64,000 nt of DNA from Nereocystis luetkeana (taxonomy: Eukaryota; Sar; Phaeophyceae; Laminariales; Laminariaceae): positions 2,361,001 to 2,425,000 of the forward strand of contig JARUPZ010000010.1 in assembly GCA_031213475.1 (NCBI GenBank). The letters are read 5' to 3'. The position numbers were made by a program, and so were the translations under genes. The notes under the pieces are model-generated. The model did not search any database and was not told the origin of the DNA. It saw only the letters and a program-made list of their open reading frames with translations. Of the stretch, positions 1-64,000 are shown piece after piece (positions within the stretch are counted from its first letter, which is position 1; the number at the start of each line of letters is the position of its first letter).

Positions 1-92
1 AGTTTTACGGTTTTTATTATAACCGTGTGCTAATAACGGGATACGGTTACCCGGCTGATCACCGTAAACAGGAGGGGGCACCCCCCGAGTTT

Positions 93-181
93 GAACCCTT
101 CAGCACTGCCCTCCCGTTTTGGGGACAAACCGCTCAAAGTCCAAGTCGTTTGTCCCGAAAAACGGCACTGCGGTCCTAAAA
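93..181. mobile_element. MITE-2 copy (degenerate)
   Basis: An inverted-repeat element with AACCCTTCAGCACTGC at the left, CCCGTTTTGGGGACAAAC, and the complement TTTGTCCCGAAAAACGGCACTGCGGTCC at the right. One end has lost its TTAA. Confidence 0.75.
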
Positions 182-708
182 ACTGTGTTTTTCGAGTATA
201 AAGACGTGTGGCGTTTTTTATTCTTGGATAATAGTATTGAGGTAAAAAGAGAGTATAATCTCTTGAATTAAGGCCAGGAAACCTGTTTTTCCTGCAGGAA
301 AAAAAAAAAAGAAGCCAAATATGTAGTATGTACATATGATACATACACCCTGCATGTAAAAGATCCTCCGCCCCCGTCTACACAACATCCTTTTACCTTC
401 GAGGCAGCTTTTATTCAACGACAGTATGTGGGGTGGGAAAGCAGTGGCAAGCAATACCTCCCGCGGCCGTGTATCATTTCCACCGTTTCCTTCAGCGATA
501 TATCCCAAAAATAAAGAATTATTGGGGGAAGGGCGGGGGGGGGGGGGGGGGGGGGGAGGGGGCGCATGTTGTGCTATTCGTATCTACAGCCACTACTACT
601 GCTGTATTAATAGTACGTTTGTTTATTCTTGCTACACTCACCGTGCGACATTGGCAGCGTGCTATTTAATACCAACATGAGAGCTTGAATTTACCTCTAA
701 TTTACTAT

Positions 709-815
709 TAAGGGGGAGCATACTAAATAGGACCTACGGTACACACAAAAACCTATATATTTCGATATTTTTTCTAATAATATTTGGTCCTACTTGCTAT
801 GGTCCCCCGTAATAG
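709..815. mobile_element. MITE-1 copy (degenerate left end)
   Basis: The left end is TTAAGGGGGAGCATACTAAATAGG and the right end is the intact CTATGGTCCCCCGTAATA. The core contains the conserved CACAAAAACCTATATATTT and TAATATTTGGTCC. Confidence 0.8.
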
Positions 816-916
816 TGCGATAAAGGGATGGAACGGACAATGGATGTCGCTCGACGTCCGCCGTGGGAGGCAACAACGAAGTAGCGGTGTAATGAAGCGA
901 GCTACCAGAGGTGCAT

Positions 917-1021
917 TTACGAGGGACTGTAGTAAACAGGAAGTACGGTAGACACAAAAACCTACATATTTACCTATTTTTACTAAAATATGCGGTCCTA
1001 TCTACTATGGTCCCCCGTAAA
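917..1021. mobile_element. MITE-1 copy
   Basis: The left end TTACGAGGGACTGTAG has decayed; the right end CTATGGTCCCCCGTAA is intact. It lies about 100 bases from the preceding copy in the same orientation. Confidence 0.8.
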
Positions 1022-1101
1022 ATAGAAATTGTTTCCCTCTTTCGGGGTCCCGTATCCCAACATCGTCGCAATGCCATTCTCGTTGCACTTTCATTACTAT
1101 T

Positions 1102-1196
1102 CAACCCTTTCAGGACTGCAGTCCCGTTTTGGGGGCAAACCAGTCAAATTCTACGAAGTTTGTCCCCAGAACGGGACTGCGGTCCTAAAAGGGTTA
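1102..1196. mobile_element. MITE-2 copy
   Basis: A near-complete palindrome from CAACCCTTTCAGGACTGCAG to CTGCGGTCCTAAAAGGGTTA, with the central GGGGGCAAACCAGTCAAATT. Confidence 0.85.
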
Positions 1197-1574
1197 TGGC
1201 CAGTTTTGGTTGAGGTACACCGGGTAATAGATAAAGAAGCCGTCAGGTGCGGAGCCTCAGCCAGAAAAAAAAAAAACGGTGCGCCTCCATACTGCTGTAG
1301 CGCCCGTCTAAAGCGACGAACAGAACACACGGTATACATCCTGCTACCCCTTCGTTCGTACAGGTCGTTCCTGCTATCTATCTCCCTGTGCCCCCGTTCT
1401 CTGGTATTCGATGGCGTTTGCTGGGGGCGTTCTCGTCGCCGCGACAGCAACAAGCAACAAGTCCAGCGGCAGCAGCAGCAACAGCAGCACCACTATCACG
1501 GACCAAAATGTAATCAAACCTGTTTCGCCATTTGGTAACCGTCGCGCGGCTCTTACCCTTGCTTATTTCCAACT

Positions 1575-1682
1575 ATTACGGGGGACCATAGTTAATAGGA
1601 CCTATGGTATACATAAAAACCTGTATATTTAAGCATTTTTACTAACAATATTTGGTCCTATTAACTATGGTCCCCCGTAATA
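1575..1682. mobile_element. MITE-1 copy, intact reference
   Basis: A 105-108 bp non-coding element with perfect-looking termini TTACGGGGGACCATAGTTAA and its complement, flanked by TA on both sides. The two arms are joined by an AT-rich core with a CACAAAAACC / TTTGGTCC signature. It has no coding capacity, so it would need a transposase in trans. The TA target, proved by nested copies elsewhere in the window, suggests Tc1/mariner-like mobilisation. Confidence 0.88.
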
Positions 1683-2036
1683 TATATATACACTAACTGT
1701 CTGTATTTTCCACCCCTCTAGCACAGCCGTCTCCAGAAAACTTGCCCGCGCAACTAATTCTTCCACCGCCCCGGCTTATAATACACGGTCCGTCAACTGC
1801 CTCAAAACACGGGGGGACAAAAAAATCAGAACCGATACGGCGACTAAACATACCGGGGACATAACCTGCTTTTAGAGCCCATCGTGGGCTGTGACTACTG
1901 TTAATACCTGGTGACGTATCACTCTGCACCCCCGTAGCGCGGTGACAAACGCGGTAGGTAAACGCAGGGGGATATACACGATTTTTGGGTCCGTCGCGGG
2001 TTTCGAATTTTTATCCCCCCCCTCCCCCGTCACCGT

Positions 2037-2160
2037 GCCTGGTCGGTGAAAACCCGACATGCTCCGTCCCGGTACTGTAGGGATGCGAGGGTCTACGGTC
2101 ATACGACTACTACGGCCATGCATGAGATCGAGTACATCTCTCCTATCGAGCACACCCCCC
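2037..2160 (+). repeat. R4 dispersed repeat, 3' part
   Basis: It contains GACATGCTCCGTCCCGG, TCATACGACTACTACGGCC and the ending ATCGAGCACACCCCCC. R4 is found at least eight times in this window and ends in a poly(C) run in almost every copy. Function unknown; it could be a SINE-like or non-autonomous element. Confidence 0.75.
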
Positions 2161-2238
2161 GTGATCGTTGAGTCCCCTCCCCGGCCTCCAGGGCCGTCAA
2201 GAGGAGGCCGCCTCGATCGAGCTTTCTGGGAGCGCGCG

Positions 2239-2243
2239 GCGGC

Positions 2244-2282
<39 letters not shown>

Positions 2283-2283
2283 A
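2239..2283. repeat. CTG/CAG microsatellite
   Basis: About fourteen CTG units. The poly-Ala, poly-Leu and poly-Gln ORFs that cross it on both strands are products of the repeat and not genes. Confidence 0.9.
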
Positions 2284-2854
2284 GGAGAGCGCAGGGCGTG
2301 CGGCGTGCGACGCAAACGAACGCCCCCCACGCCCGATCAGGCATAGTCGTGGCACGGCCGTACAGATCGTTGGTCGGTCGAGCGACAAAAAAAAAAAAAA
2401 CGCGCTGCGAAACGCCACGCAGAAAAGTAGCCTCTGCAATACCCGTCAGGGACAAAAGCCACAGAACCCCACTAATTACGGCAGGCAAACCACAGCTGTA
2501 AAAACACCTACCAGTGCCCAACTAAAATAACTAGGGGGGGGGTCGCTTTTTTTTACGTCCCGGTGTAATTTGATCCCTGTGAGCACCCACGTGACCGAGT
2601 GACTATCAGGGATTTTCCCAGCAGTCTCCTCTCGAGATTTTCGAGCTTTTTCTTTTTTTCAACCTGCGCGGTATGCACCGACCGCCACGGGCTTGTTTTT
2701 GTTGCTTGCTACCAGGTATGCGACAACAAAACTAACTTTTGTGTCCAACCCTTTAGTGAGGCACAGAGCCACTCTCCCTAGTGGCTTGACCGCGGTGGCG
2801 AAAATCATGGCATCATATCCCCCCCCCCCCCCCCCCCCCTACCGCAGCACCAGT

Positions 2855-2963
2855 GTTACGGGGAACCACAGGGAACAGAACCAAATATAGTGAGTAAAAA
2901 TAGGTAAATATCTAGGGGTTTTGCGTAGACCATAGGTCCTATCAACTATGGTCCCCCGTAATA
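2855..2963. mobile_element. MITE-1 copy
   Basis: The left arm is degenerate (GTTACGGGGAACCACAGGGAA); the right arm CAACTATGGTCCCCCGTAATA is intact. A poly(C) tract lies just to its left. Confidence 0.75.
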
Positions 2964-2969
2964 GCGACA

Positions 2970-3057
2970 TGACCCTTTTCGGGCTCCAGTCCCGTTTGGG
3001 GGACGAAATACGTGGAATTTGACTGGCTTGTCCGACTGGACTGCAGTCCTAAAAACA
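2970..3057. mobile_element. MITE-2 copy (degenerate)
   Basis: ACCCTTTTCGGGCTCCAGTC at the left and GACTGCAGTCCTAAAAAC at the right. The middle has lost several bases. It abuts the MITE-1 copy to its left. Confidence 0.7.
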
Positions 3058-3242
3058 GTCAAGTAATTCACTGCCCCGCGTTTTGAGGCCCACCCAGTTG
3101 AACCTACTGCATGATAAGAGGAGAAAACACCGTCCGCTTATTGATTTCCGTGAAATCCCCCCCCCCCCTGCTCCGTCTGTTCCGTCTCGAAAGAGATGCG
3201 TGGTCAATGGTCAAATGACTAAGGCAAGCAACAAATGAGTAC

Positions 3243-3366
3243 GCCCCCCCCCCCCCCCCCTGCTCCGTCCCGGCATTGTAGGGATGCGAGGGTCTATGGT
3301 CATACGACTACGGCCATGCATGAGATCGAGTACATCTCTCCTATCGAGTACACACCCCCCCCCCCC
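3243..3366 (+). repeat. R4 copy flanked by poly(C) on both sides
   Basis: About 18 C's precede TGCTCCGTCCCGGCATTGTA, and the copy ends GAGTACACACCCCCCC. Only the 3' part of R4 is present. Confidence 0.8.
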
Positions 3367-3379
3367 TCCCCCCAAGTAA

Positions 3380-3860
3380 ATTGATCGTAACAGGGTGTGT
3401 CTTAACCCCCCCCTCAAGAGAGAATTGGAACGAACCGAACGGAATGTTATTTGCCGCATGAATTGGTGTCGATTGGTTGTGGGAAACGAATAGATTCAGT
3501 GCAGCCCGAGAAAAACAGTATGTTTGGGGAGAGGAAAAAGAAGTGTTGCACCCCTTTTTTCTTGTTTGGGAGGACCGAACGGCCCGACCGAACGGCCCGA
3601 CCGAACGGCCCGACCGAACGGGAACAAAATAGCAGATTATTTGATGCAGATGGACACCACCGAAGATGGATGTAGACACCGATTCGCCGTGGCGTGTGCG
3701 AAAAGATGCCATTCGTGCCGATTCGGCTGGCGGGGCCCAGGATTCTGCATGGACCCAAACACGTTCTTGTACATAGGAGCGTGACGAATGACCACGAAGA
3801 GCCTCGTTCCGTTCCGCTCGTTCCAATGCTCTCTGGGGGGGGGGGTTAAGACACACCCTC
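3380..3860. repeat. Imperfect inverted pair around a CCGAACGGCC minisatellite
   Basis: AGGGTGTGTCTTAACCCCCC near 3390 is matched in inverted orientation by GGGGGTTAAGACACACCCT near 3841. Between them are four copies of GACCGAACGGCC (3572-3617) and a second inverted pair (GGAACGAACCGAACGG, 3427; CCGTTCCGCTCGTTCC, 3810). This looks like a foldback or MITE-like element of roughly 470 bp; no gene is evident. Confidence 0.55.
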
Positions 3861-3920
3861 AACTAGTGTTCAAGGTAAGGCACCCAAGAGGCAGTTACTT
3901 ACCGGTACTGTAGTACTCCC

Positions 3921-4217
3921 ATTGCTGTCTCTGGAAGTGCCTACACCGGAAATTAAATGAACAAATTGAAGCTGTCGTCCATATGCAAGTCCGCCTCACA
4001 TGCGGTTCTTATTGATAGTAGGATGCAGGTCACCCTTCATGCGACTCGCCGGACACCTCATGGCGCTTCGCGCTTGGTGCATGCAATGTCTGCCTGGTGG
4101 GTGAAAACCCGACATGCTCCGTACCGGCATTGTAGGGATGCCAGGGTCTATGGTCATACGACTACGGCCATGCATGAGATCGAGTACATCTCTCCTATCG
4201 AGTACACCCGCCCCCCC
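3921..4217 (+). repeat. R4 dispersed repeat, nearly full length
   Basis: It starts near GCTGTCTCTGGAAGTGCC, runs through GAAGCTGTCGTCCATATGC, CGACTCGCCGGACACCTC and CTTCGCGCTTGGTGCATGC, and ends ATCGAGTACACCCGCCCCC. This copy defines about 290 bp of the family. No long ORF or terminal inverted repeat is evident. Confidence 0.8.
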
Positions 4218-4554
4218 GACATCAGCTGCGTCATATTGCACGAATTTTACGATTCCACCCTTACAGTACTGCACTGTCCAGAAACACGTGTCTATCTCTA
4301 ATTCCAAGTAATTTGTCCCCAATTATCCCCCCACACGGCAGTGCACTCCTACAGAGGCTACATAAAACCCCTTGGTAGCTTCGGGGACACACGGCTTAGA
4401 ACTGCTACTATTAATATCGCTAAAAACAGCGAAGAGCGTTGAGTGAGTCCGCAGAGGGGTGGTATGGTGCGCGATCGTTGTTCAGGGCTCGTTTTTCCTC
4501 AACAACGGTACGTGAGGGGGCTAAAATGAAGTCGAACATCCCATTTTCGGAATG

Positions 4555-4558
<4 letters not shown>

Positions 4559-4635
<77 letters not shown>

Positions 4636-4690
4636 GCGCGCGCTCTGTCTCTCTGTCTGTCTGTCTGTCTCTGTCTGTCTCTCTCCCCCC
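4559..4690. repeat. CT/GA microsatellite
   Basis: About 38 uninterrupted CT units, followed by CTGT-rich degenerate units. Ser-Leu and Arg-Glu repeat ORFs in every frame come from it. Confidence 0.95.
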
Positions 4691-4699
4691 CTCTCTATT

Positions 4700-5911
4700 C
4701 CGACCAGATATTTTTTTTTTCTTGCCGGAAACACCCTGTTTCGGTAATATATTGGCAACCTTGCCGTTTTCCACAAAAAGAGCGCTGAAAAACGATCGCA
4801 CCCCTGCGCTATCATACGCGAAATCAGCACCCCTTTGTGGAAACACGCACGCTAGCGTCAATACACACCCTCGGACGACATTCGCAGCCGATATTCCCGA
4901 CAGGGGGGAGAGAGCAAACACCGAACGATCCGTCCATACATGGGATTACTATCCAACATGGAAACATTTCCACGAGCTTTTTTTTTTGTTCCCCAAATTC
5001 CATCTGGTTTCGTTGCTTGTGCCCCCGCCCCCCCCCCCCCCCCCCCCCCCCCCCTCCCCTCCTTGGCTTGGAGAAAATGGGGCCCGAAAGTTATATCAGG
5101 AGGAGGTGAGCGGTGTGATCTTGCATGTTCTGCGGTATGAACCAGGGGTCATACATTTAGATAAGTGTTCTGCAAGTGTCGGTGATTGGAGATCGGTGAT
5201 GGGCGATTACTAAATTTATGTTTAGGATGAGCGCGGTGCCCTCCGCCCGAACCAATATTCAGCAATCGCAGCAGTCCGCATATACACACACCAGGTATAT
5301 ATCACGAAACTTCAATCAGAAATCACCGATCTCCAAAATCACCAATATCACCGGCCACATTCATCATGAATCGTTTACGTATAGCATCAGCAATCAACAA
5401 ATCACTAAATCACCGACCTCGTGACACGATGACAGGAGACGGTGTACCTGCTCCCGGAAGGACGCCACTCTGGCCGGAGACATAATCCCCGTTCGAAGGG
5501 CAAGGTGATTGTCAAACGGAGAATATAAGTAAGGGTGTTGACCAAGGATCACTAATACTGCTGTAGTGTATCTACTTCGTATGATATTTTACGTTTCGCG
5601 GACGAACCAACAAGAGGCGAGCAGCGATTTGTACGAGAACAAGCGTCCGATTCGGCGATCGCACCACCAAACGCATGACAGCGATCAATCACACTGCCGG
5701 CATTTTCATCGTTGGCATAATCGCATAGACTCCTCCTCGGTTACTTGCAAGCTTGTACTTTCTCTCTCTCTTCACCAATATGTCTGAAAATGTAGGGACC
5801 GTTTGTACACTAACAGTAAACACAAAGAGGCACTCACATTTACGGAGAGACCCATTCGTGCGCGAGAGGAACGTGAAGACAAGAGCACCTTGCAGGATGG
5901 CACTACCACAC
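4700..5911. other. Intergenic stretch without recognisable gene
   Basis: It holds a roughly 26-base poly(C) tract near 5029-5054 and a stretch at 5160-5440 with repeated ATCAGAAATCACCGAT-like and CACCAAT-like words. I see no exon signal or known element. Confidence 0.5.
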
Positions 5912-6027
5912 TATTACGGGGGACCATAGTAAATAGGACCAAATATTGTTGGTAAAAACAGGGAAATATATTGGTTTTGTGCGTATCATACGCCCTACCA
6001 GGGGTATTAACTATGGCCCCCCGTAAT
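5912..6027. mobile_element. MITE-1 copy
   Basis: Intact left arm TTACGGGGGACCATAGTAAA and right arm TTAACTATGGCCCCCCGTAA. The core is slightly longer because of extra bases around CATACGCCCTACCAGGGG. It directly abuts MITE-3 on its right. Confidence 0.85.
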
Positions 6028-6254
6028 TGGGTGATAAGATAACACACCCCCTCGGACGTTTCTCAAAGCTGGGTTTCTCGGCAATGGGGAGGACGTACCG
6101 GGTACGACAACCGATGCTTCTATGCAACCTTCTCGACGATGCCTTGCCAACGCCGTCATTTTCGTTACGTGTGCCCCTTGAGGCATGTTTTCGAGGACAG
6201 CGGGTCTTAAACTCGTCCCAGGGGGGGGGGGGGGGGGGTGTTATCTTATCACCC
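6028..6254. mobile_element. MITE-3: element with TGGGTGATAAGATAACAC termini
   Basis: TGGGTGATAAGATAACAC at 6028 is matched in inverted orientation by GTGTTATCTTATCACCCA ending at 6254. The interior is about 190 bp with an 18-base G tract and no coding potential. A diverged relative of the interior lies at 46374-46560. Class unknown; no clear target duplication. Confidence 0.6.
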
Positions 6255-6449
6255 AGTGTGATAGTGTGATACGGTACCACTGCTGCCTGAATCCAAAGGC
6301 CTGCAGATCCAGGCCTAATCCCAAAACGCGGTTGTAAGTGATGGTTACGTGTCTGGTGTATACACGGCTGTCCGCAAACATGAGTGTTGAAGATGTCGAC
6401 CAAACCAATGGAAACATTGGTAGTGTCATCAAACATCCTACATACGCGC

Positions 6450-6590
6450 AACAGCGTGAGCGCCTACTAATAAAACTACGGGCAGGGAAACGTACGTTTT
6501 GCCCCGCGTGCCGTGCGACTCCTTTGCGTTATACCTGGGGCTAGCACCAATCGGCATCATCCTTCCGGTCACGCAGTGGCCGTTTCCTGT
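6450..6590 (+). repeat. R5 dispersed repeat
   Basis: GCGTGAGCGCCTACTAAT through GTGCCGTGCGACTCCTT and CACGCAGTGGCCG. Related copies are at 22265-22420 and 45625-45770. Diverged, no ORF conserved. Confidence 0.5.
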
Positions 6591-6959
6591 GCGGTTCGAT
6601 TTCGAGCCTTCAGATTCGTATTTTTCGATCTTAAAAGTGAATGCCCCTGCCTGCATACGCAGTCCAAATATGCAGAATCCGACCGGAAACTTTTCGATTT
6701 GAGAATCGGATTTAGGGGCCAAAATCCCATCAGATTTTCAAATCGAAAAAAGGCATGCTCTCTAAGTTCAAGGTGATATCAACGACAGCAAAACAGCAGC
6801 AGAACGATCGATGAGTAGGGTGGTGACAGCTGTATAGCGACGTTCTTAGCGCCCGACGCGCGGTCGACGCGTCTCTCCGTGGCCAGACTTCCGTCGGCTG
6901 GCGCGGACTCGGGCCTAGAGACCAAGAGAAGCGCACTCGGCGCGCACCTCTCCGTGGAT

Positions 6960-7035
6960 ACGTACTCGTAGACTACACTGCTGTACAGCAGCAGAAGCAG
7001 CAGCGGCAGCAGCAGCGGCAGCAGCAGCAGTCACC
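6960..7035. repeat. CAG/CGG imperfect microsatellite
   Basis: Interrupted CAGCAG and GCAGCGGCAG units. It is flanked at 6840-6930 and 7080-7200 by repeated GCGCCAGAC/GACGCGTCTCT words. Confidence 0.8.
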
Positions 7036-7526
7036 CACATCGTGAACACACAAAATACCGAAGACAGGTTGACTCTAGCGCAGTCGGCACGTCTCTTCGC
7101 CGCCAGACCAGAGGCAGCCAGCCTTGGCTCGGACGCTTGGGTCCTACGCGCAGTGCAGCGCGCCCAACGCGTCTCTTCGCGGCGCCAGACAACAACGGCA
7201 GTCGGTCCCGGCGTTTGCTCGAATCTCTGCACGCACGATAAATATTTATTTTCCCCGTATATAGGAAGACTGTTTCGATTTGCCAAAATCATACCAGGTA
7301 CCAGGTATCTGAAAATGCGATCGGATCAAAATCTGAAGCTCAAAAACCAAACCGCATAGAAACAGTCTAATAATCGTACACTTTGGATTCGTCGATTTTC
7401 TTCTCTGGAGGCTAAAAAGGTGCAAGCTTTGATCCAGACAATCCTTGCACTTCGGGATGTATAGTGTTAGGTAGGCATTACGTATCTGGGTACCACACCT
7501 TTTCCTTGCTTTTCGTTTTTTCTCGC

Positions 7527-7652
7527 AATTACGGGGGATCATAGTTAATAAGACCAAATATTGTTATTGTAGCAAAAAGCGTGAAATATATACCAGGTAC
7601 CAGGTATGTTTTTATGTATACCACAGGTCCTATTAACTATGGTCCCCCATAA
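7527..7652. mobile_element. MITE-1 copy carrying two TACCAGGTA scars
   Basis: Normal arms (TTACGGGGGATCATAGTTAA and complement). The core word ATATATAGGTTTTT is interrupted by TACCAGGTACCAGGTA at 7591-7606, so the copy is about 17 bp longer than its sisters. Confidence 0.85.
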
Positions 7653-8009
7653 CAGATTTGTCTGCATAAAACCAAAAACATTACCGTACGAAATAAGTTG
7701 ATCCACGAACCCTAATAATCAAATTGGGACAAATATGACGAAAACATATGCATATGTGGACAACATGCTATACTAGAGCATTATATGGGTGATTTGAGAT
7801 TCGATCGCTGCATTCTGTTCGCTCTAATCTCTCCGGGTGTTTCGTAATGGTCAAGCTTTCGCCCCGAGAGTGACCTCGGGCCATGTCTGCTACCGGTGAC
7901 GTTTTGCGAGAAGAATTTCTGCCGCTGCTGCTGTATGACTCAGTTGCCTACTGCTGCAGCGGATAGGTGGTGCTCCTGCTGCACGTCACGTACGACTGCT
8001 CCGCTAAAG

Positions 8010-8345
8010 CGTGCTGCTGCTGCTGCTGCTGCTGCCGCTGCTGCAAACAAGCGCTGCTGGCGCTGTGCTGCAAACAAGCGCTGCTGCAACCTAGAGAGCT
8101 GCTTCAAGCAATCGCTGCTGCAAACAAGAGAGCTGCTTCAAGCAATCGCTGCTGCAAGCAAGAGAGCTGCTTCAAGCAATCGCTGCTGCAAGCAAGAGAG
8201 CTGCTTCAAGCAATCGCTGCTGCAAACAAGAGAGCTGCTTCAAGCAATCGCTGCTGCAAGCAAGAGAGCTGCTTCAAGCAATCGCTGCTGCTGCTTGCGG
8301 CGGCGGCGGCGGCTGCCGCTGCTGCTGCTGCTGCTGCTGCAAGCG
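8010..8345. repeat. CTG array and 33-bp minisatellite
   Basis: A CTG/CGC array (8010-8050) leads into about six copies of a 33-bp unit, AGAGAGCTGCTTCAAGCAAT plus CGCTGCTGCAAAC (8092-8290), then another CTG array. The 33-bp period keeps an 11-residue repeat open in several frames, which explains the 136-160 residue ORFs. I do not call them genes. Confidence 0.85.
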
Positions 8346-9119
8346 CGTGCACTCTTGACGCCACGCTCCTGATATAGGTCGCTTCGACCCCTTGTCGGAC
8401 GAAGAGGACAACAACAAAGAGGGAGGGCGATCTTATCGACGTGGTGGCGTTGATTGCACAGCGAGTGTCGAGGAGCGCAGGATAGACCGCACGTCTGCCT
8501 GTTGGCGCTTGCTGCTGCTTACTGCCTCTGCAGCTTGCTGCTACTGCTGCTGCATGCTGCATGCTGCATGCTGCATGCCGCTGTTGCTGCTGGCCGCTGC
8601 AGGTAGGTCCTGCTGCACGCACGACGTTTTCTCCGCCTGCAAGTACTGCCGCTGCTGCAAGTGTTTTTTCAACACAATAATCTAGCAAGTTTTTTTTTTT
8701 TGTCTCCGAGTATGACCATGCCGGAAGTCCTCTGCTATGACTTTTTTTCCGACGGAAATCCTTGATGAAAAAGAAAAAGTAAGGGCAGACACCCTACACA
8801 AATATGAAGTCTACTGGTGTGACCACAAAATTTGCAAAAATCCAGGATAGAATCAGGACGGACACTGGGTGTACTGATGTAGTTGGGTTGAAATAACGGG
8901 ATGAGGTGGAAGACAACACGCACTCGTGTACGTTACGCCACATATTTAAAAAAAAAAAACGAAAAAACAGCAGCTGCGAGATCCAGGATTTCGTCGAGAC
9001 TCATGTTAGCAAGCTGTGTGTAACACTTCAATCGCGCGTACTATGCAACACCAGAAACCGCACAAGCACGTAGCAGCACACCGCAAAAATTGGAAGTTTG
9101 AACTCTAGCGGTTTGTCCG

Positions 9120-9310
9120 CATTACGGTGTGGTGTACCGGTGTGGTGTGCTGGTGTGGTGTGGTGTCGTGCGGTGTGGTTTTATGGGGGTATGGTGGTAC
9201 CAGGTATGGCCTCGAGTGGACCGGGGGGGGGGGGGGGTTGTGTGGTCGGGTAGGGTGGGGTGCGGCGAGGCGGGGTGAGGTGGAGTGGAGTGGAGTGGTG
9301 TCGTGCGGTC
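9120..9310. repeat. GGTGT-type degenerate minisatellite
   Basis: GTGGTGTGGTGTGG-like units with a G tract at 9224-9237 and a TACCAGGTA word at 9198. Confidence 0.8.
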
Positions 9311-9799
9311 GATCATTATACAGCAGTACTATAAATACTGCATGTAGATCCGTCGTAGCGCGGCCCCTGTCCTACCGCCTACCACAGAGCGTCACGGATA
9401 CGGACACGAAACAGCGAGTCGAGGGTCTCCAATGCCACACTCCCATATTGTTGTTCGTGTGGCAGTTGTTGTTGTTGTTGATGATGATGTTGCTGCCGTT
9501 AGTGACGTGGTCACTTACTGCGTGCTCGTGGTGATGTTGCTGTTGCCGTTGCCCTCAGTGATACGACTGTTTGGGGGCGGTGATGTTGTTGCGGCCAAGT
9601 GTTGCTGGTATTGTTGCTCTTTTATTGTTTCCATTGTTGTTGCCCCTGCTATCAAAAGCGATATTGCTAGTGATCATGTAGCCGTTTCGTAGTGATGTTG
9701 AGGTAGACGTTTCGCAGTGATCTTGAGGTTGCCGTCATATTGTGATGCTGATGTTGACGTTCTTGTACGCACGAGGAAACTACACCAGGTCGAGCACTA

Positions 9800-10062
9800 C
9801 TTTCTTTAACCACCACATTTGCTTTCCAGCCTTCAGGACAAGCCACAGTCGCCGGCGTCTATTTTATCGCGCAGAAAAGGTTCAGCATTTCCACCGCTCG
9901 TCGATTTTTATCGAAGTTTGCTATCTTTAGCTCTTGCGGAAACCGCGGGAAGAAAAAAGGCGAACCCGCCAGGATTTGAACCCCGGCCCTCACGAAAAAA
10001 CATGTTTGTACGAGTATATATACGCCATCAATACATGATACTGGATAGCGTTCGAGGTTAAC
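9800..10062 (-). mobile_element. tRNA-derived SINE, diverged SINE-B-like copy
   Basis: On the minus strand a B-box-like GGGGTTCAAATCC (complement of GGATTTGAACCCC near 9973) is followed by a SINE-B-like body: CGATAAAAATCGACGAGCGG, and the CAGGACAAGCCACAG segment at the far end. The tRNA-like head ends at GGTTAACCTCGAACGC. Confidence 0.5.
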
Positions 10063-10065
10063 CAC

Positions 10066-10174
10066 TATTACGGGGGACCATAGTTAATAGGACCAAATAT
10101 TGTTAGTAAAAATGGTCAAATATATAGGTGTTTGTGTATACCATAGGTCCTATTAACTATGGTCCCCCGCAATA
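10066..10174. mobile_element. MITE-1 copy, near consensus
   Basis: TA-flanked, with both arms intact. The core reads CAAATATTGTTAGTAAAAAT and CCATAGGTCC. Confidence 0.9.
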
Positions 10175-10264
10175 GTAATAGGCCACGGGGGCTACCGCCT
10201 ACGGCAGGATGCATCACAGAGCAGCAGTTTCCCGTCTTGTGATTGGTGAACAACGACTCGCACA

Positions 10265-10606
10265 TTTTTTTTTTGTTTTTTTTGTTTTCTCATCCCATTC
10301 ATTATCTTCGCACATCTTCTTCTCTCTCTCCTTCCAACTCGTACATTCAGATCCGGGGTCACATAGCAGGCTCTTCTCCCCCCTTCCCGCTACGGTACGT
10401 GCCTTCATTTTTATCGCGAGAAGATTTCAGCCTTTTCTTCCCTCGTCGACTCGCATCGAATTGTGCCTACCCACGCTGCAAGGCGCTCTCAACAATTGAA
10501 TCCTTTTTTATTTTTGCAAATAAAGTCAAAGTCCGACCCACCTGGGGCTCGAACCCAGGACTCAAACAAGTAGAATTCGAGGTTAACCACTTGAACCACC
10601 GGGGCG
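10265..10606 (-). mobile_element. SINE-A, full length
   Basis: Read on the minus strand it begins CGCCCCGGTGGTTCAAGTGG (A-box-like), then GGTTCGAGCCCCAGGTGGGT (B box), a body of about 230 bp (GCGTGGGTAGGCACAATTCG, GACCCCGGATCTGAATG) and a T/A-rich tail. It is transcribed by RNA polymerase III if active and needs a partner LINE. Sister copies at 34738 and 43033 share both ends. Confidence 0.85.
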
Positions 10607-10778
10607 TATGACTTTCCGGCGCAACGCGTGTACAGGTACAGCAGTAATGGTCCCTCTACCATATACTACTGTAGTCTCGGTATATAGGCGCCGGCCAGCA
10701 ATACCGGCACCATATATAGCGGCAACCGGCACTACTTCCGCCTACCCTACCCTTTTTCTTGGAGCTACAACTATTAAT

Positions 10779-10885
10779 ACTACGGGCGACCATAGTTAAA
10801 AGGACCAAATATTGTTCGTAAAAATAGGGAAATGTGTAGAATTTTGTGTGTAACGTAGGTCCTATTTACTATGGCCCCCGCAATA
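10779..10885. mobile_element. MITE-1 copy
   Basis: The left arm is TACTACGGGCGACCATAG, preceded by a TATTAATA word (10772). The right arm is ACTATGGCCCCCGCAATA. Confidence 0.85.
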
Positions 10886-11117
10886 GTCAAGGAACACTCC
10901 CCTACATCAAACGGCTCCAGAAAGATTTCAAAAACTGAGTATTCGACCCGACTGACTATAAGAAGGGTAGCGATTGCACCATCCAGTCGGAAAAATAACC
11001 GATCGGGAACCGGCTTTTTCAAAATCCACGTTTCCGGCTGCATAAGAATCGGCTTATGAAGTACACGCTACCGCACCGGTTATATAATCCTAACTGCGCC
11101 AAGCGATTTCATGTTTT

Positions 11118-11336
11118 AAGGGGGGGCATAGTAAAAAGTACCTACGGTATACACAAAAACCTACCAGGTATATGTTTTCCTATATTTACTATTGCGGGGG
11201 ACCATAGTTAATAGGACCTGTCAAACACATAAATACCCATATATTTAACCATTTTTCCTAACAATATTTGGTCCTATTAACTATGGTCCCCCGTAATAAC
11301 AATATTTGGTCATATTTAATGTGGTCCCCGGTGATA
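11118..11336. mobile_element. MITE-1 copy nested inside another MITE-1 copy
   Basis: An outer, older copy (left part 11118-11190, right part 11298-11336) is split by a younger complete copy at 11192-11296. The outer core word TTTACTAACAATATTTGG is interrupted exactly at its TA, which is duplicated on both sides of the inner element. This fixes the target duplication as TA and the inner terminus as TTGCGGGGG/CCCCCGTAA. The outer copy also contains TACCAGGTA at 11162. Confidence 0.88.
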
Positions 11337-11342
11337 GTGAAA

Positions 11343-11521
11343 GACGCGAGTCGACGAGGGAAGAAAGTGCTGAACCCTTCCCGCCATGAAAACACGAGGC
11401 ACGTACCGTAGTGGGGTAAGGGGAGAAACGCCTCCTGTGTGACCGATCCGAGTAACGACGGCTGTGTTAGCAGGAACGAGAAAAATCGAAGATGGAAACA
11501 AAAAAACAAAGAAAAAAAGGC
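11343..11521 (+). mobile_element. SINE-A relic, headless
   Basis: GCGAGTCGACGAGGGAAGAA, CACGTACCGTAGTGGGG and an A-rich end match the SINE-A body. No tRNA-like head remains. Confidence 0.55.
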
Positions 11522-12129
11522 AACACAGAGGGCAACCGGCACCGCTAAACCGGCACTAAAGAGGGGGAGACCAAAACTGCTTCAATAGAAAATAAAAAAA
11601 ACCGAGTCAGGTGAAGATCGAGAAATTTCGTTGAATCTCATATTTTGTTTCGATTGTTCAAGTTCTCAAGTCGTGTGTGGTACCTGGTATGTGCATAAGC
11701 TCGTAGGAGAATCTATTAATAGAGGATTAGAATTTCGCGCATTTTGCGAACTAAAAGCACAATTGCGTGAAATCTTGCCTTGGGGTCCGATGGCTCGAAT
11801 TACGAAGTCGAAGCATTATAATTTCGTGCTTTGCAAGAATTTCGTGCATTGCAAGCAAGGGTACCAGGTGCAAACCAGGTATGCAGCATGCCGAGTACAA
11901 CAAGCATTCATATCGAGCCGCTCAATGCTACCGGTCGACTCCGTCGCCAAGGGTACAGAACAATACAATACGAAATTACTAACGCTGCTCGCCACTGCAT
12001 GCTATATACCGCACACTGCACGGGTCCATTGCTCAAAAACACGAAAATACTCGCTCGAAAGCCCAAATGCCAGAACAACAGGCTTCCGACTGCTGCTGTG
12101 GCCGTATGTTGCTCTTCTCTGTAGAATCC

Positions 12130-12340
12130 TACGATGCGGTGGGGTGTGGCGCGGTGCGGTATGGTGTGGTGCGGTGCGGTGCGGTACGGTGAGGTGCGGA
12201 TTTGACGATTTCATATTCGTACGGGACGGTGTCGGTTCGGCAGGGTGAGGATTTTAGTTCTTGATTTTTCATATTTACGATGCGGTGCGGTGCGGTGCGG
12301 TGCGGTGCGGTGCGGTGCGGTGCGGTGCGGTGCGGTTTGA
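12130..12340. repeat. GGTGC pentamer satellite
   Basis: Two blocks (12130-12200 and 12280-12336) of GCGGT units, the second a clean run of eleven pentamers. Arg-Thr-Ala-Pro-His repeats in the minus frames derive from it. Confidence 0.9.
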
Positions 12341-12894
12341 AACTACGAGTACTCGTACTACCACTCTATCAACTCCCAATGTGTTGGCCTGGAAGGGGTA
12401 CTGCTTGCTACTGCTGCACCAGGCATGATAGCGTACATATGTATTCATACTGCGGAGGCAAACGCGCGAGGCATTACCCTGCCACAGCCCTAAGGTGTAT
12501 ACACATTTTATCAACAGACGTCGGGGATACATACCATGTGTGTGTGTGAATATGTGGAAGACGGGACAGGTTTTGGGAAAGGTTTGCGAGAGTAGGGGCT
12601 TCATAAATTTAAAGAAGAAAAAAACTGAATATATACCTGGTACATACCAGGTACCTACATCGGCTGACGTGACACTGGAGGCGATGTATCGTATGCCCGG
12701 GGTTCCCCTGCACTCTTTCCCCATTTGATAGACAGCCGTCAAGGAACTCTCTGGCAAAAAAAAATAGGAAGGACAGCCGTCAAGCCAGCCGCCGAGGAAC
12801 TCCCCACACTAAAGCTACTGTAGTACGGACAGCCAACGGATCGGATTTTACCGGTACAATATTATCATAGGCGATTGAGGAACAACTGAAAATA

Positions 12895-13270
12895 GTGTGA
12901 TACCATCAATCATCCATCAACCAACCCATCGATCAAACGGGTGAGATCGCAGATCCTACGGCACTGAGCGAACAGCAAGTTATGTTACATGTCACATCAT
13001 CGCTCACCGATCAATCAACCCACCAATCGAACAGACTTCAAGGCGATATATATGAGCAAACGGCGAAAAACGTGACACCAAAAATCATGAATCGACCGAC
13101 CAACTAACCAACCAACCAACCATCCAATCAACCATCAACTAATCATCAATCAATCAATAAATCATCAATCAATCATCAACCAGTCAATAAATCATCAATC
13201 AATCATCAACCAATCGATCAGTCATCAACCAATCAATCAATCGATCAACCAATCAATCAATCGATCTACT
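12895..13270. repeat. CAATCAAT/CATCAA degenerate microsatellite
   Basis: About 370 bases of ATCAATCAACCAATCA-type units on the plus strand. No gene. Confidence 0.85.
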
Positions 13271-13376
13271 CACCCAGAGAGTGAAACTACAGCGTAGTCA
13301 AGACCGTAGTATCGGTCCTCCCGCAGGAAACTAACCCACACGAAACGAAGCCTGAGACTACGGTATGGACATATAC

Positions 13377-13487
13377 TATTACGGGGGACCATGGTAAATA
13401 GGACCAAATACTGTCAGTAAAAAATGGCGAAATATGTAGGTTTTTGGCTGTACCGTGGGTCCTATTTAATATGGTCCCGCGTGCTAG
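13377..13487. mobile_element. MITE-1 copy
   Basis: Intact left arm. The right arm has mutated to ATGGTCCCGCGTGCTA. Confidence 0.8.
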
Positions 13488-13604
13488 CAGCCTGGACGCT
13501 ACCCAATCAAACTCTCAGAAAGTCGACTCCTCTCTTTCCTTTGGCTGGTCTGGGCCCACGTCACCACGGCCTACCAGCAGGAAGAGTAAAGAATCGCAAA
13601 CTAT

Positions 13605-13714
13605 TATTACGGGGGACCATAGTTAATAGGACCAAATATTGTTAGTAAAAATGGTTAAATATATAGGTTTTTATGTACACCATAGGTCCTATTAACTATG
13701 GTCCCCCGTAATAA
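13605..13714. mobile_element. MITE-1 copy, near consensus
   Basis: Both arms match the consensus and are flanked by TA. It is one of the youngest-looking copies in the window. Confidence 0.9.
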
Positions 13715-13904
13715 CAAGAAATTGTACCTTCTCGCCCGCCAAGAAATAGAGAGGACAAAGACATCCTGAGCCTGATTTCGGGTTTCTTACGAGAGGGCTG
13801 GTACTGCTGCTGTAACTGCTGCCACTCTGTACCGGTACGTACGTGTAACGGGTACAGAAAAGGGGAGTGGGGAACGTGATGCGGTCGTGCGGCCCACAGA
13901 GAGG

Positions 13905-14320
13905 CCAAGAGATCGCGGTTTGACCCCTTGGTTGACCGTCCCCTACACTAAAACAGGTACACGAAGATGCCAGGAGACCGCGGTTTGACCTCTTGACTTA
14001 CCGCCGCGTGCGCTGAAACCTGGTATACGACGATGTTCGGAGACCGCGGTTTGACGCCTCGACTGACTGCTCCCAACACTAAAGCTAGCATGTTGAAGCC
14101 ACAAGAGGCCTTGGCGAGTCCAAAATGACCGGTCTCCTATTTTACGGGGGAATCATATCAAATAAAACCTACGTTCTACACAAAAACCTATATATTTCGC
14201 TATTTTACTAACAACATTTGGTCCCATTTACTATGGCCCCCCGTAATAGCATATTTTCGCAGGTGACCGCGGTCTGGCGCCTTTACCGACCGCCCCCTCC
14301 ATCAAAACTAGTAAAATACC
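13905..14320. repeat. Tandem repeat of about 66 bp, interrupted by MITE-1
   Basis: Four diverged units, each starting GAGACCGCGGTTTGAC and containing ACTGACCGCCCC-like and ACACTAAAAC-like words (starts near 13907, 13974, 14040 and 14266). A MITE-1 copy lies between units three and four. Related words recur at 12755-12835 and 20430-20610. Confidence 0.65.
14139..14249. mobile_element. MITE-1 copy
   Basis: The left end reads TTTACGGGGGAATCATATCA; the right arm ACTATGGCCCCCCGTAATA is intact. Confidence 0.85.
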
Positions 14321-14412
14321 ACGTGTTAATCGTAGGGCATACTGCAACGAAACACATCCCACTCGTATTCTAAGCAAAATTGTGCCCAAACATGCGGGGG
14401 CAGTTCTCAAGG

Positions 14413-14510
14413 GGTTAAGAACCGCAGTCCCGTTTTGGGGACAAACCACTCAATTTCCAGGCAAATTGTCCCTGAATCGGGACTGCGGTCGTTAAGTTTA
14501 AGGGGTTAAG
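14413..14510. mobile_element. MITE-2 copy
   Basis: AAGGGGTTAAGAACCGCAG at the left and GGGACTGCGGTCGTTAAG at the right, with repeated AAGGGGTTAAG at the end. Confidence 0.75.
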
Positions 14511-14967
14511 TTAAGGCCAAAAGAGACCATGAAGCGCCCGAAAAGGCGGGTCCGCGGGTCTCCCAACATTTTCATTAGGCGGCCCCCTGCGTGGTTGGGG
14601 TGCCTCGTCTCCGCCGGCATGTTTTCGCCCGCGCAAGCAGGGTTCGGATTCGTGTATGCGCCCGCACACAAAAATACTTATCCCCGTGAGGTGAGGCAGG
14701 GTTTTGATTCGAGACTAAACATATAGCGGGATATTTCTACTTCTCGACGACTGCCGCTGTGGAACGTTTTTCGGTTTCGGCCTCACGGCTGCCACCAACC
14801 CGACCCGGAACGCAAAGCGAACAAGAGGCTCACTTGGTGGGTGTGGTCCGGGAACACTCTAGCGATAAGCCGCTGTACTTACTTCCCTCTGCGTAATACT
14901 CGTATTCAGGCCCATGGGTCGCTCCGCGGGCACAATAATAACCCTGCGTGCGCGGGCGAACGCACCA

Positions 14968-15245
14968 GTGTGTGTGTGTGTGTTCTTCACATTAAACCGT
15001 TCTTTCTACCCGTCGACATCCAGCACAACCAGTGTCCGTGCCGATTCTCCAATCCTAGAAGAGATACAAGTTATGTGGTCACAAAGCTACGCCACAGAGA
15101 TACTACATTGCCACGTGTGCAGTATGCACTGCAGTGGGCAATGCAAACCCATGTCATCATACTAGATACGACAGGCACGACATACGCAATCTATGAAATA
15201 GTGAAACGAAAAGAAACAATCAAAGAGAAAACAAAAACAAAGTAC
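14968..15245 (+). repeat. R3 dispersed repeat (TG-microsatellite head)
   Basis: It begins with a TG run, then TTCTTCACATTAAACCG, TACCCGTCGACATCCAGC, AGAGATACAAG and CATCATACTAGATACGAC, and ends in an A/AAC-rich stretch. Two overlapping frames stay open through most of it (FFTLNRSFYPSTSSTTSVRA and the shifted PFFLPVDIQHNQCPC), but copies elsewhere break both. Compared with 33103-33120 it carries a TACCTGGTA insertion at 15243. Confidence 0.75.
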
Positions 15246-15639
15246 CTGGTAGACAGTACCTGGTTCGATCTCGGGGTAAATCCATTGCACTTTACGGAAT
15301 GTGTTACGCGTACAATATGTAAATATCCAAACACCAGTACGTACCCAAAAGCAGCCTGGCTGTGCTGTTGCATGCTTGCTGTCGTTGTATTTTTGCTGAT
15401 ATGCTTGCTGTTGTCGTTGTTTTAAAATTCAACGGTTATATCTTGTCGATTGTGTTGTGCTACGATCGTAATATTTAATACCAGGTAGTTGTATTCACAC
15501 CACCAACGGTTATATATCGTCGTCGTAGCAGCATAATAGTTGCACTCACGTCAACGGTGGTGTCTTGTCGTCGTTGTTATCGCTGTGTTCACATTCAACC
15601 GTCATATGATGCCCTCGATGAATGCACAATATTTCGCAT

Positions 15640-15680
15640 GCCGTCCATTGAACGGCTACATCAACCGGACGGCATGCGAA
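15640..15680. other. Hairpin GCATGCCGTCC...GGACGGCATGC
   Basis: An 11-base perfect inverted repeat separated by about 18 bases. The long ORF across it shows no recognisable domain. Confidence 0.5.
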
Positions 15681-15689
15681 GCCCAAAAT

Positions 15690-17286
15690 CCAAAAGATCA
15701 GTACCAGCAACCATATTCCACGGCATGTCATCGCCATCACCACATGATCACGACTGCTGTTATACCACACCTGGTAGCTTATATTAATAGCTACAGCGCG
15801 ACGTCGTATATACAAACGTGTAAACGAGTAGAGCTTGCCACGCATTCGATCAAATGGTTGAAGTACACTGCGTACGAGACAAAGGGACTAATGCCAGCCA
15901 TCGGTTGATCGGGTCTGATTGGCTCTAGGGTTACGGCCAGGGTTTGCAGTGTGCAATATCTCGTCCACAGGCTGCGTCAACCATTTTCACGTGGCAAGCT
16001 GTAAGATGGTTGGTGCACACAGACCAGTGGATCTGCCCGCGCAGGCACAATCCTTGTGCGTATGTGTATGTGTCCGCACAGCGGCCCACAGCAGTATATC
16101 AAAACACAACCGACCCCACAGAACACATCAACCAAACAGGCCTCTGCCTAGGACTAGGCCAAGGTGAGAATTTCGGGTTGGGGTGGTCGTTGCCGAAGCC
16201 GGAGACCCACCGTCGGGAAAAAAAATCCCACACAAGTGGGGTCGTAGTCGCCCCTCCGCAGTAGTGAGTGGCAAAGGTAGCAGGGCGTAGTCGCCGTGGT
16301 CCCTCTGCAGTAGTGATTTGGTGTGGCAAAGGTAGCAGGACGACCTGTGTACCATGTTATGTTCTGTGTTTCGTGATGGTACTGGGTTCGGCGTGCTGGT
16401 TAGTCAACCATCACACCGTCGTACGTGTATATACTACGTACCAGGACGTATATATCACTACCTGCCGACACACCGACCGTACACACCTGGTGCCAGCATG
16501 TTCGTACACACCAAGAACGAACCAATGTAACCGACGAGCGACGGTATGACAACATACTCACAACATATCGTATGGTTACATAGAGGTTTCGACCACCCTG
16601 GGCTGCCTACCACTGTCAATGCACACATGCAAGAGTATAAAGCGACACATTTTACATTTTTGAAAAATACGTCGCGGACACCATACGGGCCGCGCGGAGA
16701 TACTGGTACCCGGCACCGATAGCAAATACGAGTACGTACGTAAGACCATTAAATCAAGAAAAAAATGTGTACCAGTACGAACATCTGGATGATCGGGGGG
16801 CTCCTTCACTGCCACTGCTGTTATTATTAATAGCTTAGCTCTTCAATAAATGACATGAAAATAAGAGCCAAGCACGACTGCGAAGAACAGATGAGGGGGA
16901 GCGTTGGGAAGGGTTCACTCATGGTCTGGGGAGGGGTGGGGAGGGGTGGGGGGGGGGGGGGGGGGGGATCGCGGACGGACAACAGATACCAGTATGTACT
17001 TTCATATCATACATACATATGGTACCTGGTTCGTTATGTGTATCCATGGTTCATTGCTCTGCAGCACGGACGCCTACACGCCTACCCGTTAGGTGTTCGG
17101 CCATCATCTTGCGGGTTATAGATAGATTGTTGTCGTTGTTACCCGCAGTTATCCGTATTGTTGCTGGTCTCACCATGCTCGATGCTCAATACCTGGGGAA
17201 TAATGCTTACGAGGCACGAGGTATATAAAAACGACGTATCCGTGGTAGACGGTCAGAGGCTAACCGTAGGTACCTAACTGGTACTG
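15690..17286. other. Intergenic, no recognisable gene
   Basis: It contains repeated CGTAGTCGCC..CTCCGCAGTAGTG words (16240-16325), an 18-base G tract at 16950-16967 and a TATTAATA at 16825. ORFs here lack domain signatures. Confidence 0.4.
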
Positions 17287-17386
17287 CTTAACCCTTTCAA
17301 AAACCGCCGTCCCGTTTTAGGGGCGAACTACTTGGAATTCGAGTGGATTGCCCCCTAATCGGGGCTGCATTTCTAAAACGGTTACG
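17287..17386. mobile_element. MITE-2 copy
   Basis: TTAACCCTTTCAAAAACCGC at the left and GGGGCTGCATTTCTAAAACG at the right. Confidence 0.8.
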
Positions 17387-17588
17387 CTAGAAATGGAAAA
17401 ATATGCCATTCGCACCCGTGTGGTCAGGAAGATCACAGAACACGTATGCCTGGTAGGTACGACCTGCTGTTTGGTAGTGCGAGAGAAGAAAGGTTATGAT
17501 AGCAGCGAGTGGCACTATAGTTGAAGGGCACAGCAGCACAGCCGTCACCAGGTACCTACCTACCTGGTATGTGCAAAATATAAGGTGC

Positions 17589-17591
<3 letters not shown>

Positions 17592-17622
<31 letters not shown>

Positions 17623-17820
17623 CTTCACATTAACCCTCTTAGAAGCGCAGTCCCGTTTTCGGGACAAACCACTCAAATTTCAAGTAGTTTGTCCCCAAAA
17701 CGGGACTGCGGTTCTAAAGGGGTTAAACCGTTCTTTCTACCCGTCGACATCCATCCAGCACAACCAGTGTCCGTGCCGATTCTTCAATCCTGAGAAGAGA
17801 TACAAGTTCTGTGGTCACAG
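17592..17820 (+). repeat. R3 copy interrupted by a MITE-2
   Basis: The TG-run head and TTCTTCACA (17592-17629) are separated from ACCGTTCTTTCTACCCGTCG (17727 on) by a complete MITE-2. The R3 empty site CACATTAAACCG is known from copies at 14997 and 32096. The copy is truncated after GTGGTCACA. Confidence 0.85.
17630..17727. mobile_element. MITE-2, complete, TTAA target proven
   Basis: The element CCCTCTTAGAAGCGCAG...CTGCGGTTCTAAAGGGG sits between two TTAA words where the empty R3 site has a single TTAA. TTAA duplication with CCC termini is the hallmark of piggyBac-superfamily elements, so this MITE family is likely mobilised by a piggyBac-like transposase (inference). It has no coding capacity. 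Confidence 0.88.
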
Positions 17821-17886
17821 CAGTAGACAACAACAGTACGTACCGGTACGTATGAAGTTTGGGGCAAGAACGATCACTTAAATTAA

Positions 17887-17986
17887 ATTAACCCATTTAG
17901 CACCGCACTCCCATATGCGGGGACAAAGCACTCGAATTATAAGTAGTTTGTCCCCAAAACGGGACTGGGGTCCTAAGAGGGTTAAA
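17887..17986. mobile_element. MITE-2 copy
   Basis: TTAACCCATTTAGCACCGCA to GGGGTCCTAAGAGGGTTAA. Both TTAA ends are present. Confidence 0.88.
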
Positions 17987-18204
17987 AAAGGCCCTGAAAT
18001 AAATGACGAGTTCGCATAGGACACGCGAAGAATCTCTCTTATACCTGGTACATACAAAAAGGTGGGGGCGTCCGAAATGCCACGAGTGAATAGGGGTCTG
18101 TAGGTGAAGGCTATCAAGTTTGGAGCACAAAGGAAAAAACGTGCGAATAAAACTACGACGTCACCACCAAGCAGCCCCGGCTACTCGGGGTAGGCAGGGT
18201 GAGG

Positions 18205-18490
18205 GCGGGGGGGGGTACTCGACATCATGCATGGCCGTAGTCGTATGACCATAGAGCATTGCATCCCTAATATGCCGGGACGGAGCACGTCGGGTTTAGA
18301 CCGACCAGGCAGAATGTGCTTAAATACACCACGCGCGAAGCGCCGTGAGATGGTCGGCGAGTCGCATGAAGGGTGAGCTGCATCCTACTAAGAACCGCTT
18401 GTGAGGCGGGCTTGCACATGGATGACAGCTTCAATGGGTTAATATATTTCCCGGTGTGACAGGCCACTTCCAGAGACAGCAATGGGGGTG
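18205..18490 (-). repeat. R4 dispersed repeat, nearly full length
   Basis: On the plus strand it starts with a G tract and GTACTCGACATCATGCATGG and ends GACAGCAATGGGGG. It is the complement of the copy at 3921. Confidence 0.8.
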
Positions 18491-18623
18491 CTAGGCAGGG
18501 AGGGGTAGGGGACAAATATGTCAGCAGACAGCATTTTCGCAAGACCGGGAAGTTGCCAAAATGGACTTTTGACCAACACCATATAAGAAGGTTTGAGGTA
18601 GTGTGAAACAGTCGGCCCTGCTA

Positions 18624-18734
18624 CTACTACGGGGGACCATAGTTAATAGGACCAAATATAGTTAGTAAAAAAAGGTAAATATACAGGTTTTTGTGTTTGC
18701 CGTAGATCCTATTTACTATGATCCCCCGTAATAT
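18624..18734. mobile_element. MITE-1 copy
   Basis: TACTACGGGGGACCATAG at the left, ACTATGATCCCCCGTAATA at the right. Confidence 0.88.
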
Positions 18735-19008
18735 TATACTACTGTAGGTCGATAGCGCACGTTTTGTCTTGCTTGACGTGTCTCCGGCTGAAATTAGCCC
18801 AGGGGGATGGTGTACTGTGTGTAGGTAGGGGAGGTGTCCGAAGCGCAACATGGCGAGCTCAGCTATGCAACACGCGCGCGGCATCACAAGGTGCGTGTAC
18901 TCAGCTGCTTGTACTCGATTTTGCTTCCTATTAATATTATAAATAACAGACCCTACGAGACGTTTGACAACGTCGCTCTCGTCGTTGGTTTATTTGGTCG
19001 CTATGCCG

Positions 19009-19341
19009 CGTCCCCGGTGGCTTAGTAGGTGGTCCGCGTGCCTGCTAACATCAACTTTTTGTGGGTTCAAGTCTCACCGAGTGCATACTCGTGAGCACTT
19101 TTTCCTGCGTGAAAATTGATGAGCAGAAAGCGCAACAGCGTGAGTTGGCTAGATTCGATGAAAATCGACTATTAATAGCAGTGGGAATGCTGGACCCCTT
19201 GCACGACAAAAAAATAAAGGCACGTGCCGGGGCGGGGAAGGGGCGACACCCGCGACCACGGCTCGTCCAGAAGAAGACCGCTGAGGGTAAAACCTCCAAC
19301 GAGTTGAGCTAGAAAGTGAAGGTGATGATTTGGAAAAAAAC
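19009..19341 (+). mobile_element. SINE-B, full length
   Basis: tRNA-like head: CCCCGGTGGCTTAGTAGGTG (A box) and GGGTTCAAGTCTCACCGAG (B box). The body has GCGTGAAAATTGATGAGCAG, AAAATCGACTATTAATAGCA and GGGACCACGGCTCGTCC-like segments, and the element ends in AAAGTGAAGGTGATGATTTGG. It resembles SINE-A only in general layout. A TATTAATA word (19170) interrupts the body relative to the copies at 36616 and 9800. Confidence 0.75.
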
Positions 19342-19379
19342 ACACACACGCACACACACGTGAAGCCCCCAATATCTAC

Positions 19380-19645
19380 AGTGTTAGTAGTTGTTGTTTG
19401 TTGTTGTTCTCACATTAACTCACAATTCAATGCAGTCCGTGGTCGCAGGACAGGCTCCAATAACTCTGGAGTGGAAGAAATACCTCAAGTAAAAACAGAG
19501 GCAAAAAAAACAAAAAACAGGCATACGCACTCCACCACTGCGGACACCAGGGAAGCAAAAAGGAGACTATTAATAGCAGACAAAAACCTAAAAAAAGAAG
19601 ATGAAGCTAAGCAAAACAAAACAAAAACAAAAACAAAGTATACCA
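19380..19645 (+). repeat. R6 dispersed repeat, partial
   Basis: It begins TTGTTGTTGTTCTCACATTAA, then CAATGCAGTCCGTGGTCGCA, AACTCTGGAGTGGAAG and a lysine-rich A-tract region. It matches the complement of 33040-32800. An open frame with basic repeats exists, but no domain is recognised. Confidence 0.65.
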
Positions 19646-19689
19646 GGTACCAAGGTAGCATATGGGTAATCGCTTCATGTTTGTTTTCC

Positions 19690-19955
19690 CTTGTTTTTCC
19701 ATCCCATCTCTGCTCTTGTTATCGTCGCCCTTCTTTCTAATGTTTCCTCCCTGTAATAGTCGGACCTCAGGCCCGGTGTCAGATAGCAAAAGCTCTTCTC
19801 CCCCCAACCTCCCCCCGCACTAAGGCAAGCGCCTTGCATTCATACCACGATAAGGGTTCAGCACTTAGTACTCGTAGCACTTTCTTCCTTCTCTCGTCGA
19901 GTCGCGTCCGAAAAGCGATAACCCACACCACGAGGCGCTCTCGGCAGTGGGTGTT
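19690..19955 (-). mobile_element. SINE-A relic
   Basis: CATCCCATCTCTGCTC, CAGATAGCAAAAGCTCTTCT, CTCGTCGAGTCGCG and GGCGCTCTCGGCAGTG align with the complement of the SINE-A body. The head is missing. Confidence 0.5.
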
Positions 19956-20612
19956 TCGTAGCAAGAATCAAAAATGGGGTCCCAAAAGGAACAAAGGTTA
20001 TCGATGCCAAAGTGGACGGCATTACAGTATACGTTTTGAATTTTGATACCAGCATCAACCGGTGACTATATTCCCGGCTAGAGAGTGGTAGGCGGTAATG
20101 GTTGAGAGTCCATCGCCACTGACGAGAAAAAATGTTTTACGATACCGATAGACTTGTGTTCACATTTCCTCCACAGCTAAACTCGCGTGAGCTTCTGACG
20201 CTCGGACACCTTCTGGAGTACGATGTGCAGCGAGCGTAATGTACGTATTAATAGAATGTCGGCCTACGACGGGTAGAAAACGGTTAGTGCGAGGAGTACA
20301 CACGTGGCCAAGCCGCGGTCACCAAAAAGTCTACCAGAAGGGGCATGTGCTACATGGGAGATCGTGTGTTTTACCCCGTGACAAGACCCTCCCCTATTCT
20401 AAAACCAGTACAAAAAGGCCAAAAAAAGGCCTCGACGCGCCCAAAAAGACCGGTCGGTCTCTACGTAGAGCAGGTTGGGTGGTCATTGGTGTTCCCTTGT
20501 CCCTTGACTGACCGTCTTTCCTTTGACTGACCGACGCCTGACTAACAGGATTGCAAGAGGCCAAAAGAGGCCTCGACGCGTCCTAAAAGGCCGGTCTCCT
20601 TCGTATAGCCGT

Positions 20613-20680
20613 GTGTGTTGTCTTCACATTGAATCGTCCTTTCTTTCTACCCAGCTTCATCAGTACACCCGGCGTCCGTC
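20613..20680 (+). repeat. R3-related fragment
   Basis: TTGTCTTCACATTGAATCG then TCTACCCAGCTTCATCAGTA; the same subfamily occurs at 31967-32060. Confidence 0.5.
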
Positions 20681-21170
20681 ATACCCGGTGCCTGGTATAT
20701 GACTATTAATACTGTTGCCTGGTACGTGTAGACCATGTTGGGCGCTCGGTGGTGATACCTTTCCTCCTCCCCTCTCGGTACAAGTCTCCATTATCTCTAC
20801 GTACCCTCGGTTGAATTTTGACTTCGATATCCAACTGGGACTATATTTCTGGTCACAGCACTGGTGTACGTTTGAACAATGTATGTGTATATCCCCACAC
20901 CGGGAGGGGTTTCAGCTTTCGGTTTTCTCACAGCGGTACAAGGGCGCCTGCCAATGAATACCGATACTACCCACCGAAAAACAAACGAGCGCCGAGAAAG
21001 TCAGGGTGATACTTGGAGGATAACAAGAAACTCAGGAGCCGTTACACCGAAAGATAGCGAAGAAAGCACCATCTCCTGAACAAGAAACTCCAGCCCCCGT
21101 CAATACGTGCGAGTACAGCAGAAAAACAGACTTACTGCTGTTTCTCGCTTGTCGCTCGCAGATTACACAT

Positions 21171-21345
21171 ACCGTAGCGGGAAGGGGGGAGAAGAGCCTG
21201 CTATGTGACCCCGGATCTGAGTTACGAGTTGGAAGGAGAGAGAGAAGAAGATGTGCGAAGATAATGAATGGGATGAGAAAAAAAAAAAACAAAAAAAAAA
21301 CATGACTCATAGTTGTTCTCAACTCCAAAAAAAAAAAAAAAAAAA
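21171..21345 (+). mobile_element. SINE-A 3' end with poly(A)
   Basis: ACCGTAGCGGGAAGGGGGG to AATGGGATGAG followed by A tracts (21278-21300 and 21327-21348). Confidence 0.75.
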
Positions 21346-21884
21346 AAAAAACTACGTGTCCGTAGACTCGTCTTGTGCTGCTGTGTGCACCGCACAACAA
21401 TAGCCGTTGGTCGATTTTTCATCGAGTTTTAAATGTTTTGCCAATTCACGCAACATACGCGTTTCGATTTCAGAAAGGTCGTCGCGTGTACGTGAGCGAG
21501 CAGGGCTTAGAGGAGGGGAGACAGCAGGGCAACCAGCCGACCGTTCAACGCGCGAGACAACACAAGACAACGCACTCTAAAATGACCTAAGGAAGGAAGT
21601 TCCAACCAAATTTTCTCGACAACAGCTAAAGTGCAAACAAACGCCGAGCGGTGCGTCTATCGAAAGATCCCGACGAGATATTCCCAGAGCCGCTGTTTTC
21701 GGTATGTATATATACCTGGTATACTCGTATCGTAAGAGCAGTCAAGTCAGACTCTGTCAAGCCCATAAATGCTGTCATGGACTTAGAGCCAACGTGCCCA
21801 GCAAAGCCAACAGCAATGTGCCGACATGTTTCAGAAGGAACCCGATGCAGCAGCAAAAGCGTTGCAGACGCTGTCGACAGTTGC

Positions 21885-21935
21885 CGCCGCCACTGCTGCA
21901 GCTGCTGCTGCTGCTGCTGTTGTTGCTGCTACTGC
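21885..21935. repeat. CTG microsatellite
   Basis: About ten CTG/CTA units with interruptions. Confidence 0.85.
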
Positions 21936-22073
21936 AATCGAGGTGGGAATCTCCGAGAGGCCGCACGTATCGTACTTATGGTTTGGTACCATTATGCAAA
22001 TAAGTAGCAGTATCGACGAGCTGGTACATGGAGTAGAGTATCACATAATGCTTGCACCTTGCACTTGTTGCTT

Positions 22074-22787
22074 AATCCTCTTGACACTGCAGTCCCGTTT
22101 TGGGGACAAATCCTTGAAACTTCAAGCAGTTTGTCCACACAACGGGACTGCACTCCTAAAGCAGAAAACAGGAAAAGGTTGACGTATTTGGGACTGCGAC
22201 ATGAGAGGCCAAAACAATAATAACATTGGTATTATAAAGGGTACCAGGTATATCAATAGATCCAGCGTGAGCGCTTGCAGCATTACTTACGTACGGGTAG
22301 GATCGATAATGTTGCTTGCGCCCGTGCCGTGCGACTCCTTCCTCGTACCGTTACTCGAGCATCAATCTGTACTGTACCGTACTCCCAATCCTGCCGTGGC
22401 CATCGCTGTAATCGTCATTTTTTGTCGAAAATGTTTCGCAAGAGAGTGAATGAAGCTTTTTAGTACCGCAGTCCCGTTTTGGGGACGAACTGCTTAGATT
22501 TTGACCGGATCGTCCCCTCAACGGGACTGCGGTTTTGAAACCAATTTAGGGCAAAGTGCAGTCCCGTTCTGGGGACAAACTACTTGGAATATGACTGGTT
22601 GGACTGGTTTGGCCCAAAAACGACTAAAAAATTGACTGGTTTGACTGGTTTGGTCCCTAAACGGGACTGCGGTTACAGTAAAAGGGCTTTAACCCTTTTA
22701 GAACCCCAGCCCCGTTTTGGGGACAAACTATTTGTGATTAGAGTGCTTTGTCCCCACCTATGGGAGTGCGGTGCTAAAAGGGATAAG
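22074..22787. mobile_element. Cluster of four MITE-2 copies
   Basis: Copies lie at 22074-22162, 22455-22541, 22551-22687 and 22690-22787. The third contains an internal duplication of GACTGGTTTGG-type words and is about 40 bp longer. An R5 repeat fragment (22265-22420) lies between the first two. Such close packing suggests local hopping. Confidence 0.8.
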
Positions 22788-23525
22788 CCGGAACGTAATG
22801 CGGCTGTACCGGTAAAGATTCCAATATCAGTATACCAATGTCAACACCATGTAATCGAAAGTAACAACACGGACACTCGTCCACTCTCCACAGCAGTCCA
22901 TTATTGTACACCACAAAAGTTATCAGCTGGACCAGGCTGGGCGCCGGATTTCGACACGAGGCGGATGGAACTGCTGCCAAATTTCACAGGTCACTCGCAC
23001 CTCCACACCCTCTCATGATCCCACTATCAGCTGCCATTCATGTTTGAGAACCTACTGCTATGTAGACCTTACATATTCGAAGTGCACGCATATGACGAAG
23101 CACGCAGACACCAAGCCCCCACAAAGAGCATGCCAGTGGAGACCACAAGAATAAAAGTCGAAAAACCGAACAAGCCACCTGCCCCCTCTGGAAGAGGAGC
23201 GCAAAACAAAAATGGTACGAATAACGGGGGTCGCGCGTTCCACGTTCCACGCACTAAAAATGCGAAAAACAAACGAAAATTCGTGCGTGGATTAAAACAG
23301 GAAAATATGCTTCCTTCCAGGTCTGGATTGACGCACCAACAGGTGGAGCACGCCCAATATTTTGTGACAAAATCTCGTGCATACTGCAACTCGTACAGCA
23401 CAAACTGCAGCCAGCGAGCCAGCTGTTGCATTGCGCCATGTAAAACGTTGGCAAAGAAACAAGGGAACAACTCGTACTGGTGTACGTACAAAAGTATATG
23501 TGTAGCTGGTGCGAACAACAGACAG

Positions 23526-23543
23526 CAGACAGCAGCAGCAGCC

Positions 23544-23600
<57 letters not shown>
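23526..23600. repeat. CAG microsatellite
   Basis: About 22 CAG units on the plus strand. All six frames stay open across it, giving poly-Gln, poly-Ser, poly-Ala, poly-Leu, poly-Cys and poly-Ala ORFs, so the 100-225 residue ORFs here are not evidence of a gene. Confidence 0.92.
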
Positions 23601-24528
23601 TCCTCTACGTCGGCGGCAGCGTTCTCTTGCGGGGCAAGGCGCAAGCCAAGCAAGAGGAGGCATCGGGAAGGGATCCCATTGCTTCGCTTGATCAACGGGG
23701 ACGGGAACCAGGAATAAAAAAGAGAAAAAAGAGATTAAAAAAAAATACGAAACAAAACAACAAAACAAGAACAAAACAAAAACATGCAACACGAGAGCAC
23801 AAAAACCCAAACGATGCAGCGGGACTCAATTTTTGCCACCAGAGGCTCATCGTAGGTACGGTATTCTCAGCGCAAGCAGCAAGTCATCCATCCAGCTTTG
23901 GCGACAGAGAGAGAACACGTTCGCAAACTACCCGCCCAGTGTATCTCGGGTGTTTCTGAACGCGTCGTCTTCACGTCTTTCTTTTCAGCGTAAAATAGTA
24001 TATTTGTATAAATAAACGAGGTTTTCCATAGTATGAACGGGTTCCTACAACAGAGTTAAGTCATACCACCGCAGGTGCAAGTTTTTCTGCGACAGCCATC
24101 ACAGGCATCATACTCGTACTTTCAGCCGTGCACGAGTACCATGGAGGGGTCCTGCCTCGTACGTGGTACTCTCTGAAAATGAGTTGTCTTTCGTTATTTC
24201 TACTTGTCGAAGACCCTGACAGCTCACAGCAAAACTGGGTCTTCACCTTTTTACCTACTATACCTGGTATACTGCTGTTGTGTACTCGATCCTATTATCT
24301 GATTATTAATATTAATGTTGATGAGAGCACCAGGCAGCAGTGCAGCAGTAGTGGAAGTAGCAAATGTCTCGTGTACCCACGGGCGTTGGGCGTCTACTCC
24401 AACAAATTCCAATTTTTTACTACATTTTAATGTACAAAAAATTCAATTCTACATGCATGTACGCGAAAAACAATAAATGAAGCCAAAAAATGGAATGTGC
24501 ACCCCTTCCCTCCCTCCCCGAGACTCAC

Positions 24529-26220
24529 CGAGTTCTCTCTGCGCGAAACGCGTCTGCTGAGCCTCCGATTCGCCCTCGACAGCGCCTGCACTCTCCTCCT
24601 CAAGGCCTCCACATCGTCCCCGCTGCCAACATTCGACCCCCTCCTCCCGCCGCCCCCTCCTCCTCCCCCACCTCCTCCTCCGGCTACTCCTCCAGCGAAA
24701 GCAGCCCTCCTTCCCGCCCCGCCCCCCGCGCTCTGCTCCGAGCCACCTCCTCCTCCTGCTCCTCCTCCTCCTCCGCCGCCGAAGTCGCCACCACCGCCAC
24801 CACTGCCGCCACCACCGCTACTGCTACCCTGAGGGGCGGGGGCGAAACATGGGGCAGTGGTGAAGGGCCCTGTGGTGCTCCTCCGACGTCGCTCCGGCCC
24901 GGTCATCGGCTGAAGCTCAGGAGGCTCGATCGAAGGACCGTCTTCGTCTTCCTGAGAGTTGGCGTGTGCTTGTGGTCGGGATCGGGATGGTAGGGTTACC
25001 AGGTTGTCTTCGCTGTCCTCGTCGTCGTCGTCGCCGTTGTCGTCATCGTCTTCGTCTTCCGGCGGTGGAGACGGTGGTGGCTTTTCGGGGGGGAGGGAGG
25101 ATAGGACCCCCGGTTTGGGTTGGAAATGCCACGGCGTGGGGGGCGGCGGCGGTGGCGGCGACGGTGATGCGGAAGATGATGAGGTTGACAGTGATGATGA
25201 TGCCAATGCGGATGCTCCTCCGCCTCCTCCTCCTCCTCCTCCTGCTGTCGCTGAAGCTGCCGCTGCAGCTCCTGCTCCTACTGCTGCTGCTGCTGATGCC
25301 GCGCCTGGTGCTCGTGAACCTCCTGATGCCACCCACCCCCCTCCCGCTCCTCCTCGTGCTGCTAGTCCTGCTGATGTTCCCGACGCGGAAGTTCCTGATG
25401 TCGATGTTCTCGGCAACTCAGAGGGGGCGAACCTCCCCATAGCAGCAGCATTGCCTGCAGAAGTTCCTCGGGTGCTGCTGCCGCGCCCGCGCCGACCAGA
25501 CGACGCATTGGAGGCCACGGCCATGGCGCTGAGCTTGGTCTCGTGCGGCAGACTCTCCGACCTGCGCACCGACCCAGGCCTCCGGGATCCACCCCCACCC
25601 TCGCCACCACCGACACCCGACATACCAGGGGCAGTCGAGCTTCTGCGACTAGCGGGCCATCTCCCACCTCTGTTGTTACTGCTGTCATTATCAGGAAAAA
25701 CCCAGTTGTTGTTGGTGTTATTACTGCTGTGGGTGCCTGCAACTGCTGCTGCTGGTATTTCCCTCACTGCGGACGGGGCTCCGGCTCCGGCGGCGGTTCC
25801 TGTCGCGTCTCCCCGCGACTTCGGCTGCTCCGGCCCGGCCTGCCGCGCGAAGAGCGAGTAGAACGCCATGTCGTTCCGCTTGGAGGAGACCGCCCCCATT
25901 CCGATCACCCCCTCCGTGGAAGCCGCGCTGTCCGAGCTGGGGCTTGCCCGCACGAACGACGAGGACTGCGCGGAAGCGGTCGAACCAGGAGAGGGGTGGT
26001 GCTGAAATTGGTGTTGTTGCTGCTGCTTCTGCTGCCGACTGCTGCTGACACTGCTGTTGATACTGCCGCTGTTGAACGAGCTCGACTCCCGATGGTGGTG
26101 AGTGCCCCCTCCAAGACTGTACATCCTCCTCAGCACTCCGTTGTTGCTGGCCATGTGTGCACCCCTGCGTAGGCGGGCCCCGAGCGACTGTCCATCGTGG
26201 TTGTCTGGCGTGCTACTCAT
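24529..26220 (-). CDS. First coding exon of a low-complexity Ser/Gly/Pro-rich protein, family unknown
   Basis: A 564-codon open exon starting at an ATG with an in-frame TGA 45 bases upstream and ending at a good donor (AACTCG|GTGAGT), phase 0. I do not recognise the family. Visible features are basic Ser-containing patches near residues 15-40 and 211-222 (VRRSESLPHE), a Gln/His run at 63-75, Gly/Ala runs at 290-335, a Pro-rich stretch at 351-386, an acidic block at 387-406, a Gly-rich region at 466-525, and an Arg-rich heptad segment at 535-564 (VEALRRRVQALSRANRRLSR) that looks like the start of a coiled coil continuing in the next exon. Ala is not translated from a simple CAG array over most of its length, and GC is far above the flanks, which supports coding. 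Downstream exons were not found. Confidence 0.6.
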
Positions 26221-26982
26221 CTCTGAATGCGGAAGGCAGGACGTCGAGGAATCAACTTCGGGTCAGTCTCCCGCCGGGTATCAAATCAATAACGTCGTTG
26301 ATGCTCTCGTGCGTGTCAGCGAGAGAGAGACGAGGACGCCGGGTTCACAGCTCTATGGAGAAACGGATGTCCACGCTCTCTGCACGTTAAGTGCAGCGAG
26401 GATTGGCCATATCAGCCATTTGCGCCGACCGCATTCTGTCTGCTTGTTTTCGTGTTTTTTTTTTAGTGTTTTTCGAGTTTGTAAAAGCGGGTGAATAAAC
26501 TCTCTCGATTTCTATTGGCCGTATTACTCCGAAAGTCCGATGATTATTCCGATTCAAAGGCCGGCAGTTTTTTTTTTTTTTTTTTTTTTTTTTTCTCTCT
26601 TGCGCTGACTCTCCGTGATTTTCATTTCATTTTTTCTCTTCCTCTTCCTTTTCTGATTGATAAGCCGTACTCAAGGAGCCGTGTGGCGTGGTTGGAAGAC
26701 GAACCTGCTCTGCTCGGCTCGTATTGTCTGACGCCAAGGGGCTGGGCATAGTTGACGAACGCAGGGCGGAGACGGCAGTCTGGGTAGCAAGGTACCAGGC
26801 GGATTAGCAGGGAGAACCTGGCTATACTACTCGTACCACAAGCTGCTGCCGCCACCTAGAAGGTGCTTTGGGCTTTGGTCTGCCTGTTATTTCCCCTTTG
26901 TTATTTTTCCTTGTTACTTTCTCCTTGGTTCTTTGTCTTACTCTGTTCACAAGCAGTGGTGTCTTTTGTTATTTCTTCTTTT
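26221..26982. other. 5' flank of the gene starting at 26220
   Basis: It holds a 29-base T tract (26570-26594) and pyrimidine-rich DNA. No TATA box or other promoter motif can be assigned with confidence. Some of this is presumably 5' UTR. Confidence 0.4.
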
Positions 26983-27375
26983 TTCCAGCTCGTTCTTTTT
27001 CAAGTGTAGGCCACCTCGCCTGCGGGGGGGGGGGCACGACAGATTGTTTCTCTTAGATTTTGCTTTCATTTTTCTTCTTTTTCTTTTTCGACTTGTCTAC
27101 CTTGTTTTGTTTTCTCTTTGATTGTTTCTTTTCGTTTCACTATTTCATAGATTGCGTATGTCGTGCCTGTCGTATCTAGTATGATGACATGGCTTTGCAT
27201 TGCCCACTGCAGTTCACACTGCACACGTGGCAACGTAGTATCTCTGTGGCGTAGCTTTGTGACCACAGAACTTGTATCTCTTCTAGGATGGAAGAATCGG
27301 CACGGACACTGGTTGTGCTGGATGTCGACGGGTAGAAAGAACGGTTTAATGTGAAGAACACACACACACACACAC
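26983..27375 (-). repeat. R3 dispersed repeat, longest uninterrupted copy
   Basis: Reading the minus strand, a TGTG head (27371) leads to TTCTTCACATTAAACCG, CATCATACTAGATACGAC, an A-rich region, GACAGATTGTTTCTC complement and CTTGAAAAAGAACGAGCTGG. This copy keeps the empty forms GTATCTCTTCTAGGATGG and GCAACGTAGTATC that other copies have lost. Confidence 0.8.
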
Positions 27376-29824
27376 AGACCGAAATTTCCGAAATGTCGAA
27401 ATTTCTGAAAAACAAGCAAAAAGGTGAACTTTGTGAAACGTGTTTCAAATTCCACAGAAAATCATACCACGAAAAATCCAGAAACTCGAAAACTCGAAAC
27501 TCGAAACGCTTCGTCTCTCCTGCGAACCATTCGTCTCGAACTTTCGGAGCTCAACTTTCGACCGCGCAAGCCGGCCTTCCCTGGCGAAATACGTGAAAAG
27601 ATACGCGAGCCCCCTGATCTAGTCCAGCCCGACTCCGGCCGACACCGACACCCGGGGAGATGGTCGATCACCCCGAAATCTCAGCAGACGGCAGGTCAGC
27701 AGGCAGCAGCAGCAGCATCGAGCATCTACAGCGTAGCAACAGCAAAGCAGTAGTAGCACTGCTGTGAAGAAATGCGACCACGGCAATATACTCAAGTCTC
27801 TCGTTTTTGTTTTTTACTGTTTGTTGAAGCTTCGTACGTACATGAACCCCAAATATCATGTAACCTCCGTTCGTTCTGGACATCTGCCTCCCACCCCCAC
27901 GAGAGCCGAGACCACCACCCCCCTTTGAATCTTTACAAGAGCGCGTTGTTGTTGGGTCGCTGCTGTTCAGCTGCGAGTACTTTGTCGTGCGGGGCTCCGT
28001 CGAATTTCACTACTATTAATAGTCAATCGGGTTCTCGATCGATCGGCGATTTCCGGTAACCAATTTTTTTGTCGGTTTTGGGTTTTGGTACGAACGAGTC
28101 GAATAAATACCTGGTAATAATGTTTCTGCACCCAAAAGTTGTACGAAAGCTACGATGTTACTGGTTACTAAGATGTATACCTGGTACCTGGTACAAAGCA
28201 GTAGTATTAATATTAGTAGTGCAAAACGACTTTATACACGACACTTCCTCTGCACCTATTAATAGAAGACCATGACAGATGATAACAGTCATAAAATCAT
28301 GATGATACCATGTACACCAGCCCAGGTAGATAACCCATAATGCTTTGCTTGGTGGGATGGGGGACTATATGAATGAATGACTCTAAACCGCTGTCTGGTG
28401 GCATGAATTAAGTCCCAGACGGGTGAGTGCGAGCGTCGGACAAGTTCGGTCACTCGGCAACGTTATTTCTTCTTGTAGATCTTACAGGATTTAATCTCCT
28501 ATTAATATTATTGATACTATTTTACTTGTAATGCTTGCACCTGGTAGGGGCGACATCGCCAAAAAACACAAGCAGTGGTACAACCTTATACGAATGTAGT
28601 CAGCCAGCGGCACGCAACAAACAAAATGCTCGATGAGATATCTATATTATGATATCTATGCCAGAGGGGCACGAGGGAGAGAGCAACTGTCATAGCCTTG
28701 ATGCGTACCAGGTAGCATTTTATACCTACTGCGGGCTGCGGCGGTAGACAGCAGTGTGATTGATCTCTAATGCTACTCGTTATGTTGCGTACTGCCGTAT
28801 GTTGTTACAACAAGAAGCAATTAAATTTAAAATCACCAAAAACAAAAGAATATGCGATACTCGTAGCAGTGCGTACTTGTAAATTTTTACTTTTACCTGG
28901 TCGGACTGCTCAAAAAAGTGTTGCTGATAAGAAGTGGCACCAGCAGCAGCACAGCAGAGCAGCAGCAGAGGAAGAAGTAGTTGCCTACCCGTAAGAGTTA
29001 CCAGTATACCGGTACTTGCCCCCGGCGAGTGCCAGTCGCAACGTAGACGACTCGTGGAAACACATTGATTGTTATTATTTAGAACGATTGCAGTATTCTG
29101 ATGAGATAGATGATGATGATGAGGTCATAACAAAGGCGGTCGGATCTGTTCGACGGGACGACATGCACATTCACACCAAGCATTTGAACTGACTGAAGAA
29201 CAAGGAATGAAGTAACACAAAAAACGGACGGAGAGAGCAAGGAGCTTCGGAGAAGAGAACGAGCTTCGACATCACAGACAACTCAACGCAAAACTACGCT
29301 TGCACTATGCAGTATGTACGCACAAATATCGCTAACCTGTAACAAGAAGAAGAAGAAAAAGAAGACCAAGAAAACACAAACTAATGTGTGTCCGGTATAT
29401 ACCGGTGCATATATAATCAATCAATGTCCAATAATCTCTATAACAATGTCTGTGTGACAGGTGCTCCTGCCCTGTTCGTGCCCAAACAATTGAGCCAAGA
29501 ATGTACCATGGCAGGCAGCGTCTCTGCCCCTTCCTGCTTCCCGTGCCTCCTCGCGTTTCATGCTTGACGTGGAGAATGACGGCGTGGCTTCGTAGCGCAG
29601 AGCATGTCACAACATCGCGGCCCCCATCGCGCGTCTTAGTTTTCACGTCATTGTGCTGGCAAAGCAACCACAGGAACTACGATCATCATCGCGCGAAAGA
29701 TGGGACGATATTTACTATTTAGGGTGGGATAATACTCAGAAAGCGGTCAACCACAGAAGAAGCATGTAAATATGAAGAGTAGAACAACATCATGCAGCGT
29801 CTGTCCTGCGCAAGAAAAAAATAC
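27376..29824. other. Intergenic stretch, no recognised gene
   Basis: Repeated ACTCGAAACTCGAAAC words at 27480-27515, dense TATTAATA (28014, 28205, 28257, 28500) and TACC(A/T)GGTA words (28108, 28178, 28185, 28706). The conserved-looking frame at 29332-29667 has no recognised domain. Confidence 0.4.
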
Positions 29825-30109
29825 CTGCTGCTTCTTCTTCTCCAGCTCCTTCGTACTCTTCCCCTCCTCCATGCTCCCCCTCCACGCCGACCCATTTCCA
29901 CTCGTTGTACCACTCCGGACCGGCAGCAGTCGGCGAGAGGTCTTCGTTGCGCAAGCGCTGCATCCAGCTCGCGGAGTGATGATGCATCGAGATCGGCTCG
30001 ATTGCTTCGCAGCTTCGCACCTCGATCGTTTTCGTTTCTTTCCTCCCAAGTTTCTTTTTCGGTGGGTTTTGTTGATCGGGCTGCTTGCTGATGGTGGTGG
30101 ATGAGAAGT
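29825..30109 (-). CDS. Candidate internal exon, family unknown
   Basis: Between an acceptor TTTACAG and a donor CAG|GTATTT lies a 285-base open segment with phase-2/phase-1 ends. It contains a basic KKKLGRKETK patch, then SASWMQRLRNEDLSPTAAG, PEWYNEWKWVG and an acidic Gly/Glu tail. The tryptophan-rich, non-repetitive middle and higher GC than the flanks favour real coding. A second frame is also open. I could not find matching neighbouring exons with confidence. Confidence 0.3.
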
Positions 30110-30849
30110 CTGTAAACACCCGTATTAAAACATCAAAATATCAAAATTTCCATCTCCTCCTTCTCCTTGTCGCCCCCACTCTCGAAAGAAACTGCCGTGA
30201 AATATATTTGTGTGGTACGTTTAAGCGAGTCGAATCGACAAGAACGACGCGATGGGCAGATGGGGCTGTGGGCAGGGGAGCTTCGCCAATGACCATCGAA
30301 GCATCGAAGCCATCTCGGAACGAAACTGCCCGGCCGTTTCATCTCATCGATGGATCTGATTGGACCAAACGAAACAAAGTGAGGGAGCTGAGAAGCAAAA
30401 TGCGCACAAAAAAAACATACGCCTACGTCGCTTGCGGAGTTTTGAGGACCTCGGAATTACGTGTTTGAAGAATGGATTTTTCGGGCCCCGTCGGGGTCTT
30501 TAAGAGAGGTTTGACCGATCGATGGCGGAAATGGTTGCGGGGCGGACTTCGCGCTGGTTTGCCAGATTGATAGATTGATAGATTGATTGGATTGATGGAT
30601 ATCGGTGATGGACTCACATACGGTTTTGCCCGCAGGCATTCCGGATTTGTTTCGTCGCGCACGGTAAACAAAGGAAAAAAACTTGTCTTCTTTTGTTTGG
30701 TTTTCGGACGATCAATATGACGATACTGCTGTGGCGATACGTAGCACACCCACTATCAATACTTTTTCCTGAACGTCTTTGACTGAATCTCACAGTTAGT
30801 TGTGGTAAATAATGTGATTAATCGTGATGGTATTTAAATTAATAGTTTA

Positions 30850-30915
30850 TGTGTGTGGGTTGTTCACATCAAGCCGTTCTTTCTGGCCGTCGGCATCCAG
30901 CACAACCAGTCAATC
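30850..30915 (+). repeat. R3 fragment
   Basis: TGTGTGTGGGTTGTTCACATC then CCGTCGGCATCCAGCACAAC. Confidence 0.55.
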
Positions 30916-31391
30916 AGTGTAAACCACCGAAGACCCCAACAACAATACAATAACACAACACTACACATTGTCGGATGGCAAGCATAATAATAATAACACA
31001 ACAAGTAAGTTGTGAAACTGACAAACCCAATTTGAAGCATCGTTACATATCATATGTAGCTTCCAGTATACGACGAATGGTTGGTGTGTTGGCGCCTTAG
31101 TTTCCGAGTCATTTATCCACCACGTACAGCAGCGTACAGCACCATTTTAATAAATGTACCAGGTACGTGATATGACTTGTAGACGATCTACCCATACGCA
31201 CGTAGCACATACGTACGTACGACAACAACCAACCGTAACATCATTACGAACAACCAGACCAGGAACCAGATATCAGATGTCAAATACACAACAAAACCGA
31301 ACGTATGTATGATACGAGAGACGAGAGACTGAAAACACGTCTTCTGCCTGGAATATTTCACGATGGATAATGATAGATATCACCTGGTTAA

Positions 31392-31528
31392 TAAATTGTA
31401 GCTTTGTGACCACAGAACTTGTATCTCTTCTATTAATAGGATGGAAGAATCGGCACGGACACTGGTTGTGCTGGATGTCGACGGGTAGAAAGAACGGTTT
31501 AATGTGAAGAACACACACACACACACAC
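31392..31528 (-). repeat. R3 copy with a TATTAATA insertion
   Basis: Complement of the R3 5' half. At 31431 the sister-copy sequence CTTCTAGGATGG appears as CTTCTATTAATAGGATGG. Confidence 0.85.
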
Positions 31529-31966
31529 CATTGTCCACTCTGCTTACTTCACAGAACAATAAAAACAACAAAATAGAAACAATAAAAGCGATGTACCTGG
31601 TATTCATATTTATAATTATTAATAGTATTTTTGTGGCGTGATTTTGTGACTACAGAACCTGCACTCGTAGTATTATTAGTAGTATTTTTGTGACGTAATT
31701 TTGTGACTACAGAACCTGTACAGGATAAAAGAATCTGCACGAACTCTGGTTTTGCTGGAGGTCGACGAGTAGAAAGAACGGGAAAATAGACCCAAATACA
31801 TACGACATCTATAAACAAATATCGGGGGGTGGTGAACCCTCAAGGCGCGGCGGGCGGGCGGAAACAAGACAAGGAACTATCTTAATAATACGTAGACAAA
31901 ACCAAATTGCAGATGTAAACGATAAAATACGCGAAAAACTACAAGCAGTTATTAATAGTAGTTGTT

Positions 31967-32060
31967 GTTGTTGTCTTCACATTAAATCGTCCTTTCTACC
32001 CAGCTTCATCAGTACACCCAGTGTCCGTCCTGATCCCCTATCCTAGAGAGATACTGATTC
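31967..32060 (+). repeat. R3-related subfamily copy
   Basis: TTGTTGTTGTCTTCACATTA, then CCCAGCTTCATCAGTACACC, lying immediately upstream of a standard R3 copy. Confidence 0.55.
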
Positions 32061-32073
32061 TGTGGTCACAGAC

Positions 32074-33245
32074 TGTGTGTGTGTGTTCTTTGCATTAAAC
32101 CGTTCTTTCTACCCGTCGACATCCAGCACAACCAGTGTCCGTGCCGATTCTCCAATCCTAGAAGAGATACAAGTTCTGTGGTCACAAAGCTACGCCACAG
32201 AGATACTACGTTGCCACGTGTGCAGTATGCACTGCAGTGGGCAATGCAAAGCCATGTCATCATACTCAAGCTCGAAGGGTGGCGCGAGGCAGCACAGAAA
32301 GCCGGCAGATGGTTCCGACGGGTCAAGGGAGGGGCGGAGGCCTTCATGCGGAAATGGCATACAGATGAGAAGGAGGCATCGGCAGAACGGCATAGAATAG
32401 CTGCAACCACGACCACAGCCGTTGACGCCAACGCGAGTGTGCAGAATGGCAGGGAAGAGGGGGGGGGCGAAAGGGGGACGAGGGGGAATGGCGGGGGGGG
32501 GGGAGGGGAGGCGGTCTGCCCAACAGACTGAAGCCTGGTTATGGCCATCATCGTCATGATGCACTCCATTCTTTGGGACCCAAGTAACTAGCATGGTGCC
32601 ATCTGGGCAACTTTGCGTGTCTGTATGCTCCAGTGCCTGCCTTTCGTATTTTCTTTTCCCCCCGCCCGTGATTATCGCTTTTTTGTCCCTTCTTTTTTTT
32701 AATTTTTCTTTCATTCCCGTTTGTACCTCTTTGTGTCTTTGTTAGTATGGTCCGTTTTGCCTTTTTTTTGCGTTTTGCTATCTGCGTCTGCTTTAGTTTT
32801 GTTTTTCTTTTTCTTTTGCTTCGCTTCATCTTCTTTTTTTTAGGTTTTTGTCTGCTATTAATAGTCTCCTTTTTGCTTCCCTGGTGTCCGCAGTGGTGGA
32901 GTGCGTATGCTTGTTTTTTGTTTTTTGCCTCTGTTTTTACTTGAGGTATTTCTTCCACTCCAGAGTTATTGGAGCCTGTCCTGCGACCACGGACTGCATT
33001 GAATTGTGAGTTGATGTGAGAACAACAACAACAAAACAACTAGATACGACAGGCACGACATACGCAATCTATGAAATAGTGAAACGAAAAGAAACAATCA
33101 AAGAGAAAACAAAAACAAGGTAGACAAATCGAAAGAGAAAAAGAAGAAAAATGAAAGCAAAATCTAGGAGAAACAATCTGTCGTGCCCCCCCCCCGCAGG
33201 CGAGGTGGCCAACACTTGAAAAAGAACGAGCTGGAAAAAAAGGAA
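32074..33245 (+). repeat. R3 copy split by an R6 element
   Basis: The 5' half (32074-32269, ending CATCATACT) and 3' half (from about 33041, starting AGATACGACAGGCACG) are contiguous in the copy at 15160. The intervening 770 bp is an R6 element. Confidence 0.8.
32270..33040 (-). mobile_element. R6 element inserted in R3
   Basis: Read on the minus strand it starts TTGTTTTGTTGTTGTTGTTC and TCACATCAACTCACAATTC, and ends near CCACCCTTCGAGCTTG. ACT flanks both ends, consistent with a 3-bp target duplication. One frame encodes 150+ mostly Lys/Arg/Thr residues; the plus strand of its far end (32270-32420) reads a protein-like GWREAAQKAGRWFRRVKGGA segment. No transposase or RT motif is seen, so it is a non-autonomous or unknown element. 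Confidence 0.6.
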
Positions 33246-33925
33246 GAAAAAGAACCACACCGATAGCGTGGGGATGGAGCTTGGATGCAGTTTATAAGGA
33301 TTTAAGGATAGAACGTAATGAGAAGGAAGGAGCAAATACAGCAAATAGAGTAGACAAGCTGAAAGTTGGCACGGAAGGGAGGTAGACTTGGTGCATGGGT
33401 TTCCTTTTGTTTCCGAGGTTTTCTTCTTTCGGGAAAGTTGTGAGTGATCCATGTTGAAGATCATGCTGCACATTGTCTGATGGCAAGATGAATAATAATA
33501 ATAAGAAAAAACACCACTGCTTGTGGAGACAGAGGAAGAAGTGTACAGGTAGTACATAGATTCATAAAATACAATACCAGTAGTAATTATTGTCACCGTG
33601 TTCTCAGTACCTGGTAAGTCAGGCATTAATATTGAAATAGTGGGAAATAGACCTTGACGAGCCCAAGAATATCCTTCTCCCACATGTTATATTCTGTATC
33701 TTCAACAGAATAAATAGTAGCATCATATTATTCGCAGGCATGTTTAGCGATAAGGAATGAATGAACGAATTGAATTGCACGACGAAGCGAACCTGAACAC
33801 ATACAACATTGAGCAACGCATTTTTGAAAGACCTATGTACACGCGCATATATATATATATATATACCACCACCCTGCACCAGTAATATCGGAAAATAAAT
33901 ACGAATGGAATATATACTCTTCGTA

Positions 33926-34113
33926 TTTTTTTTTTTTCTCATCCCATTCATTATCTTCGCACATCTTCTTCTCTCTCTCCTTCCAACTCGTAACTCAGAT
34001 CCGGGGTCACATAGCAGGCTCTTCTCCCCCCTTCCCGCTACGGTACGTGCCTTCATTTTTTATCGCGAGAAGATTTCAGCCTTTTCTTCCCTCGTCGACT
34101 CGCATCGAATTGT
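33926..34113 (-). mobile_element. SINE-A copy, 5'-truncated
   Basis: A poly(T) start and CTCATCCCATTCATTATC up to CTCGCATCGAATTGT. The tRNA-like head is replaced by a TACCTGGTA-containing sequence. Confidence 0.8.
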
Positions 34114-34737
34114 ATACCTGGTAGATACATACGAAGAGAGCTCTCAAAAAAGGGATGTTTGCCTTTTTACTCGCGGACTCTGGAGCTGTGGCTACAGGAA
34201 GAAGAAGAAAAAACCCGGTAAAACCGAACGAGAAGGGAAGGCTCTCTCTTGAATCTTGATTGTTATCCAGGTATTCCTCGGTATTTTTTCCGCGGGGTTT
34301 ATCCCACAGTTTTGGGCGGGATTCGGGGTTATCCTTCAGTACCGTGATAAATGTGAAATCCGGCTCGCACAAAAAACAAATAAATCCCGCGCAAAATATT
34401 TTATCCCGTTCCCGCGCCCACGGAAAAATGTTTTATTCCCGTTTCAGAGTACAAAGTTTAAACGAGTCCCGCGCAAATACAACATATTATGTCCCGTTCC
34501 CGCACAAACACGTCCCGGAAGTTCGGGATACACTGTCATGGTCTTCATGGTCTATTGTCGGAGAGGCGTGTTTCTGATGAAACGCGCCAAGCAAATAATT
34601 TATATAAAACCCCACTGTTCTCAGAACTCTCTGAGAGCCAGGAAAGTGGGAATCATCAAGATAAGACATCAATCTCTGTGAGTAAGTATACACGTCTAGG
34701 CCGACCTGCATTACAGGAGTCGAGCCTGCACCATACT

Positions 34738-35120
34738 GCCGGTCGCCCCGGTGGTTAAAGTGGTTAACCTCGAATTCTACTTGTTAGAGTCCTGGGTTCG
34801 AGCCCCAGGTGGGTCGGACTTTGACTTCATTTATTTGCAAAAATAAAAAAATAAAAAATAGAAATAAAAAAATAAAAAATAAAAGGATTCAATTGTTGAG
34901 AGCGCCTTGCAGCGTGGGTAGGCACAATTCGATGCGAGTCGACGAGGGAAGAAAAGGCTGAAATCTTCTCGCGATAAAAATGAAGGCACGTGCCGTGGCG
35001 GGAAGGGGGGAGAAGAGCCTGCTATGTGACCCCGGATCTGAGTTACGAGTTGGGAGGAGAGAGAGAAGAAGATGTGCGAAGATAATGAATGGGATGAGCA
35101 AAAAAAAAAAAAAAAAAAAA
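34738..35120 (+). mobile_element. SINE-A, full length with poly(A)
   Basis: Head GCCGGTCGCCCCGGTGGTTA, B box GGGTTCGAGCCCCAG, an expanded AAATAAAAAATAAA junction, the body, and a 21-base A tail. The purine-rich expansion makes it about 40 bp longer than the copy at 43033. Confidence 0.88.
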
Positions 35121-35261
35121 GACCGCCCCTTTTGTTATCCGGTAGTCAGCGACATACACCCCCCTATACCCCTATTTTATCAGAACATCCCGAATCCACT
35201 TGATAATAGAGCAACGTGAAATCCCGCTGACACGTAAATGCGAATCAATCCCCCGTATTTT

Positions 35262-35575
35262 TGTTTTTTGGTTTTCTTTTTCTTTTTCGATCTGTCTTCT
35301 TCGTTTTTGTTTTTTTCCTTTCCTTTCCCTATTTCATAGAATGTGTATGTCGTGCCTCTCGTATCCAGTACAATGACGTGGAATTGCATTGTCCACTGCT
35401 GTCTGTGTTTTTCTGCATACGTGGCAACGTACCTGGTATGTAGTATCTCCGTGGCGTAGTTTTGTGACCACATAATTCAGAACTTGTATCTCTCTATTAA
35501 TAGGATTGAAGAATCGGCACGAATACTGGTTCATGGTTGTGCTGGATGTCGACGGGTCAGAAAGAACGATTCGAA
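35262..35575 (-). repeat. R3 copy with TACCTGGTA and TATTAATA insertions
   Basis: Compared with 26983-27375, GCAACGTAGTATC has become GCAACGTACCTGGTATGTAG (35430), and TCTAGGAT has become TCTATTAATAGGAT (35495). Confidence 0.82.
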
Positions 35576-36253
35576 GCCAGATTGACGGGGTACGTATATA
35601 CGTACGTAATACAAGGGTGTTATCCAAAACCAGGTATACATGTCCCAATAAGAACCAAAATAAGGTACACACTCAAAACATGTAAAACATACACACCAGG
35701 AGCCTTGCCGTTGGTGTTACAAGAATTACCCTGGGCTGTTTAATCGATCGAACTTTACCCCTCCGCTGGTTGTTGTTGTTGTTGTTGTTCTCACATTAAA
35801 TCTCTGACGAAGGAGACCGTGGTCACACAAAGGTGCTGGAGCCCTAGGAAGATCCGAAAAACGAAAAAAATCGAAAATTCGGCTGCCTCAAAATACACGA
35901 GACGAAAAAAGCGCACGCAAGATAAAACCAATGTGCAAAACTGAACTAACAAGGCCGCGGGTATATCCTCTCAACTATAACATATATAGAAGAGTACCCC
36001 CGTTCCCACCACTAACCAACTCGTGGCTGCTGACTACAGCGGATGCTGTCTGAAGTGCTGCCTGCACCCTACGAAACGCACGGTAGTCGTGAAAACGAAA
36101 GAGGAACACACCTGCCTGCTATCTGGAGTGCTGTCAGAGTGAAGACTCGTGGATATGCAGTGAAAAAAGGAGCAATCGAACCTTACTACCACACGAATAT
36201 CAACGATCGCCATCTCTTCCTGGACTGTCTGACGCAAAAAGGTGCAGCACATA

Positions 36254-36545
36254 CGAGTATAGCTCAGCAGACAACACCTTCACATTTGACGTCGTCGAGG
36301 ACACGGGTTCGAATCTCACTTCGACCATTTCTTTCTTTCATAGAAACGCTTGCGCGTGCGTCCCTCGAAACATATCCCCCTGGTTCCCCAGGTAGGTGTT
36401 GGAACGAAGCGGGTAGGTCAGCGTATGGCCGTATTCGGTACCGACGCCCCCAAGATCATGCCGTTCAGAGGGGGGGTAAATGTTATAACGATTTTACCCC
36501 GGGGCTAATCGATCGATATTTCACCCCTATAGCTCAGTAGGTAAC
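36254..36545 (+). mobile_element. SINE-C (tRNA-headed), head-body-head
   Basis: TATAGCTCAGCAGACAACACC (A box) and ACGGGTTCGAATCTCAC (B box), then CTTGCGCGTGCGTCCCTCG, a CCTGGTTCCCCAGG stem, GCGGGTAGGTCAGCGTATGG and a purine run. It ends in ACCCCTATAGCTCAGTAGGT, i.e. a second copy of its own head. Confidence 0.75.
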
Positions 36546-36615
36546 ACCTCCACATTGGCCAGCCTCACATCATTCCTTAGTCTGGCTTGAAACTGTCCAG
36601 GTACACCTGGATTTT

Positions 36616-36967
36616 GCCTTTTTTTTCCCCTTTTTTTTTTTCAACATCACTTTTACTTTCCAGCCTAGCTCGTAGGAGGTTTTTACCCTCGGCGATCTTC
36701 TGGACAAGCCGTGGTCACAGGTGTCGTCCCTTCTCCCCCCCGGTACGTGCCTTTATGTTTTGTCCCGCATAGGGTTCAGCATTCATTCCCACGGCTCGTC
36801 GATTTTCATCGAATGTAGCTAACTCACGCTCTCGCGCTTTCCGTTAATCAATTTCTTCATCATGCAAGAAAAAGTCCCTGCGAGCATGTGCACTCGGTGA
36901 GACTTGAACCCACGAAATTGATCTTGACAGGCACGCGGACCACCTACCAAGCCACCGGGGACGCCGG
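36616..36967 (-). mobile_element. SINE-B, full length
   Basis: On the minus strand the head is GTCCCCGGTGGCTTGGTAGG and GTGGGTTCAAGTCTCACCGA; the tail ends in an A-rich stretch (complement of TTTTTTTTTTTCAAC). Confidence 0.8.
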
Positions 36968-37675
36968 CTAGTACTACTTTTTGTTGGCTCTTTGTCTACA
37001 GGCAGTAGCTTTCAACTGCTATTGCCTGTTGGTGGTATTCGACGAATTATGTCAGCTTTTTCATTTTGAATGAATGACGCCCTGCACATTGTCAGAAGGC
37101 AAATTGAAAAAAAAAAACAGAGAGGCCATACGTACACTATTTTTTCGCTGCGTATGTGTCTCCGGCCCCTCGGTTCCAATTCTTGTTGGAAAAAACTGTA
37201 CGTATGTACGTACGTAGGTACTTAGGCATACCCTACGTACGTACGTTGATTCTCTGGAATGCGCGATGTTCTTCAGTTTAGTTGTCACATCGTGCACGAT
37301 GTGTACTACTACTGTTGTCACTTTCTGAAGTATGGTCACATGTCACATGAGTCATGTAATCATACAGCACCGCCGTGCCGTACACACAAACGGCAGTTCG
37401 TCTGCCCCACCCCGCGTCGAGGTGGTCTCAGGTTCGGCACGGCAAAATAATTTCGTGCCGAGCATAGGTGTGGTTCGGCGAGGATGATCGAGCGGCTTCA
37501 AAGCTGGCAACAGGGGGGGGGAGCTCCAGAATAAATGCTCTCGACGCGCCCACCTTGGCGAAACAAACGAACCCAGGTGACCCTGTGCAGGAGCCCGTGG
37601 TACCTGCGGCGTCCACGGTGGCTTGGGAAGGTGGTCTGTTATGAGGCTTAGATTGGGTAGGCGATTGGTTGTTAA

Positions 37676-37995
37676 CCTTGGTTATCAACCTTTTTACCTT
37701 TAGCCCAACGGACTAAGACCTTAACAAATGGCGTCGTCGGCAGTACATAGGTCGTTGGTCGTGAGTTCGAATCTCACGCCCACCATGAAATTTCTTTTAA
37801 AAGAAAATTGAGTTTCCTCATGTCAAGAACCTGAAAAAAATACTTCTGGATCCCCAGAAATTGGAACCGCGTGTTGGTGTTCACGCGTCGAGCCGTATAT
37901 CCGGTCCGTTCCAGGGGGGGAGAGTGCTATGAGGCTTAGATTGGGTAGGCGATTGGTTAACCTTTTACCTTTAGCCCAACGGACTAAGACCTTAC
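37676..37995 (+). mobile_element. SINE-D (tRNA-headed), head-body-head
   Basis: TTTACCTTTAGCCCAACGGA, then GTGAGTTCGAATCTCACGCC (B box), a body with TCTGGATCCCCAGAA and ACGCGTCGAGCCGTATATCC, and a final repeat of TTTACCTTTAGCCCAACGGA (37970). The duplicated head means it is bounded by about 40-bp direct repeats. Confidence 0.7.
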
Positions 37996-37997
37996 TT

Positions 37998-38104
37998 GAC
38001 CCTTTGAGAACTGCAGTCCCGTTTTGGGAGTCCCGTTTTGGGGACAATCCAGTCAAATTCCAAGTAGTTTGTCCCCAAAACGGGACTGCGGCACTAAAAG
38101 GGTC
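37998..38104. mobile_element. MITE-2 copy with internal duplication
   Basis: TGACCCTTTGAGAACTGCAG at the left, AGTCCCGTTTTGGG repeated twice, and GCACTAAAAGGGTCA at the right. It lies inside the SINE cluster. Confidence 0.82.
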
Positions 38105-38270
38105 AACAGGTCCGCGTGCCTCATAAGATTATGTTCGTGGGTCGAGTCTCACGGTGTGCATACTCGTACGTAAGGACTTTTTCTTGCCTAAAAAATGAAC
38201 AGCGGAAGCGCGAGAAGAGCATGAGTTAGCAACATTCGATGAAAAATGGCAAGATGCCTCGTAGAGGGGA
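38105..38270 (+). mobile_element. SINE-B partial copy
   Basis: GTCCGCGTGCCTCATAAG, GGGTCGAGTCTCACGGTGTG and AACATTCGATGAAAAATGG match SINE-B; the A box is replaced by the MITE-2. Confidence 0.65.
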
Positions 38271-38343
38271 GGACATAACAAGTGTTCTAATATGGAGAAT
38301 TTGATCATTTACCCTGGGCCGGATAGTGGTCGATCGATCTTTT

Positions 38344-38640
38344 ACCCCTATAGTTCAGTAGGCAACACCTTCATATTTGGCGTCGTCGGTTGGACACGGG
38401 TTCACATATCACTTCGAACGTTTCTTTCATGAAAGCGCTTGCGCGTGCGTCCCTAATCAACATATCCCCCAGGTTTCCCAAGTATTGAAAACAAGCGGGT
38501 AGGTCAGTGTATGGTCGTATACGGTAACTGCGACGCCCCACATATATATCAACCCGTTCAGAAGGGGGGGAGAATTCATCCTGGGCTGGGCAACCGATCG
38601 ATCTTTTACCCCTGAAGCTCAGTAGGTAACACCTTTTCAC
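38344..38640 (+). mobile_element. SINE-C copy
   Basis: CCCCTATAGTTCAGTAGGCA, GACACGGGTTCACATATCAC and CGGGTAGGTCAGTGTATGG. It ends CCCCTGAAGCTCAGTAGGTA, again with a terminal second head. Confidence 0.75.
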
Positions 38641-38644
38641 AGAT

Positions 38645-38810
38645 AGATGCTGAAACCTGTGCGCGATAAAAATGAAGGCATGTACCGGGGGGGGGGGGGG
38701 GGAGGGACGACACACCTGTGACCACGACTTTTGTCCAGAAGATCGCTGAGGGTACAACCTCCTACCATTACGAGTTAAGCTGGAAAGTGAAAGTGATTAT
38801 GAAAATAGAT
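38645..38810 (+). mobile_element. SINE-B 3' fragment fused behind SINE-C
   Basis: GCGATAAAAATGAAGGCATG, a 15-base G tract and CAGAAGATCGCTGAGGGTAC correspond to the SINE-B 3' half. Confidence 0.6.
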
Positions 38811-38854
38811 ACTGGTATACCAGGTATAGTATATATATATATACCTGGTATGCA

Positions 38855-38951
38855 TTAACCCTTTTAGGACCGCAGTCCCGTGTCGGGGACAAAGTACTTA
38901 GAATTTGACTGGTTTGTCCCCAAAACGGGACTGCGGTTCTAAAGGGGTTAA
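38855..38951. mobile_element. MITE-2 copy, near consensus
   Basis: TTAACCCTTTTAGGACCGCA to GACTGCGGTTCTAAAGGGGTTAA; both TTAA ends are present. An inverted pair TACCAGGTA/TACCTGGTA with an AT repeat (38818-38850) precedes it. Confidence 0.9.
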
Positions 38952-39515
38952 GGAAATAAAAATTGCAGGCCACACGCTCAATGTTTAGGCGCAAAATAGT
39001 GTTCGTGATTTCTCATGGCCAAAAACACCGCTCGTGGAGTCTGTTTTTACTTGCTATCAGGGTGTAACTGTTTTTTGCTCAAAAGGGACAGGTGTGCCTG
39101 ATTCTTGCTTCTCTGCCCTAAATACAAGCATCAGGTTCCGCGTTCAGTCATCAATAGGTTGCTTTTTCGTGCTCCCTATTTTACTTTCGTTTCAGCGAAC
39201 AGTGAGCGATTATATTTCACGTAGACCTGGTCTAAAATGTTCAAATTCCCGGCGATGCAAGAAAAATTCCACGGCAGTCCGGATTTTCCCTGCGGGTTGA
39301 GTCCCGCCGTGGCTAGGTCCCCTCCCGGGGAGTTCCGCGGTGGCCGGATCCTGCACAAACAATCCCGTCGAATCCCGTCGTTGCTAGACCCCGTAGAAAA
39401 TATCCCGTTGAATCCCGTTGTCTTTTAATATCGTTCCGGGGAGTCCCGCGATGCCATGGTCAGACCCCATACAACTAGTACCGTGGGATCCCAGGGTAAC
39501 TGGTGATCGGTCGTT

Positions 39516-39820
39516 CACCCCTATAGCTCAGTAGGTAACTCCTTCACATTTGACGTCGTCCAGGTCACGGGTTCGAACCTCACTTCGAACGTTTCTTTTA
39601 CAGAAACGCTTGCGCGTGCACGCCCAAAAAAAAACACATCTCCCTGGATCCCCAGGTAATGAAACGAAGCGGGTAGGTCAGCGTACGGACGTATACGGTT
39701 CCGACGCCCCAAAGACCCCGCCCTTCAGAGGGGGGGAGAGTGTTATAAGGATTACCTTGGGCTGGGTAATCGATCGGTCTTTTACCCCTATAGCTCAGTA
39801 CAGTAGGTAACACCTTCACA
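39516..39820 (+). mobile_element. SINE-C copy
   Basis: ACCCCTATAGCTCAGTAGGT and CACGGGTTCGAACCTCACTT, ending TTTACCCCTATAGCTCAGTA. The preceding 39300-39500 has repeated AATCCCGTCG/GTTGAATCCCG words. Confidence 0.78.
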
Positions 39821-39934
39821 TTCCCGCGGGATATGGTCTCAGAGTCCAAAACGAGTCCCGAAGAATGCCCTGGTGCTTATCATACCGTACACCTCGGATA
39901 CACATCAGTAGTGCCTGGTAGTTCGTCACTACTT

Positions 39935-40113
39935 CGGCGCGAGCCGACGAGGGAAGAGAGCGCTGGAGTCTTCTGGCGACGCAAAAGGAGGCGTAGTGGG
40001 GATGGGGGAGGGGGGTCTGCTATGTCACCCCGAATCTGAGTTCCGACTAGTATACCGAGTGCGATATAGGAGGGAGAGAGAACCAGAAGTGCGGAGATAA
40101 TAAATGGGAAGAA
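39935..40113 (+). mobile_element. SINE-A relic
   Basis: GCGAGCCGACGAGGGAAGAG, GCTATGTCACCCCGAATCTG and AGATAATAAATGGGAAG; the head is missing. Confidence 0.6.
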
Positions 40114-40158
40114 AATATCCTTCGAAGTATATTAATATTTTTTTAATAAAAACACTCC

Positions 40159-40265
40159 ATGACGGGGGACCATAGTATATTGGTCCAAATTTTGCTGGTA
40201 AAAATAGGTAAATATATAGGTTTTGTGTTTACCGTAGGTCCTATTTACTATGGTCCCTCGTAATA
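40159..40265. mobile_element. MITE-1 copy
   Basis: ATGACGGGGGACCATAGTAT at the left and ACTATGGTCCCTCGTAATA at the right. Both ends carry one mutation. Confidence 0.85.
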
Positions 40266-40448
40266 CTACTTCTGTGATACGTACACTAATAACTTTAGAC
40301 CAGCCGCTCACCAGACCAGCCTAATATTAAAACTGCTTTTATCATATGTATGTGTACGTTATGCATGATGTACCTATTGTACCAGTAGGTGCAAAAAACA
40401 ATCTGCCAGCTATTCTAAATAATAGTGGTGTTTATGTCGTATCGAAAA

Positions 40449-40640
40449 TTATCTTGCCCTCCTGGATCTGAACAATAATTCTTCTGTACCCCCATGTATA
40501 GGAACCGCGTGTTGGTTGGCACGCGTCGACCCGTACATCCGGTCCGTTCCCGAGGGGGAGAGTGTTATAAGGCTTAGGTTGGGTGGGCGATTGCTCAATA
40601 GTTTACCTGTAGCCCAACGGGCGAAGACTTCAACACCTTC
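40449..40640 (+). mobile_element. SINE-D 3' portion
   Basis: GTTGGTTGGCACGCGTCGAC, CATCCGGTCCGTTCCCGAGG and GGCTTAGGTTGGGTGGGCGA, ending with the head-like TTTACCTGTAGCCCAACGGG. Confidence 0.65.
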
Positions 40641-40735
40641 CCTTGGCACACCCCGCCCCCCCGGCTATTTTTATGCTGAGACTGAACCTAAGCTTTGATG
40701 TTGTTGTGGTTGTTGTTGTTGTCACATTAATGATG

Positions 40736-41089
40736 GGAAGGTGTCACCTGCTGAGCTATAGGGGTAAAAGATCGATCGATTACCCAGCCCAGGGTTATCC
40801 TTGTAACACTCTCCCTCCCTCTGAACGGCGGGATCTTTGGGGCGTCAGTCCCGCCGTATACGGCGACACACACGCTGACCTACCCGCTTCGTTAAATAAA
40901 TGCCTGAGGAACCAGGTAGATGTGTCTTTAGAGACCGCACGCGCAAGCGCTCCTATAAAAAGAAACGTTCGAAGCGAGATTCAAACCCGTGTCCTCGACG
41001 ACGTCAAATGTGAAGGTGTTACCTAGTGAGCTATAAGGGGTAAAAAATCGATCGATTACCCAGCCCAGAGTAACCCTTGCGACATTAAC
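40736..41089 (-). mobile_element. SINE-C copy, flanked by heads
   Basis: The complement of CTGAGCTATAGGGGTAAAAG occurs at both 40756 and 41029, with the whole body between; the B box is the complement of GATTCAAACCCGTGTCC. Confidence 0.75.
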
Positions 41090-41121
41090 ACATCACAACA
41101 AAAACTACCGTACTACACAGG

Positions 41122-41231
41122 TATTGCGGAGGACCGTAGTTAATAGGACCTACGGTATACATAAAAACCTACCTGTTTAACTATTTTTACTAACAATATT
41201 TGGTCCTATTAACTGTAGTCCCCCGTAATAT
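41122..41231. mobile_element. MITE-1 copy
   Basis: TATTGCGGAGGACCGTAGTT at the left and AACTGTAGTCCCCCGTAATA at the right. Its right TA is part of a TATTAATA word (41229). Confidence 0.85.
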
Positions 41232-41239
41232 TAATAGTA

Positions 41240-42420
41240 GTCCGCGTCCGTGGTCCAGGGGTGCACGAAAAAAAAAACGAAAAAAAATATTACGGAGCAA
41301 CACTCGCCTCCGTGTCGGAAATGAAAACAAACTATTCATGCGTACTGCTGTAGCGGGTTGGGATTTATTTTCGCAACACGTTTTTTTCAGGTCTGTTTGA
41401 CTTGATTTCAGTATATCCCCCTGTCTGGAACTTGCGAAAAAAAAAAAACTTGTGTTTCCTTGCGCGGTCACAAGCTCCAAAAATAGCTCTGGAGTGGAAG
41501 AATAACAAACCCTCACGGGGGAAAAAAAGAAGATACAACTCACAGAGTAAAAAGCAGTACGTACGATACACTTCATAACTGAAGCACATCGTGCACCACG
41601 AGCAAGAGAAAAATGGAATCAATCCAGAGGGAAAAAGAGAGCAGCAAAGGAAAAAGGAGAAGCAAAGCTGGAAGCCGAAAGGCAGAATAAAGCCAAAAGG
41701 GAGCATGTCAATGCGTACGGGAGAACGTGCAAGAGAAAACGCAAGCGAAAAAACGCAAGCGGGCACACAGACTCTTGCGCACTCGCAGGCACGCAGACGA
41801 GAGGGACGTCGACCCCCAAAAAACACAAAACTCAACTAAAGCAAGGCCCATCAATAGGGACGGCTAGCTACGAACACGCACGCACGCGCTTTCAAGATAA
41901 GCAAAAACAACAAACAAACAAACAAAACGAAAGATCTCCAAAAAAGCAGGAAACAAAAAGAGAGAGAAAAGAGAGAAACAGAAAAAAACGAGAACAAAAC
42001 AGGCAAAAAGTCGAAAAGAAGAACAAAAAGGACAAGAAAAAGGGGAAAGCGCAAACAAACAGAGAAGGCGGGGGACTCCGGGCGGCCCTACGCTATCAGC
42101 TTTTTTTGCGGTACTAGAAAAGCGCGCATCAGACGATGATGACCGTACCCAGTCGTCAGTCTTTTGGGTAGTCCGTCTCGAAAGGGATGCGAGGTGAATG
42201 GTTGAATGGCTTAAGCAAGCAGCAAATGAGTACGCGCCCCTCCCCCCCTCCCCCCCCCCCCGCCCCTGCTCCTCCCTAGGCGCATTGGTGTCGACGGTCC
42301 GTGTCGCAGTTGCAGCCGCAGTCATGCAGCAAGTATCGAAAATGTATCGATTCGTTTTTTTTTGTTTACACGTCGGTATAATATCGTATCGATTTCGATT
42401 CTTGTTCCATCTCCAACACC
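41240..42420. other. Intergenic, purine-rich
   Basis: 41600-42070 is a GA/A-rich strand that gives long Lys/Glu or Phe/Leu/Ser ORFs; nothing recognisable. 42180-42260 repeats the GAAAGGGATGCG..AAGCAAGCAACAAATGAGTA block also at 3190-3245 and 45975-46010. Confidence 0.45.
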
Positions 42421-42422
42421 AT

Positions 42423-42532
42423 TGATTACGGGGGACCATAGTAAATAGGACCCAATATTGTTAGTAAAAAAAGCGAAGTATATAGGTTTTTGTTTGTACC
42501 GTAGGTCCTATTTAATATGGTCCCCCGTAATA
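42423..42532. mobile_element. MITE-1 copy
   Basis: Left arm GATTACGGGGGACCATAG, right arm AATATGGTCCCCCGTAATA. Confidence 0.88.
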
Positions 42533-42801
42533 AGTAGTGCCGGATGTTTTTTGGTAGGATTTTCGTTTGCATTTGCACTAAACATGACCGCGCCAAGGAA
42601 CTGGAAAGGTGGAAGGAGTCGCGCACGGTCAACTATATCCATGTGCGAGGAAGTAGCAGCACCACTTTTAATCTATTTGTATCGCTGTATATCGTACTCG
42701 AGTGTACCATTATATGTTTCACAAAAAATCAAAAGAAAAAAACAAGAACAAAAAAAAACATCTCTAATTCCCGGAGGCGGGAGCGGAGAGGGGGCAGGGC
42801 G

Positions 42802-43020
42802 CGGGGGGGGGGTACTCGATATCATGCATGGGCGTAGCCGTATGACCATAGACTCTCGTATCCCTGAAATTCCGGGACGGAGCACGTCGGGTTTTTACCG
42901 ACTAGGCAGACATCGCTTGCATCAAGCGCGGGGGGGGGCGCACTCGATATCATCCAAGGGCGTACTCGTATTATGCCATAGACCCTCGCATCCATGCAAT
43001 GCCGGGACGGAGCAGGGGGG
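42802..43020 (-). repeat. Two R4 3' parts in tandem with G tracts
   Basis: GTACTCGATATCATGCATGG to CATCGCTTGCATCAAGCGCG, then a second CACTCGATATCATCCAAGGG to ATGCCGGGACGGAGC. Each unit begins with a G tract. Confidence 0.75.
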
Positions 43021-43032
43021 GTGTATATACTA

Positions 43033-43363
43033 GCCGGTCGCCCCGGTGGTTCAAGTGGTTAACCTCGAATTCTACTTGTTTGAGTCCCGGGTTCGAGCCC
43101 CAGGTGGGTCGGACTTTGACTTTATTTGCAAAAATAAAAAATAAAGGATTCAATTGTTGAGAGCGCCTTGCAGCGTGGGTAGGCACAATTCGATGCGAGT
43201 CGACGAGGGAAGAAAAGGCTGAAATCTTCTCGCGATAAAAAATGAAGGCACGTACCGTAGCGGGAAGGGGGGAGAAGAGCCTGCTATGTGACCCCGGATC
43301 TGAGTTACGAGTTGGAAGGAGAGAGAGAAGAAGATGTGCGAAGATAATGAATGGGATGAGAAA

Positions 43364-43372
<9 letters not shown>
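43033..43372 (+). mobile_element. SINE-A, full length, reference copy
   Basis: A 340 bp element with head GCCGGTCGCCCCGGTGGTTC, B box GGGTTCGAGCCCCAGG, junction TTTATTTGCAAAAATAAA, body and A tail followed by an AT microsatellite. The head looks tRNA-derived, but no folded anticodon arm can be assigned. Confidence 0.88.
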
Positions 43373-43394
<22 letters not shown>

Positions 43395-43480
43395 TAAACT
43401 CGATTCTTCGTTTTGTCACTATCTCCTTGTCTGTATGTGTACCGTCTTCTTGTCTTCTTTTCGCCTTCCGTCTGGTCTTC

Positions 43481-43588
43481 TTAACCCCTTTAGAACTCCA
43501 GTCCCGTTTTGGGGACAAGGCACTCCAATTCCAAGTAATTTGTCCCCAAGTGTCCCCAAAACGAGACTGCAGTTCTAAAAGGGTTAAG
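43481..43588. mobile_element. MITE-2 copy
   Basis: TTAACCCCTTTAGAACTCCA to GCAGTTCTAAAAGGGTTAA, with GTGTCCCCAA duplicated in the middle. Confidence 0.88.
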
Positions 43589-43753
43589 TGACGTCCGTAT
43601 GTTGGTTCACCAGCTGAACATATATCACAGGACTGATCGTACCAGCTAACAGCAACCTTGTCCTGGGGACTCGGCCAGCGCCTTGAGCGCACATACATGT
43701 TAGCTTCGTTTTTCTTTTTTGTTTGTTTTCACTTTTTTTTTTCCTTTCTTATG

Positions 43754-43862
43754 TACTACGGGGGACCATAGTTAACAGGACCTATGGTATACATAAAAAC
43801 CTATATGTTTAAGCATTTTTACTAACAATATTTGGTCCTATTATCTATGGCCCCCCGTAATA
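43754..43862. mobile_element. MITE-1 copy
   Basis: TACTACGGGGGACCATAG at the left, ATCTATGGCCCCCCGTAATA at the right. Confidence 0.88.
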
Positions 43863-44030
43863 GTCTCTTTTTTTTGTCCCCCCTTCTTCGTTTTTCTTTA
43901 TTGTTATTTTTCCTCTCTTTTTTTTTTTGGGCGTACACACGTTTTACCATGGGTGGTTATGTTCCTGGTACTATTTGGTTGCAAGTGATAAAGGATAATG
44001 GTCTACCACAGCGCGTCGGTATCGTTTCCC

Positions 44031-44127
44031 TTAACCCTTTCAGAACCGCAGTCCCGATTTGGGGACAAACTACTTAAAATTTAAGTGGATTGTCCCGAAA
44101 ATGAGACTGCAGTCCTAAAAGGGTCAA
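44031..44127. mobile_element. MITE-2 copy
   Basis: TTAACCCTTTCAGAACCGCA to GACTGCAGTCCTAAAAGGGTCA. Confidence 0.88.
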
Positions 44128-45133
44128 CGCGCTGGTACTGCCGTGCGCACTATTTTTTTCATTTTTGTTACAGCCTGTTTGGCGACCACAGGCAGGATTT
44201 CAGGGAAATGAGCTATTAATATCAACATTGTGAGAGCATCATCATCATTATCATCACCATAATCACTCTATATCATGCATATATATGGCCTTAGTTGGGG
44301 GGGGGGGGGGGGGGGTAAATACTATCTATCCCCGCCCCCTATGCCACGTACACTCCTTTCCGAACATGCCACCGGCACAGATATCATGAACAAGACTTTA
44401 AGCGTGGACCCTCTCTCTTTTGGTGGCAGTGGCAGGGGCACTGGCAGCCGCAGGCAAATAACCCAAGACCACAATAATCCCGTCACCCAAAACGTCGCCA
44501 TGTCTCTCGTAAATCCCTTTCTAAGCGAATTATATATATATATATATATACCATATACCAAGTACATCAAGGGACCACGGGTACACGACAACAAAAAAAA
44601 CAAAAAAACACCTCAATTTTTCCTTTCTTATTTTTAGTCCCAGACCGTGAGGGCATACTACAATCAAGTAAAACATAACTGAACATATTTACCAGGTATA
44701 CATTATATATATATATGTTAATATAGATGTTGAATTTAGTTTCTATAAAAAATCCCCCAACACGCCAGTTTGTTTTCAATCCCGACATCAATCGTGGCGG
44801 GTGTTGTAGCTCCGTTTTCTCCATTATTTTTCAGTTTTCGTGCACCCCTGCGCATATATATCTGAATATATGTTCGTATAATATTAATATTTTAATAGTA
44901 ATGTTTTGTGAAACGTTCGCTTGTTTCCGAACGTATATATCTCTTCGTGCGCGCACTTTTAGCAGAAACGCCGAGAGGGTCGACACGGGAAGGCCGTCCA
45001 GACATGGTCGTCGATGTTTGGGGTGCGACCTGTTGTACGTTCGTACGAGCACGAGCTGGCACGAGTGTTCTTTCTTTTTTCTTCATATATTTTTGCTTCT
45101 TCCTGTCGTCATGCCCCTCTCTGCCTCATTCCA
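44128..45133. other. Intergenic with AT and G tracts
   Basis: An 18-base G tract (44299), AT microsatellites at 44531-44550 and 44703-44716, and TATTAATA at 44214 and 44882. The frame at 44341-44530 (MPRTLLSEHATGTDIMNKT...) is open and non-repetitive but has no recognised domain. Confidence 0.4.
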
Positions 45134-45362
45134 TCAACCCTTTTATTAGTGCAGTAGGGCAAAACTGCAGTCCCGTTTTGGGGACAAATCCCCGAAATTC
45201 AAAGTATTACGGGGGACCACAGTAAAGAGGACCTGATATTGTTGGTAAAAATAGGGAAATATAAAGGCTTTTGTGTGTACCGTAGGTCCTATTAACTATG
45301 GTTCCCCGCAATAGTTTGTGCCCCCAAATTAGCAAAATAGGATGACTGCAGTCCTATTAATT
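45134..45362. mobile_element. MITE-2 copy split by a MITE-1
   Basis: The left MITE-2 half ends ...GAAATTCAAAG and the right half restarts GTTTGTGCCCCC. In complete copies these are joined as CAAAGTAGTTTG, so the insertion hit the central TA. Confidence 0.85.
45205..45314. mobile_element. MITE-1 inserted into MITE-2, TA duplicated
   Basis: TA-TTACGGGGGACCACAGTAAA at the left and ACTATGGTTCCCCGCAA-TA at the right. A second, independent proof of the TA target. Confidence 0.9.
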
Positions 45363-46232
45363 AATACGAGTAGCAGGGTTGAGTAACCCCTTTGACATTG
45401 ATAACCCCGACGAGACACTTTAATGACGGCCACAGGCAGGCAGGCCCGACCGAGGTGGAAGAAACGAACCAGGTTCGAACCGGTACACGAAAACTTGAGA
45501 AATAAGTGTGGACAGGGGTTTCCTCTCGCTCTCCGGGGCAGAAAAAAAAAAAAAAAAAAAACGACGAGGTGTGCGACCGAAACAAATGGTTGGTAACTTT
45601 GGTATTACATTGTCAACCATTTAGGAGCAGCGGGAGCACCCATCAGTATACGTGTGGGACCGATCGTGTTGTGCCCGCGCCCGTACGACTCCTTGCATTC
45701 AACCATTGTGACTCGGACACCCATGTTGCAGGATATCATCCCCGCAATCACACAGTGGCCGCCGCTGCAGTCTTCATTTCCATCCTTGCCTTGTAAAGTT
45801 TGTCCCCTCTCACGACCCCCCCGAGGGTAAACGACCCTCCCATCCACGTTTTCCAAATGGTTCCTCCCATTCCTACAAAACACGCCTGACTGTTTCATCT
45901 CGCTTGATGACGTCGTCGTGCGTCCCGGCCTTTATTCCACGAACACCCCGCCCCCCCTCCCCTCCCCCCAGTCAATGATCAAATGACTCAGGCAAGCAAC
46001 AAATGAGTACGACCCGCCCCTTCTGCCCCCCCACCTTCCCACCTAGTCCCTAGTCTCAGCTGTCGGCCATCTCGAGAACTGCAGCTATCCGCATAGAAAA
46101 CCTGGGGGTGTGTCCCGGATGTCCCCTGGCTACAACCACAGGGCGTGACGAAAACATAAACAGCACATGCATCATCTCTGTCGACAATCATTACTGCGTC
46201 CTTGTTGGTCATGATAAAAGTACTATTAATAC

Positions 46233-46348
46233 TAATACGGAGGACCATGGCTAATAGGACCGAATATTGTTAGTAACAACAGGAAAATTTAGACGTGTTT
46301 GTGTGTACCATAGGTCCTACCTGGTATTTACTATGGCCCCCCGTAATA
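46233..46348. mobile_element. MITE-1 copy carrying a TACCTGGTA scar
   Basis: Left arm TAATACGGAGGACCATGGCT; right arm GGTCCTACCTGGTATTTACT. The consensus here is GGTCCTATTTACT, so CCTGGTA has been added at the TA (46318). Confidence 0.88.
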
Positions 46349-46907
46349 CTGTCTCTATGACGCGCAAGACAACACACTCGCGGACGAATTTCCGAGCTGA
46401 ATGTATCGACAAATCGGGGGGGGGGGGGGGGGGAAGGGCAAGCAAACCAGCTGAAATTCGGAACGAACGCCGAGGAGTGCGTCTACGGAAGCACCTCGCC
46501 GAGAGAAAACCTTTCAAAAACCACCATTTTCGTCATGTGAGCCCCCCTTATTTTCGTTGTAGGCCCGCAAATTTCGGCCAACATCCAAAGAATTTGTGTT
46601 CATCTTGCGTGTTTTACGGTGGAATACGGTAATGCCTTAAACCCGGTACCAGATACATGTTTTTGGCATCTCCTCCAGCGGCGCTAGTATGTACCCTTCC
46701 TCTACCCCCCCCCCGCCCCCCCCTCCCCCTACTAGCCTCCGACTGGGCCCAACAAGCACCTCGATTCCACGCCGAAAAAAATCGACTGAGCACAATGAGG
46801 GTCGGCCACAGCAAAAAACAAACATGGAATAAGTGATATTCTCCCCTCTTCCTCCCCTCCCTCTCCCCCTCCCCCTGTCCCCTGTCCCCTGTCCCCGTCC
46901 GTGCCCC

Positions 46908-47153
46908 GCCAAGCTGCCGTCGACCGCATTCGCCCACCGTGCGATAACGCCTTCCATGTTCAAAAACTGGGACTACCGAGTCCCCTTCCCCCTCTCTACC
47001 CCCCCCCCCCCTCCTTCCTGTCCCCATCAGTACACTGCCAAGGTGCCGTCGATCTCCTTCGCCCACCGTGCGATAACGCCTTCCATGTTCAAAAAACCGG
47101 GACTACCGAGTCCCCTTCCCCCTCTCTACCCCCCCCCCTCCTTCCTGTCCCCA
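46908..47153 (-). pseudogene. Two degenerate tandem copies of the MOCS3 terminal exon 3' half
   Basis: Blocks beginning near 47037 and 46908 repeat the end of the MOCS3 terminal exon with a period of 127-129 bp. The nearer copy still reads MEGVIARWAKEIDGTLAVY and a stop. The farther copy has lost the stop and drifts (WANAVDGSLAG). Both replace the upstream part of the exon with a pyrimidine-rich CCCCTCTCTACCCC segment, so neither has the active loop or an acceptor at the original place. They probably lie in or just past the 3' UTR. Confidence 0.8.
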
Positions 47154-47285
47154 TCAGTACACTGCCAAGCTGCCGTCGATCTCCTTCGCCCACCGCGCGA
47201 TGCCGCCTTCCAGGTTGAAAAGACGGGACCCCGGGACCCCATGCTCGATCAGCGTCGCGCACGCTTTTTCGCTCCTTCCTCCGAC
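47154..47285 (-). CDS. MOCS3: MOCS3 terminal exon
   Basis: Forty-three codons plus TGA. VGGRSEKACATLIEHG completes the rhodanese CX4R active loop, and LFNLEGGIARWAKEIDGSL is the usual rhodanese C-terminal signature. The acceptor is AATGCAG. The 3' half of this exon is repeated twice in tandem just downstream. Confidence 0.92.
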   Translation of the reverse strand, partial: VGGRSEKACATLIEHGVPGSRLFNLEGGIARWAKEIDGSLAVY

Positions 47286-50200
47286 CTGCATTTGCATTTT
47301 TCGGGTTTTGGCTTTTGCTCTTCGTTTTTGTTTCTGTTTCCGTTCTTAGTTAACGACGGCGTGTGGCGATCTTGGGAGGGTAGCGGCGGTATCGGTAGCG
47401 CTGACCCCAGCAGTGGCAGTAGCGGTAACGATGACGATAGCGTTATAGGTGCAGGTAACACTCCGACCGAAAGTTCCGCGTACATTTTTTTAGTATTTCG
47501 ATTTTCAGGCAACACCGGTGTATGTCGATCTCGGAAAGGTAGGTTGGCGGTAGCGGTAGCAGTAGCGGTAGCGGTAGCGGTATAGAACCGGTAACGGCAG
47601 CCGTGACGACAACGGTAACGGGAATAGTTACGATATAGGTGACGTTAACGGTAACGATAGGCGTAACGGAAACGGTACTGGGTAACGGTAATGGTATACG
47701 ATACGGAAACGGTGACCGTGACAGTAAAGCAACGGTATAGGTGACGGTGGACGCGTTCTACGATAGAGGTAGCGCATTTCCGCTAAATGTTTTCTGAATG
47801 ACAGGGCTCCTTAACCCGAAATCGTCGGAATGTCATCCTTGTTTCGAAAAAAGACGTAGGTTTTAGTATACTTGAGCCATGAGATTTTTCATCGGGGTGC
47901 AATTTCATGTTTGTTGAAGTATATTTTCGGGTGAGGTGTGGAGCTTGAGTGAGGAGCCTCAGAAAAATTGGGGTGAACCTCTATCGTAGAACGCCTCGGT
48001 GACGGTAACGGTAACTATAGGGGTAACGGAAACGGTACTGGGCAACGGTAAGGTTATACATTACGGAAACGGTGACCGCGATGGTAACGGCATCGGTAGC
48101 GGTAGCCGTGACGGTAACGGCAACGGTAACAGTAGATATGTCGTCAACGGTAATGGTACATATAACGGTATATAAAGTAACGGTAACGGTACACAGGTAA
48201 CAGTAACCGTAACCGTAACCGTAGCCGTGCCGGTAACGGCAGCCATGACGGTAACGGTAACGGTATCGGTAACGGCACCTGTAACGGCAGTTGTGACGGC
48301 AGTTGTGACGGGAACCACAACAGTAGACATACCGGTGGCGGTAACGGTACACAGGTAACAGTAACAGTAACCGTAACCGTAACCGTATTCGTAGCGGCAT
48401 CGGTACCCGTGACGGTAACGGCAACGGTATCGGTAACGGCACCTGTAACGGCAGTTGTGACGGGAACGACAACAGTAGACATACCGGTGGCGGTAACGGT
48501 ACAAAGGTAACAGTAACAGTAACCGTAACCGTAACCGTATTCGTAGCGGCATCGGTGCCCGTGACGGTAACGGTAACGGTATCGGTAACGGCACCTGTAA
48601 CGGCAGTTGTGACGGGAACGACAACAGTAGACATACCGGTAGCGGTAACGGTACACAGGTAACAGTAACAGTAACCGTAACCGTAACCGTAACCGTATTC
48701 GTAGCGGCATCGGTACCCGTGACGGTATCGGTAGCAGTAGACTTAGCGGAAACAGTAGAAGTAAAGGGAACTGCAACGGCAGCGGTAACGGTACAGGTAA
48801 CGGTAACGGAAACGGTATCGGTAGCCGTGGCAGTAAGGGTAACGGGTAGACGTAACGATAGCGATAGCGGCAGCAACAGCGGCAGCAGCAATGGTAGAGC
48901 AGGTGCGAGAGGAACAGACGGCGCGCGACCCCCACCCCCCGCACTCGATCAATCGACCCCCCCCCCCCCCCGCCTCCGTCATACCACCTATGTTGCACTG
49001 CCCACAAAACACAAAAAAAAGTCCCGACAACAAAGCACATGGAAGCACGTCTGCCGCCGTTTTTTCCCGAAGACATTTCGTTTTTCTGCTCTAGCCCCGA
49101 ACGTTTTCATCGAGCCAAAATTTGGCAGACCGGATATGAGCTCCTTGGTGCACTCCCGTGAGTGTGCCAAATCGACAACACTTTTCGTTTCCTCCTTCAT
49201 ACCGGACCTTGTCGCTGAAAGTCGAACATGTGGTTCCAGGCGCTTGAATTTTCGGTTTCTTGTACCTTAGTCAAGTATTTTGTTCTGATGTAGAACGAGA
49301 GCTGGAGGAACCCAGAAGTCATAACGAGTACGTTCCTCCTGCTCGTTCTACAGCAGAAAAAAATACTTGACTACAGTACAAGAAACCGAAAATTCAAGCG
49401 CCTGGAACCACATTTTCGACCTTCATCGACAAGGTCCGGTATGAAGGAGGGAACGAAAAGTGTTGTCGCTTTGGCACACTCTCGGGAGTGCATCAAGGAG
49501 CTCATATCCGGTCTGCCAAATTTTGGCTCCATGGAAACGTTCGGAGGTAGAGCAGAAAAACGAAATGTCCTCACGAAAAAAACGGCGGCAGACGTGCTTC
49601 CATGTGCTTTGTTGTCGGGACTTTGGCAATATCAGCTTTTTTTTGTGGGCAGTGCAACACAGGTGATACGACTACGACCATGCATGAGAACGAGTACACC
49701 CCCCCCCCCCCCTCTGAAATGCCTACACCGGAAATTAAATTAACTCATTGAAGCTGTCATCCATATGCAAGTCCGCCTCACAAGCGGGTCTTCGTAGGAT
49801 GCAGCTCACCCTTCATGCGACTCGCCGGACACCTCACGGCGCTTCGCGCTTGGTGCAAGCAAGCAATGTCTGCCTGGTCGGTGAAAACCCGACATGCTCC
49901 GTCCCGGCATTGTAGGGATGCGAGGGTCTATGGTCACACGACTACGGCCATGCATGAGATCGAGTACATCTCTCCTATCGAGTACACCCCCCCCCCCCCC
50001 CCCCTTCGAGCCGTACCTTGCAGTGCACCAGCAAGTCCATGCCGTCCGGGAGGTGCTGCACTATCTCCCCCACCTTCCTATGAGGACAAACGCGGTCTAC
50101 GAACGGGAGGCTGGCGATCTCCGCCTCCTGAGGCAACCTGCGCATTGGGGCAGTGTATCGAGTGTTCAAGGATTGGCCCACTTCCGAAGAAATAGTTGAT

Positions 50201-53200
50201 ACCCCACACTATGATGGCCCTTTAAGGCCACGCTTGTTCTATAATAGCGTCTCCTATCAATAGTTCCCGGGTTTCATTCCGGTGACCCCAATCTCAACAT
50301 GTTTTTTTGTCGGAACAGAAAAAAAAAACATACTGGTACCCTGTTTTTTAACACGCTGCGTTTAGCAACTTCGGCTGGTTCGTGCCTACCGGAGACCGGC
50401 CGTGACTCGAAAAGAACTTCACCACAGCAGCTTGTGACGCCCCGAGATTTCTCTCACGCGCATGTCCTCAACAGAGGCCTACACCTCGACTTAGAGGTGC
50501 CGCATGCAGTGGTCGAATAGGTCAAAACTTGGGGTGCACAAAATGAGACAAGAGACAACCCCAAACTGATCGTTAGCACTTCACTTGCGGAAACCTACAG
50601 TTCCTCACAACAGACTGCCGCCCGCGAAATGGAGGGATGCTCCTGATGGGGTGTGGCAGGGCGTCGGGTGCGCCAGACAGCAGCCGCAGGCAGACGGCTC
50701 ATGAGGTGTTCACGTGTACTCTAAGCTGCGAGCGGGTATAGCGCAAAAAACTCCTGGAATCGCTAAAGAGTCCCATTTCGCGCGCGGGGGCATAGTACGA
50801 TGGCTACACCGCCGATGAGGAAAGGGTCTTCAAATATATACGTACGGCTGTCCCCCAGGCCCGTGATATACCTCTTTTCGAGTCGTCATCAAAGATGCTG
50901 CGGGTAACAAAACTACGTTCGCATGAGAGGTCTCGTAGTAAGTTATTGGGCCCAAACAAGGACCGAAAAGCTCTACGTTCTTGCATATTGGCATCAACCA
51001 TTCTAAAACTTCGAAATGCGGATCTTGGCCGCAAACCCCTTTAGCTGGAATGCCAAGTCGCATGTACATGTTGCCGAAACGCCTACGCGGGGGTGCTTGA
51101 CGGCGCATTCCTGAGGGTACTACGGTAGCGTCCCCTTAAAACATACCAGTATCAGGGTACCAGACACCTACATACCTGGCTACGATACCTTTTCCTTTTT
51201 CGATCATTTCCCCAGGCGGTCCGATCGGCATTGGGGCTACCTCCAGCGCGTGCGACGGGGCCGACGCGAGGTACAGCACTAGGCGTGCACCGAAATTAGC
51301 GAAATATTTACGATTCTTACCGACTCGAAAGAGCTCTCTTAACTCCTTCCAAACAAAACTGACAAAACACAAAATCAAGATTAGCAAAATGCCGTGCCCT
51401 ACAAGAGATATACAACGAATAGTACTGCAAAACATTAATGGGCCTCTGACGATAAGGCGTGTCTTATTGGGTAGCTCCTCCACTGCCCTTTACCCTTTTA
51501 GGACTGCAGTCCCGTTTTGGGGACAAACTACTTGGGATTTGAGTGTTATTGTCCCCAAAACGGGACTGCGGTCCTAAAGGGGTTAAGGAGCCCCGTGCTA
51601 CGAAGGAGGTGGCACAGCTTGGCTAAAATCGTCTCTGAAATGACGGGGCTCCTTAGAGCCCAAAATTGTCAGAATTCCATCCTCGACTCGCTGAAAAAAA
51701 AAAAAAAACTGAACACCTAAGCCATGGGAGTATTCATCAGCCATCGCACCTTGGCTTTCCTCAGCCTGGAGCCTCACAACAACAGCAAAAATGGCGCACC
51801 TCTTATTCATCAACCATTGTAGCATGCGTCGTCCGTCAGAAAATGGTTTGGCCAGAGAGCGCTGACTCTACACCTGGTATACTGGTATAACTCGTAACAC
51901 GGGTCGGTCCATGCTTCGAGAAAATCGGCCATGGCTCGCACTGCTATAAACTCTTCATGACACCTTCAACTTCTTCTGCTGCCCAGAAGCACAACCCAGG
52001 CGGTAGGGTGTTTGGGCTAGGGCTAGGGTAAGGGCTAGGATTTTGTAAAATACATTTCATCCATCTGGCCGCAGCCTACGCCATGCTCTATACAGCCCCT
52101 CCAACGGGGGCAGACGGCGGCTATCAGCACGAAACCATTGACTTAATGTAGTCCCCCTCGCACACCCCTCCCGCCTCTGCCGGCTCCCATACACCCCCTC
52201 TCCCTTGCCGCGCTTACGCGGGCGGCGATCACTGAGCTCCGGTTTTCGCAGCGTGCCCCCGCCCCCTCCCTCCCCTGCCCCGCGACCACCCCTCCCCCCC
52301 ATGCACGACAAGAGCGCACCTACCCCACCTCTCCACTCCTACCCACTCCCCATCCCTCCAGCCCCCCCTCACCCCCATTTTCACCCACCTGACGTCTAAC
52401 ACAAACGGCGCCCAACCATCTTGCATCTTTGCCACCACATCTTGAGGCGAAATCCGCTGGAAATATTCCCCCGCCCCCTCTTCCGCTGCCACCTCGTTAT
52501 CTTCGTCTTCAGAAGGAGTTCCATTGGCGGCGGCGGTGGTAGGGGGGGGAGGGGTTGAGCTCGCGGTGGAGGCAGAAAAGCCGCAAAAGCCTTGGTAGTC
52601 GACAAGGCCTGTGACCTCCGGGCGACCGGAGATTTTTCGCAAAGGCGATTCCTGCAACAGCAGTGTTGGTTGGCGTGCACAGGGTTTATATAGCGTGCAT
52701 GTGGGGGAGCGCGGGAGGGGGGGGGGGGGGGTGGGGGGGGGGGGGTAGGTTTAGAGTTGGGGGAGGGGTTAGGGACAGAGTTTAGGTAAGGGTTCGGGTT
52801 GGTGTTTGGGTCAGGGCTAGTCGCGCCTGTAGAGGGAGCGCGGAGGCGGCGGGCGGCGGGCGGGCGCGGGGGTGGGGGGGTGGGGGGGGGGGTAGGGGGT
52901 ACTCGATAGGAGAGATGTACTCGATCTCATGCATGGCCGTAGTCGTATGACCATAGACCCTCGCATCCCTACAATGCCGGGACGGAGCATGTCGGGTTTT
53001 CACCGACTAGGCGGGGGGGGATAGGGTTAGAGTAAAGGTAAGATTGTTCATGTTAGTGTTGGGGTAAGGGTATAAGGGTCAGGGTTGGAGATGGGGGGAT
53101 AGGGTGTGCGAATCGCACGGAGTTGATTTTTTGGCCGAGGAGCCACTGCTCGTTCACTGACCCCAGTCACCGGAAGGATGCGCCCAGTTGGCCGGTTATC

Positions 53201-55902
53201 TACTGTGCGTCCTTCTTTTGCTGGGCTTCAAAGGTTATCGCTTGCGTCAGCAGATGGGTGCCTAACAGAGGAGTCTCCACCTGGAAGGGGAAACGTGAGG
53301 TTTGCCAGGGAAAAATAAGGCATGCTCGCTGCAGTTATCTGCTTTTATACACCGCTGTTTGCTGCACGCATGCAGACCTCTGGTCTCACCATCAGCGCCC
53401 TGAGCGCATGCCTACGTCTATATATACCTGGTAGTTTAATTACATTTTCGGGGTTTTTTCCACTTCCTTCGTACGTACGTACGTACGTACGTACGTACCC
53501 CTGTTCGTTTGTTTTCGGGTGTATGTACGGCGCACTCAAACATAATTATTTCGTTTGCAGGTTACACGGTATGGTAGATGACAGCATGACGTGCCGCATG
53601 AGTGACCACGGGCTACAGTCGTCACGGAATTGAGCCAATATGAGGACATCACCACTCTCAAAAGGGAACCAAAAAGAAACGAAAGCGAAACGGTGAAATC
53701 AGGCCGGGGCACGGCGAAACCAACGAGCACACAATCAAAGCCGAAAATAAAACATTAAACAAACAAAAACAATAAACACAATAAACACAATGAAACAAAA
53801 CTCGAGCCGAAGCGTCCGCAACTACAGTCAAAACAAAAATCACAAGAGAACACAAAAAAAAGACAACAATACTCGCGTCACATCGACCGCTCTGGGCGTT
53901 CTGAGGAGGCGTTCTTGCTACCACCGTTTCTGCGCAAAATGGCCACAGGTTTCCTCCGCAAAAACGAGTGCTGCACATCGTATTGACCTTGGCCCAGCTT
54001 TGACACTATGGTTGACATATACATGACTTTGAACCCTATACGTAAGCCTAACCTCGACCGCCTGGGAACTTTCTCGGAATATTCACGGATGTAATGAGGT
54101 GTTCATGTGGGCGAGCACCCGTTGTTTGTCGAAGCCGAACCAAATTGAAAACAGCACGGCTCAAATTGGCTCCTAAAAAACGCGCAGCATCGGGAACCCC
54201 AGTGGCCCACCCTAAGTCGCACCCCCTTCCCCCCCACAGAAAAAAAACGCCTCCTGTGTACGCACGTAACGTGCGTTCCTTGAAATTAATCTCGCACAAC
54301 GCTCGCGGGGCGACGCGTGTTGCGATATAGGTACTGTACCTTTTCTTGGCCAAACTATTTTATGACTGACGGCGCGGGGGGCGGGGGGGATGGGGGGGGG
54401 GGCGGTACTTAACACCGTTGGATTATCACACTTGTGCTTTTCTAACTTTTTTCGATACGTAAGTAACTCACAGTCCTCTTAGGCGCTTCTTCAAGCGTGA
54501 AAACATCCACGACTGCAGCAACGGCCACTGCTTTGGTCGGGTAACGACAGAAAAAAGGGGTTTTTTTACAAGGAGTCGCGAGGCCCCGGGGGGTGCTGCA
54601 GGACCCTCACGCTGCTCGTAAGACGGCCGGCGACACCAAAAGGTTATCGTTGTTTTTTTTTTCGTCGCTATGTCGGGGGGTGTCCCCCCCCCGGGATAGG
54701 TAAGCAGTGGGATTGTTTGCTCATCATGTTGCACTTTCAATTTCCCTCGAGGTCAGCTTCTGACCCCTACCTCGTGGTGTAGAGTTTCCTCGAGCGAGGA
54801 TCTTCAGAAAGTATTGGGAGGAACCCCTCTATTACTGACACGTGCCACGAGAGGAGAGGGAGTCAGCCCTTTTCGGCGAAAAAGAATATTTTCTGAATGA
54901 CGGGACTCCTTAATAACCCAAAAATCATCGGAATAGTGTTCAAATTTCTTGTTTTTTGCGATATTGTTGTTTTGTACACCTATAGGCCGTGAGGTTTATT
55001 CATCGGGCTCCCCTTTCAACTTTTTCAAAAATCAGGTATTACTTATGGTTAGTATAGAGCTCCTCTAGCGAGGAACCTCAGGGGAAAAATCGGTGCACCT
55101 CTGTCTTTCCACAGCACATGTCTTCACATGCGAACATGCATTCCGTACATGAAGTATGTACCTTGAAGGACATCTTGAGAGCGTCGTACACAAGAAGCCG
55201 CCCGGAAAGGACGTCCCCCTTGCCCAGAAGAATCTTGATCACTTCCGTCGCCTATCAAACAAGGTACCGGCAGAGGGTAGCGCGAGGCAGGCAGGGGGGG
55301 GCGTAAGGACGCGAAGATGGGCGACAACTACACAGGTGGTCGGGACACACTCACCCCCCGCCCCCCCGTGCACACTGTGGGCGTAAACAAATCCTTGCCG
55401 AGACATAGAACAATGCATACCAGGTATATATTAGCAAACCCCACGGACCATGGGTGACGAACCCAGGGACGCGAAGAAACACCTCGGTAAAAAATAAAAC
55501 AAGCAAAGAGTAGTACACCTGATAACTGAAGCACATCTACACCTCAGACAAAAACATAAAAAGGGAGGTCCGCGAACATACGTATCAGATACTATATATA
55601 CTAGGGGGGCGCCAACCCAACCTATACATACTACGTGGGGGGGGGGGGGCGTTGACGCGTTGTGCAGGGATTTCTAGGCCGCAAGGGAAAAGACTCTGTG
55701 AGACCAGACGAGCGAAAGACAAGCCAACAAAACGACGAAAGACCTCCACAGCAATCGCCAGATGGGAGCATCACCTGTATGCAACCTACAACTCCGGGCA
55801 GTATCCCCAGCACGCCCCCCTCGGCGCACGAGGGCACCAGCCCCGGCGGCGGCGGCATCGGCAGCAGATCTCGGTAGCTCGGGCCGTCCTGCAGACCCAA
55901 AG

Positions 55903-55952
<50 letters not shown>

Positions 55953-63559: not shown

Positions 63560-64000
63560 TGGAACCCTCGACTATACCTAAGAGTTCTTGTGTGGGGGAT
63601 TGAAACTGACTTGATTTCAGTATGGGGGATCAAAATTGACTTAGTTTTGTGTGGGGGCCGAAAATGACTTTCTCTTGGGATGAGGTCGAAATTTACAAAA
63701 AATAGTTCGTTTTGGTTTCGGAATCGATACACTTGTTTCTTGTGGGGGGTGTCGGAATTGACTTGCTTTTTGTGTGGGTAATCGAAATTGACTTGTTTGT
63801 TGTGTTTGGGCCGAAAATGACTTGGTTTTTGAGTTGGGGATCAACATTGACTTGGTTTTTGTGTGGGTGGTCGGCATTGACTTGTTTTTCGTGTGCGGCC
63901 TGAAAATGACTTGGTTTTCATGTGGGGGATCTTAACGGACTCTGTGTTTGTTTAGATGGTCGAAATTGACTTGATTTTTGCGTTCGGCCGGAAACGAGTA
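63560..64000. repeat. GAAATTGACTTG minisatellite, running off the window
   Basis: About a dozen diverged units of roughly 30 bp, built from GGGGGATCGAAATTGACTTG and GGGCCGAAAATGACTTGG with TTTTTGTGTG spacers. The two unit types partly alternate. ORFs here are repeat products. Confidence 0.8.

Follow-up and report, generated by a model that had tools for sequence, protein, structure and literature searches.

The 9-bp word TACCWGGTA, found throughout the window (the whole 64-kb stretch of DNA analysed, C10:2361001-2425000), is very probably an excision scar, made by repair of a TA target after the departure of a cut-and-paste transposon, and most simply explained by self-annealing CCWGG overhangs. 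The footprint reading is strongly supported by the abundance of the word, its substitution for a single TA between repeat copies and the target preference of its flanks. Both the source element and a stagger of 5 bases are predictions.

Abundance of the word and its position in repeat copies

Exact word counting found 34 copies of TACCWGGTA in the window. Shuffled windows contained a mean of 0.27 copies and a maximum of 2, none of 100 shuffles reached 34, and a fourth-order Markov model of the window predicted 1.6. Among palindromic words of the form TA-NNWNN-TA, the CC version occurred 34 times, the GG version, a word that MITE-1 copies contain, 11 times and all others at most 4 times. The excess reported by the sequence-only reading was therefore upheld, and all 12 of its example positions were correct by exact word search; its tally of 33 has to be raised to 34, as the copy at 2710, upstream of where that reading began, had been missed. 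A genome-wide count, which it had proposed, gave 182,395 exact copies in the assembly (465,085,209 bases, 1987 contigs), or about 1 per 2.5 kb, versus 1,744 for the same word reversed, which is a rough control only. The observation made in the window is confirmed, and its scale genome-wide far exceeds what the window shows. A second sample, C1:1-196200 (C1 below), was pooled with the window to give 260,200 bases, 92 scars and 86 events. The sites in the window are listed in Table 1.

Table 1. Positions of TACCWGGTA scars, variant scars and MITE-1 features in the window.
Feature	Position	Strand	Basis
Scar TACCAGGTA	2710..2718		exact word count
Tandem scar TACCAGGTACCAGGTA	7292..7307		word count and flank analysis
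Tandem scar within MITE-1 copy	7591..7606		TA in sister copies
Scar TACCAGGTA	9198..9206		exact word count
Scar within MITE-1 copy	11162..11170		gapless to empty form at 11 places, to full form at 0
Scar TACCTGGTA	11681..11689		exact word count
Two scars, 2-base spacing	12634..12653		exact word count
Scar at R3 repeat copy	15243..15251		TA in sisters 27094, 33126
Scar TACCAGGTA	15479..15487		exact word count
Scar TACCTGGTA	17561..17569		exact word count
Scar TACCTGGTA	18042..18050		exact word count
Scar TACCAGGTA	19641..19649		exact word count
Scar TACCTGGTA	21713..21721		exact word count
Scar TACCAGGTA	22242..22250		exact word count
Scar TACCTGGTA	24261..24269		exact word count
Scar TACCTGGTA	28108..28116		exact word count
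Tandem scar TACCTGGTACCTGGTA	28178..28193		word count and flank analysis
Scar TACCAGGTA	28706..28714		exact word count
Scar TACCAGGTA	31157..31165		exact word count
Scar TACCTGGTA	31594..31602		exact word count
Scar TACCTGGTA	33608..33616		exact word count
Scar TACCTGGTA	34115..34123		exact word count
Scar within R3 copy, word and TGTA gained	35430..35438		11 bases absent in three R3 sisters
Scar TACCAGGTA	38818..38826		exact word count
Scar TACCTGGTA, TA-rich surroundings	38842..38850		exact word count
Scar TACCAGGTA	44690..44698		exact word count
Scar within MITE-1 copy	46318..46326		gapless to empty form at 16 places, to full form at 0
Scar between exon-like stretches, MOCS3-like gene	53425..53433		word count
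Scar between exon-like stretches, MOCS3-like gene	55418..55426		word count
Scar between exon-like stretches, MOCS3-like gene	60843..60851		word count
Variant scar TACCAGGGGTA, MITE-1 copy, same TA as 46318	5996..6006		11 empty-form places
Possible variant scar TACCCTGGTA, TATATA flank	58843..58852		sister-less site
MITE-1 copy, TA-flanked inverted-repeat element, ends TTACGGGGGACC	1574..1682	-	copy alignment
TATTAATA, word matching MITE-1 ends, in R3 copy	31431..31438		TA in sisters

Several scars lie in the kilobase-scale introns of a MOCS3/UBA4-like multi-exon gene on the minus strand at ~50.0-61.5 kb, whose exon-like stretches we take to encode a MOCS3/UBA4-type adenylyltransferase. Six joined stretches showed 81% identity to an Undpi1 record (presumably Undaria) and 76% to Ectocarpus siliculosus, which makes a brown-algal host very probable. 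The window contained no tRNA; the 25 of its open frames that reach 190 aa look largely low-complexity, and none of the 10 scanned against Pfam gave a match above the cut-off. The stretch 24527-26220 (minus strand) is the first exon of a low-complexity protein, to which a relative, P0001 (450 aa), is similar by eye at both ends. Other repeats were also recognized. MITE-2 has ends CCCTTTTAGGACC in TTAA (15 copies aligned; 17631-17725, 38856-38950, 51489-51589 and others), and near 27340 an R3 copy has the appearance of an unoccupied MITE-2 site, which would suit an element of piggyBac type. Repeats containing TAGCTCAGTAGGTA and GGTTCGAGCCCC lie at 38309-38635, 39501-39822, 40733-41079 and 34790; these words resemble tRNA promoter boxes, and the repeats are probably tRNA-derived SINEs. 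A near-perfect fold-back repeat at 59200-59440 has arms containing CCCTGGATCGTCACCCATGG.

Comparison of repeat copies showed that the word replaces a single TA. The MITE-1 copy at 46318 reads GGTCC-TACCTGGTA-TTTAC, with a single TA and never the word at the aligned places, and the copy at 11162 gave the same result (Table 1). The double scar at 7591 is clean against its sisters once the whole array is collapsed to TA, and the two close sisters of the R3 copy at 15243 read AAGGTAGACA. Of the five comparisons put forward from the sequence alone, these four were clean; at the fifth, the R3 copy at 35430, the 11 extra bases comprise the word's 7 plus TGTA, an inexact TA-to-word change. The TACCTGGTA and extra TGTA at 35430-35442 are perhaps two adjoining scars. 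Repeat alignment recovered the proposed change from TA to TACCWGGTA between copies, both in two repeat families of the window and in the second region. In MITE-1 the word is derived and not ancestral, the short form being that of the majority of copies, and with cases in MITE-1 and R3 it is not confined to one repeat family.

The best case in C1 is a tandem scar at C1:38770, whose sister is 97.5% identical and carries a plain TA; C1:48194 has an empty sister at 91% identity. The tandem scar at 7292 is absent from a C1 relative (82% identity), which reads CA at the TA. The sister searches admitted only alignments that were free of gaps around the site and whose local likeness was no lower than 75% or 80%. 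An empty sister was found for 16 of the 92 queries in the window and C1 and a full sister for 7, some of these matches being only ~80% identical; a few sites share one inherited scar. In the window-only search, 4 of 34 sites had an empty sister; of these four, 7598 is paired with another scar and so lacks a genuine empty site, and 38842 falls within a TA run. An unguided scan covered 806 short indels that distinguish repeat copies; the exact 2-base duplication was TA in 36, CA in 18 and any other in at most 11. The commonest TA-duplicating insertions were TACCWGGTA, TATTAATA and TAATA (6 each), three of the six TACCWGGTA indels (C1:61225, 92260, 114563) being one inherited position, which leaves about 4 independent ones. 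The target duplication that marks Tc1/mariner footprints, TA, is present around the scar.

Target preference, the MITE-1 yardstick and scar age

Flanks were read outward from the scar TA and pooled from both sides, 86 events giving 172 flanks. Position +1 was T in 81 of the 172 (48 expected) and A in 12 (35 expected). Position +7 was A or T in 146 (~90 expected), a preference equally strong in the window and C1. The mean TATA score at the scars was 3.97 vs 2.30 in the window and 2.71 vs 2.04 in C1, where the TATA preference was present (p 0.0004) but weaker and no event fell at scores 6 or 8. Per 1000 TA in the window, the scar rate was 0 at flank score 0, 84 at score 6, 62 at score 7 and 0 at score 8, with few sites at scores 7 and 8. 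An AT-rich target preference around TA, a further mark of Tc1/mariner footprints, is thus present in both samples and weaker in C1.

MITE-1, a TA-flanked element with ends TTACGGGGG (beginning TTA; 19 window copies aligned), was used as a yardstick. The predicted 2+2 fill-in of its ends is TA-TT-AA-TA. The word TATTAATA occurred 26 times in the window (for example at 19170, 31431 and 35495) against 1.5 or 6.4 expected from third- and fourth-order models, and 27 times in C1; in the sister comparison and the indel scan it also arises at single TAs. Its outward flanks carried G, T and A in 30, 28 and 29 of 52 cases, and MITE-1 insertion sites in the window in 13, 16 and 11 of 24. At the MITE-1 ends in C1 (n=12), T and A were found at 9 each but G at only 4, and that part of the yardstick is weakened accordingly. 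Judged by ends and target, TATTAATA is likely the excision scar of MITE-1. The word also abuts two MITE-1 copies and lies 1 base from a third (41122-41230, 10775-10885, 46230-46348), as if the element had re-entered its own scars.

That a TA element can be paired here with a likely scar, on the basis of ends and target, supports a like reading of TACCWGGTA. Both cases involve a TA target and a short palindromic scar. They differ in that MITE-1 and TATTAATA are present in the same DNA, whereas for TACCWGGTA the element was not found; MITE-1 prefers GTA outward and its scar insert is TTAA, and the flanks of TATTAATA differ from those of TACCWGGTA.

Head-to-tail 7-base tandem arrays made up 6 of the 86 events in 260 kb; the window held 3, where the measured rates would predict 0.45 double hits. 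Two of the six arrays have opposite centres, so that, at least there, a renewed hit on one TA is likelier than slippage, as the sequence-only reading had suggested for the tandem scars. With the C1 data, slippage was no longer upheld as the origin of every tandem scar. Copies with one mismatch numbered 184,988 genome-wide, against 64,511 for the reversed word, an excess of about 120,000 or ~0.66 per intact copy (58 per 92 in the two samples). Under constant accumulation and neutral decay, events are roughly estimated at ~2x the intact scars, or ~0.36 million. The scars appear to be decaying and of mixed ages. A window-only reading of them as undecayed and young was refuted by masking intact copies, pooling C1 and counting the genome.

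Source of the scar and competing explanations

No elements bounded by the word were found in the window among inverted-repeat pairs starting TACCWGG, which bears out what had been stated from the sequence alone; the sole well-matched pair, 7598/11170, consists of two scars in two MITE-1 copies. Such pairs numbered 0 in C1 and 3 in the window at a match of at least 13/20, all three involving intact scars. TA-flanked inverted repeats of any kind gave 55 and 65 pairs in the two regions, and 0 start with CCWGG. Across the 260,200 bases and their 92 scars, no convincing resident element with CCWGG ends was found. This null, taken with the rule of three, is still compatible with up to ~5,400 genome copies, so a low-copy element is fully possible. 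Searched against the whole genome at E 0.001, the DDE_3 profile gave 0 matches, as did Transposase_1, whose control was also silent. DDE_1 (pogo type) gave 28 matches; 12 of the 28 loci were read, and CCWGG-ended inverted repeats were found neither in these nor in four 8-kb stretches. The CCWGG-bounded element with an adjacent DDE/D transposase that the sequence-only reading predicted was therefore not found in the 260,200 bases or the 12 DDE_1 loci. Since no element was found, the TA-target assignment rests on the scars and not on an element.

Three loci (L055, L058, L059) represent a common pogo-type family with ends CAGTACCGGCC, both ends being seen only in L058; by their sequence, these ends would fit TACWGTA scars rather than TACCWGGTA. 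The insertion TACCGGTACTGTA at 3900-3912 of the window duplicates TA; it reads TA-CAGTACCGG-TA on the opposite strand and matches the first nine bases of the ends of this family. In viral_contigs the tandem word had 9 matches and TATATACCWGGTATATA had 10, and no match was rich in the word; MITE-1 words had 0 matches.

In the mechanism that we propose, the element would insert at TA in AT-rich sites and duplicate the TA. At exit, transposase cleavage of the non-transferred strand would lie 5 bases within ends that begin CCAGG or CCTGG. The 5-base overhangs would then anneal through their CC and GG, with a single A-A or T-T mismatch in the middle, so that ligation and mismatch repair would give TA-CC(A/T)GG-TA. 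Because CCAGG and CCTGG overhangs are mismatched only at the middle base, an A/T centre and one dominant product would be expected; the centre base in 260 kb was A/T in 92 cases and C/G in 3. Each hop would add one scar while the copy number of the element need not rise, and scars would accumulate and then decay neutrally. That the source is an undescribed TA-target family with a 5-base stagger and self-complementary CCWGG ends, present in few copies and responsible for hundreds of thousands of hops in one algal lineage, is a tentative proposal to which we give somewhat less than an even chance.

The scar could instead be real and its chemistry known. If an ordinary Tc1/mariner or pogo-type element ended in CCA...TGG and left an overhang of 3 (or 2) bases, fill-in with one base lost would yield CCA+GG or CC+TGG and hence the A/T centre. 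In the available passages, Tc1/mariner overhangs are of 2 or 3 bases (PMC3878927, PMC2642840), and Stowaway footprints have 2-4 plus 1-2 bases between the TAs (PMC1925063). The excerpted Stowaway scars reach six bases (PMC1925063), which weakens the 5-base reading and strengthens this one. The likely MITE-1 scar fits a 2+2 fill-in, the window has 8 copies of the 2+2 product TACCGGTA where 0.84 would be expected, and the 4 copies in 260 kb of TACCATGGTA, the full 3+3 product, fit a 3-base overhang better. However, 3+2 would have to prevail over 3+3 by 92 to 4 with no clear cause for the loss of one base, and a target preference common to TACCGGTA and TACCWGGTA flanks is not clear (p 0.12). As TACCGGTA, TACWGTA and TACGTA are also scar-like, several sources seem to be mixed. 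Extended words were counted in 260 kb at 6 sites for CCWGG plus G and at 3 for CCWGG plus GG; they call for five bases from a single end, the variants TACCAGGGGTA and TACCAGGGTA having these plus 1-2 bases of the other; the site at 5996 has empty sisters, and the one at 58843 is sister-less. We consider an ordinary element of this kind rather unlikely, and from the composition of the scar words we favour an overhang of 5 bases over one of 3. The words TACTCGTA and TACGAGTA, which resemble a Minos-type four-base scar, were found at 17 window sites (e.g. 6963, 12344, 24111, 28858) against ~2.4-3.6 expected, and the window sister search gave no empty sister for them.

Three further explanations were weighed against excision of a transposon. 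Host-programmed, near-complete excision of a TA-bounded element, with a ciliate-like outcome but leaving scars, would suit 92 scars with no convincing resident element in 260 kb. A few copies hopping over a long time would also give many scars and few elements, however, and scar ages appear mixed; we hold programmed excision to be very unlikely. Less probable still is a transposon-free slippage or templated insertion copying TA or a 7-base unit. The 6 head-to-tail arrays among 86 events are of the form that it would produce, but 2 of the 6 have opposite centres, the sisters carry a lone TA with no 7-base unit at the site to duplicate, and the A/T preference at +7 would be unexpected. The least probable explanation is that the palindrome has a function, for instance as a transcription-factor site under selection. 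The word is indeed palindromic and dispersed, but sister copies lack it with an exact TA duplication, its flanks show the TA-target preference, it is present in 182,395 copies, and a one-mismatch excess of ~0.66 per intact copy looks unlike a strictly conserved binding site. The Tc1/mariner-like footprint first read from the window agrees with the single TA in sisters, the presence of the word in more than one family, the target preference and the decaying copies.

Comparison with known transposon footprints

The insert between the two TAs of the scar is 5 bases long. In the available passages of the cited papers, Tc1/mariner footprints are of 2-4 bp (PMC7913693), Sleeping Beauty overhangs are of 2-3 bases (PMC3878927), the cut is made two or three bases inside the element (PMC2642840), the pogo-type Passer leaves 0-4 bp (PMC9976928), and rice excisions mostly cause deletions or leave filler (PMC4423477). 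The insert thus lies outside the 2-4 bp given in the excerpt of PMC7913693 and inside the 3-6 bases of Stowaway in that of PMC1925063. If the overhang is truly of 5 bases, it would extend the 2-3 given for TA-target transposases in these passages.

In the open-licence literature searched, TACCTGGTA as a whole word on this strand was absent and brown-algal Tc1 excision in a genome context was not found; among the open-licence matches listed there was no genome-wide scar of such a kind. PMC3271037 mentions neither footprint nor overhang. The terms footprint, excision and MITE have 0 occurrences in the available main text of PMC12477816, in which Ectocarpus is likewise rich in TA-type DNA transposons, with 17 Mariner-Tc1 families and 11,912 copies. 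If the words are scars, the genome would be a record of past jumps and a datable odometer of excisions. It would permit target choice, repair fidelity and hopping rate to be read from sequence alone, even if the element is gone or rare.

Among known systems, the footprints of Sleeping Beauty and Frog Prince are alike in the duplicated TA and in C(A/T)GTA with its A/T centre, as given in part of PMC3878927. The Sleeping Beauty scar insert in that excerpt is of 3 bases, whereas that of TACCWGGTA is of 5, and no element or transposase is tied to the scar described here. The zebrafish element ZB also prefers a palindromic AT target, according to the available passage of PMC7913693. Stowaway MITE footprints, as excerpted from PMC1925063, resemble the present scars in being fragments of TA-flanked terminal inverted repeats, 2-4 plus 1-2 bases, with repeated events per site. 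The Stowaway footprints are variable and derive from a single intron, and the footprint papers, in the parts available, deal with small numbers of scars at once; in the present genome a single pseudo-palindromic word predominates, at 182,395 sites.
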